A stretch of DNA of 64,000 bases from Phytophthora sp. 'mugwort' (Eukaryota > Oomycota > Peronosporomycetes > Peronosporales > Peronosporaceae), in contig JAUCEF010000004.1 of assembly GCA_033558025.1 (NCBI GenBank), forward strand, positions 1,798,001 through 1,862,000, given 5' to 3'. The notes under the pieces are model-generated. The model searched no databases, was not told the origin of the DNA, and saw only the letters and a list, made by a program, of their open reading frames with translations. Shown here piece by piece: positions 1-64,000 of the stretch (position 1 is the stretch's first letter; each line of letters starts with the position of its first letter). Position numbers and translations under genes: made by a program.

Positions 1-1
1 T

Positions 2-181
2 CTTCAAAGCTCGATGTACTCGTGCATTATGGATGTAGGAGGCAACGCGTTCAAGCCTCGTCACATGGCCAAAGCGAAGCTTGAACGGGAGGGGCGACTT
101 CCCGTGGATCTTCAATGCACGCCCGAAACAGCTGCGATTGTGTTGCAGCATCGTATAGCACAGGATGCTCGCCATAACTAA
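2..181 (+). CDS. partial open frame at window edge, unidentified
   Basis: An open frame enters from the left edge and ends at TAA 179-181; the first internal ATG long enough to matter is at 29. The visible part encodes about 59 residues, basic in the middle, ending in RIAQDARHN. I do not recognise a domain. It may be the tail of a host gene or of a transposon protein; the surroundings are transposon-rich, which favours the latter. No splice signals or promoter could be tied to it. Confidence 0.25.
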   Translation, partial: LQSSMYSCIMDVGGNAFKPRHMAKAKLEREGRLPVDLQCTPETAAIVLQHRIAQDARHN

Positions 182-1279
182 GCCTAATATGTATTGGGGA
201 TGTCAATTGAGCAAAAGAGTGATACGTGACACCATTTTGAGACGGAGTGGTATACCATTAGAGGCTTCTAGAAGCACTGCGATTTCCAAAGCCACGTAGA
301 AAAGCTCGTAGCGCGGTCTCGCACTTTGATTACAGATTTCCCGTTTTCCCGCCGTACTGTGCTACTCAGAAGTATCGACGACTAAAAAAACGTAGCAAAC
401 TACGTAGTGCTACTTTACGCGCACCGAAAATCAGATATCCCCTTGACTAGAGGAAAGAAGATCGAATCCGCACCCGCTATTATGTTCGTCGGATATTGAC
501 GACATCAACAAGCTCGTCGTGGGCAACAAAGCCGATTAGGACGGGGGGCGCAATGCTTTTAGTGTTATCCTGGAAATAGGGACTAGCGATTGGTTAGCCT
601 AATGTGTGAGCTGTGAGATAATTAGCTCTCTTATTTGGTACTCTAAATCACTACTTGTGTCGCCATCGCCTCTAAAACCCTCTGATGTGATAAGCCAATG
701 GCTGTGCTTGCCATGGAAGCGCCGTATCGAAGGCTTGTCGTCGATTCGGCCCAGAGAGCATGTAGGTGGCGCAGATGATTCGAAGTGTGGTTGTGGCAGA
801 TGTACGATGTTCTCCAGTATATCATTCGATATAATAGACGGACAACACGTGGTTCGATCTTCGCGCGCAGCATTATTCAGACCGTGCAATATGCATTACG
901 ACAATGTACACACCTCAGCACATGTGCACCCGGTCCAAGTATCGTTCCGGTCGAGGTTGCGCCACAGGAGGCGCTTATACCTAGATCGCAATGCCGTAGC
1001 TGGTGGGGATGAGTCACAGCTAATGCTGGTGTATTATCCCCAATCCGATGGACAGTTTAGGCACCGCTCACTGTTGGTTTTACCGGCGTTCTTGATATCG
1101 GTCGCGGCGTCGCTGCTTGCGAACATTTTATGACGGTTTTCAGCCAGGCTGCCGATTACGGATGCTTATTTAGTGGGAGTGACATTGAGAGACAAATAAT
1201 GATCAACAGCAATCAGAATCCTCTGCATAAAATTATGTCATGTAGGAAAAGCAATACATAATAATACCATTATGACGGT
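182..1279. other. no supported gene
   Basis: Several open frames up to 175 codons occur on both strands, but none shows a recognisable domain or convincing composition, and they overlap each other. The stretch may be the decayed 3' side of the hAT remnant that follows. Confidence 0.5.
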
Positions 1280-2611
1280 AATCCATGTGATTTCTTCAGT
1301 TTTTGTGACGATCAAGAGTGCCTACATCAGTAGCTCGCGTTCTGGTGAAGAAAGAGTATTTGCTCGAGCGTTGCCAGGAGGAGGCTGTCGCGCGGAGCGT
1401 GCACATGCGACGGTTGCATGCGGGACCGGGGATAATGTCTGCGATGTAGTCATCTTCCTTGTCAAAGTCCTCAATCAGCTTAAAGTATCGGTGCAACATT
1501 CCGGAAAGTTGAACTCCATCTGGTGTCTTGCTGAACTACAGGCCAACGGCTCATTTTCTGCCTATAATTACCCTAAATACTCACTAATTAAGCTAATAGG
1601 TCATCAAGGCAAAACGCCCCGAATAATGGAATGAATACCTGAGTTTAGCCGATTGTGTCAGAGTCTGTAGCTTGATCATCAGCGCATGTACTTCGGCAAG
1701 ATTAGACTCATGTTTCGAAGGTTCTCTTGCACGGCTCGGTTGAGTCTGTGCGAAGTACGCCCAACCAATGGAACGCCAACACGCAAAGCGAGTCGTTTGC
1801 TAGCTCTACAATTGGCACCTACAATAAGCAGACATTGATCGAGCTGCTTGCCAAAGTCTCGCGACAGCATTTCGGCTAATAACTCGACGGGCGAGAGCAG
1901 AGAGTCCATTTCGGGCTCGCTCAAAAGAGGGGCCACGCATATCAGTTGGGTCTTCACCTTGCCATCCACTAGGCAAACCCCGAGGAAGTGCTCGGACATA
2001 TGGTCCATCCATCAAGGACAGTGGTCCGGCATCTCAGAGGCGATCAGCCACTTCACCGTCACAGACGCCTTTCATTGCAACTCGACGCATACAGGATCCA
2101 GTGTCGTATAGCTAAAATAAAATAAATATAAACGGTTAATATTGAGTTAAATACGCCTTTAATCTGGGTTAATAAATAGCGGTTCATCTACCGTCTCGTT
2201 AATCGATTCTCACAAACGCGAGAGGAAGATTGGTCATGACAACCCACACGAGCCATCCGTGAATGCTCTGTGAGGACCGTTGAACATAGGTTAGCAACAA
2301 TCAGTCTCAGCAGTCATGACGAGCATTTCGGCCTCGAGATTTGGATGCTCTCGCCTGACGTGCTGCATTAAATTGATGAGCCCATTTCGACGAGTTTGCT
2401 TTTGAACCGTGTCCCAACGACATCGAAACTCTTCGAGAATGACCTCATCGAAGTCGTCCCGGCACGGTTTGAAGTAAAACTCTGTGACTTTGGTAGACAT
2501 GAGCGTCGGTCTGGTGGCGATCGCCATGACCGGAAGCAGAGAGGCAGGGAGGGAGTGGATACTTGGTGGTCGATTGAAAAGTGCACAATGACTACAGAAA
2601 TTTACCCGCAC
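1280..2611 (-). pseudogene. hAT-family transposase remnant
   Basis: Reading leftward, three blocks of an oomycete-style hAT transposase appear in different frames. At 2611-2291 there is a BED-like zinc-finger region ending in NLMQHVRREHP, with the Cys pair degraded (FRCRWD). At 2008-1679 there is the central region with KRLALRVGVPLVG followed by SHRLNRAV, where intact relatives have a conserved GC-SHRLNLAV stretch. At about 1540-1296 there is QDTRWSSTFRNV and then, in another frame, LHRYFKLIEDFDKEDD. Frameshifts and stops separate the blocks, so no functional protein is possible. Family assignment rests on motif recognition; I see no terminal inverted repeats or 8-bp target duplication. Confidence 0.7.
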
Positions 2612-3838
2612 TCAGGTCCAAATATGCTTGGTCCTGGGGGGGGGGGGCTCATAATCTTTAGCATATATTATGCGGTTAGGTAGGCTTCCAAACATATATT
2701 ATGATATGTAATGGGCTCTTATCACACATATTTATGAATGATATGTATAGTCATTATTATTATTGCCATGCTATTTTCGGCAGCCCTACAACCCTTCTCG
2801 ACAACAATTTCACCAGCACATCAGGCGCCCTTTGTGGCATTGAAGAGGCGATACATGCTTAAACAACTCGTCGCTAGGCCGACGACCATGACAACACTAA
2901 AGTAAAAATACTGTACTTCGTCTCCTTCTCGCATTTGTTCTATATAGTTTAAGTACCATTATTTGATCTCTATTTTAAAGTTCTAAAAAGCTAGAGATGA
3001 GGGCAATGAGCAGGCGTGACGTGTAAGTAAACCATAGTTCAGAATCCCGACTCCCCACTTTTTTTTCATAACGCGCTTGTTGATTCAACAGCCCACATTA
3101 TCATCGCCTGGGGCAGCTCCCAAGACAGCTTAGGATCCAACCACTTGAACATCCCCACCTCCGCGACCGGTTCGAGGCCGGCTGCTTGCGAGCGAGCCCA
3201 GCAAACCTGCAAATGCGGTACGAGCAGGCCACACAAAATTATACGGCATCATCGGTCTTCTTAAATAAATTGCGGAAGAGCTACCGGGGGATGAAGAGGA
3301 GCCCCTTCGGAACTCAGGCTCGAAGTCGGCATATCGATCAGAAATTTTACTTGCGCATGCTCATAGTGCCTTTCAACTTGTGTAGTGAGCGTATACGCAG
3401 AGAATAGGGGGCTTTGGAGCAGGTTGCCGCACTTAGTTATCCTCGCCTACATCCTCAATCGAGTAAATCAAGCCAAGGCATCGCGACGCCCGGGTCGATT
3501 CTCACCAGGCTCTAGCAAGTCTAACCAAGACAAGGAATACGGAGGTACGCTGCAACCTCCATCACGCCGGAGCGCGACGCTGCAAGCGGCTATTATACCG
3601 CATTTGGGTCTTTAAGATAGTCATACTAAAGTCTCACCGTCGCTAGGGCCGAATGAAGTTCGTTAAAAAATTTGGAGTGTTGTGGCGGTATTGATCAGGC
3701 TCTCCGATAAATATTGTAATAAAAGTGCAGGCACTACGAGAAATAACCTATGGCGTTTGAAAGGAACAATATCTAAGTAAATTACTGTGGTCAATGGGGT
3801 TGTACTGTCATTTATCGTCGCTTCAACCTCTGGAATAC
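2612..3838. other. AT-rich and mixed intergenic DNA, no supported gene
   Basis: Contains a G10 run near 2637-2646, an AT-rich stretch (about 2680-3000) and short overlapping open frames without recognisable domains. Probably transposon-derived but unassigned. Confidence 0.5.
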
Positions 3839-4027
3839 CTACGGGGCGTGCACCACCTTGGCAACGGTACTCGCATTCCAGAAGCGTCTTTCCAACTTGA
3901 GGGAAGTGATCATCTCGGGGAGCACTGGAATCATTCCCTGTCGATAATGCGGAAGCGCGTGCTTCGCAACGCTAAAATGCCGCTTAACGTTGTTAGAAGT
4001 TGGAGGGATGACCATGTACCCCTCCAA
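3839..4027 (-). pseudogene. hAT transposase C-terminal dimerisation fragment
   Basis: A 62-codon minus-strand frame carries the hAT C-terminal signature: VIPPTSNNVKRHFSVAK, then ALPHYRQGMIP and MITSLKLERRFWN. In intact hAT transposases this region mediates dimerisation and contributes the last catalytic acidic residue; the usual Glu of PTSNxxER is Lys here. It cannot be joined in order with the remnant at 1280-2611: in a single minus-strand element the C-terminus should lie at lower coordinates than the BED region, so this is a second element or a rearranged piece. No N-terminal part is seen next to it. Confidence 0.7.
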
Positions 4028-4120
4028 ACTGCTTCCGCATCGTCCGCAGCTTCTTCCTCACCAAAGTACTTTGTCCGCGAAGCCATGAGAACAACCGTTG
4101 CTCGCTCTCGAACTAGGTAG

Positions 4121-4626
4121 TTCCCGCTACAGGAATCGGCTTAACCTCCCAACACCCGCACTGGTTTTCCCAACTATCCAAAAACTCAAACATGTTGTTC
4201 GAACACCATGTTACGGACGATGCAACACTTTAATTTTGTATTGTCTGTCCTAAGTACGTGAACCGGGTTCTGGAAAGCAAGACACACCAATCTGGTATGT
4301 AGCCGTACCAAAACAACATGTTGTCCTCCCACGTTGTTTTATAGGCCGGTTTGTATGCAGGCGCAGCTAACATGTTGTCCAAACGTGTGCACTTAGTCTT
4401 TATATCGGAGGCTAGACAAGGACGAACCGCCGCAGGAAGGAAACATTGGCTATGCAAAGGGAAAAGGCTACATGCTTTGAAAAGCATGGCACAGAGAGAA
4501 CTACGATCGCTCTTCGTCGCGACGTCATTCACCATCTACACAAAGGAGGAAGTTGTCGCGGTGGTCTGCTCTCCTTTACGTCGCCCATATCCGCAGTCTT
4601 GCTCTCCTCTCGAGCGCGTCCACCTC
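4121..4626. other. flank of piggyBac remnant with repeated palindromic motif
   Basis: No gene supported. The palindromic core AACATGTTG occurs at about 4189-4197, 4315-4323 and 4370-4378, usually followed by TC; the same motif recurs inside introns of the neighbouring piggyBac-type gene. Probably the 3' flank or terminal part of that element. Confidence 0.4.
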
Positions 4627-7600
4627 CTATTCTGGCGCGTTGTCTTCTTCAGCATGCTCGCGGGTGCGGCGCAGGCGCTTCTTCTTCTGCTTTTTCCCCA
4701 CAGCCCGCATCTGGATGTCGCGCCCACCGCGAGGCGGGGGGGGGGGGGAGGGGGGGGGGGGCACGTGGCCCGAGTCCCACTCGAGATGCCATACTTGGTG
4801 GCAGGTGCGGCCGTTCTCTGCTGAGCGGCCGCACGACGTTGCATAGGTAGACATACCACAAAACGAGTCAGTCATAGAGCAAAGCACCATAGTAGCAAAG
4901 CGTATGGAATACTCACCGAGGTTTGTCATTCACTCTGCAAGGGGGGGGGGGGGGCAGTACCACTGAATGCCCACGCACTGGCCGACCTTCGTCTTCCTGT
5001 TGCTGCAAACTTTATATTGGTGCGACCGCACGCGGCTCAACTCTCCGAGCGACTGTGTCTCCGGGAAAATCACTAGTTTGTGCCCACGAGGCACAGCCGT
5101 AGGGAGAAGAGCTGGCGCGTACTGCGCCTGCGTTCCTGGGCTTGCCGCCGACACATAGAATGCACAGAGATACACGTAAACTGCACAAAAAGGTCGCACA
5201 GCTAGTAATCAGTCTAATGACCGTCCAATCTAGCCAACCCACCGTGTCCGCCATGTCTCTGGCGGTCACATTGAGCAGTTGCGCCTGGAGCTGCTGCGGG
5301 AAGGTGCTGTGCGCCGGCTACGCCTCGCCGTTTTGTTCCTTGTCCTCTCGGTGAACGATGAAGGCGTCCACGACCGCCATGTCCACGAGACGAAGGAACA
5401 GAGTCTTGTAGTACTTCCGGAAAGTTACGGCCATCTGCACTGCTACTCGCTGGAGGCGGAGCTGATCGTGCGTCAACCTCGCCCATCCATTTCTGGCAAC
5501 CACGTACCGTAGTTGGGCAGGGGACTGTCACGCTCTGCCCGCCACGCTTGCACCGCTCTACGTATCGCACACATAGCCACAACAATCAGTATTTAAGTTA
5601 ACTCTGAACAGCATGAAAAGCATAAGCATGTTGCCAGTGAACAACATATATCTGATTAGGGAGCGCACGTACCGCATGTGTCCATGACGGGACTGCTGCC
5701 GGTGGCGAGAATCTGGACGGGCTTGTTGTCCCACCACACGGCGGCAGACATGCGCGGGCAGTTCTTGGTGACCGCAATCCGTGTGGTGCCACGCACGATG
5801 CTCTCTGGACGCGGGCGGTTCTTCACGCGGATCGTCTGGCGGTAGCCCAGCCGTCGAGCCATCACTGTGCCGACGGAGTACACACCTGGACGCAGCAGCT
5901 GGTACGCGAGTTGCACCGAGGTGTAGAATCGGTCTGTGACAGCACAGTGGTATACACCGGGCTTCCAAGGCGGTAGGACAGCATTGAGGTTCCTTAGGTC
6001 GGCCGCCGGCTCGGAGTTGGTGTCCGCCGACGGTGCCTCACCGCTGATCCTACTTGCGTGTTGGACCTTTCCACAGCACACTTCCAGCCTAAGTCAACAT
6101 GTTGTCACAAAAGACCATGAACAACCAGGACATGTAAGCAAAGCAACATGTTAGACTTAGCAAAAAAAGCCCCGCGGATCCCCATGAGGGGACCGTGGGG
6201 CAAAAAAAGCACATACAAGACATCCACAACCAAGGCATCCATAAGCCGGACAGATAAACACAGACCAAACACGTACCGTAGGCAGTAAGAGGTGTTAGCA
6301 CAACACGTCATAAAAAGCTTGGTTCCCCATTTATATGGCTTGTCCTTGAGGTATTGTCGGGTCCTATTGAAGCGGCTGCGCGACGGAATGACCGCTTCGT
6401 CGAACGCCAGCACGCCTGGCGTTTTGAAAACTTGCCGGAACGTTGTCTGCACCGTGTCCACGACCGAGCGCACCTTCCAGGCGCGGTCCGTCAACGCTTT
6501 GGGGTGCGCGTTGTGCGTGAAGTGGAGATGCTGCATGATTTGAGCGAACCGATTGCGGGGCATGTAACGCTCGAAGGTACCTGGAGGCACGGCGCCCACA
6601 GCAGTCGTAGCGCAGTGATCCGCGAAGTTGCGCGCCTGTGGCATCAGCATGCGCGCCACGAACAGGCCCATACAGACCAGCAGCTCGTGCGGCTCGATTG
6701 GCAACTTTCTCGCCTCCTTCTCGTAAATTTTGGCTCTGGTCCGGCGCGCCGTTCTTTTTCTCCCTCTCATACATGCGATCCACCCGCTCGTCCAGGTGCT
6801 GATTGCAGTACCAGTTGCTTTCCTCGGCGATCTTGCGCCATATTCACTTCGAAAGGAAGTACAGGAACAGGGCGAGCGGGGAGTCCGCCAGAGCCAACAC
6901 AGAGTGCGATGGGCCTCGTACTGGTCCGGGTATGCGACGCCAGGCCGAAAGTTGTTTGGTTCTGGTGCACCAACAGATAAGACATCAAACGTAACATGTT
7001 GTCAGAACGATGCAACTCATGTTGTAAAAAAACCGCATGACACTTACCGAGCTCCCATCCGTCATCACACATCTGACGTACCGCAGCCTCATCGCGCAGA
7101 CAGCTGGCCAATAAATTGTTGAGACTTCCTCGGAAGCTTGCCGCTCTTCAGCCTCATCCACTGCAATACCCCCCGCTTCTGCGTCAACAGCCTCCCCCCA
7201 CCTCGTCATCATCGCACCACCCCAATTCGACGTCCTCTGCATCCACGTCGCCGCCGCCTTCGTCACCGGAGTCTATTGGCACATAGCCACCTGACACCAG
7301 CTCGCCAGGGGCAACAGCATTTACGCCAGTACTATATACAGCTGCAGCAATGCTCGACAAACCACTAGTATGATCAGCTTCAACAACGATGTTAGCCACA
7401 AAGAATTAACAAGCATACACGTAGAACAACATGTTGAATTAGCACATGTTATCATAAACTGCTGGATACCCAACCATGCAGTCACATACCTCGCTTGACG
7501 AACTGGAGTCACCGGGACCTCTACATCCACCAATTCAAGGCTCGGGAGCGATGTCTCGCTAACATAGGAGCCGCTACTGGAGTCATCAGCGTCCGCGTAC

Positions 7601-8090
7601 GGTGAGTGCGACGCTTCTTCACAGACGCGGACGGCGTCGTCCTCGCGCGCCTCTTACCGGCTTCCTTTGTACCCGAAGCACGCTTAGCCTCGGAGGCTTG
7701 CCTCTCCGTGGCAGCCGTGCGGGATGTTCCCTCCTCCAACCGAAGCAGCGCCGTCCGACGCGCCTCTTCGTCGCTTGCTTCGGCTTCCATTGTTGCGGCG
7801 CACGCAGATATGTGTGCGCTCGCTCGCTGCGATGCCGCAAGCTTTCGCGTCCTCCTCCTCCTTCTTGCGATTCTCTATCTGCTTCTTCGTTGGCGGTTTG
7901 GCAGCCTTCTTTGCCGCAGACTGCCGAACGGCAGTAGGCGCGGCCTTCCGCTTGGATGCAACTACACGTTTCTTCTCTGCGGCGCTTGCAGCCGCCTTGC
8001 GTTTCTTCTCCGCCGCCGCCAGGGTGAGCTGGTAGGCACCCTGCTTGCCCATCGGCGGTTTGGACTTGTTGCGCAGCCGGTCAAGCATGT
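4627..8090 (-). pseudogene. piggyBac-type (PGBD-like) transposase gene, multi-exon, frameshifted
   Basis: Minus-strand remnant of a piggyBac DDE transposase. In order: Lys/Ala-rich N-terminus (8088-7684); acidic segment with VPIDSGDEG (7399-7184); DDGWELG just before an intron at 7047-6962; the DDE core with VLAFDEAVIPSRSRF and YLKDKPYKWGTKLF (6770-6277); an intron at 6276-6089; then HCAVTDRFYTSVQLAYQLL (6088-5673); an intron at 5672-5558; ERCKRGGQSVTVPCP; DQLRLQR and TFRKYYKTLF (5503-5318); a Cys/His-rich tail HQYKVCSNRK (one expected Cys is Tyr), an intron at 4916-4821, and CHQVWHLEWDSG near the end. Splicing across 6276/6089 gives a continuous CLR-LEVCCGK. Decay includes a small deletion frameshift near 5480, another after 5320, and poly-C/G runs at 4736-4761 and 4940-4954. 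Piggybac-family catalytic Asp residues are present in two blocks, but the gene as it stands cannot encode a full protein. Confidence 0.8.
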
Positions 8091-8860
8091 TTTTTCGCCG
8101 GTTTTATTTCCGAGCTCGGGGGCGTGGTCGTGCTCGTGGTGGCGGGCGGGGGCGTTGTGGGCGTGGGCGCCATCTCTGTTTCGTCGTCGCCCTCTGCTCT
8201 GGGCCTGGCGGATGGGGTTTTGTTGGCTGGCCGGGTTTCTGCAAAGTTCCGCCGCCGCTCGGCCTACTGTAGTTGGCGCTCCCCATCGCTCAGACCCTCG
8301 AGCGACTGGAGCCGTAGCGCGTGCTCACGTCAGATCGTCCGGCGCTCAACCATTTTCCCGAAGAGCGTGGTCTTCTCCCGTCAAACTTCCAAATGGCTGG
8401 CTGTGGCGGCTACCGGCCACTGAACCGCCTTGATTATCGGTTTGATCAGGAAATAAACGGATTTGACAGGATCTGTGACCCAATTTGGACAAAAAACCGG
8501 CTGGTCGTTCTATCCCGCGACGGGACCCCCTCCGGCCTTGTCTTGGTACTTTCACCTCCACCCCTGTGCTTGTCTTCAGAAACGAACCGTTGCCCTTTTT
8601 GGTACTTCGGCCGTTTAGACTTGATTAAAGTATCGAGTCGCTTTTTGTAAGCTTGTGCTATTGTTAGCATGTTGTCTATCAACATGTTTGAAAAAAAATA
8701 CATGTTGGCAAAAAAACAACAACATCGGTTTTTTTTTTTTTTGGGGGGGGGGGGGGGGGGTAAACCGGTGCAGTATCAGCAACTCATCATCCGTTACTAC
8801 GTCGTGTCTTGCATGCCAACACGCATGCTCCTTAAAACTCGGGTTCCATGACAATGAGAG
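8091..8860. other. probable 5' part or flank of the piggyBac element
   Basis: Overlapping open frames, mostly Arg/Pro-rich shadows, with no reliable domain. Palindromic AACATGTT-like motifs recur near 8667, 8681 and 8700, as in the piggyBac introns, suggesting this belongs to the same element. A plausible true start codon for the transposase was not found. Confidence 0.4.
8729..8760. repeat. T14-G18 homopolymer junction
   Basis: Fourteen T run directly into eighteen G on the plus strand. Length is likely imprecise in the assembly because both runs are error-prone. Confidence 0.9.
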
Positions 8861-10889
8861 CATCGGCGTCGAGGTATTTGCTGATCACTGGGTGCTTCTC
8901 GACGAGCGCGCCAGTTTTGTCATGCACGTTGAGAAGCGCCACGCTGTTGTCTTGCAGCTTCAAAGTCGCCGACTGAAAATCGCCCAGCTCATTGAACAGG
9001 CTTCACAAACGATTTCGATACCTTCGCTAACGACACAACTGCATCGCCACTTCGATCAAGAACAGACCGCAACTTGAAGTAGCGATCAATAATCTTGTAA
9101 GTCGAGCTTCATCTTGTCGCTTGGCGGAGCCAGGACGCAAATTTGTCTTTTTACAGTAACCAGTTTTTTTTAGAAAAACCAGAATTCAAAAATGGAAAAT
9201 TACAAATGTGTATTACAACTTTGCCGAAGAGGGCAACGTTGTTAAAATCTCACATCTTCTTCATCAGCCGTTGTAGCTGGTCCAGCTGGGACTTGTTGTC
9301 GGGTAGGAACAAGTTTACATCCAAACTCAGGCGATGGCTAACGCATCAAATAAATGAAACTTGGAGCAAATCGGACAGCCTCGTATTGACGGAGCAGTAG
9401 TCCGCGACGAGAAAGGTGATGATGGTGATGTCCCGGCGAAATTAGCATCTATCTTTCTATAGAAAGACGGGATACCTCTAATGAAAGGAATATGCCTCCT
9501 TGACATGTGGTCCTCAGCACCTCAACAAGTAGCACCTTCTCAGAGCTGGTCGTGCTCGAACATGGCGAAGACTGCCGTGCAATGATCCAAATGGAAGCTG
9601 CACCCGGCCATGATGATAACAAATTGTACAGGGAGGAGGTCGTCGATGGCACCCAACCTCCCTCATGAACGAATCCCCTCAATTCAGCAGCGTCGGTGGA
9701 AACCCACTTCATGATGGTTTACTCGTCGACGGTAAGTTGCAATCTGTGACGAAGTGATCCAGAAGTACGCGGTCTGGCTCTTCTGGTCAATGAAGGTCGC
9801 GACTGTGTCAGAGCCGAACCCGCTGTCGATCATCGCGACGGCGTAGTCAGAGTGCTGCTTCAACACGTGGTTGAAGAGGTTGAAGTAGCAAGGCAAGTCT
9901 TCAAATCTTGTTGTCGACCGGTGGTAGACTGGCAGCAAAAGTGCTCCGTGTGTTCATCTTACGCGTCGAGCGCCAGCGTGATGAAGTAGGAGCAGACCCG
10001 TTTGGTCGGAAGGGGGTTGCTTGGACCACGGTAACATCAAGAATGATATCATTTAGGCATGACACACTACAAGATCTTGCTCTGCAACCATCCAAAACGA
10101 AGACGTATCTACGTAAGTCTGGCGGCTACGGAGGACGGTGGCGGACAGCATAAAAGATCCCTCTTGTAACAATTCCCATAGTACCCTATCCGATAAGGGA
10201 AACATATCTACACGTCCTCTAGCTCATCCTAGAAGCTGAGGTACGTCGTAAACTGTAGGTGTCACAAAGGTTTTGTCGCAGAGTGTATGAGTCGAGATCG
10301 CAAGGTACAGAAAATCCTCTCGACCGTGATAACTGAATGCGACACACGTTGAGAGATCAATAACCGACAAGCTGGTTTGCGGTTTGTAAGCAACATTCTG
10401 GGTTATTACTAAACCGAGGTGCTTAACCATGGCGATGGTCCATTTTCCAACTGGATTCCAAGAATTTTGATGTTGCCGCCTTGCTTATACCCTAACTCCT
10501 CTCTAAATGCTCGTTGCATGTTTGAACCCCTGCATCGCTTTTATGACAACACTTCATCGCATCTGCGGAAGACTCTAAAGTCATCCCTTCACTTTTTTTC
10601 CGTTCCCGCACGTCCCTCATCTCTATGCGTCAGCTTCTAGCTCGCGCTGGACACCGTCCACCTCACACTCAACGCGGCATAACTCCTCGTCCATCGGATC
10701 GTCCACTAGTTTACCGGTGAAACCGACTCCCAAGTGTACCATTATTCCGGCACACTCCGTTTTTAACGACTTCATTGAGTCATAATAGAGCCGCTCCCGA
10801 GTCATTACACTCGAGAGGATTGACAAAATTCATTGTAACGTAATGATCGGAGCAATTCGTTATTATGAATTGCTACTTGGATCCGCACG
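8861..10889. other. unassigned, probably decayed mobile DNA
   Basis: About 2 kb of short overlapping frames. Minus-strand pieces at 9938-9684 (with AMIDSGFGSDTVATFID) and 9712-9449 look protein-like and may be parts of a transposase, but I cannot name the family. Minus-strand frames at 10430-10224 and 10826-10623 also look protein-like without a recognisable domain. Confidence 0.4.
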
Positions 10890-11064
10890 TTGCTAACGAT
10901 TCATGAATCCGTTTTGGACAGGTTTCTAAATGGGCATTTTGTATGCTCACCTGAAATAGCTTACTGTTCGGATAGACGGGTATGCGTTTTCCGCAGCCAC
11001 TCGCTCTCCGCCGTCCACACCCAAGTCAATCACACTCCAAAGTGCTGCCAGAGCAATCACAGCC

Positions 11065-12226
11065 ATGGAGAAGGGCAAGGCTGCGATGGAAAACATGAAG
11101 AACATGAAGATGCCGCCTGGAAGCAAGGGACCGGCGACCGCGCTGGTCAAGGTGGCCGTGTTCACGGGCGCTGCCATCTATGGCGCCTACCTGTCCATTT
11201 ACAACGTACCGCCTGGACACCGCGCCGTGGTCTACAGCCGTATCGACGGTGTGGGCCACCAGGTGATCGAGCAGGGCACGCATTTCCTGATCCCATGGCT
11301 GCAGCGCCCCCTGATCATGGACGTGCGCACGCGTCCGCGTACCTACGCCTCGCTTACGGGAACCAAGGATCTGCAGATGATTAACATTTCCATCCGTGTG
11401 CTGTCCAAACCCGACCGCGCGCGTCTGCAGTGGCTCTACCAGAACCTCGGCACGGGTAAGCGGCGACTGCGTTGCACTGAATAAGGGGGGGGGGGGGAGA
11501 GAGAGAGAGCACTGATCTGACGTTTGTGGTGGTGATGCAGACTTTGATGACAAGGTGCTGCCGTCGATCGTGAACGAGGTGGCCAAGCAGGTGGTGGCTC
11601 AGTTCACGGCCGCCGAACTGATCTTCCAGCGTGACCACGTCTCGCGTCTCATTATCGAGAACCTGGTACGTTCTTGCAATAGATGAGTGCGTGTTATGAG
11701 AGCTTGAAGTTCCGTATGCTAACGTTGCTGTCCGTATTTTATGGTGGTAAATTGGAATTGCGGCCTAGTAGAAGCGTCGCGCGGACCGTTTCGCCATCAT
11801 GCTGGAGGATGTGTCTATCATCCACCTGACATTCGGCACCGAGTATACGGCCGCTATTGAGGCCAAGCAGGTGGCGCAGCAGGACGCCGAGCGTGCTCGT
11901 TTCGTTGTGGAGCGCGCCATTCAGGAGAAGAAAAGTACGGTCATCCGTGCTCTCGGTGTGTCCAAGTCGGCTGAACTTGTGGGTGAGGCCATTAAGAACA
12001 ACCCGGCCTTCGTGCAGCTGCGTCGCCTGGACGCCGCTAAGGAGATTGCCACGGTCATCTCGCGCTCGGCCAATAAGGTGTACCTGACTTCGGACTCGCT
12101 GCTGCTCAACATCCTGCACGACACGGACCAGTCCTCGTACGTGCCAGTTGAGGCTGTTTATAATGTGTTTTTTTATGCTAACATTGCTGTCTCCGTGTAA
12201 TATTCAGGATTGGCAAGAAGAAGTAA
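11065..12226 (+). CDS. PHB2: prohibitin-2, four exons
   Basis: Exons 11065-11455, 11541-11665, 11772-12136 and 12208-12226 join to 299 codons, the usual PHB2 length. All three introns (85, 106 and 71 bp) are GT-AG. A single N-terminal membrane anchor lies at about residues 20-40, followed by an SPFH/Band-7 domain with NVPPGHRAVVYSRIDGV and HFLIPWLQRP, and a C-terminal coiled coil beginning EAKQVAQQDAERARFVVERA, then AIKNNPAFVQLRRLDAAKEI and VYLTSDSLLLNI. In known biology PHB1/PHB2 rings in the mitochondrial inner membrane act as a chaperone scaffold for membrane proteins, AAA proteases and cristae organisation. Splicing removes premature stops, for example TAA in intron 1. The short last exon gives an IGKKK tail. 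The next gene, TIM23, is also mitochondrial and on the same strand. Assignment to PHB2 rather than PHB1 rests on length and the N-terminal/loop sequences. Confidence 0.93.
11485..11509. repeat. G13 plus (AG)n microsatellite in PHB2 intron 1
   Basis: Thirteen G followed by six AG dinucleotides lie inside the 85-bp first intron; length is probably variable between isolates. Confidence 0.85.
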
Positions 12227-12672
12227 CAAGCTGGGTAAAGCAGTGGAGACGTAGTAGTGCCTGGTCTCAGTAGGATGCGGTCGGTAGTTCCTCGATGCGA
12301 AGGCATTTTTTTAAGGCGAACGAACGAAGGATGCGGCCGGTAGAACGGCAAGCGCGTTAACTTGCTGTATCATGCACATCGAGGGTCGTCATTCTCCCAG
12401 CGTGGGGCTGACGTGCACTTTTGAGCACCAAGTTGAACCATAGATTTGATGATCTCGATCCTTCTGTTTTTGTTGGGTAATCCCCTTTTCTGCGGTTACG
12501 GTTAATTTAGTGTGTGCTACACCATCTTAACCGGTTCGCTGCGCAATCGGGCCACCCAAATCCCATTCCCGTGCCAGCCGCAGAAGCGCAAGACTGCGAC
12601 GTCAGCGGCTCTCGGCATCGACTTACTCTTCTCCCCGGCGCTAGCAGTTGCATCCACACGTAGACTTTAAGC
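12227..12672. other. PHB2-TIM23 intergenic region
   Basis: 446 bp without coding potential. It holds the 3' end of PHB2 and the TIM23 promoter; no TATA box is evident. Confidence 0.6.
12563..12569 (+). promoter_or_regulatory. candidate initiator of TIM23
   Basis: CCATTCC fits the oomycete initiator core YCAYTYY and lies about 105 bp before the TIM23 start codon. Short motif, so chance is possible. Confidence 0.3.
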
Positions 12673-13373
12673 ATGAGCAGCAGCGGCTGGAACTCGGATG
12701 ACCGGTGGCAGGACTCGAACTCGCCCGCCACGGGCTCGGGCTTCGACTCGTCTGCTACGAGCGGCCTCGAGTTTCCTGTTTTGCCCACGTTTCCGTCAGG
12801 CAGCATCGACATCGGCTCCATCGCGCCGGTCTTCGGTGTGGCGTCTTACGATGACGACGCCGATTACCTGGACTACGACAAGGCCGGCCGCCCCTTCATG
12901 GAGCAGATGAGCGGCTCGTGTGGCACGGCCTACTTCTCGGGTATCATCGGGGGCGGCGCCTACGGGGCCCTCAAGGGCTTTGCGCGCTCACCCAGCACCA
13001 AGTTTAAGATTAGGATGAATTCGCTTATGAACGGCGCGGCCACACGCGGCTCCAAGGCCGGCAACGCTCTCGGCTGTTTGGGTGAGTGGCAAAATGCTAG
13101 CAACTATCGCGGATTTTGATCTATTACTGACGTTTTTGTGATGTATGTACTGCAGCTATGATCTACAAGGCGTTCGAGTACGTGGCGGACTCGGCGGAGA
13201 TCGAGAACATTGTCAAGTTCGACCAGGTGACGCCGATCCTGGCGTCGGCGGCCACCGGCGTGTTCTACAAGTCGACAGCCGGCCCCAAGGCGATGGTGCT
13301 GGCTGGAGCCCTGGGTGCTGGACTCATGACGGTGGTGCAGTTCGGCATCAAGCCCTTCTACCCGCGACTATAG
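12673..13373 (+). CDS. TIM23: TIM23, mitochondrial inner-membrane translocase subunit
   Basis: Exons 12673-13081 and 13156-13373 flank a 74-bp GT-AG intron and give 208 residues, close to the usual TIM23 length. The first 75 or so residues are Ser/Gly/Asp-rich and probably face the intermembrane space; they end in YLDYDKAGRPF. The Tim17/Tim22/Tim23 domain follows, with glycine-rich transmembrane segments (FSGIIGGGAYGALKGF; ILASAATGVFYKSTAG; MVLAGALGAGLMTVVQFG) and the matrix-loop signature RMNSLMNGAATRGSKAGNALG characteristic of the family. In established biology TIM23 forms the presequence translocase channel with TIM17 and TIM50. The splice restores GCLAMIYKAF across the junction. It follows PHB2 head-to-tail, which may be coincidence. 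Confidence 0.9.
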
Positions 13374-13868
13374 ACACGGGCATCTCGGTTTGCTACTGTA
13401 TTTTTTTGATTTGTATCGCGGCCGGTTAGAATTGAGACTGGGAGCTGCAAGCCTAGTCGAAGGAGCTTCTGCGCATCAGCCTTGCTCGACCCGAGAGACA
13501 CAAGAGAAAAATCTATTATCTACACAGGACAAGGACAGTTAGAGAGAGCACGAAGTCGAGCTACGTAGGTGTAGTAGAGCTTCAAGGACGACGTGGAGGT
13601 GCATATGTAAGTTAGTACAGCGGATTTTCATCTCATCATGGACTATTTGTCGTGCTACTGTACTTGTTGCCGTGTACAGTACTACAGTAACTACATCGAA
13701 CATCAGTAACTAAAATACCGATAATCATTGAGGCGGGTCGCAAGTGCCGGTAGATATGTGGTCTTGGTAAAAATACAGTTTTTTTACCATGAACATTATC
13801 CTATCACTTAGCATACATCTGCGTTTCCCGCGCTTTATATCTCCATTATTGATTCAAATTCAAAAGTA
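13374..13868. other. intergenic region between TIM23 and the 669-residue gene
   Basis: No gene supported. Holds the TIM23 3' untranslated region and presumably the promoter of the next gene; a short T-rich run sits near 13778. Confidence 0.55.
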
Positions 13869-15878
13869 ATGCTGGCGACCTACGCGCTAGAGCTGCACGC
13901 GCTCAAGGCGGAGTTGCAGAGCACTCTGGCCCGTTTGGGCATCGACCCAGCGAGCTCTGAGTCCGACTCGGACCCCAGCAATCTCCCGGCGGGTGCGGAA
14001 ACCGCGGTCACAGTCGAAACGCGACGACGTTTGACGCGCTCCCGACTTCCCGCCCGACATCGCCCTATTACGCGATGGAACAGACGCCAATTGACGCAGG
14101 AACTTTCCGCAGCTTCGCAAAGGAGACGAGAGCTGGAGCTGCAATTGCAAAGGGAGATGGACACACAGGAGAGCGATACGCATGAACAACAACAAGAGCA
14201 AGACAGCAGACACCGAACAGCATGGCAAGCTGCGATGACGGCGCTGCAGCAGCAACGAGCAGAGATCCTGAGGCAGATCGAGCAGGACACGGCAGTAGAC
14301 ACAGCTGTAATACACGAGAGAGGAGATACAGAGCAGCGAGAAGCTCTTCAGGAGACGGAGCAGAGCAGACAAAGCCATGCTCCTCCTCCTCGTCCTACTC
14401 GACCGCCTATAGTGATGGGGAATACCGAGTCAGTGTCCGAGAATCAGTACTCAATTGGTGGAGTGGTGACGTTGGAGCCTTTGTCTTCATCGCAAAGGGG
14501 ACAAGCGTCAACCCTGACAAGTTCGAGGAGTGGGGTCGAGTTTCGACCGGTTCTTGCGCCTCCTGTACGTACGACTGCACTACCGCCAGCATTAGACACT
14601 TATCCGCGCTATCGCAATACGCCGGACGCCTTAAATGACGTGTTCTCACTGCAGCTGAAGTTTGCCGAGACGATGCTGAAGTTGGAGAAGTCGGTACAGA
14701 TGCGTGATCAGCTACTGCAGCCTGGCCGAACGTCGAGCGTACCGAAGCGTAGAACTGGAACCCAAACTAGAGAAGACGAGAGCCAAGCGCAACGACGTCG
14801 TACTGGGCGTCAATTGAGACGGTCGGAGAGTGGATCAAACAGTGACTCGAGTGTGATCATGTACCGAGAAATACATAGCAGCGAATCGTTCAGCTCTAGC
14901 GTGTACTCCATTTCCTCGCTGGATTCGACGCCCCATCGTGGCCAAACCATTCGAGTGAGGTATCCAAGTTTCGGAGTATCCAGAGCAACGACGGCTGAGA
15001 CACTTGCAGACAATTCGCCTGGCTCGGAGACGACTGATGGTGCTGCACCTGTTTCATCCGCGATGGAGTCACTTCACGAGTCTCCACACGCTATGGATGA
15101 AACAGCAGAAGATGACCGACATATTGATTCGGAAGCTATAGAGACGACCGGTGGGCGAGAAGAGGAAGTCCACAAGACACCGACAACAGGTAGTAGTAAT
15201 ACGACCACCCCGACGACTGGCAGCGACCAAAAGTCCAACACGTCATCGACGAAACAAGTTCGTTTTGGCGAGGATGCATATTCCACTCCAGTGCTTGCTC
15301 GCAAGTTCAACTTCGATGGTCCGTCGATTGATGACGATGACTATGAGGGAAAAGAAGAAGAAGCGGAGAGCGTCTTGAGTTTTCTTGGAGGATCTAGCGT
15401 TTCCAGTGCCGAGCTCAATGATGCTTCTTTCCTTCGGGCTTTTGAGCGGTTCCGTCGCGAGCTGAACGGGCCTAGGCAGGCCTCAACCACGATGCAACCT
15501 CCACTGGCGAGGAAATTGTTTCCAGCAACTTGTCTTCCTTCAGACCTAAACGATGCTGACACTGTACCGCGTGTATCGGAACGACATCAATGTAACGCCG
15601 TTGGATCTACTGCTGAAAATGATGGTGAGGATCACACCACAGAGTTTGATGGATTGAGTGTCGAAGAGTTGCAAGAGCTCCGTCGACAGCTTTGCTTAGA
15701 CATTCAAGCTGAGAGCGCGCAACTCGTGCTAAACTTCAGTGCCAGGCAGAGTGTGACAACAAGATCGCACGATGCAGAAAATACAAAGAATCAATTACTG
15801 GCACTGCGGGATAAACTCAAGGCTGTCGACGCGCGGTTGAGTGTGCTACAATGGCGAGGGTGTGCTAATTTGCGATAA
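13869..15878 (+). CDS. uncharacterised 669-residue acidic coiled-coil protein
   Basis: One uninterrupted 2,010-bp frame. No enzyme or membrane domain is recognised and there is no signal peptide. The N-terminus (residues about 1-30) and the Gln/Glu/Arg-rich region about 75-165 have heptad-like hydrophobic spacing (RRELELQLQREM, ALQQQRAEILRQIEQ), suggesting coiled coils. The middle (about 290-560) is Ser/Thr/Asp-rich and likely disordered. The C-terminal 75 residues (VEELQELRRQLCLDIQ; NQLLALRDKLKAVDARLSVL) look like a final coiled coil. It could be a cytoskeletal or scaffold protein; that is inference from composition only. It converges on the Gly/Trp-rich gene at 16021-16542 with 142 bp between stop codons, and its last codons (ATTTGCG) fall inside a sequence that recurs at about 17585 and 31745. 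Confidence 0.75.
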   Translation: MLATYALELHALKAELQSTLARLGIDPASSESDSDPSNLPAGAETAVTVETRRRLTRSRLPARHRPITRWNRRQLTQELSAASQRRRELELQLQREMDTQESDTHEQQQEQDSRHRTAWQAAMTALQQQRAEILRQIEQDTAVDTAVIHERGDTEQREALQETEQSRQSHAPPPRPTRPPIVMGNTESVSENQYSIGGVVTLEPLSSSQRGQASTLTSSRSGVEFRPVLAPPVRTTALPPALDTYPRYRNTPDALNDVFSLQLKFAETMLKLEKSVQMRDQLLQPGRTSSVPKRRTGTQTREDESQAQRRRTGRQLRRSESGSNSDSSVIMYREIHSSESFSSSVYSISSLDSTPHRGQTIRVRYPSFGVSRATTAETLADNSPGSETTDGAAPVSSAMESLHESPHAMDETAEDDRHIDSEAIETTGGREEEVHKTPTTGSSNTTTPTTGSDQKSNTSSTKQVRFGEDAYSTPVLARKFNFDGPSIDDDDYEGKEEEAESVLSFLGGSSVSSAELNDASFLRAFERFRRELNGPRQASTTMQPPLARKLFPATCLPSDLNDADTVPRVSERHQCNAVGSTAENDGEDHTTEFDGLSVEELQELRRQLCLDIQAESAQLVLNFSARQSVTTRSHDAENTKNQLLALRDKLKAVDARLSVLQWRGCANLR

Positions 15879-16020
15879 AAATCATAAACTAAGCAAAAAA
15901 AAACACGACAAATGGACGTCTGAAGCATGTTTTTAGTGGAGTAGCGCATTGTTTGTAAGTGTTCTTCGGAGCTTTGTCTTTATCGCATGAGATCGGTTGG
16001 GAATAGCACCAATTGGGTCT

Positions 16021-16542
16021 TTAGCAGTAATAGAGACCGCCGAAAGGAATGCCCAGACCACACCCGCCGCCGTACAGACCAGCACCAAACCGGTTCCAGT
16101 AGCCCAACGGATACGCCCAGCCAGGGTAGCCGCCGTGCAAGAAGCCGAAGCGGTAGGGGCCAAAGCCACCCCAACCGCCCCAGCCACCCCAGCCTCCGAG
16201 GCCCCAACCGCCAAGGCCCAAACCAAATAGCTCCATGTCGTCGTCCTTGTCATTGTCGTCGTCCTTGTCATTGTCGTCGTCCTTGTCATTATCGTCGTCC
16301 TTGTCATTATCGTCGTCCTTGTCATTATCGTTGTCCTTGTCGGCTTCCTTCGCGATGGTCGTAGCAGCTCCAACAGGAGGGTCGATCTTCTCTGCAGTTC
16401 CAATCAACGTGACGCCTTCGGGTAATGCGGACGCTTGGACCTTTTCGAGAGCTTCGGTCGGAGTCTTGACGACAGGTTGGCCAGTAGCCGCGACAGCTCC
16501 GAGAATGGCCATTATGGCGACGGGGAAGACGCTGAACTTCAT
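16021..16542 (-). CDS. secreted Gly/Trp-rich protein with Asp-Asn-Lys repeat linker, 173 residues
   Basis: The protein has a signal peptide (MKFSVFPVAIMAILGAVAAT, cleavage expected near residue 20), a conserved 40-residue region (PTEALEKVQASALPEG; TLIGTAEKIDPP), a linker of about five DNDKDD-type hexads (residues 68-102), a Gly/Trp block (LGGWGLGGWGGWGGWGGFG), and a C-terminal region with HGGYPGWAYPLGYWN and two cysteines, at 161 and the final residue 173. It is paralogous to the 148-residue array protein and to the 179-residue protein at 31042. No membrane anchor follows the signal peptide, so it should be exported. Role unknown: wall or spore-coat protein, adhesive, or host-interface protein are all possible. 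It has no divergent short partner gene, unlike the array copies. Confidence 0.85.
   Translation of the reverse strand: MKFSVFPVAIMAILGAVAATGQPVVKTPTEALEKVQASALPEGVTLIGTAEKIDPPVGAATTIAKEADKDNDNDKDDDNDKDDDNDKDDDNDKDDDNDKDDDMELFGLGLGGWGLGGWGGWGGWGGFGPYRFGFLHGGYPGWAYPLGYWNRFGAGLYGGGCGLGIPFGGLYYC
16237..16341 (-). repeat. in-frame 18-bp coding minisatellite
   Basis: Units of 18 bp encoding DNDKDD, 105 bp in total; the right-arm copy has exactly one more unit. Slippage or unequal exchange here changes the acidic linker by six residues without breaking the frame. Confidence 0.85.
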
Positions 16543-17059
16543 GGTTGTGGTGGTGTTGGTTCACTTAGTCGAAAGTTGGTATGTGTCGGAGGCAACACAG
16601 CTTGATTACGTCTTCTTCACGACGAGCTGAGCGTGAGTCGCTTTTTATCAGAAGAAAAGTTCCGGCATTTGCTTCGTCACTTCTTCGCGTGAGACTACTT
16701 GGAGTAGCATCAAGTCGTGGACCCGTCAATCTACGTAACGTTGCTCGCTCTTACTAGGATAACAATTATTGTAGTCCCAAATAGTATCGGTAGTCCCAAG
16801 TAGTGTCGTCCTCATACTTTTTCTTTATCGGTAGCATTAATTGTTTGGCCCATGAAGAAAGGTGATCGTAATTTACTTTCTCGAATCTCGCTTTTGGCCT
16901 CACATTAATGGGTACTACTGTAGTAATGCAAGTAGTAGCACGGTATGAATATAGCACGCGGTCAATTCTGGAGGACCTCGTTTGACACGGGAAATTGGTG
17001 AATACTATATTTGTTGCAAGTTTGGCAAGTAGGAATAGAGATGGTCTGTCATCAAAGAC

Positions 17060-17745
17060 CAGGGTCTTATGCCTGCTGTTGAACGCTCGCCATGTGTATC
17101 AATTGTGGTCTTTTGGACGGGATTTCCAAGGTGCTGGGAAGTTGGCAATTTACGAAGCACTTTGCACTTTCCGGAAGCCAACCACTGCTGCGTTGGCTTA
17201 TAAATCGCTCCAATGCCGGACTGAAGTGATATAATCGTTCTTATGCACTGTTGACATAGTACGCTGGGAGGCGTGACGGAGTCGTGTTACAAGCCGGTCA
17301 AAAATGCATTTGCTTTTCTGATGTCGTGCTTGGATTGAGGCCTACCCACTCGGTACCAACGCAATAGCGTGATTGATTATCTTGGCGCATTAACCAATTA
17401 ATTTCTTGCTGTACGAAGTAAAGCAAAACCTCTACAGCGATCAACTTCTATCCGAGCAGTTTTAGTTCTCGAATGATAAAGTGAGACCCACGCAGAGTTC
17501 GTCTTGAAGAAGACGCAATGAAGTCGTATGTGTCAGCAGCGCAACCTGCCTCTGACGCAGCAGCAGGAGCGAGAATTTGCCAATTTGCGTTGAAGCATCA
17601 TAAACGAAACAAAAACACGACAATGGACGCTATAATTAAAGCATTTTGTTAGTGGAATAGCTCATCGGTTCTCAAAGGTTCATGGAAGCAATGTTTCGGG
17701 TTCGCCTTGCTCGTCTTGTATTGCACATCAGATCGGTTGGGAACA
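17060..17745 (-). repeat. remnant spacer of an older head-to-tail array (copy X')
   Basis: From about 17140 to 17745 this matches, as an older and more divergent reverse complement, the sequence at 31600-32160. Shared landmarks are CGCAGAGTTCGTCTTGA near 17491, CATCATAAACGAA near 17608 and GATCGGTTGGGAA near 17731. The last landmark lies just past the stop codon of the intact genes, so a former gene copy was cut off almost at its stop codon. 17060-17140 is not clearly matched elsewhere. Confidence 0.7.
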
Positions 17746-17805
17746 CCGTAAAAGTCGGATATTTGGAAATATGCAGCAGTTTGCATCAGCCATACTGCAA
17801 CTATC

Positions 17806-17902
17806 AGCTTTCTATAAGTCATGGGGGTCAAACAAAGTTACATTAATGGAAGCTTATGTAATGACAATCAGCTCAGTGCGATAAGGGAAAAGGAGAGGCG
17901 GG
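17806..17902 (-). repeat. split direct repeat B2
   Basis: About 95 bp matching 18074-18167, with shared AGTCATGGGGGTCA and TCAGCTCAGT. It is the outer end of the element on the left. Confidence 0.8.
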
Positions 17903-17904
17903 TC

Positions 17905-18073
17905 TTTCTTGCTTGCGTGGCGTTCTTCTGGAATCGAAGTGAGGGGAGAACGCCACGTCCATCGGGTGGTCCTTGAAGAGTACCCAGACAACCGCAGATA
18001 TACTGGTATGCACTGTATACCGGAACTACAACTTGAAGTGGAAGCATTAATTACCTGGCTTCACCATGGAATA
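17905..18073 (-). repeat. split direct repeat A2
   Basis: About 170 bp matching 22751-22922; shared landmarks are TTGCTTGCGTGGCGTTCTTC and CTTCACCATGGAATACA. Confidence 0.85.
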
Positions 18074-18167
18074 CAGCTTTCCACAAGTCATGGGGGTCAA
18101 CAAAGTTACATTAATGGGAGCTTATGCAACGACCATCAGCTCAGTCCGATAAGGGACGAGGAGAGCG
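18074..18167 (-). repeat. split direct repeat B1
   Basis: Internal copy of B, directly adjacent to A2, next to the tyrosine-recombinase remnant. Confidence 0.8.
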
Positions 18168-18279
18168 GTACCCCAAATGGTCATGCAGTCAGCCCCACTA
18201 ATGCAAAGTCGAATCATCCCGTGGACCTGCCACCATGTTTGCCGACAACGTGGCCACTGACTCCTTGCAAAGCCTAGTG

Positions 18280-19256
18280 TAGGCCTTAAACGCGTCGAAA
18301 CCCATCGTCCGTGGAACTGGATTGTGAGTGCATCTGTGCCCGATCGGTACATGTTCGTCGTCCTACCGGCTCGTAGAGAGTGCGAACTAACCGATGCGGG
18401 TCTTGGCCAGTACTGACGGCAGCTCGCCTGATAGCCTCTGCCACTTAGCAGTCGCAATGCATGCCGGCTTTCCGCGACGATCCAGGTACACTGCGGCTGG
18501 GATCTCAGCAGGCAGGCTATGAGCCTGAAGAAGGAGCAGGGCATTAAACAATTGGCACAGGAATTGGTGGCCGGATCGCGACAACATCCTTGTAGTGGGG
18601 GAGCCGTCTTGGTTTGTCTTGGAGCCGATCAGACGCATAAACAGACTGTGCTCTAGGGAGAGAAGGGTTGACGGCCCTTCGCATCCAGGACTGGGATGTC
18701 TTGCGCTCGGACAGCAAACCGCTTGAAGGAAACTCCAGTAATCTCCACGACTTCTGTATCGCCTCAAGAGGAAAAAGAACGCCAGGCACATAACCCCTTG
18801 TTTAGGGCTCGGTCACGAGAGGCTGCGAAAGCACGTCTCGAGGAGCTCAAGCGAGACAGGTGCTTTACGCCGCCGTGGCGAGTCGATGCGGCTGATTCCT
18901 TTAAGAAGCATGCGGATGTGCGGGTGTGCAATGGGGAAGTCGCAACCGGCTGCCGCGAAGAAATGCCGGACACTGAGGAGGACCGCCATGATCGAGTCAT
19001 TTCGAATGGGCCCTCCCGATTCGTAGCCGAACTGGAAGCTGTGGAGAATAAATGCTGAAATGTGCTGCACTTGGTCGAGAAGAGGCACACCTGCCAGGGA
19101 GGGCGCGAGACCGTGGCGAGATGTCCAAACCGTCCATTTGGTTAGCGATCGGCTGTACTGGTCGAACGTGGAGTCAGCAACGGAGTGCGCGCGGAGATAT
19201 GCAGCAAGATGTCGGTCAAATCCTGAATATCTACTGTCGGCGGAACCTGCGACCAA
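18280..19256 (-). pseudogene. tyrosine recombinase (YR) of the Ngaro-type element
   Basis: The N-terminal SAM-like core-binding region is at 19256-18813 (STFDQYSRSLTKWTVW; IMAVLLSVRHFFAAAG; LLKGISR). In another frame there is RLIGSKTNQDG near 18630, and in a third frame HSLRAGRTTNMYRSGTD with FHGRW near 18382-18300, which holds the conserved H-x-x-R box. The catalytic Tyr expected shortly after GRW is not visible in the same frame. At least two frameshifts separate the pieces. In these retroelements the YR replaces the usual integrase and inserts a circular DNA intermediate. Confidence 0.75.
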
Positions 19257-19259
19257 CCA

Positions 19260-21111
19260 GGCGTTAGTGATGAAACCTTGGTCGAGTACAATGGGTTAGC
19301 GGCGATGCGGGAGCCGGCGTCAGCGCATTCATTATCAACACCAGCGACATGAGGTGCCGAAAAACGGAGATGAAACGTAGTATCACACCATCTCAATAAC
19401 CGGATGATCACTTGGGCGCGCGGGTTCCGCGAGGAGAACTTGTTTTGCCATGCCACATCAGAGATGTAGTCAATGCAGAACTGAACGTGACAGGGCCCCT
19501 TTGCTAGCAACATCGGATCCCCACCGCGACCCCACGCATGGACCGCAAGGCACAAGAGAGCAGCTCGCGGAAGTTGATGTCGGACCCGTTGAGCTCGCCG
19601 TTTTTAAACTTGGCAATCAGACCACGCTCACTGCCCGAGAATTGGTACATGAGGGCCTCCTGCGAATGCACGTCTAACGCGCAAAGCCCGTAATCGGACG
19701 CATCCATTTCGACCACAATATCCAGCGCCGGGAGAGAGTTGAAGTATTCTAGCGACACCCCGTTCAGTTGCGGCGTGTGCAGAACGAGACACCACCACAA
19801 CAGGTCCTGCTGCATGTATGGCGTGATCGGTACTCTCTGAAAACGATGCAGATGACTTTCACTTGACGTAGACGTTGGAGGAACGGTCGTGCAGCACGGA
19901 TGCAAGTCGCTACGTGCCGGAGCCTACCCATCAGCGACCCGGTAGGCCTGTCTTGATAACGAGGAGGAAAAGAAGGCAGATGCCACAATTTCCCGTACCT
20001 TTTCGATTTTTGCATCTGGCATGTACACCGTTTCCGCGACGGGATCAAATTGGAATCCGAGCACGCGCTGTCATGTGTGCCACCGAGTGAACTTCTTGGC
20101 GCTGATTGCGTCTGCATCCAGGACGGCCACCATGGCAAATCGGTGAGAACAATCCGCGTCGCTGCAGGATTGGCCGATGTCTGCAATCACATTGATGTGG
20201 TCGTCAACCCAATGATAATTGAATAAACCTCCTGGGAACACGTCGTTGGTGTGAGAAGCACGTCCACGAGCTATGGCACCACCTGCATTCTCGTAGAACC
20301 CAGGGGACCCAATCCAGCCAAACGGTGCGGCGAGCTCGATCACGATGACAACATCTTCCTCGATATGTCCGGCGAAGAGGTATACACTATTGCTGTGGAT
20401 ACTGATGTTGCGGAAATCCGAGGCTACGTCGCCTGCCATTACACAGATCTTCGCGTGAGGTGATCGCGCTTCGACTTCAAGATCTCGGTTGCTACGGCAT
20501 CGCAATGTCTGAACTCCGGCTTAATAATGCTGCCCTGATCTGTGCAGTCGTTGATGGAGGCGCATTCGAGGTACGACAGATCGTCGATCGTGCGGCCAGC
20601 AACGTTGGTGTCTTCACCGCCCTTGTCGACAACCCAAAGGGACTGATGATAATCTCTGGCCATTGCTTGAGGAGGTCCCGGTTGAGCACCAAGCATCGTC
20701 CTGCGCCCTCTTCCTTGCGAATGTTCTTGCGAAGAACGTTGAGGCGGTCCCTCGCTGATCCGTGGTTTGGTGGACGTAGTAACTGTCGCAGTGGTGTCTT
20801 GCCCAGCTGAACTTCAACACCGCCTTCTTCTGTAGCTCATCCAAACGCTCGTAGCCTTTGCAGACTGCGTTCAGCACCGCCGGTATCATGTTTTTGTTAG
20901 GCCGGTAGTCGCTAACCGTCTACCTCCGAACCAGCTCTACAAAGGCGGGCAGTGAAGGGCCTGACCTTCTCGTATACTCGGATAGAGCCTTCTGCAACGG
21001 TGTATTCACAAGATACTCAGGGCCCACGGTTTCCGGGCGAGAAATGGGGTGGTCATCGGCTGAAGGGTGATGCCCAATTTCGTCATCGCTTAAGCCAGCG
21101 TAGCCCTGCAT
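19260..21111 (-). pseudogene. reverse transcriptase/RNase H of the Ngaro-type element
   Basis: Several minus-strand frames carry DIRS-group RT/RNase H sequence: an N-terminal piece at 21111-20614, the palm with FGWIGSPGFYENAGGA and the polymerase box HWVDDHINV (V-D-D in place of YxDD) at 20505-20071, RNase H with VVEMDASDYGLCALDV and NFRELLSCAL at 19905-19504, and the RNase H tail HVAGVDNECADAGSR near 19330. Frames change repeatedly, so it is inactive. Confidence 0.75.
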
Positions 21112-21966
21112 GTCAAATGCATCAAGTCACTTCTTGCGCGGGCGTTTGCGTGCATCGCTGCTGCCTCCTTGACACTGACGATGGGACGCAGGTAATTTGG
21201 ACGTAGTACAGCGAGAGCCATGGGACTCCGTCCACCGTGGGGCTCTCGCCAGGGCTTCCGAATATAGCGCCTCCATCTCTGACACAGTAGGATGTTGTGA
21301 CTTTGACAAAAGTAACGCTCTGCATGGTGAGCGTGATGAGTGTACCGGCTGTATGACCGGCACTGGCCGTATGGTCGTGGCGACTGTATGGTCGGCCCGG
21401 ACTGTATAGGCTGGGGTAGTTGTATAGATGGGGAAGGCTGTATAGCCGACCCGGACCGTAAGGCCGGAGTGATAGCGTAGCAGCCCCGGCTCCGGGGAGG
21501 TCGTTCTGGCCACCCGGTGAACCGGGTGTTCGGGCGGCCGACGAGGTGGGACGAAGAGAAAAACAGACGCCCTCACGGAAAAGTTCCGCTAGCGCGCCGA
21601 ATTCGTAGGAGGCGCAGTTGACCTAGCCGGAGGCAGTGATGCCGATGGGCTGAAGTCTCTGGAGAAGTTGGCATTCGTTGAGTCGTCTTTCAGCGTCGCC
21701 ATCTCCGACGACTCCTTGAAGTGCAGCACCGTCAGACCGCGCGACCCCAGAAGGCCTCTGAAAGATCGCCATCAGAACGGTGGGCGTCGTTCAAAGCTTG
21801 GTCGACTCGAGCTCCCGCATTCCCAGCACAAACGACATCGCAGACAGGGGCTTATCTGCTTCCGTATCAAACGTCCGGAACATGCCTCTTGCGGCCAATA
21901 GATGGTCTTGCGGCGGACTGTAGTCGCCTTTCGCCTTCTCGGCACCTTCCGGGAAGCTTCAAGTTG

Positions 21967-22722
21967 TTAAGTAGCAGACTTCGGCCGGCGGCACTCTACC
22001 TTGTTGTTTGGGGCCGTCGGAGCCGACGGCGCAGCGTGCAGACCAACTGCCGCGGGACTTGGTGCCCCTGCATGCGCTTGGCCAGCTACCACAACTCGAA
22101 GGCGCTCGATCTGATCTTTCAGCACTTGTAATTGGGCCCGCATGTCGGAGCTGTCTTGCGTAGTACCGGCAGCTACTTCAGGCATCTGTTCGGCCGCGAT
22201 GCTCTCCTCTTGCGCGGTGCCACTCTCGAATGAGGTCATGAACGAGTTCAAGTCGAATCCGCCGTCGGCTCTTGTCGCAGCCGACGCCCCCTTCGTGGGA
22301 GCACCTACTTTCGCCTTCACCGGTGTCTTCCGCACCTTCTTCGCAGGCTGGGCAGGTGGCTTGTCCTCCAGATCGGACTCCGAGTCGTGGTGGCAGTCGC
22401 TGATGGATTTCCGCGGCGTCAAGGAGATCCCGGCGGTTGTGGGGTGCCTCTCCAGCTTCTTCTTGCCCTTACGGCCCTCCGCCCTACCGTCGCTGTAAAC
22501 CGCCTTCGGTGGCGCGCGCTTGATCGTTCGCAGAGGTGCAGGCTATCTCGTGCGCCGCGGAGGCGCCGTAGTCCACGGGGCTGCCGCGCCTGTGACGTCC
22601 ACAACGTCAGGAGCGGCAGCCGCAGGAGCAGCTGGGGGTTGGCTACCCGAAGGAGACCTGACGGCCCTGGATGAGGGCGAACTAGGAGCGCTGGCTTGGT
22701 CGGTATTTCCGCGGGTGAGCAT
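21967..22722 (-). pseudogene. gag-like protein remnant of the Ngaro-type element
   Basis: A frame starting MLTRGNTD at 22722 is Ala/Pro/Ser-rich, then shifts into a frame at 22422-21967 with a basic stretch and a short coiled coil (MRAQLQVLKDQIERLRVVV). Its position before the RT supports a gag role; there is no zinc knuckle. The region 21112-21966 between gag and RT has no recognised domain. Confidence 0.5.
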
Positions 22723-22750
22723 GTCGTATTTGAGAGAAGAGACCCCCTTC

Positions 22751-22922
22751 TTCTTGCTTGCGTGGCGTTCTTCTGGAATCGAATGAGGGGAGAACGCCAC
22801 GTCCATCGGGTGGTCCCTGGAGAGCGCCCCGGACAATCGCAGATATACCGGTATGCACTGTATACCGGAACTACAACTTGAAGTGGAAAGCATAATTACC
22901 TGGCTTCACCATGGAATACAGC
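22751..22922 (-). repeat. split direct repeat A1
   Basis: Upstream copy of A, at the 5' side of the minus-strand element; compare 17905-18073. Confidence 0.85.
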
Positions 22923-23357
22923 ATATCAGCAGCGACTAGTCCCATCAGCCCATCACCTCTTAAATCAATGTGCAACGATTGACTTGAGTTTTGTATTGAC
23001 GAAATACTGTACTTATCCGACTAAGTTTGCTCTGCGAATGGTCAAGCACCAAATGAAGGACCGTACGGGACGAACGGACCTGCCTTCTGGAACGCGGTGC
23101 ATACGGTCTCCTCCGATATCTTCCCCGTCGCAGCACTTCCCTTTCAGCGACCGACCGTTCAGACGGAAGCCGCCGAGAAAACCTGTGGTGACTGGGGGTG
23201 AACCACACGAGACGACAGAGGATACTAAACGAGAGAAGATCTCAACGCGGAATCTTGATCAAAGCATCGAAGCCTGTATTATAGGCCGTCGCCAGTTCTC
23301 CTAAGACACCCGACGACCTATGTACAGACGACGGACGAGCCACCAGGCAAGGAGGGC

Positions 23358-24314
23358 TTGGGGCAACCCCCTGCGGTTATCGACCTGAGCAAGTCGACAC
23401 CTAGCGATGAAGACAGCTATATGGCGGAGCTAGTAGCCAGGCTCAAGCGCGGGCAAGACGAGGACAACAGTGATAAACCTAGCGACTCTGGCAGCGGCAA
23501 GAAGCGCCGAACTACCACCTTGACCAACCCCGAGCCGAAGGAACAAACGGAGGAAAGCACTCACGAGCTAAAGACTGAGTCGAACACGCCGTCTATGACA
23601 GACCGAGAAGAGGATCCACAGCCTTCAAGACTGTTTGAAAGCACCGACGAACCCTCTCAGTTCGAAGACGAGGAAGCAAAAGCACTGACCTTTGCCGAAA
23701 TGCTTAACTATCTCCACGCCGAAACCAAGGACCTAGAACACCAAGCCGCCCGGGAGGTAGAAAGTGCCCTGGACTACACCCAGCGCATGTTTGCTCAGAT
23801 CTTTGGAACGCACCCTGGTGAGGCGTTAGAAGAGAGTAAAAATCACTACCCCCAGTTGACGGAAACGGAAACAGACGCTCTGATACGCCTGTTCGTTCAA
23901 GATGGAAAAGTAGGTCAGGGAGACGCCAGAAAATGGAAAGGACGCCTATATGACCTAACACGTGTTATCTACAAGTCACGTCGACCATTCTGTGATGTCA
24001 TTGAACACCGTATCACGATGATGCAAATCACGAATCAACCAATGACGAACATCTGGGCTCACCGGACCGAGGGAGGCGCTTCTACGAACCGAGACCAAGA
24101 TGTCGACAAGAATGATGATCTAACATCTTTATTCTGCTTCCAGAAAGCAGTTATGCAGCTGAAGTCATTACCGCTCTCAGGAAGCTATGTGAGACCCGTT
24201 TGGATTCCTGACTCAGCTACGAAAACGAACGACATCTGGAAGCACCGTGATCAAACGGATAGAAGGATCTATTTTATGCTGAAAACTTCCCGATTTCCTG
24301 AAGCGAATCTGTAG
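23358..24314 (+). CDS. ORF1/gag-like protein of the non-LTR element
   Basis: An uninterrupted frame of 318 codons. The first 100 residues are Ser/Asp/Glu/Lys-rich and disordered (KRGQDEDNSDK; GSGKKRRTTTL). The middle is alpha-helical in character (FAEMLNYLHAETKDLEHQAA). A more globular region follows (GRLYDLTRVIYKSRRPFCDVI). The track start has no clear preference as the true start. It stands immediately upstream of a CCHC knuckle in a different frame, so the original ORF1 was probably longer and has been shifted. The assignment as retroelement ORF1 rests on position and composition. Confidence 0.5.
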   Translation: MGQPPAVIDLSKSTPSDEDSYMAELVARLKRGQDEDNSDKPSDSGSGKKRRTTTLTNPEPKEQTEESTHELKTESNTPSMTDREEDPQPSRLFESTDEPSQFEDEEAKALTFAEMLNYLHAETKDLEHQAAREVESALDYTQRMFAQIFGTHPGEALEESKNHYPQLTETETDALIRLFVQDGKVGQGDARKWKGRLYDLTRVIYKSRRPFCDVIEHRITMMQITNQPMTNIWAHRTEGGASTNRDQDVDKNDDLTSLFCFQKAVMQLKSLPLSGSYVRPVWIPDSATKTNDIWKHRDQTDRRIYFMLKTSRFPEANL

Positions 24315-24329
24315 TAGTGAAGCGCTTAG

Positions 24330-25103
24330 GAAGATAAAAAACACCATTCAAGCGCAAGTGAAGAGAGACTTGGCCATCAGCTTCAAGCGGACTTCCGGTT
24401 TACCCAGACTTTCAGACCAGGGCGCGATAGGTTGGCATGATCACAATGGGATTAGAGCATGACTGTCATGACAAGCAGAAAGTAATCGCACTGCTTCAAG
24501 AGGCTAAGCAAGTCTACTATGACCGTAACGTACACGCAGTACATCATCTTCTGGACGACGCGCGAGCTGGCCGCTAAGTGGGGTCGCGAAATTCGATCGC
24601 TTCCTTTCCGTAATAGAACTTTGCCACTCGTCAATGAGCACCCTGAAGACGGAACAGATTATCCGGTAGTAGCAATGGACTCAAATCTATCTGGAATGGC
24701 AAGTGGGGACTGATGAAAGCAAGAATGAGAATCCACGAGATCGCTACCATGTACGACTGCTTAATGTATCGCAATGCGCGGACGAAGCTGCTATTGATGC
24801 CTACATTCGGCTGAACTACTCCGGAATATACTCGACTTGGCAGGAACCCTCCAATGGAAGCTTAACGCTGCAAACGGACATCTGGGATATTTCTTCCGTT
24901 GGTCCGGATGCCCGAGCTTCTTGACAGGCTGGCGGTCCATAAACTGGGATGGAATCAAAATATTGGTCCACCATTCAAGCATTAACGCCTCAAACCCATG
25001 CTTCCAGTGCGGAGTCAATGGGCACAACCGCAATAGATGTAACGTGTCGGATGACCAGTGGAACAGACGAAAATATGCATCACTGTCACGGCTGAAGACG
25101 TAG
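24330..25103 (+). pseudogene. zinc-knuckle part of ORF1
   Basis: The frame ending at 25103 contains CFQCGVNGHNRNRC, a perfect C-x2-C-x4-H-x4-C knuckle preceded by GWRSINWDGIKILVHH. It is frameshifted relative to the gag-like frame at 23358. Zinc knuckles of this kind bind nucleic acid in ORF1/gag proteins. Confidence 0.65.
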
Positions 25104-25650
25104 CGCATTTCGACGCAGAGAATCCACGATCAATAGCTTGACAGGACTGGAACAACTCTGGCAGGAGAAGGAAGTGTGGAATCATCAGTGTACGCTCCAT
25201 CACTGCCTGAGCATCGCTACGAGGACCGAACATCGACAGTATCATAGTCTCCTAACCGTCCATGCATCCCGGAACCCGCGCGAGCGGCTCAAAATGGCAA
25301 ATAGCCACGCAAAACCGGAGGAAATACACTCCCGAGGAGACAGAGGCCAAATGCTCCTCTAATAACCCACGAGAAAGCATTCCCCGAGCAATCCTGCGCA
25401 AAATGCATCGGAAGAAATGCCCATGCACCAACCATCGTACTACCGAGCATTCAGTACAACCTTGAATGAGACGAAAGGGCACGTACAGGAAGGTAATCGA
25501 TAGCAGAGGAAATTCGCAGCAAACTTGGCGTCAAATCTCAACACATGGAAAAGGTTGAAAAGTTGATCACGGCGCAAATAACGAGAAAGAGGCCCATTTA
25601 TCGCAACCGCGATAAACGCAATCAAACAAATAGATCCCAAGAACCAGAAA
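25104..25650. other. non-LTR element interior without recognisable domain
   Basis: Short frames on both strands; presumed ORF1/ORF2 junction, too decayed to assign. Confidence 0.4.
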
Positions 25651-26013
25651 TTGAAACAGTGTACTGAACAACAGATCCTACAGCAGCGCGGCCTCGTGGA
25701 GGTTGACTCACCGCCAAACGGCAGTTGCCAATACTACAGTGTAGCGATGGCATTGTTGCAGAAAGACTGTAAGGGACCTGGGGAAGGAAACTTACTTGAA
25801 ACCTTGACAAGCAAGCTGAAAAAAAGGGATTGTCGCGGCCGCGAACCAATTCTTCTTCCAGGCGTTTCCCATCAAGTGAGACTCCATATACTCCACGCAC
25901 AAAATGCAGACGAAGAAGATCTAACGCCTAAACAATCCGAGGAAGCTCTCAGGAACAACTTCAAAGGCATTGGAAGTTCTACATCGAATAGGGATGGATA
26001 CGATTTCTGGTAA
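25651..26013 (+). pseudogene. OTU-like cysteine protease segment in the non-LTR element
   Basis: The segment has VDSPPNGSCQYYSVAMALL, which matches the OTU catalytic loop in which Asp and Cys flank a D/N-G-x-C core, followed by about 80 residues. OTU proteases normally cleave ubiquitin. OTU-like domains are known from some retrotransposons, including the Dualen LINE group. The catalytic His expected near the C-terminus is not visible; the frame ends at NRDGYDFW, where the next few codons already read into the reverse transcriptase in another frame, so the domain is truncated. Confidence 0.55.
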
Positions 26014-26455
26014 ATGGTCAAACCTCCCAAGATTTGAAAGTCGCGTCTGGAATCAGGCAAGGATGCCCCCTAGCACCGCTCATAGTCAATTTGGCAATTG
26101 ACACACTGGCGCAAAGAATAAACCGAGATCCACAGCTAAAGGAATCCAGATCACAAGCCTCAAACAATATCGCCATAAGCTTACAGGTTTTGTAGACGAT
26201 AGTACCATATTTCTAGCGCCGGTCATAGAGATTTTTTTGACTCAGTCTCCTCATTTTGGAGATCTTTCCGGCCTTCACGTCCAACCCCAAAAGAGTATAA
26301 CCATAGGACTAAACACAGCCAGAACACCGTCCAAGTGGAATGGCTATCCTGTGCTACAACCGCGTCAAACCACGAGGCAACTTGGATACTGGTTTGGCAA
26401 CGGAGACACTACTACAGAAAATTGGAACATACGAATCGAGAAAATTCAATAGCGA
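26014..26455 (+). pseudogene. non-LTR reverse transcriptase palm fragment
   Basis: The frame beginning FLVNGQTSQ continues into [19 protein letters not shown], a LINE RT box. After a one-base shift, [12 protein letters not shown] gives the catalytic box as FVDD instead of the usual YADD, and LSGLHVQPQKS follows in a third frame. Two frameshifts and the missing first RT boxes make it inactive. Confidence 0.75.
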
Positions 26456-28926
26456 CCACAATGAGTAACTCGGTCGTCCAGCGAATCCAACCCTTCCATG
26501 CAGTTGCACTTCCTGCTATATTTTTTATACACGGGCAAGCAGTTCATCCCACCCAAAGAGACCCTAAAGCGGCCGGAATACGTGCAGAATAAGCTTTTAT
26601 GGCGAGGAACGACCGGGACAGAGACATCGAGACACAAGTAGAACCCGGCGACATATTTGCACCAGTACAGGCAGGAGGCCTTGGACTCCAGAACATTACT
26701 AGAGCGCTTACAGCAACGAGAAGCAGCCTCGCCGAAGATGGCTATAAGGATCTGGAGATGTATACAAGGCAGCATGGCATACAGCAGTACACCGTCGCGA
26801 AGGCACGAGCCTATATTAGTGTAGATTCCGGCCGACATCAGATGGAATGATAAGGAGAGCGTTGATAGAAAAGAACGGGACAACGCGGATATCAGCTCAG
26901 TGCCTTGGAAAGATGGAGCTCTGGGAAGCCCAGACACAATCTCTCGGCACACTGATCAGAGATCAACTCAAAACCCAATCAACACATCCCAGCACAAGCC
27001 CCACACATCTAGTTACTGGATTGATAACGAAACGCTTGGATACACAACGACGACAAACCCATGGAAACCATTACTTCCACAGGGTGCAAGATTCGTGCTA
27101 CACTCTGCGTGGGATACAAATGCCATCCTGGTAGACCAAAATGGCAAGCCACTCAGACATCAAGACTTCCCGATGATGAAAGTCTGTAGTATTCAGGAAA
27201 TTGCAACGTTCCACGCCAGAGGCTATAACGACTTTGGCATTCACTGCATAACGATAAAACCGTCCCTCCGGGACTTTAGCAGCAGAACCAAATACCCCCA
27301 AAAGTTCACAGTTGGTGCCGCAGTGTCTTACGTAGCATTCCATGGAATTTATGGAGCCTTCCAGAGGAGACACTCAAACTCATATCGCTACCAAGACTCC
27401 GTCATAAACTTCACTGGACACTTCAAGAGCAAGGAGAGGCGAGTATCATAGCAGCTAGACAATAAGCACATCAGGACCAGCGGCATTTCACATGACGGAA
27501 GGAAGCAATGGCGGACGTGGAGAACAACATGGATAGACAGTGAATACCAAAAACATACAGACTTTCGAGAATTAGAGGCGTGGGAACGAACAGCACGCAT
27601 AAGTTTTTTGAGGCAAACCCAAGAGTCAGCTTGTACCCCTGGAAGACCCGTCTTAGAACATCAGCACTCCATATTGCTCAGACGCTCCGGAAAGAGAGCA
27701 CGAAGCGGGCAAAACTGCACAGCTACTACAAACTGAAACCAAGGATCAAGAAAATACAAAGCAGGTCTACAATATCAACGTGGGGACAAGCCGCATTACA
27801 ACAAAGCCCGGCGCAACTGTGGAACCAAGAGGGACTCCACACTGACTACCAAAATTGGACGGTCTACCGGATAGCCCTCGGAGTTCTCAATCTAAGACAT
27901 GAGGGCTGGCCACAAAATCGACACTGTCCGGACCAACTTTGTCATTGTACGGAAGAAACGATAGATGACAATATCTGGAGCTATGTCACAAGGGGCCTGG
28001 GCATCATGGTATGCACTTGGATGGGAGAACAATGCCCAGAAGCATACATGCAGCACCTCCAGCCAGCGATAGCTAGCCGGACAGCGCCACCGATTTTAAT
28101 AGCTTCCCTATCTCTTGCAAAAGCGTGTATAGGCAGATGAACATACCAACACTCTACAACGATGAACCTACTCTGGCCAGTATGGTCAACTACAGCCCCA
28201 GCAATGCTATGGAGACTCAGGAACGATGCTGTATTCAATAACAAATAAAAAAATAGCAATGAAGAACCCACAATAGCAGCAGTCCAAACTGCAGGAAACT
28301 ACCAAGTCCAAGCAGTAGCAAGTGCGTGGAAGCGTGACCTTTCCAAACGCATCCAAGGGCTATGTCTTGACACTTGTCAGCAAATTATGAATACGGCAGC
28401 TCGAAATGCACCACCTTCGACTTTTGTGGCATGGATAATGGACTGCCTACAAATCATATGAACATGGGTGTGGAACGGCGGATGGGTGCTATATTATCAC
28501 CAAAGTGACTCTAATTGGCAAGCCGTACGAGCCGGTAGCATATGTCTAGCTGCACCGGACAACCTGCTCGAAGCAGCAGTCCAAGTAATACAAGCGGGAT
28601 CCAAAGTCTGGCAGCAGATACGGAGATACAACAGGTCTTTTTGCGCATCAACACGCTTGACCGGAAAATCTGACAACGCCTGGAGAACACCGACGTGCTT
28701 TGGAACCCCTACGGAAAGGCAGAACAATTTACTCGGAATCATGTGGGAAAAACCGACTCAAGCTCGGCTTAAAGCAGCCAAATTCCTCGCCACACTTGGC
28801 ATGAACCAGAACGTCCATCTAAAGAGTAACCAGCAGATCATCATCCACGAATACATCCGAAACAAGGTGCCGGAGCAAGCGGCAAGTATTACATACATAG
28901 CAGGCTTCTATAGAAAACAAACATAA
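26456..28926 (+). pseudogene. C-terminal part of the non-LTR polyprotein
   Basis: Long consecutive frames (26599-26850, 26900-27451, 27580-28140, 28468-28926) belong to the RT connection and C-terminal regions. Notable pieces are a Cys/His cluster CPDQLCHCTEETIDDNIW near 27930, as in the C-terminal zinc-binding motif of several LINEs, then MLWRLRNDAVFNN near 28210 and a possible RNase H start GGWVLYYHQSDSN near 28480. The RNase H active-site residues could not be confirmed. Confidence 0.55.
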
Positions 28927-28930
28927 ACAC

Positions 28931-30115
28931 CAAATAGAAGGCCACCTTACCACCACCATCTTCCCCATCGCAGTAATCACGCGGTCGAACATTCCGCGTC
29001 GACGCTCACCCGGAGTTATCTTGCGGGCTCTGCCAGCTGGGCCATTCTTGTAGCACTTGCGAATGTGCTGCTTGATCGGCGCCATTATTCCGACGTCCAG
29101 TGGCTGGGCAACCCCCATGCAACTACTGGGTACGAATAGAACCGACGTCCCAGTGCATGCGAGGGCGTCGACCATTCCCGCATTTTGTCAACCGTTGGAC
29201 TATCTAGAAAGATAATCGAAGGCTCTGTAACGTTGGGCTTCCATCAAGTTTCGATCCAGTCAAGCGTGACTCGAAGATCGAACCAGGCTTTGGCCTGAAC
29301 CGAAACCACGACAACAGAAGCCTCGCAGTACCTGCTGACCTCTTTGTCCACGTCGCACCTGGTTGCCCCTGGAAGACGAAGTAGGGCGGGAACTTCCGCT
29401 CGTCCGTTCCAACCGTGAGCGCCATAGTACACTGGTAGCTGTTGCTCCCTTCAGTTAGCGTAGGTACGCTGGTAGCTCCGACGAATTCCACCGTAGTTTG
29501 AGAGCACATGGTACTGCAAATGGACGTTTGGTCCATGTTGAAAATGGCCCTCTTAAGCGGGAGCCCAAGCTGGGGGTCGAAGCAGTGGCTCTGCGCAACT
29601 TTGAGCACCTCCGCGACAAATGCGACCCGGGATTCTTCAAGGTCGATCCCCGTCTTTCGACCTGAGTAGCTTATGCGTCGAATGATCAAGACCCTGCGGT
29701 GCATAAGCGCGCACACCATGCTAGCTATGCGTCAATGCTTTTGCCCTCCATGAACTCCGGCGCTAGATCAGCGACCTTCCGAATAGTTATATTACGGGTT
29801 TCCACTTGCTCTTCACGCCGTGCGTCCTTGATGAAAGTCACCACCACATCTTCTGCCGGCGCTGACTCGGAGATGCGCCCGCTGCCTCCAAGCTTAAGCC
29901 TAGAGGCTTGAGCCGGGTGCGCTGAGCCTCGGCGTCGGGATGCCGCAATGATCTGGTCGAGTTTATGCTGCCAGTTTGCAGCGTCGGACGTTTGATACCC
30001 CGTGCCCAGACAGAATTCCTTCCTGATGACGCCGTTTTGGGCTGTAGCGAGATAGTCCTGAACTAGACGAAGCTTAAAAGCATTGGCGTAGGACAGGGGG
30101 ATTCGTTATCTTGGC
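28931..30115 (-). pseudogene. pogo/Tc1-mariner-superfamily DDE transposase remnant
   Basis: Minus-strand remnant reading from about 30115. An N-terminal region with a helix-turn-helix-like segment (KLRLVQDYL) comes first. The DDE core has AIFNMDQTSICSTM and VGTDERKFPPYFVFQGQPG at 29719-29204. The C-terminal part is VLFVPSSCMGVAQPLDVGIM at 29175-28970. These match DDE_1 transposases of the pogo type. A stop follows MPR at the likely start codon near 30113, and frames change near 29200, so it is inactive. Terminal inverted repeats were not identified. Confidence 0.75.
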
Positions 30116-30360
30116 ATGGTCTCGTGATGGTGGTGGTGGTGGGGGGGTCTTCAGGGAGGGGACGATTCTGCCATGACACGCGTCCAGCAATGGCGCTCGT
30201 CGATCAATCACACCACGATTTGCTAGGTACTGTAAGATCTGTACCGTGATTTGGACAAGTCAAATCCTACCGCACTTGTTGGAAAGATGCAGCACGATAC
30301 ATTTTTCTATAGTAAAAAGGTGCTGCATCTATCCGACTTTGCGATAGATAGCTTTTACCC
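30116..30360. other. junction between pogo remnant and right-arm flank
   Basis: Includes a TGG/G-rich simple repeat near 30125-30148; no gene supported. Confidence 0.5.
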
Positions 30361-30523
30361 CTCAACTACACGAAGATTTTGCATTACTTCGTTAAGTAAC
30401 AAATACATGGATGATAATCAATCACGCTATGTTGCGTTGGTACCATGCCTCAATCCAACCACGTCATCAGAAAAGCAAATGCATTTGACTGTCTTGTGAC
30501 ACTGACTCGTCCACACCTCCCAG
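30361..30523 (+). repeat. upstream module shared with 31924-32080 and, inverted, about 17260-17430
   Basis: Shared words include GCATTACTTCGTT, AATCACGCTAT and GCAAATGCATTTG. It represents part of the spacer that once preceded each long Gly/Trp-rich gene copy. Confidence 0.65.
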
Positions 30524-31041
30524 CGTCTTTGATGACAGACCATCTCTATTCCTACTTGCCAAACTTGCAACAAATATAGTATTCACCAATTTCCCGTGTC
30601 AAACGAGGTCCTCCAGAATTGACCGCGTGCTATATTCATACCGTGCTACTACTTGCATTACTACAGTAGTACCCATTAATGTGAGGCCAAAAGCGAGATT
30701 CGAGAAAGTAAATTACGATCACCTTTCTTCATGGGCCAAACAATTAATGCTACCGATAAAGAAAAAGTATGAGGACGACACTACTTGGGACTACCGATAC
30801 TATTTGGGACTACAATAATTGTTATCCTAGCAAGAGCGAGCAACGTTACGTAGATTGACGGGTCCACGACTTGATGCTACTCCAAGTAGTCTCACGCGAA
30901 GAAGTGACGAAGCAAATGCCGGAACTTTTCTTCTGATAATAAGCGACTCACGCTCAGCTCGTCGTGAAGAAGACGTAATCAAGCTGTGTTGCCTCCGACA
31001 CATACCAACTTTCGACTAAGTGAACCAACACCACCACAACC

Positions 31042-31581
31042 ATGAAGTTCAGCGTCTTCCCCGTCGCCATAATGGCCATTCTCGGAGCTGTCGCGGCTAC
31101 TGGCCAACCTGTCGTCAAGACTCCGACCGAAGCTCTCGAAAAGGTCCAAGCGTCCGCATTACCCGAAGGCGTCACGTTGATTGGAACTGCAGAGAAGATC
31201 GACCCTCCTGTTGGAGCTGCTACGACCATCGCGAAGGAAGCCGACAAGGACAACGATAATGACAAGGACGACGATAATGACAAGGACGACGATAATGACA
31301 AGGACGACGACAATGACAAGGACGACGACAATGACAAGGACGACGACAATGACAAGGACGACGACATGGAGCTATTTGGTTTGGGCCTTGGCGGTTGGGG
31401 CCTCGGAGGCTGGGGTGGCTGGGGCGGTTGGGGTGGCTTTGGCCCCTACCGCTTCGGCTTCTTGCACGGCGGCTACCCTGGCTGGGCGTATCCGTTGGGC
31501 TACTGGAACCGGTTTGGTGCTGGTCTGTACGGCGGCGGGTGTGGTCTGGGCATTCCTTTCGGCGGTCTCTATTACTGCTAA
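31042..31581 (+). CDS. secreted Gly/Trp-rich protein with Asp-Asn-Lys repeat linker, 179 residues
   Basis: Same protein as 16021-16542 apart from one additional DNDKDD unit in the acidic linker (residues 68-108). Signal peptide 1-20, conserved region 21-67, Gly/Trp block about 115-133, Cys at 167 and 179. The start is fixed by the signal peptide and a leader rich in ACCACCAC just before ATG, as in the array genes. The acidic repeat is absent from the 148-residue array proteins, which have only HKDDDKEQ at that point. Likely exported; function unknown. Confidence 0.85.
   Translation: MKFSVFPVAIMAILGAVAATGQPVVKTPTEALEKVQASALPEGVTLIGTAEKIDPPVGAATTIAKEADKDNDNDKDDDNDKDDDNDKDDDNDKDDDNDKDDDNDKDDDMELFGLGLGGWGLGGWGGWGGWGGFGPYRFGFLHGGYPGWAYPLGYWNRFGAGLYGGGCGLGIPFGGLYYC
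31243..31365 (+). repeat. in-frame 18-bp coding minisatellite, one unit longer
   Basis: 123 bp of GAC/AAG/AAT-rich units encoding DNDKDD; compare 105 bp in the left arm. Confidence 0.85.
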
Positions 31582-31599
31582 AGACCCAATTGGTGCTAT

Positions 31600-32160
31600 T
31601 CCCAACCGATCTGATACGACGGAGACGAATCTTTGCTTCCATGATTTTTGGGAAACCAATGCGCTATTCCAATAATAAAACCAAAAAATGGTGCGGGCGT
31701 CTATTTCCCGTGCTTTTTTTTTTGCTTCGTTTATGATGTTCCATCGCAAATTAATACGCATTCGCTCTTATTGCTGCGTCGGAGGCTGATTGCACTGCGA
31801 CAGAAACACTTAACTTTATTGCGTCTTCCTCAAGACGAACTCTGCGTGAGTCTCCCTTGATAATTCCGGTGCATGCCATTGACCGAACTGCTCGATAGCA
31901 TCAAGTCATACATAGATCGACCCCTCAACTATGCGAATTTAGAGGTGTTGCATTACTTCGTTCAGTAAGAAATATATAAGATAACCAATCACGCTATCGC
32001 TTGGTACTGAGTGGTTCAATCCAAGCACGACATTAGAAAAGCAAATGCATTTGCCTGTCTTGTGACACTCGCCCACACTTCCCAGCGTTCTGTCACATTC
32101 AGCCCGGCATTACAGCGATTTATAAGCCAGATTGCAGCACGGTTGGCTTCCGTAAATTGC
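31600..32160 (+). repeat. remnant spacer of an older head-to-tail array (copy X)
   Basis: Matches 17140-17745 in inverted orientation. It starts as the 3' flank of the 179-residue gene and continues into sequence like that preceding the gene (GCATTACTTCGTT module at about 31948; ATTTATAAGCCAG near 32118 matching CTTATAAATCGC near 17197). The next gene expected after it is missing; a Ty3/gypsy element begins about 150 bp further on. Confidence 0.7.
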
Positions 32161-32271
32161 CAACTCCTTGCTGTGCAGTTGATAGGTGACCACGGTCATG
32201 AGCACAGAACACAGAAAATTGAGGAATGGCTTGACGCTCAAGCTCGAGCTGGTAAAAACAAATTAAAGCTA

Positions 32272-32317
32272 AGTAGGATGCTATTTATGTAACAAGTAGG
32301 ATGCTACTTATGTAACA
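32272..32317. repeat. tandem 23-bp duplication at the gypsy boundary
   Basis: Two adjacent 23-bp units beginning AGTAGGATGCTA and ending TGTAACA with one mismatch. The second unit ends in the presumed terminus of the LTR. Confidence 0.85.
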
Positions 32318-33030
32318 TGTCTTCGTTACGCCTGCTTGCTGGCGGGTCGTACCGCTCACAGTGCCCGCTAAGTGGTCCACCAAGGTCGCTGCGTAGTCGC
32401 AACTCAACTCTCAACCTCAATTGCTCCGTCACTGACAGAGACTTCTCAACCAACTCTCGACCACGCACGTCCTTCCGTTCCACTCGCTGTCCCTAGACCC
32501 CGCTCTTTGTGTCTGCGCTTCACCTCGAGCCTCAACTGACCGAAGATGCCGCGATCTCCATCTCGCACCGCCCAGACCCCAGCTCGCTGCTCTGCTTTTC
32601 CGTCCGATTGCAGCCCTTCGGTAACGCGTCCGTCACCGACCCAACCACTCGCTCCTCGTCCGTCCAACCTCCTCGTACCACATTCCGTCCGCCAACTGTC
32701 CGCTGTGCCGCGGCCGTTGCCCGCTGCGCTGCTGCTTGCCCTGTGCTCGCCCACCCCTGCAAATAGCTAAGTGAGTTTGTCTTCTCGGCCGCGGCCCCGG
32801 TCGCCCACGATCTTCATTCGTTGCACTCTCTCAGCCACCAATACAGCATCGACTGCTTCGAGCCGCTCGTTGCCGTCGCCAAGTTCTCGTGACGCCCTTC
32901 GCCGTGAAGATCTCGATTGCGCGGCTGCAAACGACGGTTGCTCCTCGAGGACTTCGGCTGCTCGATCCAGCTAATACCCCATCTACCTGCTGCGCCACTT
33001 CAAGTTCGTCTTGCTGCCATTCTTGACGCA
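32311..33030 (-). repeat. probable 3' LTR of a Ty3/gypsy element
   Basis: Lies just beyond the pol stop codon of a minus-strand gypsy remnant, starts TGTAACATG and could end TTGACGCA next to a G-rich tract (minus strand) resembling a polypurine primer. The outer boundary is reasonable; the inner one is a guess, because the partner LTR is not in the window. Confidence 0.4.
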
Positions 33031-33088
33031 CCCCGGCTGCCCCCCATCGACGCGTGCCCGCTCGTGTCTCCGTCGTCGCTCCCACCTA

Positions 33089-34155
33089 TTACACGCCTTC
33101 TCCTCCCTCAGAATCTTCCACGACTCTGGCGGTTTGGAAGAACCGATCGTATTCCTTGGCCGACACCCATCGCCGTCCGCCATTGTTTGTAGGCTGCACG
33201 CTTCGCTCTGTTGCCGATCTCGCTGGTCGTAACTTGTACCCTCCAATATGTATTGACCTGCTTTGTTGCGTCTTCGCCTCCGGCGCAACTCCACCAAGAC
33301 TTCGTTCGACTGCTGCCATGCTGCTGTTCCTTCCATTTCCGCTCGACTCGTTCGTGCCTCTGACCGAAGCTGCTGGATCGCCAAGTGCCGACGCTGGTCG
33401 TACAGCCTTCGCTGCCGCCGTGGCATCTGCTTGCCGTCCAGTCGCACCTTCATACTCGAGCTGCTCGGCAATATCAGCCGCCGTTTTCTTCAGCAACTCC
33501 GTAGGGTAGTGATAACTCACCAGAAATGACACGTGCGCGATGCACCGCTCCCGCTCGTCTGCCGTGTCCTCACGTTCAACCAGAAAGTTGTCGTACTCAG
33601 CGGACTCAATTACTCGCATAATACCCAGCCACGGATTTGCATACTTAGACGCTTTTGGCCTTCCTGGCCTCACCGTCCGCTTTTGCTTCGCCTTCCGATT
33701 ATAGTATCTCGCTTGTCGCTGCTGCTCCAACGTTCTTGCCCGCTCAGAGCATTCCTGACTCTTCGTCATCGCTGCCAACAACATCCGACGGTACTCTATC
33801 AGCTCGCCCGCTTCATTCACGTTCGCTGTTCGCAACAGTTCGTTCGGGTTCCGCTATCTTCGTCCCATCATTAGCTCGTTAGGGGATAGTTTGACTGTTG
33901 TATTCTGTCCCGAGTTGTAGTCGTAGATAGCGAAGTCCACCCATACATCCCAGTCTCGCTGCTCGTCCGTGCTCATGTAAGTGGCTACACAATCTTTCCA
34001 GGTGCGACGGAATCGTTCGACTAACCCAATAATTTGAGGTCTGTATGACACAGAATTAATTTGTTGAGCTTGGCAATAGCTTCACCAATTGATCGATCAC
34101 CCGGCCCGTTAGTTCTGGCGCGCTGTCCGTCAAAAGCCCTCTAAAGGGGCCCAAC
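33089..34155 (-). pseudogene. Ty3/gypsy integrase and pol C-terminus, truncated by the tandem array
   Basis: Minus-strand reading from the array edge: LLTDSAPELTGRVIDQL (integrase core with catalytic Asp), then YRPQIIGLVERFRRTWKD, WDVWVDFAIYDYNSGQN and LSPNELMMGRR at 34051-33854. The next frame, 33835-33089, has RQARYYNRKAKQKRTVRPG, NPWLGIMRVIESAEYDNFLV and ERERCIAHVSFLVSYHYP, typical of the gypsy pol C-terminus. Frameshifts occur near 34060 and 33850. Protease, reverse transcriptase and RNase H are absent because homology stops where the array begins at 34156. Confidence 0.8.
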
Positions 34156-34227
34156 GTCGAGGAAGTTGGAATTGATTCAAGTTTGGAAAGCAATGGTCGA
34201 TCGACCCGTGCGCTCCGTCACCAGCGA

Positions 34228-34482
34228 TTACCAGCCGTAGCCAATGCCGCCGAAGCCACCCCAGCGTCCCCATGGTCCCCATCCGTAGCCCCCCCATCCC
34301 GGGAAACCCTTGTGCCACCACTCCTTCTTGCCGTTCTCGGCGTCCGCGCTCTCCTTGTCGACAGGAACAGCAAAGCTGGGCGTGTCAGCCGCTGCGAGAG
34401 ATCTCAGTGCAGACGGACCGGCAGCGGTAGCGACGCCGGCACCAGCGACGAGGGCGGTGACGACGAAAGTAGTGAGCTTCAT
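34228..34482 (-). CDS. array unit 1: short secreted Gly/Trp-rich protein, 84 residues
   Basis: The start at 34482 is chosen because it begins a classical signal peptide (MKLTTFVVTALVAGAGVATA) and lies about 25 bp after an initiator-like element; the longer in-frame extension upstream is Arg-rich and reads through that element. The mature part is short: a polar region (DTPSFAVPVDKESADAENGKK) then EWWHKGFPGWGGYG and a Gly/Trp/Tyr tail ending YGW, with six Trp in the last 22 residues and no Cys. No known domain. The protein is identical in all 14 units. It is divergent from the 148-residue gene, 305 bp apart. Export is well supported; function is unknown. SALR at 24-27 only weakly recalls RxLR and is not accepted as one. 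This unit has G83 as GGC and G64 as GGG. Confidence 0.85.
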   Translation of the reverse strand: MKLTTFVVTALVAGAGVATAAGPSALRSLAAADTPSFAVPVDKESADAENGKKEWWHKGFPGWGGYGWGPWGRWGGFGGIGYGW

Positions 34483-34502
34483 GTTCGTTGCGGAAACTGT
34501 GC

Positions 34503-34509
34503 GAAGTGA
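34503..34509 (-). promoter_or_regulatory. initiator-like element of the short gene
   Basis: Minus strand reads CCTCACTTCGCACAGTTTCC; the core TCACTTC fits the oomycete initiator YCAYTYY and is followed by a CA-GTTT flank as in known promoters. It predicts a leader of about 25 nt. Confidence 0.55.
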
Positions 34510-34580
34510 GGCAAGTTGGTTTGTGTGAACTGGTGACACAATGGTTCGTTCAAAGCTGGTTTTGATGGAACCTCTTCTTC

Positions 34581-34615
34581 GTCTTCTCCAAGACGGCGTC
34601 AATCTTGAGGATTGA
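34581..34615. promoter_or_regulatory. two adjacent palindromes in the bidirectional promoter
   Basis: GTCTT-CTCC-AAGAC at 34581-34594 and TCAATC-TTGAG-GATTGA at 34599-34615. The first type also occurs as GTCTT-N4-AAGAC in the spacer remnants at 17501-17514 and 31823-31836, so it may be a shared control site of the gene family. Confidence 0.45.
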
Positions 34616-34737
34616 TTGAGTGCGCCAACTCGAACATTTATGTAGTGCAAGAAAAGTCCTCGATTTCGCGGGTATTTGTTCGCTTGGATGAAGGATTTAA
34701 CTTCCCTTGGAGGTGGAATCTTAGAACAGCCACAACT

Positions 34738-34744
34738 CCATTTG
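34738..34744 (+). promoter_or_regulatory. initiator-like element of the 148-residue gene
   Basis: CCATTTG, one base from the oomycete initiator core, about 45 bp before ATG. In units 9 and 11 it is changed to CAATTTG. Confidence 0.4.
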
Positions 34745-34787
34745 TTGCCAACATAACAAGTCGAGAATCAACACCACCATCACAGCC

Positions 34788-35234
34788 ATGAAGTTCAGCG
34801 TCTTCCTCGTCGCCATGATGGCCATTCTCGGTACTGTCGCCGCTGCTGACCAACCTGTCGTCAAGACTCCGACCGAAGCTCTCGAAAAGGTTCAAGCGTC
34901 TGCGTTACCCGATGGTGTCACGCTGATTGGAACTGCAGAGAAGATCGACCCTCCTGCTGGAGCTGCTACGACCATCGCGAAGGAAGCCCACAAGGACGAC
35001 GACAAGGAGCAGCTCGGTTTGGGCCTTGGCGGATGGGGACTCGGCGGTTGGGGACTCGGCGGTTGGGGTGGATGGGGCGGTTGGGGTGGCTTTGGCCCCT
35101 ACCGCTTCGGCTTCTTGCACGGCGGCTACCCTGGCTGGGCGTATCCGTTGGGTTACTGGAACCTGTTCGGCGCTGGTCTGTACGGCGGTGGGTGTGGTCT
35201 GGGCATTCCTTTCGGTGGTCTATACTATTGCTAG
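34788..35234 (+). CDS. array unit 1: secreted Gly/Trp-rich protein, 148 residues
   Basis: Signal peptide 1-20 (MKFSVFLVAMMAILGTVAAA), conserved segment 21-67 shared with the long paralogs (PTEALEKVQASALPDG; TLIGTAEKIDPPAG), a short charged joint HKDDDKEQ (68-75), a Gly/Trp block 76-103 with Trp at 83, 88, 93, 96 and 99, then PYRFGFLHGGYPGWAYPLGY and a Gly-rich tail with Cys 136 and a C-terminal Cys 148. No transmembrane segment or anchor signal follows the signal peptide, so secretion is expected; the two Cys could pair. No database domain is recognised. Divergent partner of the 84-residue gene. Codons at 39/42 are GCG/GAT. Confidence 0.87.
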   Translation: MKFSVFLVAMMAILGTVAAADQPVVKTPTEALEKVQASALPDGVTLIGTAEKIDPPAGAATTIAKEAHKDDDKEQLGLGLGGWGLGGWGLGGWGGWGGWGGFGPYRFGFLHGGYPGWAYPLGYWNLFGAGLYGGGCGLGIPFGGLYYC

Positions 35235-36277
35235 ATGGATTCAAGTAACCTCGGATTACCTCAAATGGCTAGCAGCTTACATTGTCGCCGAGGGTAGATC
35301 GACGTCGTAGGGTTAGCTTGCTATACATGCTTCCTTTCGTTATGAAGTTCTGAATTTGGTTTTCGATGGTCAATGACTAGCTAAAACAAGAAACTTATCG
35401 GGAATGATGCTACTAGCTCATGAGGCCAACGAAATTTTGTTGATCCTCTTTCCGTGGAACTTAATTGACAATTACAGCCGACGTTTGTGATGTATCATGT
35501 TCCTTGCTTTATTCAAAACAAACAACTGTTTTGTTTTTCGTTCTGATGATAGTATGTAGACCGCATGATCAAGACACTATTGAGCATATTAAACTCCCGA
35601 ATTATCGGCGGCAAGTACTACGTCCTTGACCCGTAGACTATTTGCGTCCTATACTGTACCTTAGACGTTTTGGGCGAAAAATTGTCTCAAATCAGTTTTC
35701 ATTTGGGTTACTAAAGTCACACCACGCGACTTTCACGAGCGCTGTGCTTGCGAGCTCGTGTGTAGAGGTCTACTAAACTGCATAAGAGCTTTACTCTATA
35801 ATGCCTCATCAGAACAACAAAAGCGTTTCGTCAGCAGAGTAAACCTGCCGAAATGCTGTTCCATCCATAAACGTTACTTTTAATTGCGGCACCAGGTAGC
35901 GGTATTTTCTAGATGGTTGTTTTGCCTGTTCACCTCGGGAAGAACGAGTTCTAGTTCCTCATCTTGCTCTACTACTACTACTACTAGGTCGACCTCACCC
36001 CCATTACAGCGACTCCCGCACCTCAACTAACACGTGTACAAACATTGTGGTGATGCTTCAAAAAGGTCAAACATCCTAAAAATGGCCCGAAATCCCTATT
36101 GGACCAGAATTACAAAAATGTGCGCATAAGCAGACACAACTTAACCTGCATTCGAAATACTGGTGCATGTTCAGCCCTAACTAGTGATATCACACGATAA
36201 CGGAAGTCGAGGAAGTTGGAATTGATTCAAGTTTGGAAAGCAATGGTCGATCGACCCGTGCGCTCCGTCACCAGCGA
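35235..36277. other. noncoding spacer between unit 1 and unit 2 (prototype of all array spacers)
   Basis: About 1,043 bp, containing the 3' flanks of the 148-residue gene and the next unit's short gene. No gene or known RNA is seen. It has an inverted pair AACAAACAACTG/CTGTTTTGTTTTTC-like near 35517 and a TAC run near 35970-35988 that varies by one trinucleotide between units. The same spacer recurs after each unit up to 60856 and, truncated, at 61864-62620. Confidence 0.75.
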
Positions 36278-36532
36278 TTACCATCCGTAGCCAATGCCGC
36301 CGAAGCCACCCCAGCGTCCCCATGGTCCCCATCCGTAGCCTCCCCATCCCGGGAAACCCTTGTGCCACCACTCCTTCTTGCCGTTCTCGGCGTCCGCGCT
36401 CTCCTTGTCGACAGGAACAGCAAAGCTGGGCGTGTCAGCCGCTGCGAGAGATCTCAGTGCAGACGGACCGGCAGCGGTAGCGACGCCGGCACCAGCGACG
36501 AGGGCGGTGACGACGAAAGTAGTGAGCTTCAT
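36278..36532 (-). CDS. array unit 2: short secreted Gly/Trp-rich protein
   Basis: Protein identical to unit 1. Silent variants: G83 GGA, G64 GGA. Confidence 0.85.
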   Translation of the reverse strand: MKLTTFVVTALVAGAGVATAAGPSALRSLAAADTPSFAVPVDKESADAENGKKEWWHKGFPGWGGYGWGPWGRWGGFGGIGYGW

Positions 36533-36837
36533 GTTCGTTGCGGAAACTGTGCGAAGTGAGGCAAGTTGGTTTGTGTGAACTGGTGACACAATGGTTCGTT
36601 CAGAGCTGGTTTTGATGGAACCTCTTCTTCGTCTTCTCCAAGACGGCGTCAATCTTGAGGATTGATTGAGTGCGCCAACTCGAACATTTATGTAGTGCAA
36701 GAAAAGTCCTCGATTTCGCGGGTATTTGTTCGCTTGGATGAAGGATTTAACTTCCCTTGGAGGTGGAATCTTAGAACAGCCACAACTCCATTTGTTGCCA
36801 ACATAACAAGTCGAGAATCAACACCACCATCACAGCC

Positions 36838-37284
36838 ATGAAGTTCAGCGTCTTCCTCGTCGCCATGATGGCCATTCTCGGTACTGTCGCCGCTGCTGAC
36901 CAACCTGTCGTCAAGACTCCGACCGAAGCTCTCGAAAAGGTTCAAGCGTCTGCCTTACCCGACGGTGTCACGCTGATTGGAACTGCAGAGAAGATCGACC
37001 CTCCTGCTGGAGCTGCTACGACCATCGCGAAGGAAGCCCACAAGGACGACGACAAGGAGCAGCTCGGTTTGGGCCTTGGCGGATGGGGACTCGGCGGTTG
37101 GGGACTCGGCGGTTGGGGTGGATGGGGCGGTTGGAGTGGCTTTGGCCCCTACCGCTTCGGCTTCTTGCACGGCGGCTACCCTGGCTGGGCGTATCCGTTG
37201 GGTTACTGGAACCTGTTCGGCGCTGGTCTGTACGGCGGTGGGTGTGGTCTGGGCATTCCTTTCGGTGGTCTATACTATTGCTAG
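36838..37284 (+). CDS. array unit 2: secreted Gly/Trp-rich protein, G100S variant
   Basis: 148 residues; one substitution, Gly100 to Ser in the last Trp repeat (GGWSGFG). The same change and a set of linked 3' flank variants occur only in unit 7, five units away. Codons 39/42 GCC/GAC. Confidence 0.87.
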   Translation: MKFSVFLVAMMAILGTVAAADQPVVKTPTEALEKVQASALPDGVTLIGTAEKIDPPAGAATTIAKEAHKDDDKEQLGLGLGGWGLGGWGLGGWGGWGGWSGFGPYRFGFLHGGYPGWAYPLGYWNLFGAGLYGGGCGLGIPFGGLYYC

Positions 37285-38328
37285 ATGGATTCAAGTAACC
37301 TCGGATTACCTCAAATGGCTAGCAGCTTACATTGTCGCCGAGGGTAGATCGACGTCGTAGGGTTAGCTTGCTATACATGCTTTCTTTCGTTATAAAGTTC
37401 TGAATTTGGTTTTCGGTGGTCAATGACTAGCTAAAACAAGAAACTTATCGGGAATGATGCTACTAGCTCATGAGGCCAACGAAGTTTTGTTGATCCTCTT
37501 TCCGTGGAACTTAATTGACAATTACAGCCGACGTTTGTGATGTATCATGTTCCTTGCTTTATTCAAAACAAACAACTGTTTTTGTTTCTCGTTCTGATGA
37601 TAGTGTGTAGACCGCATGATCAAGACACTATTGAGCATATTAAACTCCCGAATTATCGGCGGCAAGTACTACGTCCTTGACCCGTAGACTATTTGCGTCC
37701 TATACTGTACCTTAGACGTTTTGGGCGAAAAATTGTCTCAAATCAGTTTTCATTTGGGTTACTAAAGTCTCACCACGCGACTTTCACGAGCGCTGTGCTT
37801 GCGAGCTCGTGTGTAGAGGTCTACTAAACTGCATAAGAGCTTTACTCTATAATGCCTCATCAGAACAACAAAAGCGTTTCGTCAGCAGAGTAAACCTGCC
37901 GAAATGCTGTTCCATCCATAAACGTTACTTTTAATTGCGGCACCAGGTAGCGGTATTTTCTAGATGGTTGTTTTACCTGTTCACCTCGGGAAGAACGAGT
38001 TCTAGTTCCTCATCTTGCTCTACTACTACTACTACTAGGTCGACCTCACCCCCATTACAGCGACTCCCGCACCTCAACTAACACGTGTACAAACATTGTG
38101 GTGATGCTTCAAAAAGGTCAAACATCCTAAAAATGGCCCGAAATCCCTATTAGACCAGAATTACAAAAATGTGCGCATAAGCAGACACAACTTAACCTGC
38201 ATTCGAAATACTGGTGCATGTTCAGCCCTAACTAGTGATATCACACGATAACGGAAGTCGAGGAAGTTGGAATTGATTCAAGTTTGGAAAGCAATGGTCG
38301 ATCGACCCGTGCGCTCCGTCACCAGCGA

Positions 38329-38583
38329 TTACCATCCGTAGCCAATGCCGCCGAAGCCACCCCAGCGTCCCCATGGTCCCCATCCGTAGCCCCCCCATCC
38401 CGGGAAACCCTTGTGCCACCACTCCTTCTTGCCGTTCTCGGCGTCCGCGCTCTCCTTGTCGACAGGAACAGCAAAGCTGGGCGTGTCAGCCGCTGCGAGA
38501 GATCTCAGTGCAGACGGACCGGCAGCGGTAGCGACGCCGGCACCAGCGACGAGGGCGGTGACGACGAAAGTAGTGAGCTTCAT
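38329..38583 (-). CDS. array unit 3: short secreted Gly/Trp-rich protein
   Basis: Protein identical to unit 1. G83 GGA, G64 GGG; the leader carries the TTCAAAGC variant shared with units 1 and 14. Confidence 0.85.
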   Translation of the reverse strand: MKLTTFVVTALVAGAGVATAAGPSALRSLAAADTPSFAVPVDKESADAENGKKEWWHKGFPGWGGYGWGPWGRWGGFGGIGYGW

Positions 38584-38888
38584 GTTCGTTGCGGAAACTG
38601 TGCGAAGTGAGGCAAGTTGGTTTGTGTGAACTGGTGACACAATGGTTCGTTCAAAGCTGGTTTTGATGGAACCTCTTCTTCGTCTTCTCCAAGACGGCGT
38701 CAATCTTGAGGATTGATTGAGTGCGCCAACTCGAACATTTATGTAGTGCAAGAAAAGTCCTCGATTTCGCGGGTATTTGTTCGCTTGGATGAAGGATTTA
38801 ACTTCCCTTGGAGGTGGAATCTTAGAACAGCCACAACTCCATTTGTTGCCAACATAACAAGTCGAGAATCAACACCACCATCACAGCC

Positions 38889-39335
38889 ATGAAGTTCAGC
38901 GTCTTCCTCGTCGCCATGATGGCCATTCTCGGTACTGTCGCCGCTGCTGACCAACCTGTCGTCAAGACTCCGACCGAAGCTCTCGAAAAGGTTCAAGCGT
39001 CTGCCTTACCCGACGGTGTCACGCTGATTGGAACTGCAGAGAAGATCGACCCTCCTGCTGGAGCTGCTACGACCATCGCGAAGGAAGCCCACAAGGACGA
39101 CGACAAGGAGCAGCTCGGTTTGGGCCTTGGCGGATGGGGACTCGGCGGTTGGGGACTCGGCGGTTGGGGTGGATGGGGCGGTTGGGGTGGCTTTGGCCCC
39201 TACCGCTTCGGCTTCTTGCACGGCGGCTACCCTGGCTGGGCGTATCCGTTGGGTTACTGGAACCTGTTCGGCGCTGGTCTGTACGGCGGTGGGTGTGGTC
39301 TGGGCATTCCTTTCGGTGGTCTATACTATTGCTAG
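38889..39335 (+). CDS. array unit 3: secreted Gly/Trp-rich protein, 148 residues
   Basis: Protein identical to unit 1. Codons 39/42 GCC/GAC. Confidence 0.87.
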   Translation: MKFSVFLVAMMAILGTVAAADQPVVKTPTEALEKVQASALPDGVTLIGTAEKIDPPAGAATTIAKEAHKDDDKEQLGLGLGGWGLGGWGLGGWGGWGGWGGFGPYRFGFLHGGYPGWAYPLGYWNLFGAGLYGGGCGLGIPFGGLYYC

Positions 39336-40375
39336 ATGGATTCAAGTAACCTCGGATTACCTCAAATGGCTAGCAGCTTACATTGTCGCCGAGGGTAGAT
39401 CGACGTCGTAGGGTTAGCTTGCTATACATGCTTCCTTTCGTTATGAAGTTCTGAATTTGGTTTTCGATGGTCAATGACTAGCTAAAACAAGAAACTTATC
39501 GGGAATGATGCTACTAGCTCATGAGGCCAACGAAATTTTGTTGATCCTCTTTCCGTGGAACTTAATTGACAATTACAGCCGACGTTTGTGATGTATCATG
39601 TTCCTTGCTTTATTCAAAACAAACAACTGTTTTGTTTTTCGTTCTGATGATAGTATGTAGACCGCATGATCAAGACACTATTGAGCATATTAAACTCCCG
39701 AATTATCGGCGGCAAGTACTACGTCCTTGACCCGTAGACTATTTGCGTCCTATACTGTACCTTAGACGTTTTGGGCGAAAAATTGTCTCAAATCAGTTTT
39801 CATTTGGGTTACTAAAGTCACACCACGCGACTTTCACGAGCGCTGTGCTTGCGAGCTCGTGTGTAGAGGTCTACTAAACTGCATAAGAGCTTTACTCTAT
39901 AATGCCTCATCAGAACAACAAAAGCGTTTCGTCAGCAGAGTAAACCTGCCGAAATGCTGTTCCATCCATAAACGTTACTTTTAATTGCGGCACCAGGTAG
40001 CGGTATTTTCTAGATGGTTGTTTTGCCTGTTCACCTCGGGAAGAACGAGTTCTAGTTCCTCATCTTGCTCTACTACTACTACTAGGTCGACCTCACCCCC
40101 ATTACAGCGACTCCCGCACCTCAACTAACACGTGTACAAACATTGTGGTGATGCTTCAAAAAGGTCAAACATCCTAAAAATGGCCCGAAATCCCTATTAG
40201 ACCAGAATTACAAAAATGTGCGCATAAGCAGACACAACTTAACCTGCATTCGAAATACTGGTGCATGTTCAGCCCTAACTAGTGATATCACACGATAACG
40301 GAAGTCGAGGAAGTTGGAATTGATTCAAGTTTGGAAAGCAATGGTCGATCGACCCGTGCGCTCCGTCACCAGCGA

Positions 40376-40630
40376 TTACCATCCGTAGCCAATGCCGCCG
40401 AAGCCACCCCAGCGTCCCCATGGTCCCCATCCGTAGCCTCCCCATCCCGGGAAACCCTTGTGCCACCACTCCTTCTTGCCGTTCTCGGCGTCCGCGCTCT
40501 CCTTGTCGACAGGAACAGCAAAGCTGGGCGTGTCAGCCGCTGCGAGAGATCTCAGTGCAGACGGACCGGCAGCGGTAGCGACGCCGGCACCAGCGACGAG
40601 GGCGGTGACGACGAAAGTAGTGAGCTTCAT
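40376..40630 (-). CDS. array unit 4: short secreted Gly/Trp-rich protein
   Basis: Protein identical to unit 1. G83 GGA, G64 GGA. The spacer to its left has one TAC fewer than the spacers after units 1 and 2. Confidence 0.85.
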   Translation of the reverse strand: MKLTTFVVTALVAGAGVATAAGPSALRSLAAADTPSFAVPVDKESADAENGKKEWWHKGFPGWGGYGWGPWGRWGGFGGIGYGW

Positions 40631-40935
40631 GTTCGTTGCGGAAACTGTGCGAAGTGAGGCAAGTTGGTTTGTGTGAACTGGTGACACAATGGTTCGTTCA
40701 GAGCTGGTTTTGATGGAACCTCTTCTTCGTCTTCTCCAAGACGGCGTCAATCTTGAGGATTGATTGAGTGCGCCAACTCGAACATTTATGTAGTGCAAGA
40801 AAAGTCCTCGATTTCGCGGGTATTTGTTCGCTTGGATGAAGGATTTAACTTCCCTTGGAGGTGGAATCTTAGAACAGCCACAACTCCATTTGTTGCCAAC
40901 ATAACAAGTCGAGAATCAACACCACCATCACAGCC

Positions 40936-41382
40936 ATGAAGTTCAGCGTCTTCCTCGTCGCCATGATGGCCATTCTCGGTACTGTCGCCGCTGCTGACCA
41001 ACCTGTCGTCAAGACTCCGACCGAAGCTCTCGAAAAGGTTCAAGCGTCTGCCTTACCCGACGGTGTCACGCTGATTGGAACTGCAGAGAAGATCGACCCT
41101 CCTGCTGGAGCTGCTACGACCATCGCGAAGGAAGCCCACAAGGACGACGACAAGGAGCAGCTCGGTTTGGGCCTTGGCGGATGGGGACTCGGCGGTTGGG
41201 GACTCGGCGGTTGGGGTGGATGGGGCGGTTGGGGTGGCTTTGGCCCCTACCGCTTCGGCTTCTTGCACGGCGGCTACCCTGGCTGGGCGTATCCGTTGGG
41301 TTACTGGAACCTGTTCGGCGCTGGTCTGTACGGCGGTGGGTGTGGTCTGGGCATTCCTTTCGGTGGTCTATACTATTGCTAG
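40936..41382 (+). CDS. array unit 4: secreted Gly/Trp-rich protein, 148 residues
   Basis: Protein identical to unit 1. Codons GCC/GAC; the 3' flank has GGATTGCC instead of GGATTACC, shared with units 6, 9, 11 and 13. Confidence 0.87.
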   Translation: MKFSVFLVAMMAILGTVAAADQPVVKTPTEALEKVQASALPDGVTLIGTAEKIDPPAGAATTIAKEAHKDDDKEQLGLGLGGWGLGGWGLGGWGGWGGWGGFGPYRFGFLHGGYPGWAYPLGYWNLFGAGLYGGGCGLGIPFGGLYYC

Positions 41383-42422
41383 ATGGATTCAAGTAACCTC
41401 GGATTGCCTCAAATGGCTAGCAGCTTACATTGTCGCCGAGGGTAGATCGACGTCGTAGGGTTAGCTTGCTATACATGCTTCCTTTCGTTATGAAGTTCTG
41501 GATTTGGTTTTCGATGGTCAATGACTAGCTAAAACAAGAAACTTATCGGGAATGATGCTACTAGCTCATGAGGCCAACGAAATTTTGTTGATCCTCTTTC
41601 CGTGGAACTTAATTGACAATTACAGCCGACGTTTGTGATGTATCATGTTCCTTGCTTTATTCAAAACAAACAACTGTTTTGTTTTTCGTTCTGATGATAG
41701 TATGTAGACCGCATGATCAAGACACTATTGAGCATATTAAACTCCCGAATTATCGGCGGCAAGTACTACGTCCTTGACCCGTAGACTATTTGCGTCCTAT
41801 ACTGTACCTTAGACGTTTTGGGCGAAAAATTGTCTCAAATCAGTTTTCATTTGGGTTATTAAAGTCACACCACGCGACTTTCACGAGCGCTGTGCTTGCG
41901 AGCTCGTGTGTAGAGGTCTACTAAACTGCATAAGAGCTTTACTCTATAATGCCTCATCAGAACAACAAAAGCGTTTCGTCAGCAGAGTAAACCTGCCGAA
42001 ATGCTGTTCCATCCATAAACGTTACTTTTAATTGCGGCACCAGGTAGCGGTATTTTCTAGATGGTTGTTTTGCCTGTTCACCTCGGGAAGAACGAGTTCT
42101 AGTTCCTCATCTTGCTCTACTACTACTACTAGGTCGACCTCACCCCCATTACAGCGACTCCCGCACCTCAACTAACACGTGTACAAACATTGTGGTGATG
42201 CTTCAAAAAGGTCAAACATCCTAAAAATGGCCCGAAATCCCTATTAGACCAGAATTACAAAAATGTGCGCATAAGCAGACACAACTTAACCTGCATTCGA
42301 AATACTGGTGCATGTTCAGCCCTAACTAGTGATATCACACGATAACGGAAGTCGAGGAAGTTGGAATTGATTCAAGTTTGGAAAGCAATGGTCGATCGAC
42401 CCGTGCGCTCCGTCACCAGCGA

Positions 42423-42677
42423 TTACCAGCCGTAGCCAATGCCGCCGAAGCCACCCCAGCGTCCCCATGGTCCCCATCCGTAGCCCCCCCATCCCGGGAA
42501 ACCCTTGTGCCACCACTCCTTCTTGCCGTTCTCGGCGTCCGCGCTCTCCTTGTCGACAGGAACAGCAAAGCTGGGCGTGTCAGCCGCTGCGAGAGATCTC
42601 AGTGCAGACGGACCGGCAGCGGTAGCGACGCCGGCACCAGCGACGAGGGCGGTGACGACGAAAGTAGTGAGCTTCAT
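42423..42677 (-). CDS. array unit 5: short secreted Gly/Trp-rich protein
   Basis: Protein identical to unit 1. G83 GGC, G64 GGG. Confidence 0.85.
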   Translation of the reverse strand: MKLTTFVVTALVAGAGVATAAGPSALRSLAAADTPSFAVPVDKESADAENGKKEWWHKGFPGWGGYGWGPWGRWGGFGGIGYGW

Positions 42678-42982
42678 GTTCGTTGCGGAAACTGTGCGAA
42701 GTGAGGCAAGTTGGTTTGTGTGAACTGGTGACACAATGGTTCGTTCAGAGCTGGTTTTGATGGAACCTCTTCTTCGTCTTCTCCAAGACGGCGTCAATCT
42801 TGAGGATTGATTGAGTGCGCCAACTCGAACATTTATGTAGTGCAAGAAAAGTCCTCGATTTCGCGGGTATTTGTTCGCTTGGATGAAGGATTTAACTTCC
42901 CTTGGAGGTGGAATCTTAGAACAGCCACAACTCCATTTGTTGCCAACATAACAAGTCGAGAATCAACACCACCATCACAGCC

Positions 42983-43429
42983 ATGAAGTTCAGCGTCTTC
43001 CTCGTCGCCATGATGGCCATTCTCGGTACTGTCGCCGCTGCTGACCAACCTGTCGTCAAGACTCCGACCGAAGCTCTCGAAAAGGTTCAAGCGTCTGCGT
43101 TACCCGATGGTGTCACGCTGATTGGAACTGCAGAGAAGATCGACCCTCCTGCTGGAGCTGCTACGACCATCGCGAAGGAAGCCCACAAGGACGACGACAA
43201 GGAGCAGCTCGGTTTGGGCCTTGGCGGATGGGGACTCGGCGGTTGGGGACTCGGCGGTTGGGGTGGATGGGGCGGTTGGGGTGGCTTTGGCCCCTACCGC
43301 TTCGGCTTCTTGCACGGCGGCTACCCTGGCTGGGCGTATCCGTTGGGTTACTGGAACCTGTTCGGCGCTGGTCTGTACGGCGGTGGGTGTGGTCTGGGCA
43401 TTCCTTTCGGTGGTCTATACTATTGCTAG
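42983..43429 (+). CDS. array unit 5: secreted Gly/Trp-rich protein, 148 residues
   Basis: Protein identical to unit 1, with the same GCG/GAT codon pair at 39/42. Confidence 0.87.
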   Translation: MKFSVFLVAMMAILGTVAAADQPVVKTPTEALEKVQASALPDGVTLIGTAEKIDPPAGAATTIAKEAHKDDDKEQLGLGLGGWGLGGWGLGGWGGWGGWGGFGPYRFGFLHGGYPGWAYPLGYWNLFGAGLYGGGCGLGIPFGGLYYC

Positions 43430-44469
43430 ATGGATTCAAGTAACCTCGGATTACCTCAAATGGCTAGCAGCTTACATTGTCGCCGAGGGTAGATCGACGT
43501 CGTAGGGTTAGCTTGCTATACATGCTTCCTTTCGTTATGAAGTTCTGAATTTGGTTTTCGATGGTCAATGACTAGCTAAAACAAGAAACTTATCGGGAAT
43601 GATGCTACTAGCTCATGAGGCCAACGAAATTTTGTTGATCCTCTTTCCGTGGAACTTAATTGACAATTACAGCCGACGTTTGTGATGTATCATGTTCCTT
43701 GCTTTATTCAAAACAAACAACTGTTTTGTTTTTCGTTCTGATGATAGTATGTAGACCGCATGATCAAGACACTATTGAGCATATTAAACTCCCGAATTAT
43801 CGGCGGCAAGTACTACGTCCTTGACCCGTAGACTATTTGCGTCCTATACTGTACCTTAGACGTTTTGGGCGAAAAATTGTCTCAAATCAGTTTTCATTTG
43901 GGTTACTAAAGTCACACCACGCGACTTTCACGAGCGCTGTGCTTGCGAGCTCGTGTGTAGAGGTCTACTAAACTGCATAAGAGCTTTACTCTATAATGCC
44001 TCATCAGAACAACAAAAGCGTTTCGTCAGCAGAGTAAACCTGCCGAAATGCTGTTCCATCCATAAACGTTACTTTTAATTGCGGCACCAGGTAGCGGTAT
44101 TTTCTAGATGGTTGTTTTGCCTGTTCACCTCGGGAAGAACGAGTTCTAGTTCCTCATCTTGCTCTACTACTACTACTAGGTCGACCTCACCCCCATTACA
44201 GCGACTCCCGCACCTCAACTAACACGTGTACAAACATTGTGGTGATGCTTCAAAAAGGTCAAACATCCTAAAAATGGCCCGAAATCCCTATTAGACCAGA
44301 ATTACAAAAATGTGCGCATAAGCAGACACAACTTAACCTGCATTCGAAATACTGGTGCATGTTCAGCCCTAACTAGTGATATCACACGATAACGGAAGTC
44401 GAGGAAGTTGGAATTGATTCAAGTTTGGAAAGCAATGGTCGATCGACCCGTGCGCTCCGTCACCAGCGA

Positions 44470-44724
44470 TTACCATCCGTAGCCAATGCCGCCGAAGCCA
44501 CCCCAGCGTCCCCATGGTCCCCATCCGTAGCCTCCCCATCCCGGGAAACCCTTGTGCCACCACTCCTTCTTGCCGTTCTCGGCGTCCGCGCTCTCCTTGT
44601 CGACAGGAACAGCAAAGCTGGGCGTGTCAGCCGCTGCGAGAGATCTCAGTGCAGACGGACCGGCAGCGGTAGCGACGCCGGCACCAGCGACGAGGGCGGT
44701 GACGACGAAAGTAGTGAGCTTCAT
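44470..44724 (-). CDS. array unit 6: short secreted Gly/Trp-rich protein
   Basis: Protein identical to unit 1. G83 GGA, G64 GGA. Confidence 0.85.
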   Translation of the reverse strand: MKLTTFVVTALVAGAGVATAAGPSALRSLAAADTPSFAVPVDKESADAENGKKEWWHKGFPGWGGYGWGPWGRWGGFGGIGYGW

Positions 44725-45029
44725 GTTCGTTGCGGAAACTGTGCGAAGTGAGGCAAGTTGGTTTGTGTGAACTGGTGACACAATGGTTCGTTCAGAGCTG
44801 GTTTTGATGGAACCTCTTCTTCGTCTTCTCCAAGACGGCGTCAATCTTGAGGATTGATTGAGTGCGCCAACTCGAACATTTATGTAGTGCAAGAAAAGTC
44901 CTCGATTTCGCGGGTATTTGTTCGCTTGGATGAAGGATTTAACTTCCCTTGGAGGTGGAATCTTAGAACAGCCACAACTCCATTTGTTGCCAACATAACA
45001 AGTCGAGAATCAACACCACCATCACAGCC

Positions 45030-45476
45030 ATGAAGTTCAGCGTCTTCCTCGTCGCCATGATGGCCATTCTCGGTACTGTCGCCGCTGCTGACCAACCTGT
45101 CGTCAAGACTCCGACCGAAGCTCTCGAAAAGGTTCAAGCGTCTGCCTTACCCGACGGTGTCACGCTGATTGGAACTGCAGAGAAGATCGACCCTCCTGCT
45201 GGAGCTGCTACGACCATCGCGAAGGAAGCCCACAAGGACGACGACAAGGAGCAGCTCGGTTTGGGCCTTGGCGGATGGGGACTCGGCGGTTGGGGACTCG
45301 GCGGTTGGGGTGGATGGGGCGGTTGGGGTGGCTTTGGCCCCTACCGCTTCGGCTTCTTGCACGGCGGCTACCCTGGCTGGGCGTATCCGTTGGGTTACTG
45401 GAACCTGTTCGGCGCTGGTCTGTACGGCGGTGGGTGTGGTCTGGGCATTCCTTTCGGTGGTCTATACTATTGCTAG
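45030..45476 (+). CDS. array unit 6: secreted Gly/Trp-rich protein, 148 residues
   Basis: Protein identical to unit 1. Codons GCC/GAC, GGATTGCC flank. Its downstream spacer has the long TAC run and the CTATTGGACC variant seen after unit 1. Confidence 0.87.
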   Translation: MKFSVFLVAMMAILGTVAAADQPVVKTPTEALEKVQASALPDGVTLIGTAEKIDPPAGAATTIAKEAHKDDDKEQLGLGLGGWGLGGWGLGGWGGWGGWGGFGPYRFGFLHGGYPGWAYPLGYWNLFGAGLYGGGCGLGIPFGGLYYC

Positions 45477-46519
45477 ATGGATTCAAGTAACCTCGGATTG
45501 CCTCAAATGGCTAGCAGCTTACATTGTCGCCGAGGGTAGATCGACGTCGTAGGGTTAGCTTGCTATACATGCTTCCTTTCGTTATGAAGTTCTGAATTTG
45601 GTTTTCGATGGTCAATGACTAGCTAAAACAAGAAACTTATCGGGAATGATGCTACTAGCTCATGAGGCCAACGAAATTTTGTTGATCCTCTTTCCGTGGA
45701 ACTTAATTGACAATTACAGCCGACGTTTGTGATGTATCATGTTCCTTGCTTTATTCAAAACAAACAACTGTTTTGTTTTTCGTTCTGATGATAGTATGTA
45801 GACCGCATGATCAAGACACTATTGAGCATATTAAACTCCCGAATTATCGGCGGCAAGTACTACGTCCTTGACCCGTAGACTATTTGCGTCCTATACTGTA
45901 CCTTAGACGTTTTGGGCGAAAAATTGTCTCAAATCAGTTTTCATTTGGGTTACTAAAGTCACACCACGCGACTTTCACGAGCGCTGTGCTTGCGAGCTCG
46001 TGTGTAGAGGTCTACTAAACTGCATAAGAGCTTTACTCTATAATGCCTCATCAGAACAACAAAAGCGTTTCGTCAGCAGAGTAAACCTGCCGAAATGCTG
46101 TTCCATCCATAAACGTTACTTTTAATTGCGGCACCAGGTAGCGGTATTTTCTAGATGGTTGTTTTGCCTGTTCACCTCGGGAAGAACGAGTTCTAGTTCC
46201 TCATCTTGCTCTACTACTACTACTACTAGGTCGACCTCACCCCCATTACAGCGACTCCCGCACCTCAACTAACACGTGTACAAACATTGTGGTGATGCTT
46301 CAAAAAGGTCAAACATCCTAAAAATGGCCCGAAATCCCTATTGGACCAGAATTACAAAAATGTGCGCATAAGCAGACACAACTTAACCTGCATTCGAAAT
46401 ACTGGTGCATGTTCAGCCCTAACTAGTGATATCACACGATAACGGAAGTCGAGGAAGTTGGAATTGATTCAAGTTTGGAAAGCAATGGTCGATCGACCCG
46501 TGCGCTCCGTCACCAGCGA

Positions 46520-46774
46520 TTACCATCCGTAGCCAATGCCGCCGAAGCCACCCCAGCGTCCCCATGGTCCCCATCCGTAGCCTCCCCATCCCGGGAAACC
46601 CTTGTGCCACCACTCCTTCTTGCCGTTCTCGGCGTCCGCGCTCTCCTTGTCGACAGGAACAGCAAAGCTGGGCGTGTCAGCCGCTGCGAGAGATCTCAGT
46701 GCAGACGGACCGGCAGCGGTAGCGACGCCGGCACCAGCGACGAGGGCGGTGACGACGAAAGTAGTGAGCTTCAT
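46520..46774 (-). CDS. array unit 7: short secreted Gly/Trp-rich protein
   Basis: Protein identical to unit 1. G83 GGA, G64 GGA, as in unit 2. Confidence 0.85.
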   Translation of the reverse strand: MKLTTFVVTALVAGAGVATAAGPSALRSLAAADTPSFAVPVDKESADAENGKKEWWHKGFPGWGGYGWGPWGRWGGFGGIGYGW

Positions 46775-47079
46775 GTTCGTTGCGGAAACTGTGCGAAGTG
46801 AGGCAAGTTGGTTTGTGTGAACTGGTGACACAATGGTTCGTTCAGAGCTGGTTTTGATGGAACCTCTTCTTCGTCTTCTCCAAGACGGCGTCAATCTTGA
46901 GGATTGATTGAGTGCGCCAACTCGAACATTTATGTAGTGCAAGAAAAGTCCTCGATTTCGCGGGTATTTGTTCGCTTGGATGAAGGATTTAACTTCCCTT
47001 GGAGGTGGAATCTTAGAACAGCCACAACTCCATTTGTTGCCAACATAACAAGTCGAGAATCAACACCACCATCACAGCC

Positions 47080-47526
47080 ATGAAGTTCAGCGTCTTCCTC
47101 GTCGCCATGATGGCCATTCTCGGTACTGTCGCCGCTGCTGACCAACCTGTCGTCAAGACTCCGACCGAAGCTCTCGAAAAGGTTCAAGCGTCTGCCTTAC
47201 CCGACGGTGTCACGCTGATTGGAACTGCAGAGAAGATCGACCCTCCTGCTGGAGCTGCTACGACCATCGCGAAGGAAGCCCACAAGGACGACGACAAGGA
47301 GCAGCTCGGTTTGGGCCTTGGCGGATGGGGACTCGGCGGTTGGGGACTCGGCGGTTGGGGTGGATGGGGCGGTTGGAGTGGCTTTGGCCCCTACCGCTTC
47401 GGCTTCTTGCACGGCGGCTACCCTGGCTGGGCGTATCCGTTGGGTTACTGGAACCTGTTCGGCGCTGGTCTGTACGGCGGTGGGTGTGGTCTGGGCATTC
47501 CTTTCGGTGGTCTATACTATTGCTAG
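47080..47526 (+). CDS. array unit 7: secreted Gly/Trp-rich protein, G100S variant
   Basis: Carries the G100S change and the 3' flank variants of unit 2 (TTCGTTATAAAG, TTTTCGGTGG, AAGTCTCACC). Confidence 0.87.
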   Translation: MKFSVFLVAMMAILGTVAAADQPVVKTPTEALEKVQASALPDGVTLIGTAEKIDPPAGAATTIAKEAHKDDDKEQLGLGLGGWGLGGWGLGGWGGWGGWSGFGPYRFGFLHGGYPGWAYPLGYWNLFGAGLYGGGCGLGIPFGGLYYC

Positions 47527-48570
47527 ATGGATTCAAGTAACCTCGGATTACCTCAAATGGCTAGCAGCTTACATTGTCGCCGAGGGTAGATCGACGTCGT
47601 AGGGTTAGCTTGCTATACATGCTTTCTTTCGTTATAAAGTTCTGAATTTGGTTTTCGGTGGTCAATGACTAGCTAAAACAAGAAACTTATCGGGAATGAT
47701 GCTACTAGCTCATGAGGCCAACGAAGTTTTGTTGATCCTCTTTCCGTGGAACTTAATTGACAATTACAGCCGACGTTTGTGATGTATCATGTTCCTTGCT
47801 TTATTCAAAACAAACAACTGTTTTTGTTTCTCGTTCTGATGATAGTGTGTAGACCGCATGATCAAGACACTATTGAGCATATTAAACTCCCGAATTATCG
47901 GCGGCAAGTACTACGTCCTTGACCCGTAGACTATTTGCGTCCTATACTGTACCTTAGACGTTTTGGGCGAAAAATTGTCTCAAATCAGTTTTCATTTGGG
48001 TTACTAAAGTCTCACCACGCGACTTTCACGAGCGCTGTGCTTGCGAGCTCGTGTGTAGAGGTCTACTAAACTGCATAAGAGCTTTACTCTATAATGCCTC
48101 ATCAGAACAACAAAAGCGTTTCGTCAGCAGAGTAAACCTGCCGAAATGCTGTTCCATCCATAAACGTTACTTTTAATTGCGGCACCAGGTAGCGGTATTT
48201 TCTAGATGGTTGTTTTGCCTGTTCACCTCGGGAAGAACGAGTTCTAGTTCCTCATCTTGCTCTACTACTACTACTACTAGGTCGACCTCACCCCCATTAC
48301 AGCGACTCCCGCACCTCAACTAACACGTGTACAAACATTGTGGTGATGCTTCAAAAAGGTCAAACATCCTAAAAATGGCCCGAAATCCCTATTAGACCAG
48401 AATTACAAAAATGTGCGCATAAGCAGACACAACTTAACCTGCATTCGAAATACTGGTGCATGTTCAGCCCTAACTAGTGATATCACACGATAACGGAAGT
48501 CGAGGAAGTTGGAATTGATTCAAGTTTGGAAAGCAATGGTCGATCGACCCGTGCGCTCCGTCACCAGCGA

Positions 48571-48825
48571 TTACCATCCGTAGCCAATGCCGCCGAAGCC
48601 ACCCCAGCGTCCCCATGGTCCCCATCCGTAGCCCCCCCATCCCGGGAAACCCTTGTGCCACCACTCCTTCTTGCCGTTCTCGGCGTCCGCGCTCTCCTTG
48701 TCGACAGGAACAGCAAAGCTGGGCGTGTCAGCCGCTGCGAGAGATCTCAGTGCAGACGGACCGGCAGCGGTAGCGACGCCGGCACCAGCGACGAGGGCGG
48801 TGACGACGAAAGTAGTGAGCTTCAT
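48571..48825 (-). CDS. array unit 8: short secreted Gly/Trp-rich protein
   Basis: Protein identical to unit 1. G83 GGA, G64 GGG, as in unit 3. Confidence 0.85.
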   Translation of the reverse strand: MKLTTFVVTALVAGAGVATAAGPSALRSLAAADTPSFAVPVDKESADAENGKKEWWHKGFPGWGGYGWGPWGRWGGFGGIGYGW

Positions 48826-49130
48826 GTTCGTTGCGGAAACTGTGCGAAGTGAGGCAAGTTGGTTTGTGTGAACTGGTGACACAATGGTTCGTTCAGAGCT
48901 GGTTTTGATGGAACCTCTTCTTCGTCTTCTCCAAGACGGCGTCAATCTTGAGGATTGATTGAGTGCGCCAACTCGAACATTTATGTAGTGCAAGAAAAGT
49001 CCTCGATTTCGCGGGTATTTGTTCGCTTGGATGAAGGATTTAACTTCCCTTGGAGGTGGAATCTTAGAACAGCCACAACTCCATTTGTTGCCAACATAAC
49101 AAGTCGAGAATCAACACCACCATCACAGCC

Positions 49131-49577
49131 ATGAAGTTCAGCGTCTTCCTCGTCGCCATGATGGCCATTCTCGGTACTGTCGCCGCTGCTGACCAACCTG
49201 TCGTCAAGACTCCGACCGAAGCTCTCGAAAAGGTTCAAGCGTCTGCGTTACCCGATGGTGTCACGCTGATTGGAACTGCAGAGAAGATCGACCCTCCTGC
49301 TGGAGCTGCTACGACCATCGCGAAGGAAGCCCACAAGGACGACGACAAGGAGCAGCTCGGTTTGGGCCTTGGCGGATGGGGACTCGGCGGTTGGGGACTC
49401 GGCGGTTGGGGTGGATGGGGCGGTTGGGGTGGCTTTGGCCCCTACCGCTTCGGCTTCTTGCACGGCGGCTACCCTGGCTGGGCGTATCCGTTGGGTTACT
49501 GGAACCTGTTCGGCGCTGGTCTGTACGGCGGTGGGTGTGGTCTGGGCATTCCTTTCGGTGGTCTATACTATTGCTAG
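49131..49577 (+). CDS. array unit 8: secreted Gly/Trp-rich protein, 148 residues
   Basis: Protein identical to unit 1. Codons GCG/GAT, so the match to unit 3 has ended by here. Confidence 0.87.
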   Translation: MKFSVFLVAMMAILGTVAAADQPVVKTPTEALEKVQASALPDGVTLIGTAEKIDPPAGAATTIAKEAHKDDDKEQLGLGLGGWGLGGWGLGGWGGWGGWGGFGPYRFGFLHGGYPGWAYPLGYWNLFGAGLYGGGCGLGIPFGGLYYC

Positions 49578-50618
49578 ATGGATTCAAGTAACCTCGGATT
49601 ACCTCAAATGGCTAGCAGCTTACATTGTCGCCGAGGGTAGATCGACGTCGTAGGGTTAGCTTGCTATACATGCTTCCTTTCGTTATGAAGTTCTGAATTT
49701 GGTTTTCGATGGTCAATGACTAGCTAAAACAAGAAACTTATCGGGAATGATGCTACTAGCTCATGAGGCCAACGAAATTTTGTTGATCCTCTTTCCGTGG
49801 AACTTAATTGACAATTACAGCCGACGTTTGTGATGTATCATGTTCCTTGCTTTATTCAAAACAAACAACTGTTTTTGTTTCTCGTTCTGATGATAGTATG
49901 TAGACCGCATGATCAAGACACTATTGAGCATATTAAACTCCCGAATTATCGGCGGCAAGTACTACGTCCTTGACCCGTAGACTATTTGCGTCCTATACTG
50001 TACCTTAGACGTTTTGGGCGAAAAATTGTCTCAAATCAGTTTTCATTTGGGTTACTAAAGTCACACCACGCGACTTTCACGAGCGCTGTGCTTGCGAGCT
50101 CGTGTGTAGAGGTCTACTAAACTGCATAAGAGCTTTACTCTATAATGCCTCATCAGAACAACAAAAGCGTTTCGTCAGCAGAGTAAACCTGCCGAAATGC
50201 TGTTCCATCCATAAACGTTACTTTTAATTGCGGCACCAGGTAGCGGTATTTTCTAGATGGTTGTTTTGCCTGTTCACCTCGGGAAGAACGAGTTCTAGTT
50301 CCTCATCTTGCTCTACTACTACTACTAGGTCGACCTCACCCCCATTACAGCGACTCCCGCACCTCAACTAACACGTGTACAAACATTGTGGTGATGCTTC
50401 AAAAAGGTCAAACATCCTAAAAATGGCCCGAAATCCCTATTAGACCAGAATTACAAAAATGTGCGCATAAGCAGACACAACTTAACCTGCATTCGAAATA
50501 CTGGTGCATGTTCAGCCCTAACTAGTGATATCACACGATAACGGAAGTCGAGGAAGTTGGAATTGATTCAAGTTTGGAAAGCAATGGTCGATCGACCCGT
50601 GCGCTCCGTCACCAGCGA

Positions 50619-50873
50619 TTACCATCCGTAGCCAATGCCGCCGAAGCCACCCCAGCGTCCCCATGGTCCCCATCCGTAGCCTCCCCATCCCGGGAAACCC
50701 TTGTGCCACCACTCCTTCTTGCCGTTCTCGGCGTCCGCGCTCTCCTTGTCGACAGGAACAGCAAAGCTGGGCGTGTCAGCCGCTGCGAGAGATCTCAGTG
50801 CAGACGGACCGGCAGCGGTAGCGACGCCGGCACCAGCGACGAGGGCGGTGACGACGAAAGTAGTGAGCTTCAT
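50619..50873 (-). CDS. array unit 9: short secreted Gly/Trp-rich protein
   Basis: Protein identical to unit 1. G83 GGA, G64 GGA. A one-base change in the promoter (CAATTTG) lengthens the upstream open frame, without consequence for the chosen start. Confidence 0.85.
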   Translation of the reverse strand: MKLTTFVVTALVAGAGVATAAGPSALRSLAAADTPSFAVPVDKESADAENGKKEWWHKGFPGWGGYGWGPWGRWGGFGGIGYGW

Positions 50874-51178
50874 GTTCGTTGCGGAAACTGTGCGAAGTGA
50901 GGCAAGTTGGTTTGTGTGAACTGGTGACACAATGGTTCGTTCAGAGCTGGTTTTGATGGAACCTCTTCTTCGTCTTCTCCAAGACGGCGTCAATCTTGAG
51001 GATTGATTGAGTGCGCCAACTCGAACATTTATGTAGTGCAAGAAAAGTCCTCGATTTCGCGGGTATTTGTTCGCTTGGATGAAGGATTTAACTTCCCTTG
51101 GAGGTGGAATCTTAGAACAGCCACAACTCAATTTGTTGCCAACATAACAAGTCGAGAATCAACACCACCATCACAGCC

Positions 51179-51625
51179 ATGAAGTTCAGCGTCTTCCTCG
51201 TCGCCATGATGGCCATTCTCGGTACTGTCGCCGCTGCTGACCAACCTGTCGTCAAGACTCCGACCGAAGCTCTCGAAAAGGTTCAAGCGTCTGCCTTACC
51301 CGACGGTGTCACGCTGATTGGAACTGCAGAGAAGATCGACCCTCCTGCTGGAGCTGCTACGACCATCGCGAAGGAAGCCCACAAGGACGACGACAAGGAG
51401 CAGCTCGGTTTGGGCCTTGGCGGATGGGGACTCGGCGGTTGGGGACTCGGCGGTTGGGGTGGATGGGGCGGTTGGGGTGGCTTTGGCCCCTACCGCTTCG
51501 GCTTCTTGCACGGCGGCTACCCTGGCTGGGCGTATCCGTTGGGTTACTGGAACCTGTTCGGCGCTGGTCTGTACGGCGGTGGGTGTGGTCTGGGCATTCC
51601 TTTCGGTGGTCTATACTATTGCTAG
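51179..51625 (+). CDS. array unit 9: secreted Gly/Trp-rich protein, 148 residues
   Basis: Protein identical to unit 1. Codons GCC/GAC; the initiator-like element is altered to CAATTTG, as in unit 11. Confidence 0.87.
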   Translation: MKFSVFLVAMMAILGTVAAADQPVVKTPTEALEKVQASALPDGVTLIGTAEKIDPPAGAATTIAKEAHKDDDKEQLGLGLGGWGLGGWGLGGWGGWGGWGGFGPYRFGFLHGGYPGWAYPLGYWNLFGAGLYGGGCGLGIPFGGLYYC

Positions 51626-52666
51626 ATGGATTCAAGTAACCTCGGATTGCCTCAAATGGCTAGCAGCTTACATTGTCGCCGAGGGTAGATCGACGTCGTA
51701 GGGTTAGCTTGCTATACATGCTTCCTTTCGTTATGAAGTTCTGAATTTGGTTTTCGATGGTCAATGACTAGCTAAAACAAGAAACTTATCGGGAATGATG
51801 CTACTAGCTCATGAGGCCAACGAAATTTTGTTGATCCTCTTTCCGTGGAACTTAATTGACAATTACAGCCGACGTTTGTGATGTATCATGTTCCTTGCTT
51901 TATTCAAAACAAACAACTGTTTTTGTTTCTCGTTCTGATGATAGTATGTAGACCGCATGATCAAGACACTATTGAGCATATTAAACTCCCGAATTATCGG
52001 CGGCAAGTACTACGTCCTTGACCCGTAGACTATTTGCGTCCTATACTGTACCTTAGACGTTTTGGGCGAAAAATTGTCTCAAATCAGTTTTCATTTGGGT
52101 TACTAAAGTCACACCACGCGACTTTCACGAGCGCTGTGCTTGCGAGCTCGTGTGTAGAGGTCTACTAAACTGCATAAGAGCTTTACTCTATAATGCCTCA
52201 TCAGAACAACAAAAGCGTTTCGTCAGCAGAGTAAACCTGCCGAAATGCTGTTCCATCCATAAACGTTACTTTTAATTGCGGCACCAGGTAGCGGTATTTT
52301 CTAGGTGGTTGTTTTACCTGTTCACCTCGGGAAGAACGAGTTCTAGTTCCTCATCTTGCTCTACTACTACTACTAGGTCGACCTCACCCCCATTACAGCG
52401 ACTCCCGCACCTCAACTAACACGTGTACAAACATTGTGGTGATGCTTCAAAAAGGTCAAACATCCTAAAAATGGCCCGAAATCCCTATTGGACCAGAATT
52501 ACAAAAATGTGCGCATAAGCAGACACAACTTAACCTGCATTCGAAATACTGGTGCATGTTCAGCCCTAACTAGTGATATCACACGATAACGGAAGTCGAG
52601 GAAGTTGGAATTGATTCAAGTTTGGAAAGCAATGGTCGATCGACCCGTGCGCTCCGTCACCAGCGA

Positions 52667-52921
52667 TTACCAGCCGTAGCCAATGCCGCCGAAGCCACCC
52701 CAGCGTCCCCATGGTCCCCATCCGTAGCCCCCCCATCCCGGGAAACCCTTGTGCCACCACTCCTTCTTGCCGTTCTCGGCGTCCGCGCTCTCCTTGTCGA
52801 CAGGAACAGCAAAGCTGGGCGTGTCAGCCGCTGCGAGAGATCTCAGTGCAGACGGACCGGCAGCGGTAGCGACGCCGGCACCAGCGACGAGGGCGGTGAC
52901 GACGAAAGTAGTGAGCTTCAT
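52667..52921 (-). CDS. array unit 10: short secreted Gly/Trp-rich protein
   Basis: Protein identical to unit 1. From this unit to unit 14 all copies have G83 GGC and G64 GGG. Confidence 0.85.
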   Translation of the reverse strand: MKLTTFVVTALVAGAGVATAAGPSALRSLAAADTPSFAVPVDKESADAENGKKEWWHKGFPGWGGYGWGPWGRWGGFGGIGYGW

Positions 52922-53226
52922 GTTCGTTGCGGAAACTGTGCGAAGTGAGGCAAGTTGGTTTGTGTGAACTGGTGACACAATGGTTCGTTCAGAGCTGGTT
53001 TTGATGGAACCTCTTCTTCGTCTTCTCCAAGACGGCGTCAATCTTGAGGATTGATTGAGTGCGCCAACTCGAACATTTATGTAGTGCAAGAAAAGTCCTC
53101 GATTTCGCGGGTATTTGTTCGCTTGGATGAAGGATTTAACTTCCCTTGGAGGTGGAATCTTAGAACAGCCACAACTCCATTTGTTGCCAACATAACAAGT
53201 CGAGAATCAACACCACCATCACAGCC

Positions 53227-53673
53227 ATGAAGTTCAGCGTCTTCCTCGTCGCCATGATGGCCATTCTCGGTACTGTCGCCGCTGCTGACCAACCTGTCGT
53301 CAAGACTCCGACCGAAGCTCTCGAAAAGGTTCAAGCGTCTGCGTTACCCGATGGTGTCACGCTGATTGGAACTGCAGAGAAGATCGACCCTCCTGCTGGA
53401 GCTGCTACGACCATCGCGAAGGAAGCCCACAAGGACGACGACAAGGAGCAGCTCGGTTTGGGCCTTGGCGGATGGGGACTCGGCGGTTGGGGACTCGGCG
53501 GTTGGGGTGGATGGGGCGGTTGGGGTGGCTTTGGCCCCTACCGCTTCGGCTTCTTGCACGGCGGCTACCCTGGCTGGGCGTATCCGTTGGGTTACTGGAA
53601 CCTGTTCGGCGCTGGTCTGTACGGCGGTGGGTGTGGTCTGGGCATTCCTTTCGGTGGTCTATACTATTGCTAG
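53227..53673 (+). CDS. array unit 10: secreted Gly/Trp-rich protein, 148 residues
   Basis: Protein identical to unit 1. Codons GCG/GAT. Confidence 0.87.
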   Translation: MKFSVFLVAMMAILGTVAAADQPVVKTPTEALEKVQASALPDGVTLIGTAEKIDPPAGAATTIAKEAHKDDDKEQLGLGLGGWGLGGWGLGGWGGWGGWGGFGPYRFGFLHGGYPGWAYPLGYWNLFGAGLYGGGCGLGIPFGGLYYC

Positions 53674-54714
53674 ATGGATTCAAGTAACCTCGGATTACCT
53701 CAAATGGCTAGCAGCTTACATTGTCGCCGAGGGTAGATCGACGTCGTAGGGTTAGCTTGCTATACATGCTTCCTTTCGTTATGAAGTTCTGAATTTGGTT
53801 TTCGATGGTCAATGACTAGCTAAAACAAGAAACTTATCGGGAATGATGCTACTAGCTCATGAGGCCAACGAAATTTTGTTGATCCTCTTTCCGTGGAACT
53901 TAATTGACAATTACAGCCGACGTTTGTGATGTATCATGTTCCTTGCTTTATTCAAAACAAACAACTGTTTTTGTTTCTCGTTCTGATGATAGTATGTAGA
54001 CCGCATGATCAAGACACTATTGAGCATATTAAACTCCCGAATTATCGGCGGCAAGTACTACATCCTTGACCCGTAGACTATTTGCGTCCTATACTGTACC
54101 TTAGACGTTTTGGGCGAAAAATTGTCTCAAATCAGTTTTCATTTGGGTTACTAAAGTCACACCACGCGACTTTCACGAGCGCTGTGCTTGCGAGCTCGTG
54201 TGTAGAGGTCTACTAAACTGCATAAGAGCTTTACTCTATAATGCCTCATCAGAACAACAAAAGCGTTTCGTCAGCAGAGTAAACCTGCCGAAATGCTGTT
54301 CCATCCATAAACGTTACTTTTAATTGCGGCACCAGGTAGCGGTATTTTCTAGATGGTTGTTTTACCTGTTCACCTCGGGAAGAACGAGTTCTAGTTCCTC
54401 ATCTTGCTCTACTACTACTACTAGGTCGACCTCACCCCCATTACAGCGACTCCCGCACCTCAACTAACACGTGTACAAACATTGTGGTGATGCTTCAAAA
54501 AGGTCAAACATCCTAAAAATGGCCCGAAATCCCTATTAGACCAGAATTACAAAAATGTGCGCATAAGCAGACACAACTTAACCTGCATTCGAAATACTGG
54601 TGCATGTTCAGCCCTAACTAGTGATATCACACGATAACGGAAGTCGAGGAAGTTGGAATTGATTCAAGTTTGGAAAGCAATGGTCGATCGACCCGTGCGC
54701 TCCGTCACCAGCGA

Positions 54715-54969
54715 TTACCAGCCGTAGCCAATGCCGCCGAAGCCACCCCAGCGTCCCCATGGTCCCCATCCGTAGCCCCCCCATCCCGGGAAACCCTTGT
54801 GCCACCACTCCTTCTTGCCGTTCTCGGCGTCCGCGCTCTCCTTGTCGACAGGAACAGCAAAGCTGGGCGTGTCAGCCGCTGCGAGAGATCTCAGTGCAGA
54901 CGGACCGGCAGCGGTAGCGACGCCGGCACCAGCGACGAGGGCGGTGACGACGAAAGTAGTGAGCTTCAT
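54715..54969 (-). CDS. array unit 11: short secreted Gly/Trp-rich protein
   Basis: Protein identical to unit 1. Confidence 0.85.
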   Translation of the reverse strand: MKLTTFVVTALVAGAGVATAAGPSALRSLAAADTPSFAVPVDKESADAENGKKEWWHKGFPGWGGYGWGPWGRWGGFGGIGYGW

Positions 54970-55274
54970 GTTCGTTGCGGAAACTGTGCGAAGTGAGGCA
55001 AGTTGGTTTGTGTGAACTGGTGACACAATGGTTCGTTCAGAGCTGGTTTTGATGGAACCTCTTCTTCGTCTTCTCCAAGACGGCGTCAATCTTGAGGATT
55101 GATTGAGTGCGCCAACTCGAACATTTATGTAGTGCAAGAAAAGTCCTCGATTTCGCGGGTATTTGTTCGCTTGGATGAAGGATTTAACTTCCCTTGGAGG
55201 TGGAATCTTAGAACAGCCACAACTCAATTTGTTGCCAACATAACAAGTCGAGAATCAACACCACCATCACAGCC

Positions 55275-55721
55275 ATGAAGTTCAGCGTCTTCCTCGTCGC
55301 CATGATGGCCATTCTCGGTACTGTCGCCGCTGCTGACCAACCTGTCGTCAAGACTCCGACCGAAGCTCTCGAAAAGGTTCAAGCGTCTGCCTTACCCGAC
55401 GGTGTCACGCTGATTGGAACTGCAGAGAAGATCGACCCTCCTGCTGGAGCTGCTACGACCATCGCGAAGGAAGCCCACAAGGACGACGACAAGGAGCAGC
55501 TCGGTTTGGGCCTTGGCGGATGGGGACTCGGCGGTTGGGGACTCGGCGGTTGGGGTGGATGGGGCGGTTGGGGTGGCTTTGGCCCCTACCGCTTCGGCTT
55601 CTTGCACGGCGGCTACCCTGGCTGGGCGTATCCGTTGGGTTACTGGAACCTGTTCGGCGCTGGTCTGTACGGCGGTGGGTGTGGTCTGGGCATTCCTTTC
55701 GGTGGTCTATACTATTGCTAG
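55275..55721 (+). CDS. array unit 11: secreted Gly/Trp-rich protein, 148 residues
   Basis: Protein identical to unit 1. Codons GCC/GAC; promoter variant CAATTTG shared with unit 9. Confidence 0.87.
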   Translation: MKFSVFLVAMMAILGTVAAADQPVVKTPTEALEKVQASALPDGVTLIGTAEKIDPPAGAATTIAKEAHKDDDKEQLGLGLGGWGLGGWGLGGWGGWGGWGGFGPYRFGFLHGGYPGWAYPLGYWNLFGAGLYGGGCGLGIPFGGLYYC

Positions 55722-56760
55722 ATGGATTCAAGTAACCTCGGATTGCCTCAAATGGCTAGCAGCTTACATTGTCGCCGAGGGTAGATCGACGTCGTAGGGT
55801 TAGCTTGCTATACATGCTCCTTTCGTTATGAAGTTCTGAATTTGGTTTTCGATGGTCAATGACTAGCTAAAACAAGAAACTTATCGGGAATGATGCTACT
55901 AGCTCATGAGGCCAACGAAATTTTGTTGATCCTCTTTCCGTGGAACTTAATTGACAATTACAGCCGACGTTTGTGATGTATCATGTTCCTTGCTTTATTC
56001 AAAACAAACAACTGTTTTGTTTCTCGTTCTGATGATAGTGTGTAGACCGCATGATCAAGACACTATTGAGCATATTAAACTCCCGAACTATCGGCGGCAA
56101 GTACTACGTCCTTGACCCGTAGACTATTTGCGTCCTATACTGTACCTTAGACGTTTTGGGCGAAAAATTGTCTCAAATCAGTTTTCATTTGGGTTATTAA
56201 AGTCACACCACGCGACTTTCACGAGCGCTGTGCTTGCGAGCTCGTGTGTAGAGGTCTACTAAACTGCATAAGAGCTTTACTCTATAATGCCTCATCAGAA
56301 CAACAAAAGAGTTTCGTCAGCAGAGTAAACCTGCCGAAATGCTGTTCCATCCATAAACGTTACTTTTAATTGCGGCACCAGGTAGCGGTATTTTCTAGGT
56401 GGTTGTTTTACCTGTTCACCTCGGGAAGAACGAGTTCTAGTTCCTCATCTTGCTCTACTACTACTACTAGGTCGACCTCACCCCCATTACAGCGACTCCC
56501 GCACCTCAACTAACACGTGTACAAACATTGTGGTGATGCTTCAAAAAGGTCAAACATCCTAAAAATGGCCCGAAATCCCTATTGGACCAGAATTACAAAA
56601 ATGTGCGCATAAGCAGACACAACTTAACCTGCATTCGAAATACTGGTGCATGTTCAGCCCTAACTAGTGATATCACACGATAACGGAAGTCGAGGAAGTT
56701 GGAATTGATTCAAGTTTGGAAAGCAATGGTCGATCGACCCGTGCGCTCCGTCACCAGCGA

Positions 56761-57015
56761 TTACCAGCCGTAGCCAATGCCGCCGAAGCCACCCCAGCGT
56801 CCCCATGGTCCCCATCCGTAGCCCCCCCATCCCGGGAAACCCTTGTGCCACCACTCCTTCTTGCCGTTCTCGGCGTCCGCGCTCTCCTTGTCGACAGGAA
56901 CAGCAAAGCTGGGCGTGTCAGCCGCTGCGAGAGATCTCAGTGCAGACGGACCGGCAGCGGTAGCGACGCCGGCACCAGCGACGAGGGCGGTGACGACGAA
57001 AGTAGTGAGCTTCAT
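56761..57015 (-). CDS. array unit 12: short secreted Gly/Trp-rich protein
   Basis: Protein identical to unit 1. A one-base insertion in the promoter near 57156 breaks the upstream in-frame extension seen in other units but leaves the 84-residue frame intact, which supports the downstream start. Confidence 0.87.
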   Translation of the reverse strand: MKLTTFVVTALVAGAGVATAAGPSALRSLAAADTPSFAVPVDKESADAENGKKEWWHKGFPGWGGYGWGPWGRWGGFGGIGYGW

Positions 57016-57321
57016 GTTCGTTGCGGAAACTGTGCGAAGTGAGGCAAGTTGGTTTGTGTGAACTGGTGACACAATGGTTCGTTCAGAGCTGGTTTTGATG
57101 GAACCTCTTCTTCGTCTTCTCCAAGACGGCGTCAATCTTGAGGATTGATTGAGTGCCGCCAACTCGAACATTTATGTAGTGCAAGAAAAGTCCTCGATTT
57201 CGCGGGTATTTGTTCGCTTGGATGAAGGATTTAACTTCCCTTGGAGGTGGAATCTTAGAACAGCCACAACTCCATTTGTTGCCAACATAACAAGTCGAGA
57301 ATCAACACCACCATCACAGCC

Positions 57322-57768
57322 ATGAAGTTCAGCGTCTTCCTCGTCGCCATGATGGCCATTCTCGGTACTGTCGCCGCTGCTGACCAACCTGTCGTCAAGA
57401 CTCCGACCGAAGCTCTCGAAAAGGTTCAAGCGTCTGCCTTACCCGACGGTGTCACGCTGATTGGAACTGCAGAGAAGATCGACCCTCCTGCTGGAGCTGC
57501 TACGACCATCGCGAAGGAAGCCCACAAGGACGACGACAAGGAGCAGCTCGGTTTGGGCCTTGGCGGATGGGGACTCGGCGGTTGGGGACTCGGCGGTTGG
57601 GGTGGATGGGGCGGTTGGGGTGGCTTTGGCCCCTACCGCTTCGGCTTCTTGCACGGCGGCTACCCTGGCTGGGCGTATCCGTTGGGTTACTGGAACCTGT
57701 TCGGCGCTGGTCTGTACGGCGGTGGGTGTGGTCTGGGCATTCCTTTCGGTGGTCTATACTATTGCTAG
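57322..57768 (+). CDS. array unit 12: secreted Gly/Trp-rich protein, 148 residues
   Basis: Protein identical to unit 1. Codons GCC/GAC. The following spacer has small deletions (CTATATGTACC; CTCTAATGCC). Confidence 0.87.
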   Translation: MKFSVFLVAMMAILGTVAAADQPVVKTPTEALEKVQASALPDGVTLIGTAEKIDPPAGAATTIAKEAHKDDDKEQLGLGLGGWGLGGWGLGGWGGWGGWGGFGPYRFGFLHGGYPGWAYPLGYWNLFGAGLYGGGCGLGIPFGGLYYC

Positions 57769-58808
57769 ATGGATTCAAGTAACCTCGGATTACCTCAAAT
57801 GGCTAGCAGCTTACATTGTCGCCGAGGGTAGATCGACGTCGTAGGGTTAGCTTGCTATACATGCTCCTTTCGTTATGAAGTTCTGAATTTGGTTTTCGAT
57901 GGTCAATGACTAGCTAAAACAAGAAACTTATCGGGAATGATGCTACTAGCTCATGAGGCCAACGAAATTTTGTTGATCCTCTTTCCGTGGAACTTAATTG
58001 ACAATTACAGCCGACGTTTGTGATGTATCATGTTCCTTGCTTTATTCAAAACAAACAACTGTTTTTGTTTCTCGTTCTGATGATAGTATGTAGACCGCAT
58101 GATCAAGACACTATTGAGCATATTAAACTCCCGAACTATCGGCGGCAAGTACTACGTCCTTGACCCGTAGACTATTTGCGTCCTATATGTACCTTAGACG
58201 TTTTGGGCGAAAAATTGTCTCAAATCAGTTTTCATTTGGGTTATTAAAGTCACACCACGCGACTTTCACGAGCGCTGTGCTTGCGAGCTCGTGTGTGAAG
58301 GTCTACTAAACTGCATAAGAGCTTTACTCTAATGCCTCATCAGAACAACAAAAGAGTTTCGTCAGCAGAGTAAACCTGCCGAAATGCTGTTCCATCCATA
58401 AACGTTACTTTTAATTGCGGCACCAGGTAGCGGTATTTTCTAGATGGTTGTTTTGCCTGTTCACCTCGGGAAGAACGAGTTCTAGTTCCTCATCTTGCTC
58501 TACTACTACTACTACTAGGTCGACCTCACCCCCATTACAGCGACTCCCGCACCTCAACTAACACGTGTACAAACATTGTGGTGATGCTTCAAAAAGGTCA
58601 AACATCCTAAAAATGGCCCGAAATCCCTATTGGACCAGAATTACAAAAATGTGCGCATAAGCAGACACAACTTAACCTGCATTCGAAATACTGGTGCATG
58701 TTCAGCCCTAACTAGTGATATCACACGATAACGGAAGTCGAGGAAGTTGGAATTGATTCAAGTTTGGAAAGCAATGGTCGATCGACCCGTGCGCTCCGTC
58801 ACCAGCGA

Positions 58809-59063
58809 TTACCAGCCGTAGCCAATGCCGCCGAAGCCACCCCAGCGTCCCCATGGTCCCCATCCGTAGCCCCCCCATCCCGGGAAACCCTTGTGCCACC
58901 ACTCCTTCTTGCCGTTCTCGGCGTCCGCGCTCTCCTTGTCGACAGGAACAGCAAAGCTGGGCGTGTCAGCCGCTGCGAGAGATCTCAGTGCAGACGGACC
59001 GGCAGCGGTAGCGACGCCGGCACCAGCGACGAGGGCGGTGACGACGAAAGTAGTGAGCTTCAT
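58809..59063 (-). CDS. array unit 13: short secreted Gly/Trp-rich protein
   Basis: Protein identical to unit 1. Confidence 0.85.
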   Translation of the reverse strand: MKLTTFVVTALVAGAGVATAAGPSALRSLAAADTPSFAVPVDKESADAENGKKEWWHKGFPGWGGYGWGPWGRWGGFGGIGYGW

Positions 59064-59368
59064 GTTCGTTGCGGAAACTGTGCGAAGTGAGGCAAGTTGG
59101 TTTGTGTGAACTGGTGACACAATGGTTCGTTCAGAGCTGGTTTTGATGGAACCTCTTCTTCGTCTTCTCCAAGACGGCGTCAATCTTGAGGATTGATTGA
59201 GTGCGCCAACTCGAACATTTATGTAGTGCAAGAAAAGTCCTCGATTTCGCGGGTATTTGTTCGCTTGGATGAAGGATTTAACTTCCCTTGGAGGTGGAAT
59301 CTTAGAACAGCCACAACTCCATTTGTTGCCAACATAACAAGTCGAGAATCAACACCACCATCACAGCC

Positions 59369-59815
59369 ATGAAGTTCAGCGTCTTCCTCGTCGCCATGAT
59401 GGCCATTCTCGGTACTGTCGCCGCTGCTGACCAACCTGTCGTCAAGACTCCGACCGAAGCTCTCGAAAAGGTTCAAGCGTCTGCCTTACCCGACGGTGTC
59501 ACGCTGATTGGAACTGCAGAGAAGATCGACCCTCCTGCTGGAGCTGCTACGACCATCGCGAAGGAAGCCCACAAGGACGACGACAAGGAGCAGCTCGGTT
59601 TGGGCCTTGGCGGATGGGGACTCGGCGGTTGGGGACTCGGAGGCTGGGGTGGCTGGGGCGGTTGGGGTGGCTTTGGCCCCTACCGCTTCGGCTTCTTGCA
59701 CGGCGGCTACCCTGGCTGGGCGTATCCGTTGGGTTACTGGAACCTGTTCGGCGCTGGTCTGTACGGCGGTGGGTGTGGTCTGGGCATTCCTTTCGGTGGT
59801 CTATACTATTGCTAG
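59369..59815 (+). CDS. array unit 13: secreted Gly/Trp-rich protein with paralog-like silent tract
   Basis: Protein identical to unit 1, but 59641-59653 carries three silent differences that match the long paralogs at 16021 and 31042 (GGAGGCTGGGGTGGCTGGGG) rather than the other 13 units. Confidence 0.87.
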   Translation: MKFSVFLVAMMAILGTVAAADQPVVKTPTEALEKVQASALPDGVTLIGTAEKIDPPAGAATTIAKEAHKDDDKEQLGLGLGGWGLGGWGLGGWGGWGGWGGFGPYRFGFLHGGYPGWAYPLGYWNLFGAGLYGGGCGLGIPFGGLYYC

Positions 59816-60856
59816 ATGGATTCAAGTAACCTCGGATTGCCTCAAATGGCTAGCAGCTTACATCGTCGCCGAGGGTAGATCGACGTCGTAGGGTTAGCTT
59901 GCTATACATGCTTCCTTTCGTTATGAAGTTCTGAATTTGGTTTTCGATGGTCAATGACTAGCTAAAACAAGAAACTTATCGGGAATGATGCTACTAGCTC
60001 ATGAGGCCAACGAAATTTTGTTGATCCTCTTTCCGTGGAACTTAATTGACAATTACAGCCGACGTTTGTGATGTATCATGTTCCTTGCTTTATTCAAAAC
60101 AAACAACTGTTTTTGTTTCTCGTTCTGATGATAGTATGTAGACCGCATGATCAAGACACTATTGAGCATATTAAACTCCCGAATTATCGGCGGCAAGTAC
60201 TACGTCCTTGACCCGTAGACTATTTGCGTCCTATACTGTACCTTAGACGTTTTGGGCGAAAAATTGTCTCAAATCAGTTTTCATTTGGGTTACTAAAGTC
60301 ACACCACGCGACTTTCACGAGCGCTGTGCTTGCGAGCTCGTGTGTAGAGGTCTACTAAACTGCATAAGAGCTTTACTCTATAATGCCTCATCAGAACAAC
60401 AAAAGCGTTTCGTCAGCAGAGTAAACCTGCCGAAATGCTGTTCCATCCATAAACGTTACTTTTAATTGCGGCACCAGGTAGCGGTATTTTCTAGATGGTT
60501 GTTTTGCCTGTTCACCTCGGGAAGAACGAGTTCTAGTTCCTCATCTTGCTCTACTACTACTACTAGGTCGACCTCACCCCCATTACAGCGACTCCCGCAC
60601 CTCAACTAACACGTGTACAAACATTGTGGTGATGCTTCAAAAAGGTCAAACATCCTAAAAATGGCCCGAAATCCCTATTGGACCAGAATTACAAAAATGT
60701 GCGCATAAGCAGACACAACTTAACCTGCATTCGAAATACTGGTGCATGTTCAGCCCTAACTAGTGATATCACACGATAACGGAAGTCGAGGAAGTTGGAA
60801 TTGATTCAAGTTTGGAAAGCAATGGTCGATCGACCCGTGCGCTCCGTCACCAGCGA

Positions 60857-61111
60857 TTACCAGCCGTAGCCAATGCCGCCGAAGCCACCCCAGCGTCCCC
60901 ATGGTCCCCATCCGTAGCCCCCCCATCCCGGGAAACCCTTGTGCCACCACTCCTTCTTGCCGTTCTCGGCGTCCGCGCTCTCCTTGTCGACAGGAACAGC
61001 AAAGCTGGGCGTGTCAGCCGCTGCGAGAGATCTCAGTGCAGACGGACCGGCAGCGGTAGCGACGCCGGCACCAGCGACGAGGGCGGTGACGACGAAAGTA
61101 GTGAGCTTCAT
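60857..61111 (-). CDS. array unit 14: short secreted Gly/Trp-rich protein
   Basis: Protein identical to unit 1; the leader has the TTCAAAGC variant of units 1 and 3. Confidence 0.85.
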   Translation of the reverse strand: MKLTTFVVTALVAGAGVATAAGPSALRSLAAADTPSFAVPVDKESADAENGKKEWWHKGFPGWGGYGWGPWGRWGGFGGIGYGW

Positions 61112-61416
61112 GTTCGTTGCGGAAACTGTGCGAAGTGAGGCAAGTTGGTTTGTGTGAACTGGTGACACAATGGTTCGTTCAAAGCTGGTTTTGATGGAAC
61201 CTCTTCTTCGTCTTCTCCAAGACGGCGTCAATCTTGAGGATTGATTGAGTGCGCCAACTCGAACATTTATGTAGTGCAAGAAAAGTCCTCGATTTCGCGG
61301 GTATTTGTTCGCTTGGATGAAGGATTTAACTTCCCTTGGAGGTGGAATCTTAGAACAGCCACAACTCCATTTGTTGCCAACATAACAAGTCGAGAATCAA
61401 CACCACCATCACAGCC

Positions 61417-61863
61417 ATGAAGTTCAGCGTCTTCCTCGTCGCCATGATGGCCATTCTCGGTACTGTCGCCGCTGCTGACCAACCTGTCGTCAAGACTCCG
61501 ACCGAAGCTCTCGAAAAGGTTCAAGCGTCTGCGTTACCCGACGGTGTCACGCTGATTGGAACTGCAGAGAAGATCGACCCTCCTGCTGGAGCTGCTACGA
61601 CCATCGCGAAGGAAGCCCACAAGGACGACGACAAGGAGCAGCTCGGTTTGGGCCTTGGCGGATGGGGACTCGGCGGTTGGGGACTCGGCGGTTGGGGTGG
61701 ATGGGGCGGTTGGGGTGGCTTTGGCCCCTACCGCTTCGGCTTCTTGCACGGCGGCTACCCTGGCTGGGCGTATCCGTTGGGTTACTGGAACCTGTTCGGC
61801 GCTGGTCTGTACGGCGGTGGGTGTGGTCTGGGCATTCCTTTCGGTGGTCTATACTATTGCTAG
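61417..61863 (+). CDS. array unit 14: secreted Gly/Trp-rich protein, 148 residues
   Basis: Protein identical to unit 1. Codons at 39/42 are the mixed pair GCG/GAC, unique in the array. It is the last complete gene; its 3' spacer runs to 62620. Confidence 0.87.
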   Translation: MKFSVFLVAMMAILGTVAAADQPVVKTPTEALEKVQASALPDGVTLIGTAEKIDPPAGAATTIAKEAHKDDDKEQLGLGLGGWGLGGWGLGGWGGWGGWGGFGPYRFGFLHGGYPGWAYPLGYWNLFGAGLYGGGCGLGIPFGGLYYC

Positions 61864-62620
61864 ATGGATTCAAGTAACCTCGGATTACCTCAAATGGCTA
61901 GCAGCTTACATTGTCGCCGAGGGTAGATCGACGTCGTAGGGTTAGCTTGCTATACATGCTTCCTTTCGTTATGAAGTTCTGAATTTGGTTTTCGATGGTC
62001 AATGACTAGCTAAAACAAGAAACTTATCGGGAATGATGCTACTAGCTCATGAGGCCAACGAAATTTTGTTGATCCTCTTTCCGTGGAACTTAATTGACAA
62101 TTACAGCCGACGTTTGTGATGTATCATGTTCCTTGCTTTATTCAAAACAAACAACTGTTTTTGTTTCTCGTTCTGATGATAGTATGTAGACCGCATGATC
62201 AAGACACTATTGAGCATATTAAACTCCCGAACTATCGGCGGCAAGTACTACGTCCTTGACCCGTAGACTATTTGCGTCCTATACTGTACCTTAGACGTTT
62301 TGGGCGAAAAATTGTCTCAAATCAGTTTTCATTTGGGTTATTAAAGTCACACCACGCGACTTTCACGAGCGCTGTGCTTGCGAGCTCGTGTGTAGAGGTC
62401 TACTAAACTGCATAAGAGCTTTACTCTATAATGCCTCATCAGAACAACAAAAGCGTTTCGTCAGCAGAGTAAACCTGCCGAAATGCTGTTCCATCCATAA
62501 ACGTTACTTTTAATTGCGGCACCAGGTAGCGGTATTTTCTAGATGGTTGTTTTGCCTGTTCACCTCGGGAAGAACGAGTTCTAGTTCCTCATCTTGATCT
62601 ACTACTACTGCTACTAGGTC

Positions 62621-62700
62621 TGTCTGGCGCTGGTCGGTACGGCGGCGGGTGATAATAAAAAAAATCGTTTTTGCTAGCTACCGCTAAACACGAACCCTAA
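62621..62700. other. right junction of the array with a displaced gene fragment
   Basis: Immediately after the TAC run the spacer homology ends and about 27 bp (TGGCGCTGGT-GGTACGGCGG) resemble the codons for GAGLYGGG near the end of the 148-residue gene, followed by an A run. Confidence 0.6.
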
Positions 62701-63072
62701 CCGTCCCTTCGTGAACAATGGCATCGATGGCACATTCTTGGCCGCAAGTTCACTATCAAGCGCCAACTATCCTTCATCGACAAGTTCTACCTGGACATTT
62801 CGGGCATTCGTACGTCTGAAGTGGCTAACCAGCTCTTCATGGGACTGTCAGCGATTGGAGCACGACCATTGTTTTGGACACCACGTGATGTCAGTATGGA
62901 GGCTCAGGTGGCCATGCCAACGTGGCGCTTCTACTTCGGCCAAGAAATGCCCCCCCCCCTCGTGTTTGAAAGTGCGTGGATTCGTGACAAACCAATTAGC
63001 GTATGGTGGACACTTTTGTTCGACGCGAGGAAAACGCTCTGTTGCGCCACTCGAGCGAGCTACTGGCTTTAG
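62701..63072 (+). pseudogene. retroelement ORF1-like fragment
   Basis: Open from just after a TAA at 62698 to TAG at 63070. It reads LGRKFTIKRQLSFIDKFYLD, then ISGIRTSEVANQLFMGLSAI, GARPLFWTPRDV and PTWRFYFGQ. This pattern (aromatic VDI/LDISG segment, ALxxLGARP, TPRDV, TWRxYF) is one I associate with ORF1 of oomycete non-LTR retroelements, but the name is by memory of family style only. No start codon near the beginning, so it is a fragment. Confidence 0.45.
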
Positions 63073-64000
63073 GCAGTCGCCGTATGCAATAGTGCTTCCC
63101 TCCGAAAGTGACCGTCTTCACCATAAGCAACGCGACACTGCGCAAGCTGTAGACAACCCCATCAACTCAACCCATGATGATCATATCATTGTGGCCACGC
63201 CAGATCGACACCCAGTCGCGCCAAGCGATTTTCCTACGTCTGCGACGCAAGAGCTGCCCCCCCATGGCATATCTCGCCAAGCGTCCGTTCGTTCGAGAAT
63301 GCAGACACCTTATGCGGCTGGTTGGCATCCTCTTCAGGACCCGTTTTACACGACCACGGTTCTCAATTGACAATTGAAGAACAATCGGACATGGAAATGG
63401 AATCTGCTCCAAGCGATGAAGACGTGGATATGCTGCATCATCCTGAATCAGGATTTAAGCGAAGCGAGTCGTCTCTCGCAGATGCAAACCCTTTTGCACC
63501 CCTCGATACGATGGAATGCAACTTTGAAACCTTTTAACCGGAAGTTCAGGAGGGTATGCGTCTGGTGTCCTCATCACTCCTCAGTTGGTTCGCACTAGCA
63601 CGGCCCCTGAACCTCAAGAGCCGCTGCCGACTAAAAGACGCGCAACGGACCTCAACAAGCGTTCGAGCGCAAACCTCAAACCGGACGAAGAAATCCTGGT
63701 CTCGGCACAGTAGACTTGTCTAGAATCTCATGAGGACCGCCTCATTCAAAACGTACAACACATAGGCCCCGCTAAGAAGCTCTTGCATGAGTCCAAGAAC
63801 ATGGATCAGGTGGTCCAATCCATTCCCGCGATGCCAATTGCGTGGTCAACTGCGTTTTAGTGTGATCTGGCTTCAGAAGGCAACGACATGAAGGACATTG
63901 CTGATCGAATCCTGGGATTGTCTGGAAATCTTGGAAGCAAAAACTCAAAGGCTCTGAAGAAATATCAGAAAATTATGAAAAATGGAGCTGCATCTGAATT
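63073..64000. other. probable continuation of the retroelement remnant
   Basis: Frames at 63174-63377 and 63322-63537 (the latter acidic, with DMEMESAPSDEDVDML and NPFAPLDTM) may be the rest of ORF1 after frameshifts. From 63541 to the window end no supported gene is seen. Confidence 0.35.

Follow-up and report, generated by a model that had tools for sequence, protein, structure and literature searches.

Head-to-head gene pairs for apparently secreted Gly/Trp-rich proteins in a tandem array of Phytophthora sp. 'mugwort'

Glycine-rich proteins of oomycetes and the layout of the array

What is known of the walls and spore coats of oomycetes concerns chiefly their polysaccharides. The closest described system is the mating-specific M96 gene family, for which Cvitanich et al. 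2006 is cited. As portrayed in one paper, the M96 proteins of Phytophthora are secreted and Gly/Ser/Tyr-rich. In their mature form they have a median length of 271 aa; the N-terminal third is His-rich, and the remainder is rich in Gly, Ser and Tyr. Their genes lie in tandem, evolve in concert and are induced by mating, a role in the wall or extracellular matrix has been proposed, and no match was found in Pythium (PMC5999078). Other glycine-rich proteins appear in two further papers: the loricrin-like PiLLP of P. infestans, with 308 aa, 12.7% Gly and no signal peptide (PMC5298957), and two simple-repeat proteins of the same species, PITG_17477 (374 aa, a single paralogue) and PITG_06957 (247 aa, no paralogue), which belong to the predicted secretome and are discussed near adhesins (PMC3091767).

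We analysed a 64,000-nucleotide stretch of the Phytophthora sp. 'mugwort' genome, referred to as the window. It contains 14 tandem units of about 2.05 kb, head-to-tail at a spacing of 2046–2051 bp (starts 34156, 36206 ... 60785). Within each unit an 84-aa and a 148-aa ORF stand head-to-head on the minus and plus strands, with an ATG-to-ATG distance of 306 bp in every unit except unit 12, where it is 307 bp. The features are as follows, in window coordinates.

16021..16542, minus: diverged 148-family paralogue, 173 aa, inverted counterpart of 31042–31581; 84-type partner not found
31042..31581, plus: diverged 148-family paralogue, 179 aa, expanded acidic repeat; 84-type partner not found
34156..62620, no strand: tandem array, first part, 14 copies of the 2.05-kb unit, the final copy truncated at unit position 1832
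34228..34482, minus: 84-aa gene, unit 1
34483..34787, no strand: intergenic ATG-to-ATG region, 305 bp, unit 1 (putative two-way promoter; counterpart in every unit)
34788..35234, plus: 148-aa gene, unit 1
36278..36532, minus: 84-aa gene, unit 2
36838..37284, plus: 148-aa gene, unit 2 (Gly100Ser)
38329..38583, minus: 84-aa gene, unit 3
38889..39335, plus: 148-aa gene, unit 3
40376..40630, minus: 84-aa gene, unit 4
40936..41382, plus: 148-aa gene, unit 4
42423..42677, minus: 84-aa gene, unit 5
42983..43429, plus: 148-aa gene, unit 5
44470..44724, minus: 84-aa gene, unit 6
45030..45476, plus: 148-aa gene, unit 6
46520..46774, minus: 84-aa gene, unit 7
47080..47526, plus: 148-aa gene, unit 7 (Gly100Ser)
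48571..48825, minus: 84-aa gene, unit 8
49131..49577, plus: 148-aa gene, unit 8
50619..50873, minus: 84-aa gene, unit 9
51179..51625, plus: 148-aa gene, unit 9
52667..52921, minus: 84-aa gene, unit 10
53227..53673, plus: 148-aa gene, unit 10
54715..54969, minus: 84-aa gene, unit 11
55275..55721, plus: 148-aa gene, unit 11
56761..57015, minus: 84-aa gene, unit 12
57322..57768, plus: 148-aa gene, unit 12
58809..59063, minus: 84-aa gene, unit 13
59369..59815, plus: 148-aa gene, unit 13
60857..61111, minus: 84-aa gene, unit 14
61417..61863, plus: 148-aa gene, unit 14
62621..64000, plus: first of seven inserts, left part; its LINE-type reverse transcriptase domain lies further right, past the window

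Like M96, the array has apparently secreted Gly-rich proteins, tandem clusters, many copies, concerted evolution and a proposed role in the wall or matrix. Its proteins differ in length and in His content (2 His in 148 aa, 1 in 84 aa), a comparison made with the published description of M96; the larger is about half the M96 size, and its family does occur in Pythium. As far as consulted, PMC5999078 does not describe M96 in two-gene units, nor PMC3091767 tandem pairs of PITG_17477 or PITG_06957. PiLLP is likewise a glycine-rich oomycete protein, but differs in size and in missing a signal peptide. Our best reading is that the array would work like M96 arrays, yet lie outside the M96 family.

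An earlier sequence-only reading knew of no described oomycete family with this layout. That needs qualifying, since Phytophthora is already known to carry secreted Gly-rich proteins in tandem arrays that evolve in concert (M96; PMC5999078). A literature search on glycine-rich, tryptophan-rich, tandem and divergent-promoter genes returned M96, PiLLP and the repeat proteins, and neither protein of the pair was found described among the matches listed. In the present array, a gene of a known but uncharacterised family has been amplified to dozens of near-identical copies together with an orphan 84-aa partner.

Copy number, inserts and variation

All 28 genes in the window are open, and every unit start and spacing of the proposed 14-unit array was confirmed. 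Fourteen is correct for the window; a search of the whole genome (86.3 Mb in 154 contigs) raised the total to 37 pairs, with both genes present in each and 74/74 ORFs open. The array continues beyond the window to C4:1,938,167 and measures 106 kb, the window units being its first part, and one inverted copy of the pair lies apart from it near C4:1,990,764. 'Divergent', as the units had been called, applies to the transcription of the two genes and not to their sequence: unit copies are 98.4–100% identical. Within the window the 84-aa protein is the same in 14/14 units and the 148-aa protein in 12, the remaining two sharing Gly100Ser. The window units form a run of 28 kb at 99.5% identity.

The array is interrupted by inserts, which leave blocks of 14, 6, 2, 4, 2, 1 and 7 units. 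The first begins where the final window unit stops, at 62620, and contains an RVT_1 domain (LINE-type reverse transcriptase), shown in that insert only. All seven are related: left (unit position 1832) and right (unit position 1022) junctions are identical in 7/7, and identity to the first insert is 97.5–99.8% where compared, for two of them in the left part only. Because of these common junctions and this similarity, we rejected independent transposon hits as the origin of the 4.6-kb gaps. Inflation of a few real units by mis-assembly of reads seems very improbable. A 28-kb run of such similar units is indeed hard to assemble, but the 37 units comprise 36 distinct sequences with 68 substitution columns, and the inserts break the array into blocks.

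At 48 of those 68 columns the minor state is found in at least two units. Most variants are thus common to several units, which fits the expectation of concerted evolution; unequal exchange between units would both expand and homogenise the array. The locus offers a transposon-marked example of this process acting on a gene pair rather than a single gene.

Nucleotide diversity is 0.72% in the 84-aa coding sequence, 0.53% in the intergenic region, 0.75% in the 148-aa coding sequence and 1.17% in the 3' spacer, with 3.14, 3.59, 2.68 and 4.76 variable sites per 100 bp, respectively; the intergenic region has the lowest nucleotide diversity within the unit, and the spacer varies more than the coding and intergenic parts. 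Low diversity might also stem from gene conversion instead of selection. Coding length changes are all in frame, with four of the 37 148-aa genes shorter by 9 or 15 nt. Codon variants number 4 nonsynonymous to 4 synonymous in the 84-aa gene (37 copies; alone not significant, p = 0.11) and 4 to 8 in the 148-aa gene (33 full-length copies), where three of the eight synonymous variants always co-occur and are likely a single event. Counting these three as one, both coding sequences jointly have 8 nonsynonymous variants of 18 (binomial p = 0.005, with about 75% nonsynonymous sites expected); uncorrected, the figure is 8 of 20 (p = 0.0008). Amino-acid changes in the two coding sequences taken together are therefore rarer than expected, which supports purifying selection.

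The two proteins and their relatives

Each unit had been said to encode two different Gly/Trp-rich proteins, and the composition of both C-terminal parts agrees: Gly and Trp account for 51% of the larger protein between residues 75 and 148, and for 61% of the smaller one over its final 33 residues. The 148-aa protein does not form a new family. It has 141 homologues, mostly annotated as hypothetical, in Phytophthora, downy mildews, Pythium and Globisporangium, and by sequence it is a member of an uncharacterised oomycete family. Family details rest on 120 of the 141. Homology spans most or all of the protein at no more than 79% identity to named species, a value reached by the best match, from P. 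pseudosyringae; examples are PITG_16400, PITG_09495, PHYSODRAFT_335335, PHYPSEUDO_003647 and a Pythium oligandrum protein named 'Glycine-rich protein'. In P. cactorum, a single gene model (GQ600_20114) holds two near-identical copies of the family protein.

Complete members share a conserved C-terminal motif ending in two invariant cysteines. C136 and C148 are present in 70/70 aligned members (3 from the present genome and 67 chosen from the 120 listed homologues), while truncated gene models such as P0065 and P0117 do not have the C-terminal part. Position 111 is Cys in 54/70 members; since 16/70 do without it, this third cysteine is common but not a defining feature. The array gene differs from other members in having His there and in being amplified with an 84-aa partner; a genome search found no 84-type partner beside the other family genes of this genome. 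A widespread, apparently secreted family with a conserved motif and no assigned function, amplified beside an orphan partner, provides an entry point to the proteins of oomycete walls and spore coats.

Pfam gave no family up to E = 1 and NCBIfam nothing for either protein. A structure model of the 148-aa protein (low to middling local confidence, with similarly middling confidence in the overall fold) matched nothing in the PDB (best E 7.3) or among viral structures (best E 3.2). A DnaJ match in the Gly-rich part (profile against PDB sequences, E 0.092) was read as composition. Searching the literature by locus tag for the P. infestans and P. sojae members and their neighbours, we found no paper.

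The pair may have an effector role, given that automatic naming in UniRef labels some of the 148-family homologues 'RxLR effector protein'. Both proteins would then be amplified apoplastic effectors, secreted toward the host and acting outside or on plant cells, with the copies raising the dose. They are small, apparently secreted and next to transposon remnants, and tandem amplification of an effector is known from Avr1a, an array of four near-identical copies in Phytophthora (PMC2661136). Against this, both proteins lack an RXLR motif and a Pfam match, and amino-acid changes are under-represented rather than favoured. Furthermore, the family matches listed include plant pathogens, downy mildews, Pythium oligandrum, a mycoparasite used as a biocontrol organism, and Pythium insidiosum, an animal pathogen; neither of these two lives mainly on plants. 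This breadth makes a host-specific role unlikely, and we consider the effector explanation improbable.

The 84-aa protein had no homologue at E ≤ 0.001 among 5.8 billion proteins (word-based search, 5 candidates scored). In the genome, a search at E ≤ 10 (43 candidates scored) returned its 37 own copies and three weak matches only, all inside 148-type genes (E 0.03–0.12). In the reverse direction, a search with the 148-aa protein picked up the 84-aa gene in two of its copies (E 7.9e-4, 32% identity); these cross-matches may reflect distant kinship or merely common composition. GC content by codon position hardly sets the frame of the 84-aa gene apart. Could only the 148-aa gene be functional, with the 84-aa ORF a by-product of the two-way promoter or a young gene carried along in the amplified unit? 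The failure to find homologues and the non-significant codon counts of this gene alone favour such an account, but all 37 copies are open, with 5 protein variants, and its signal-peptide-like start and Gly/Trp-rich end resemble those of its partner.

Decayed relics of the 84-gene start and promoter lie at C18:2,168.9k, C4:1,969k and C4:777.8k. Two of the three stand head-to-head with 148-type sequence, and the relics argue for an older gene. Their coding part, however, matches the array gene hardly above shuffled sequence (200 shuffles each): 54 against a maximum of 49 at 1969k, 49 against 49 on C18 and 53 against 55 at 778k. The relics hint at a pair that predates the array, with the coding part of the homology weak. 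We regard a non-functional 84-aa ORF as rather unlikely. A further stretch at C4 775k scored 25 against a shuffle maximum of 47 and was taken as no relic.

Expression and possible role of the pair

By inspection, both N-termini consist of MK, a hydrophobic core and an Ala-rich cleavage region, and both proteins are apparently exported. The 305-bp intergenic region is a putative shared two-way promoter. An initiator-like motif lies 28 nt upstream of the 84-gene ATG; none was seen upstream of the 148-aa gene.

The explanation that we prefer, tentatively, is a dosage-amplified, co-expressed pair of secreted Gly/Trp-rich proteins that probably form part of the wall or extracellular matrix of the oomycete itself. 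The intergenic region would drive both genes, and having many copies would allow a high output, perhaps confined to one life stage. In the matrix, the two proteins would associate through their Gly/Trp/Tyr-rich parts, and the invariant cysteines of the larger one may form a disulphide with each other. The large protein would not always need the small one, as other 148-family members had no 84-type partner found.

The earlier reading saw in the amplified pair a fixed ratio of products, as would suit a two-component secreted material or complex. Taken further, the Gly/Trp-rich ends of the 84-aa and 148-aa proteins would let them co-assemble into an extracellular coat or adhesive, with amplification of the divergent pair (at least 37-fold) keeping them in ratio. 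That amplifying the pair as a unit might fix the ratio is a reasonable idea; the two-component material itself we judge unlikely.

Extent of the array

Fourteen tandem units lie in the window, with starts at 34156, 36206, 38257 ... 60785 and a spacing of 2046–2051 bp. In each unit two ORFs stand head to head, one of 84 aa (minus strand) and one of 148 aa (plus strand), and 305 bp separate their start codons (306 bp in unit 12). Every one of the 28 ORFs is open, in agreement with the sequence-only reading, which had described a two-gene unit on opposite strands with 28 intact genes. The 84-aa protein is identical in all 14 window units, and the 148-aa protein has a single variant, found in two. 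This part of the array stops at 62620, where an insert starts; one frame left of the array, checked against Pfam, had no match.

The earlier count of 14 units holds for the window but not as a total, as there are 37 pairs genome-wide. We searched the genome (86.26 Mb, 154 contigs) with both proteins. The 148-aa protein gave 61 matches. Full-length copies in the array or an inverted outlier account for 37 of these, and the rest are one 93% copy at C4:775652 (C4 is the contig containing the window, which spans C4:1798001-1862000) and 23 diverged, partial or chance matches. The 84-aa protein gave 37 matches, all within the array region. BLAST of one unit against the array-region sequence placed 36 units at C4:1,832,156-1,938,167; the remaining one, inverted, lies near 1,990,764. 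A DNA search with both unit ends found no further units elsewhere in the genome among the candidates scored (38 of 38 and 40 of 46).

Inserts and variation among units

The array is interrupted seven times by an insert of ~4.6 kb (~6 kb for the last one), which splits it into blocks of 14, 6, 2, 4, 2, 1 and 7 units. The junction is identical in all seven cases: the unit breaks off at position 1832 and picks up again at position 1022. Three inserts compared over their whole length are ~99.5% identical, and the remaining four, compared piecewise, match the first at 97.5–99.8%, two of these in the left part only. The identical junction and high insert identity show that a single insertion was duplicated together with the units. 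The first insert, the one used for the domain test, contains a reverse-transcriptase domain (RVT_1, E 2.5e-19). A similar insert adjoins the inverted copy (95–98.6% match). Longer versions, with ~1.4 kb extra, lie at C4:1938167-1944206 (array right edge) and C4:1982919-1988924 (by the inverted copy).

Compared over 1820 nt, the 37 units comprise 36 distinct sequences with pairwise identities of 98.4–100% (mean 99.12%); window units are 99.53% identical among themselves versus 98.89% to downstream units. The minor state occurs in at least two units at 48 of 68 substitution columns, or 79 of 108 with gap columns counted singly, and such sharing of variants by several units is the pattern expected from unequal exchange and gene conversion.

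Variation by region (nucleotide diversity; variable sites per 100 bp), with region borders set to within one base
84 CDS: 0.72%; 3.14
Intergenic region: 0.53%; 3.59
148 CDS: 0.75%; 2.68
3' spacer: 1.17%; 4.76

Both ORFs are open in 37/37 pairs, with the 148-aa gene shortened in frame in four (by 9 nt in two and 15 nt in two). Protein-changing codon variants number 4 of 12 in the 148-aa gene (33 full-length copies, the four shorter ones left out; binomial probability of so few, 0.0025). The 84-aa gene, with 4 of 8 (37 copies, p = 0.11), shows no significant constraint alone; the joint probability is 0.0008. Synonymous changes at codons 91, 92 and 95 of the 148-aa gene always co-occur and are likely one event; counted as such, the probabilities become 0.018 for this gene and 0.005 jointly. 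The paucity of protein-changing variants thus supports constraint on the larger gene, even when linked changes are counted once. GC by codon position was uninformative as coding evidence.

The 148-aa family and the 84-aa partner

The homology search suggested by the sequence-only reading had a divided outcome. The 148-aa protein belongs to an oomycete family, with 141 homologues at E <= 0.001 in the protein collection (120 of them listed); for the 84-aa protein, a word-based search of that collection found none, and the genome search found none beyond the array. A profile search with the 148-aa family gave at least 174 matches (best 7984 candidates scored, 120 of 174 listed). The named rows among the matches listed are oomycetes, including many Phytophthora, Peronospora, Plasmopara, Hyaloperonospora, Nothophytophthora and Globisporangium as well as Pythium oligandrum and Pythium insidiosum, and the closest named protein among them is from P. 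pseudosyringae (79%).

Seventy members were aligned, three from this genome and 67 taken from the 120 listed homologues, with most of the shorter or cut models omitted. Invariant residues in this alignment are P41, G98, R106, G108, G116, W117, A118, P120, W124, G128, G134, C136 and C148. At position 111 the array protein has His, where 54 of the 70 have Cys. No Pfam or NCBIfam model matches the 148-aa protein. Its predicted structure is of moderate quality (pLDDT 65), with a better C-terminal domain (block means 65–89) modeled as strands and one helix, and it had no match in the PDB or a viral structure library. Listed members appear as hypothetical or uncharacterised proteins, as 'Glycine-rich protein' in Pythium, or under the automatically assigned name 'RxLR effector protein'; the RxLR motif is absent from both window proteins. 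We found no description of the family in the open-licence papers searched.

DNA around the 84-aa gene start has relatives at three sites outside the array:
C4:1,969k, intergenic region and frameshifted 148-type gene
C4:777.8k, adjoining a broken 148-type fragment
C18:2,168.9k (another contig), without a 148 gene, close to a MULE transposase frame

These sites carry what may be decayed starts of an 84-type gene. They are closely alike; their coding part matches the array 84-aa gene hardly better than shuffled sequence does, and the homology to the array resides on the promoter side (82% over 61 bp for the C18 site). If they are indeed relics, the head-to-head pair would predate the array and be intact today only there. 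The 93% copy at C4:775k matches the unit up to position 383 only and shows no relic. Separately, the 148-aa query weakly matched two 84-aa copies, at C4:1897651-1897932 (-) and C4:1926175-1926456 (-) (32% identity, E 7.9e-4), possibly reflecting distant kinship or shared composition.

Proposed role and diverged relatives

Both proteins have Gly/Trp-rich sequence at their C-terminal ends and, from inspection of their N-termini, look secreted. We favor a structural or coating role for both in the wall or matrix of the oomycete itself, because the 148 family spans oomycetes of very different hosts and is conserved, without a known enzymatic domain. Here we infer expression, secretion and assembly: array amplification would serve output, and the divergent promoter would co-express the two genes. 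By analogy, the nearest described case is M96, a mating-specific Phytophthora family; PMC5999078 describes secreted Gly/Ser/Tyr-rich proteins in tandem clusters with concerted evolution and >100-fold induction in mating. The likeness would lie in the way of working, but the array pair lacks the composition and size features of M96. Large tandem arrays per se are ordinary in oomycetes; in Pythium myriotylum there are 1,666 tandem arrays, with up to 22 genes in one array (PMC9430622).

Diverged relatives of the 148-aa gene lie outside the array:
Window 16021-16542, diverged paralogue
Window 31042-31581, diverged paralogue
Contig C13, L033:3906-4277 (-), remote relative (123/124 aa)
Contig C13, L033:5357-5731 (+), remote relative (123/124 aa)
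Contig C13, L034:8314-8688 (-), remote relative (123/124 aa)

Two of the three C13 relatives are head to head, ~1.1 kb apart; a genome search found no 84-type gene beside this pair or the two window paralogues. The window also contains an inverted repeat with ~1.1-kb arms (15970-17059 and 30525-31632, 13.5 kb between), complementary at 100% over 824 nt and 98% over 372 nt, and in each arm lies a paralogue of the 148 family whose acidic (KDDDND) repeat is expanded. Between the arms, an ORF at 18816-19295 (-) resembles, by eye, part of a DIRS/Ngaro-like tyrosine recombinase. Elsewhere in the window, a frame at 6108-7001 (-) matches Pfam DDE_Tnp_1_7 ('Transposase IS4', E 1e-18), and one at 10960-11481 (+) carries a Band 7 / SPFH domain (E 1.5e-10) and, judged by eye, may belong to a prohibitin gene as its 5' portion.
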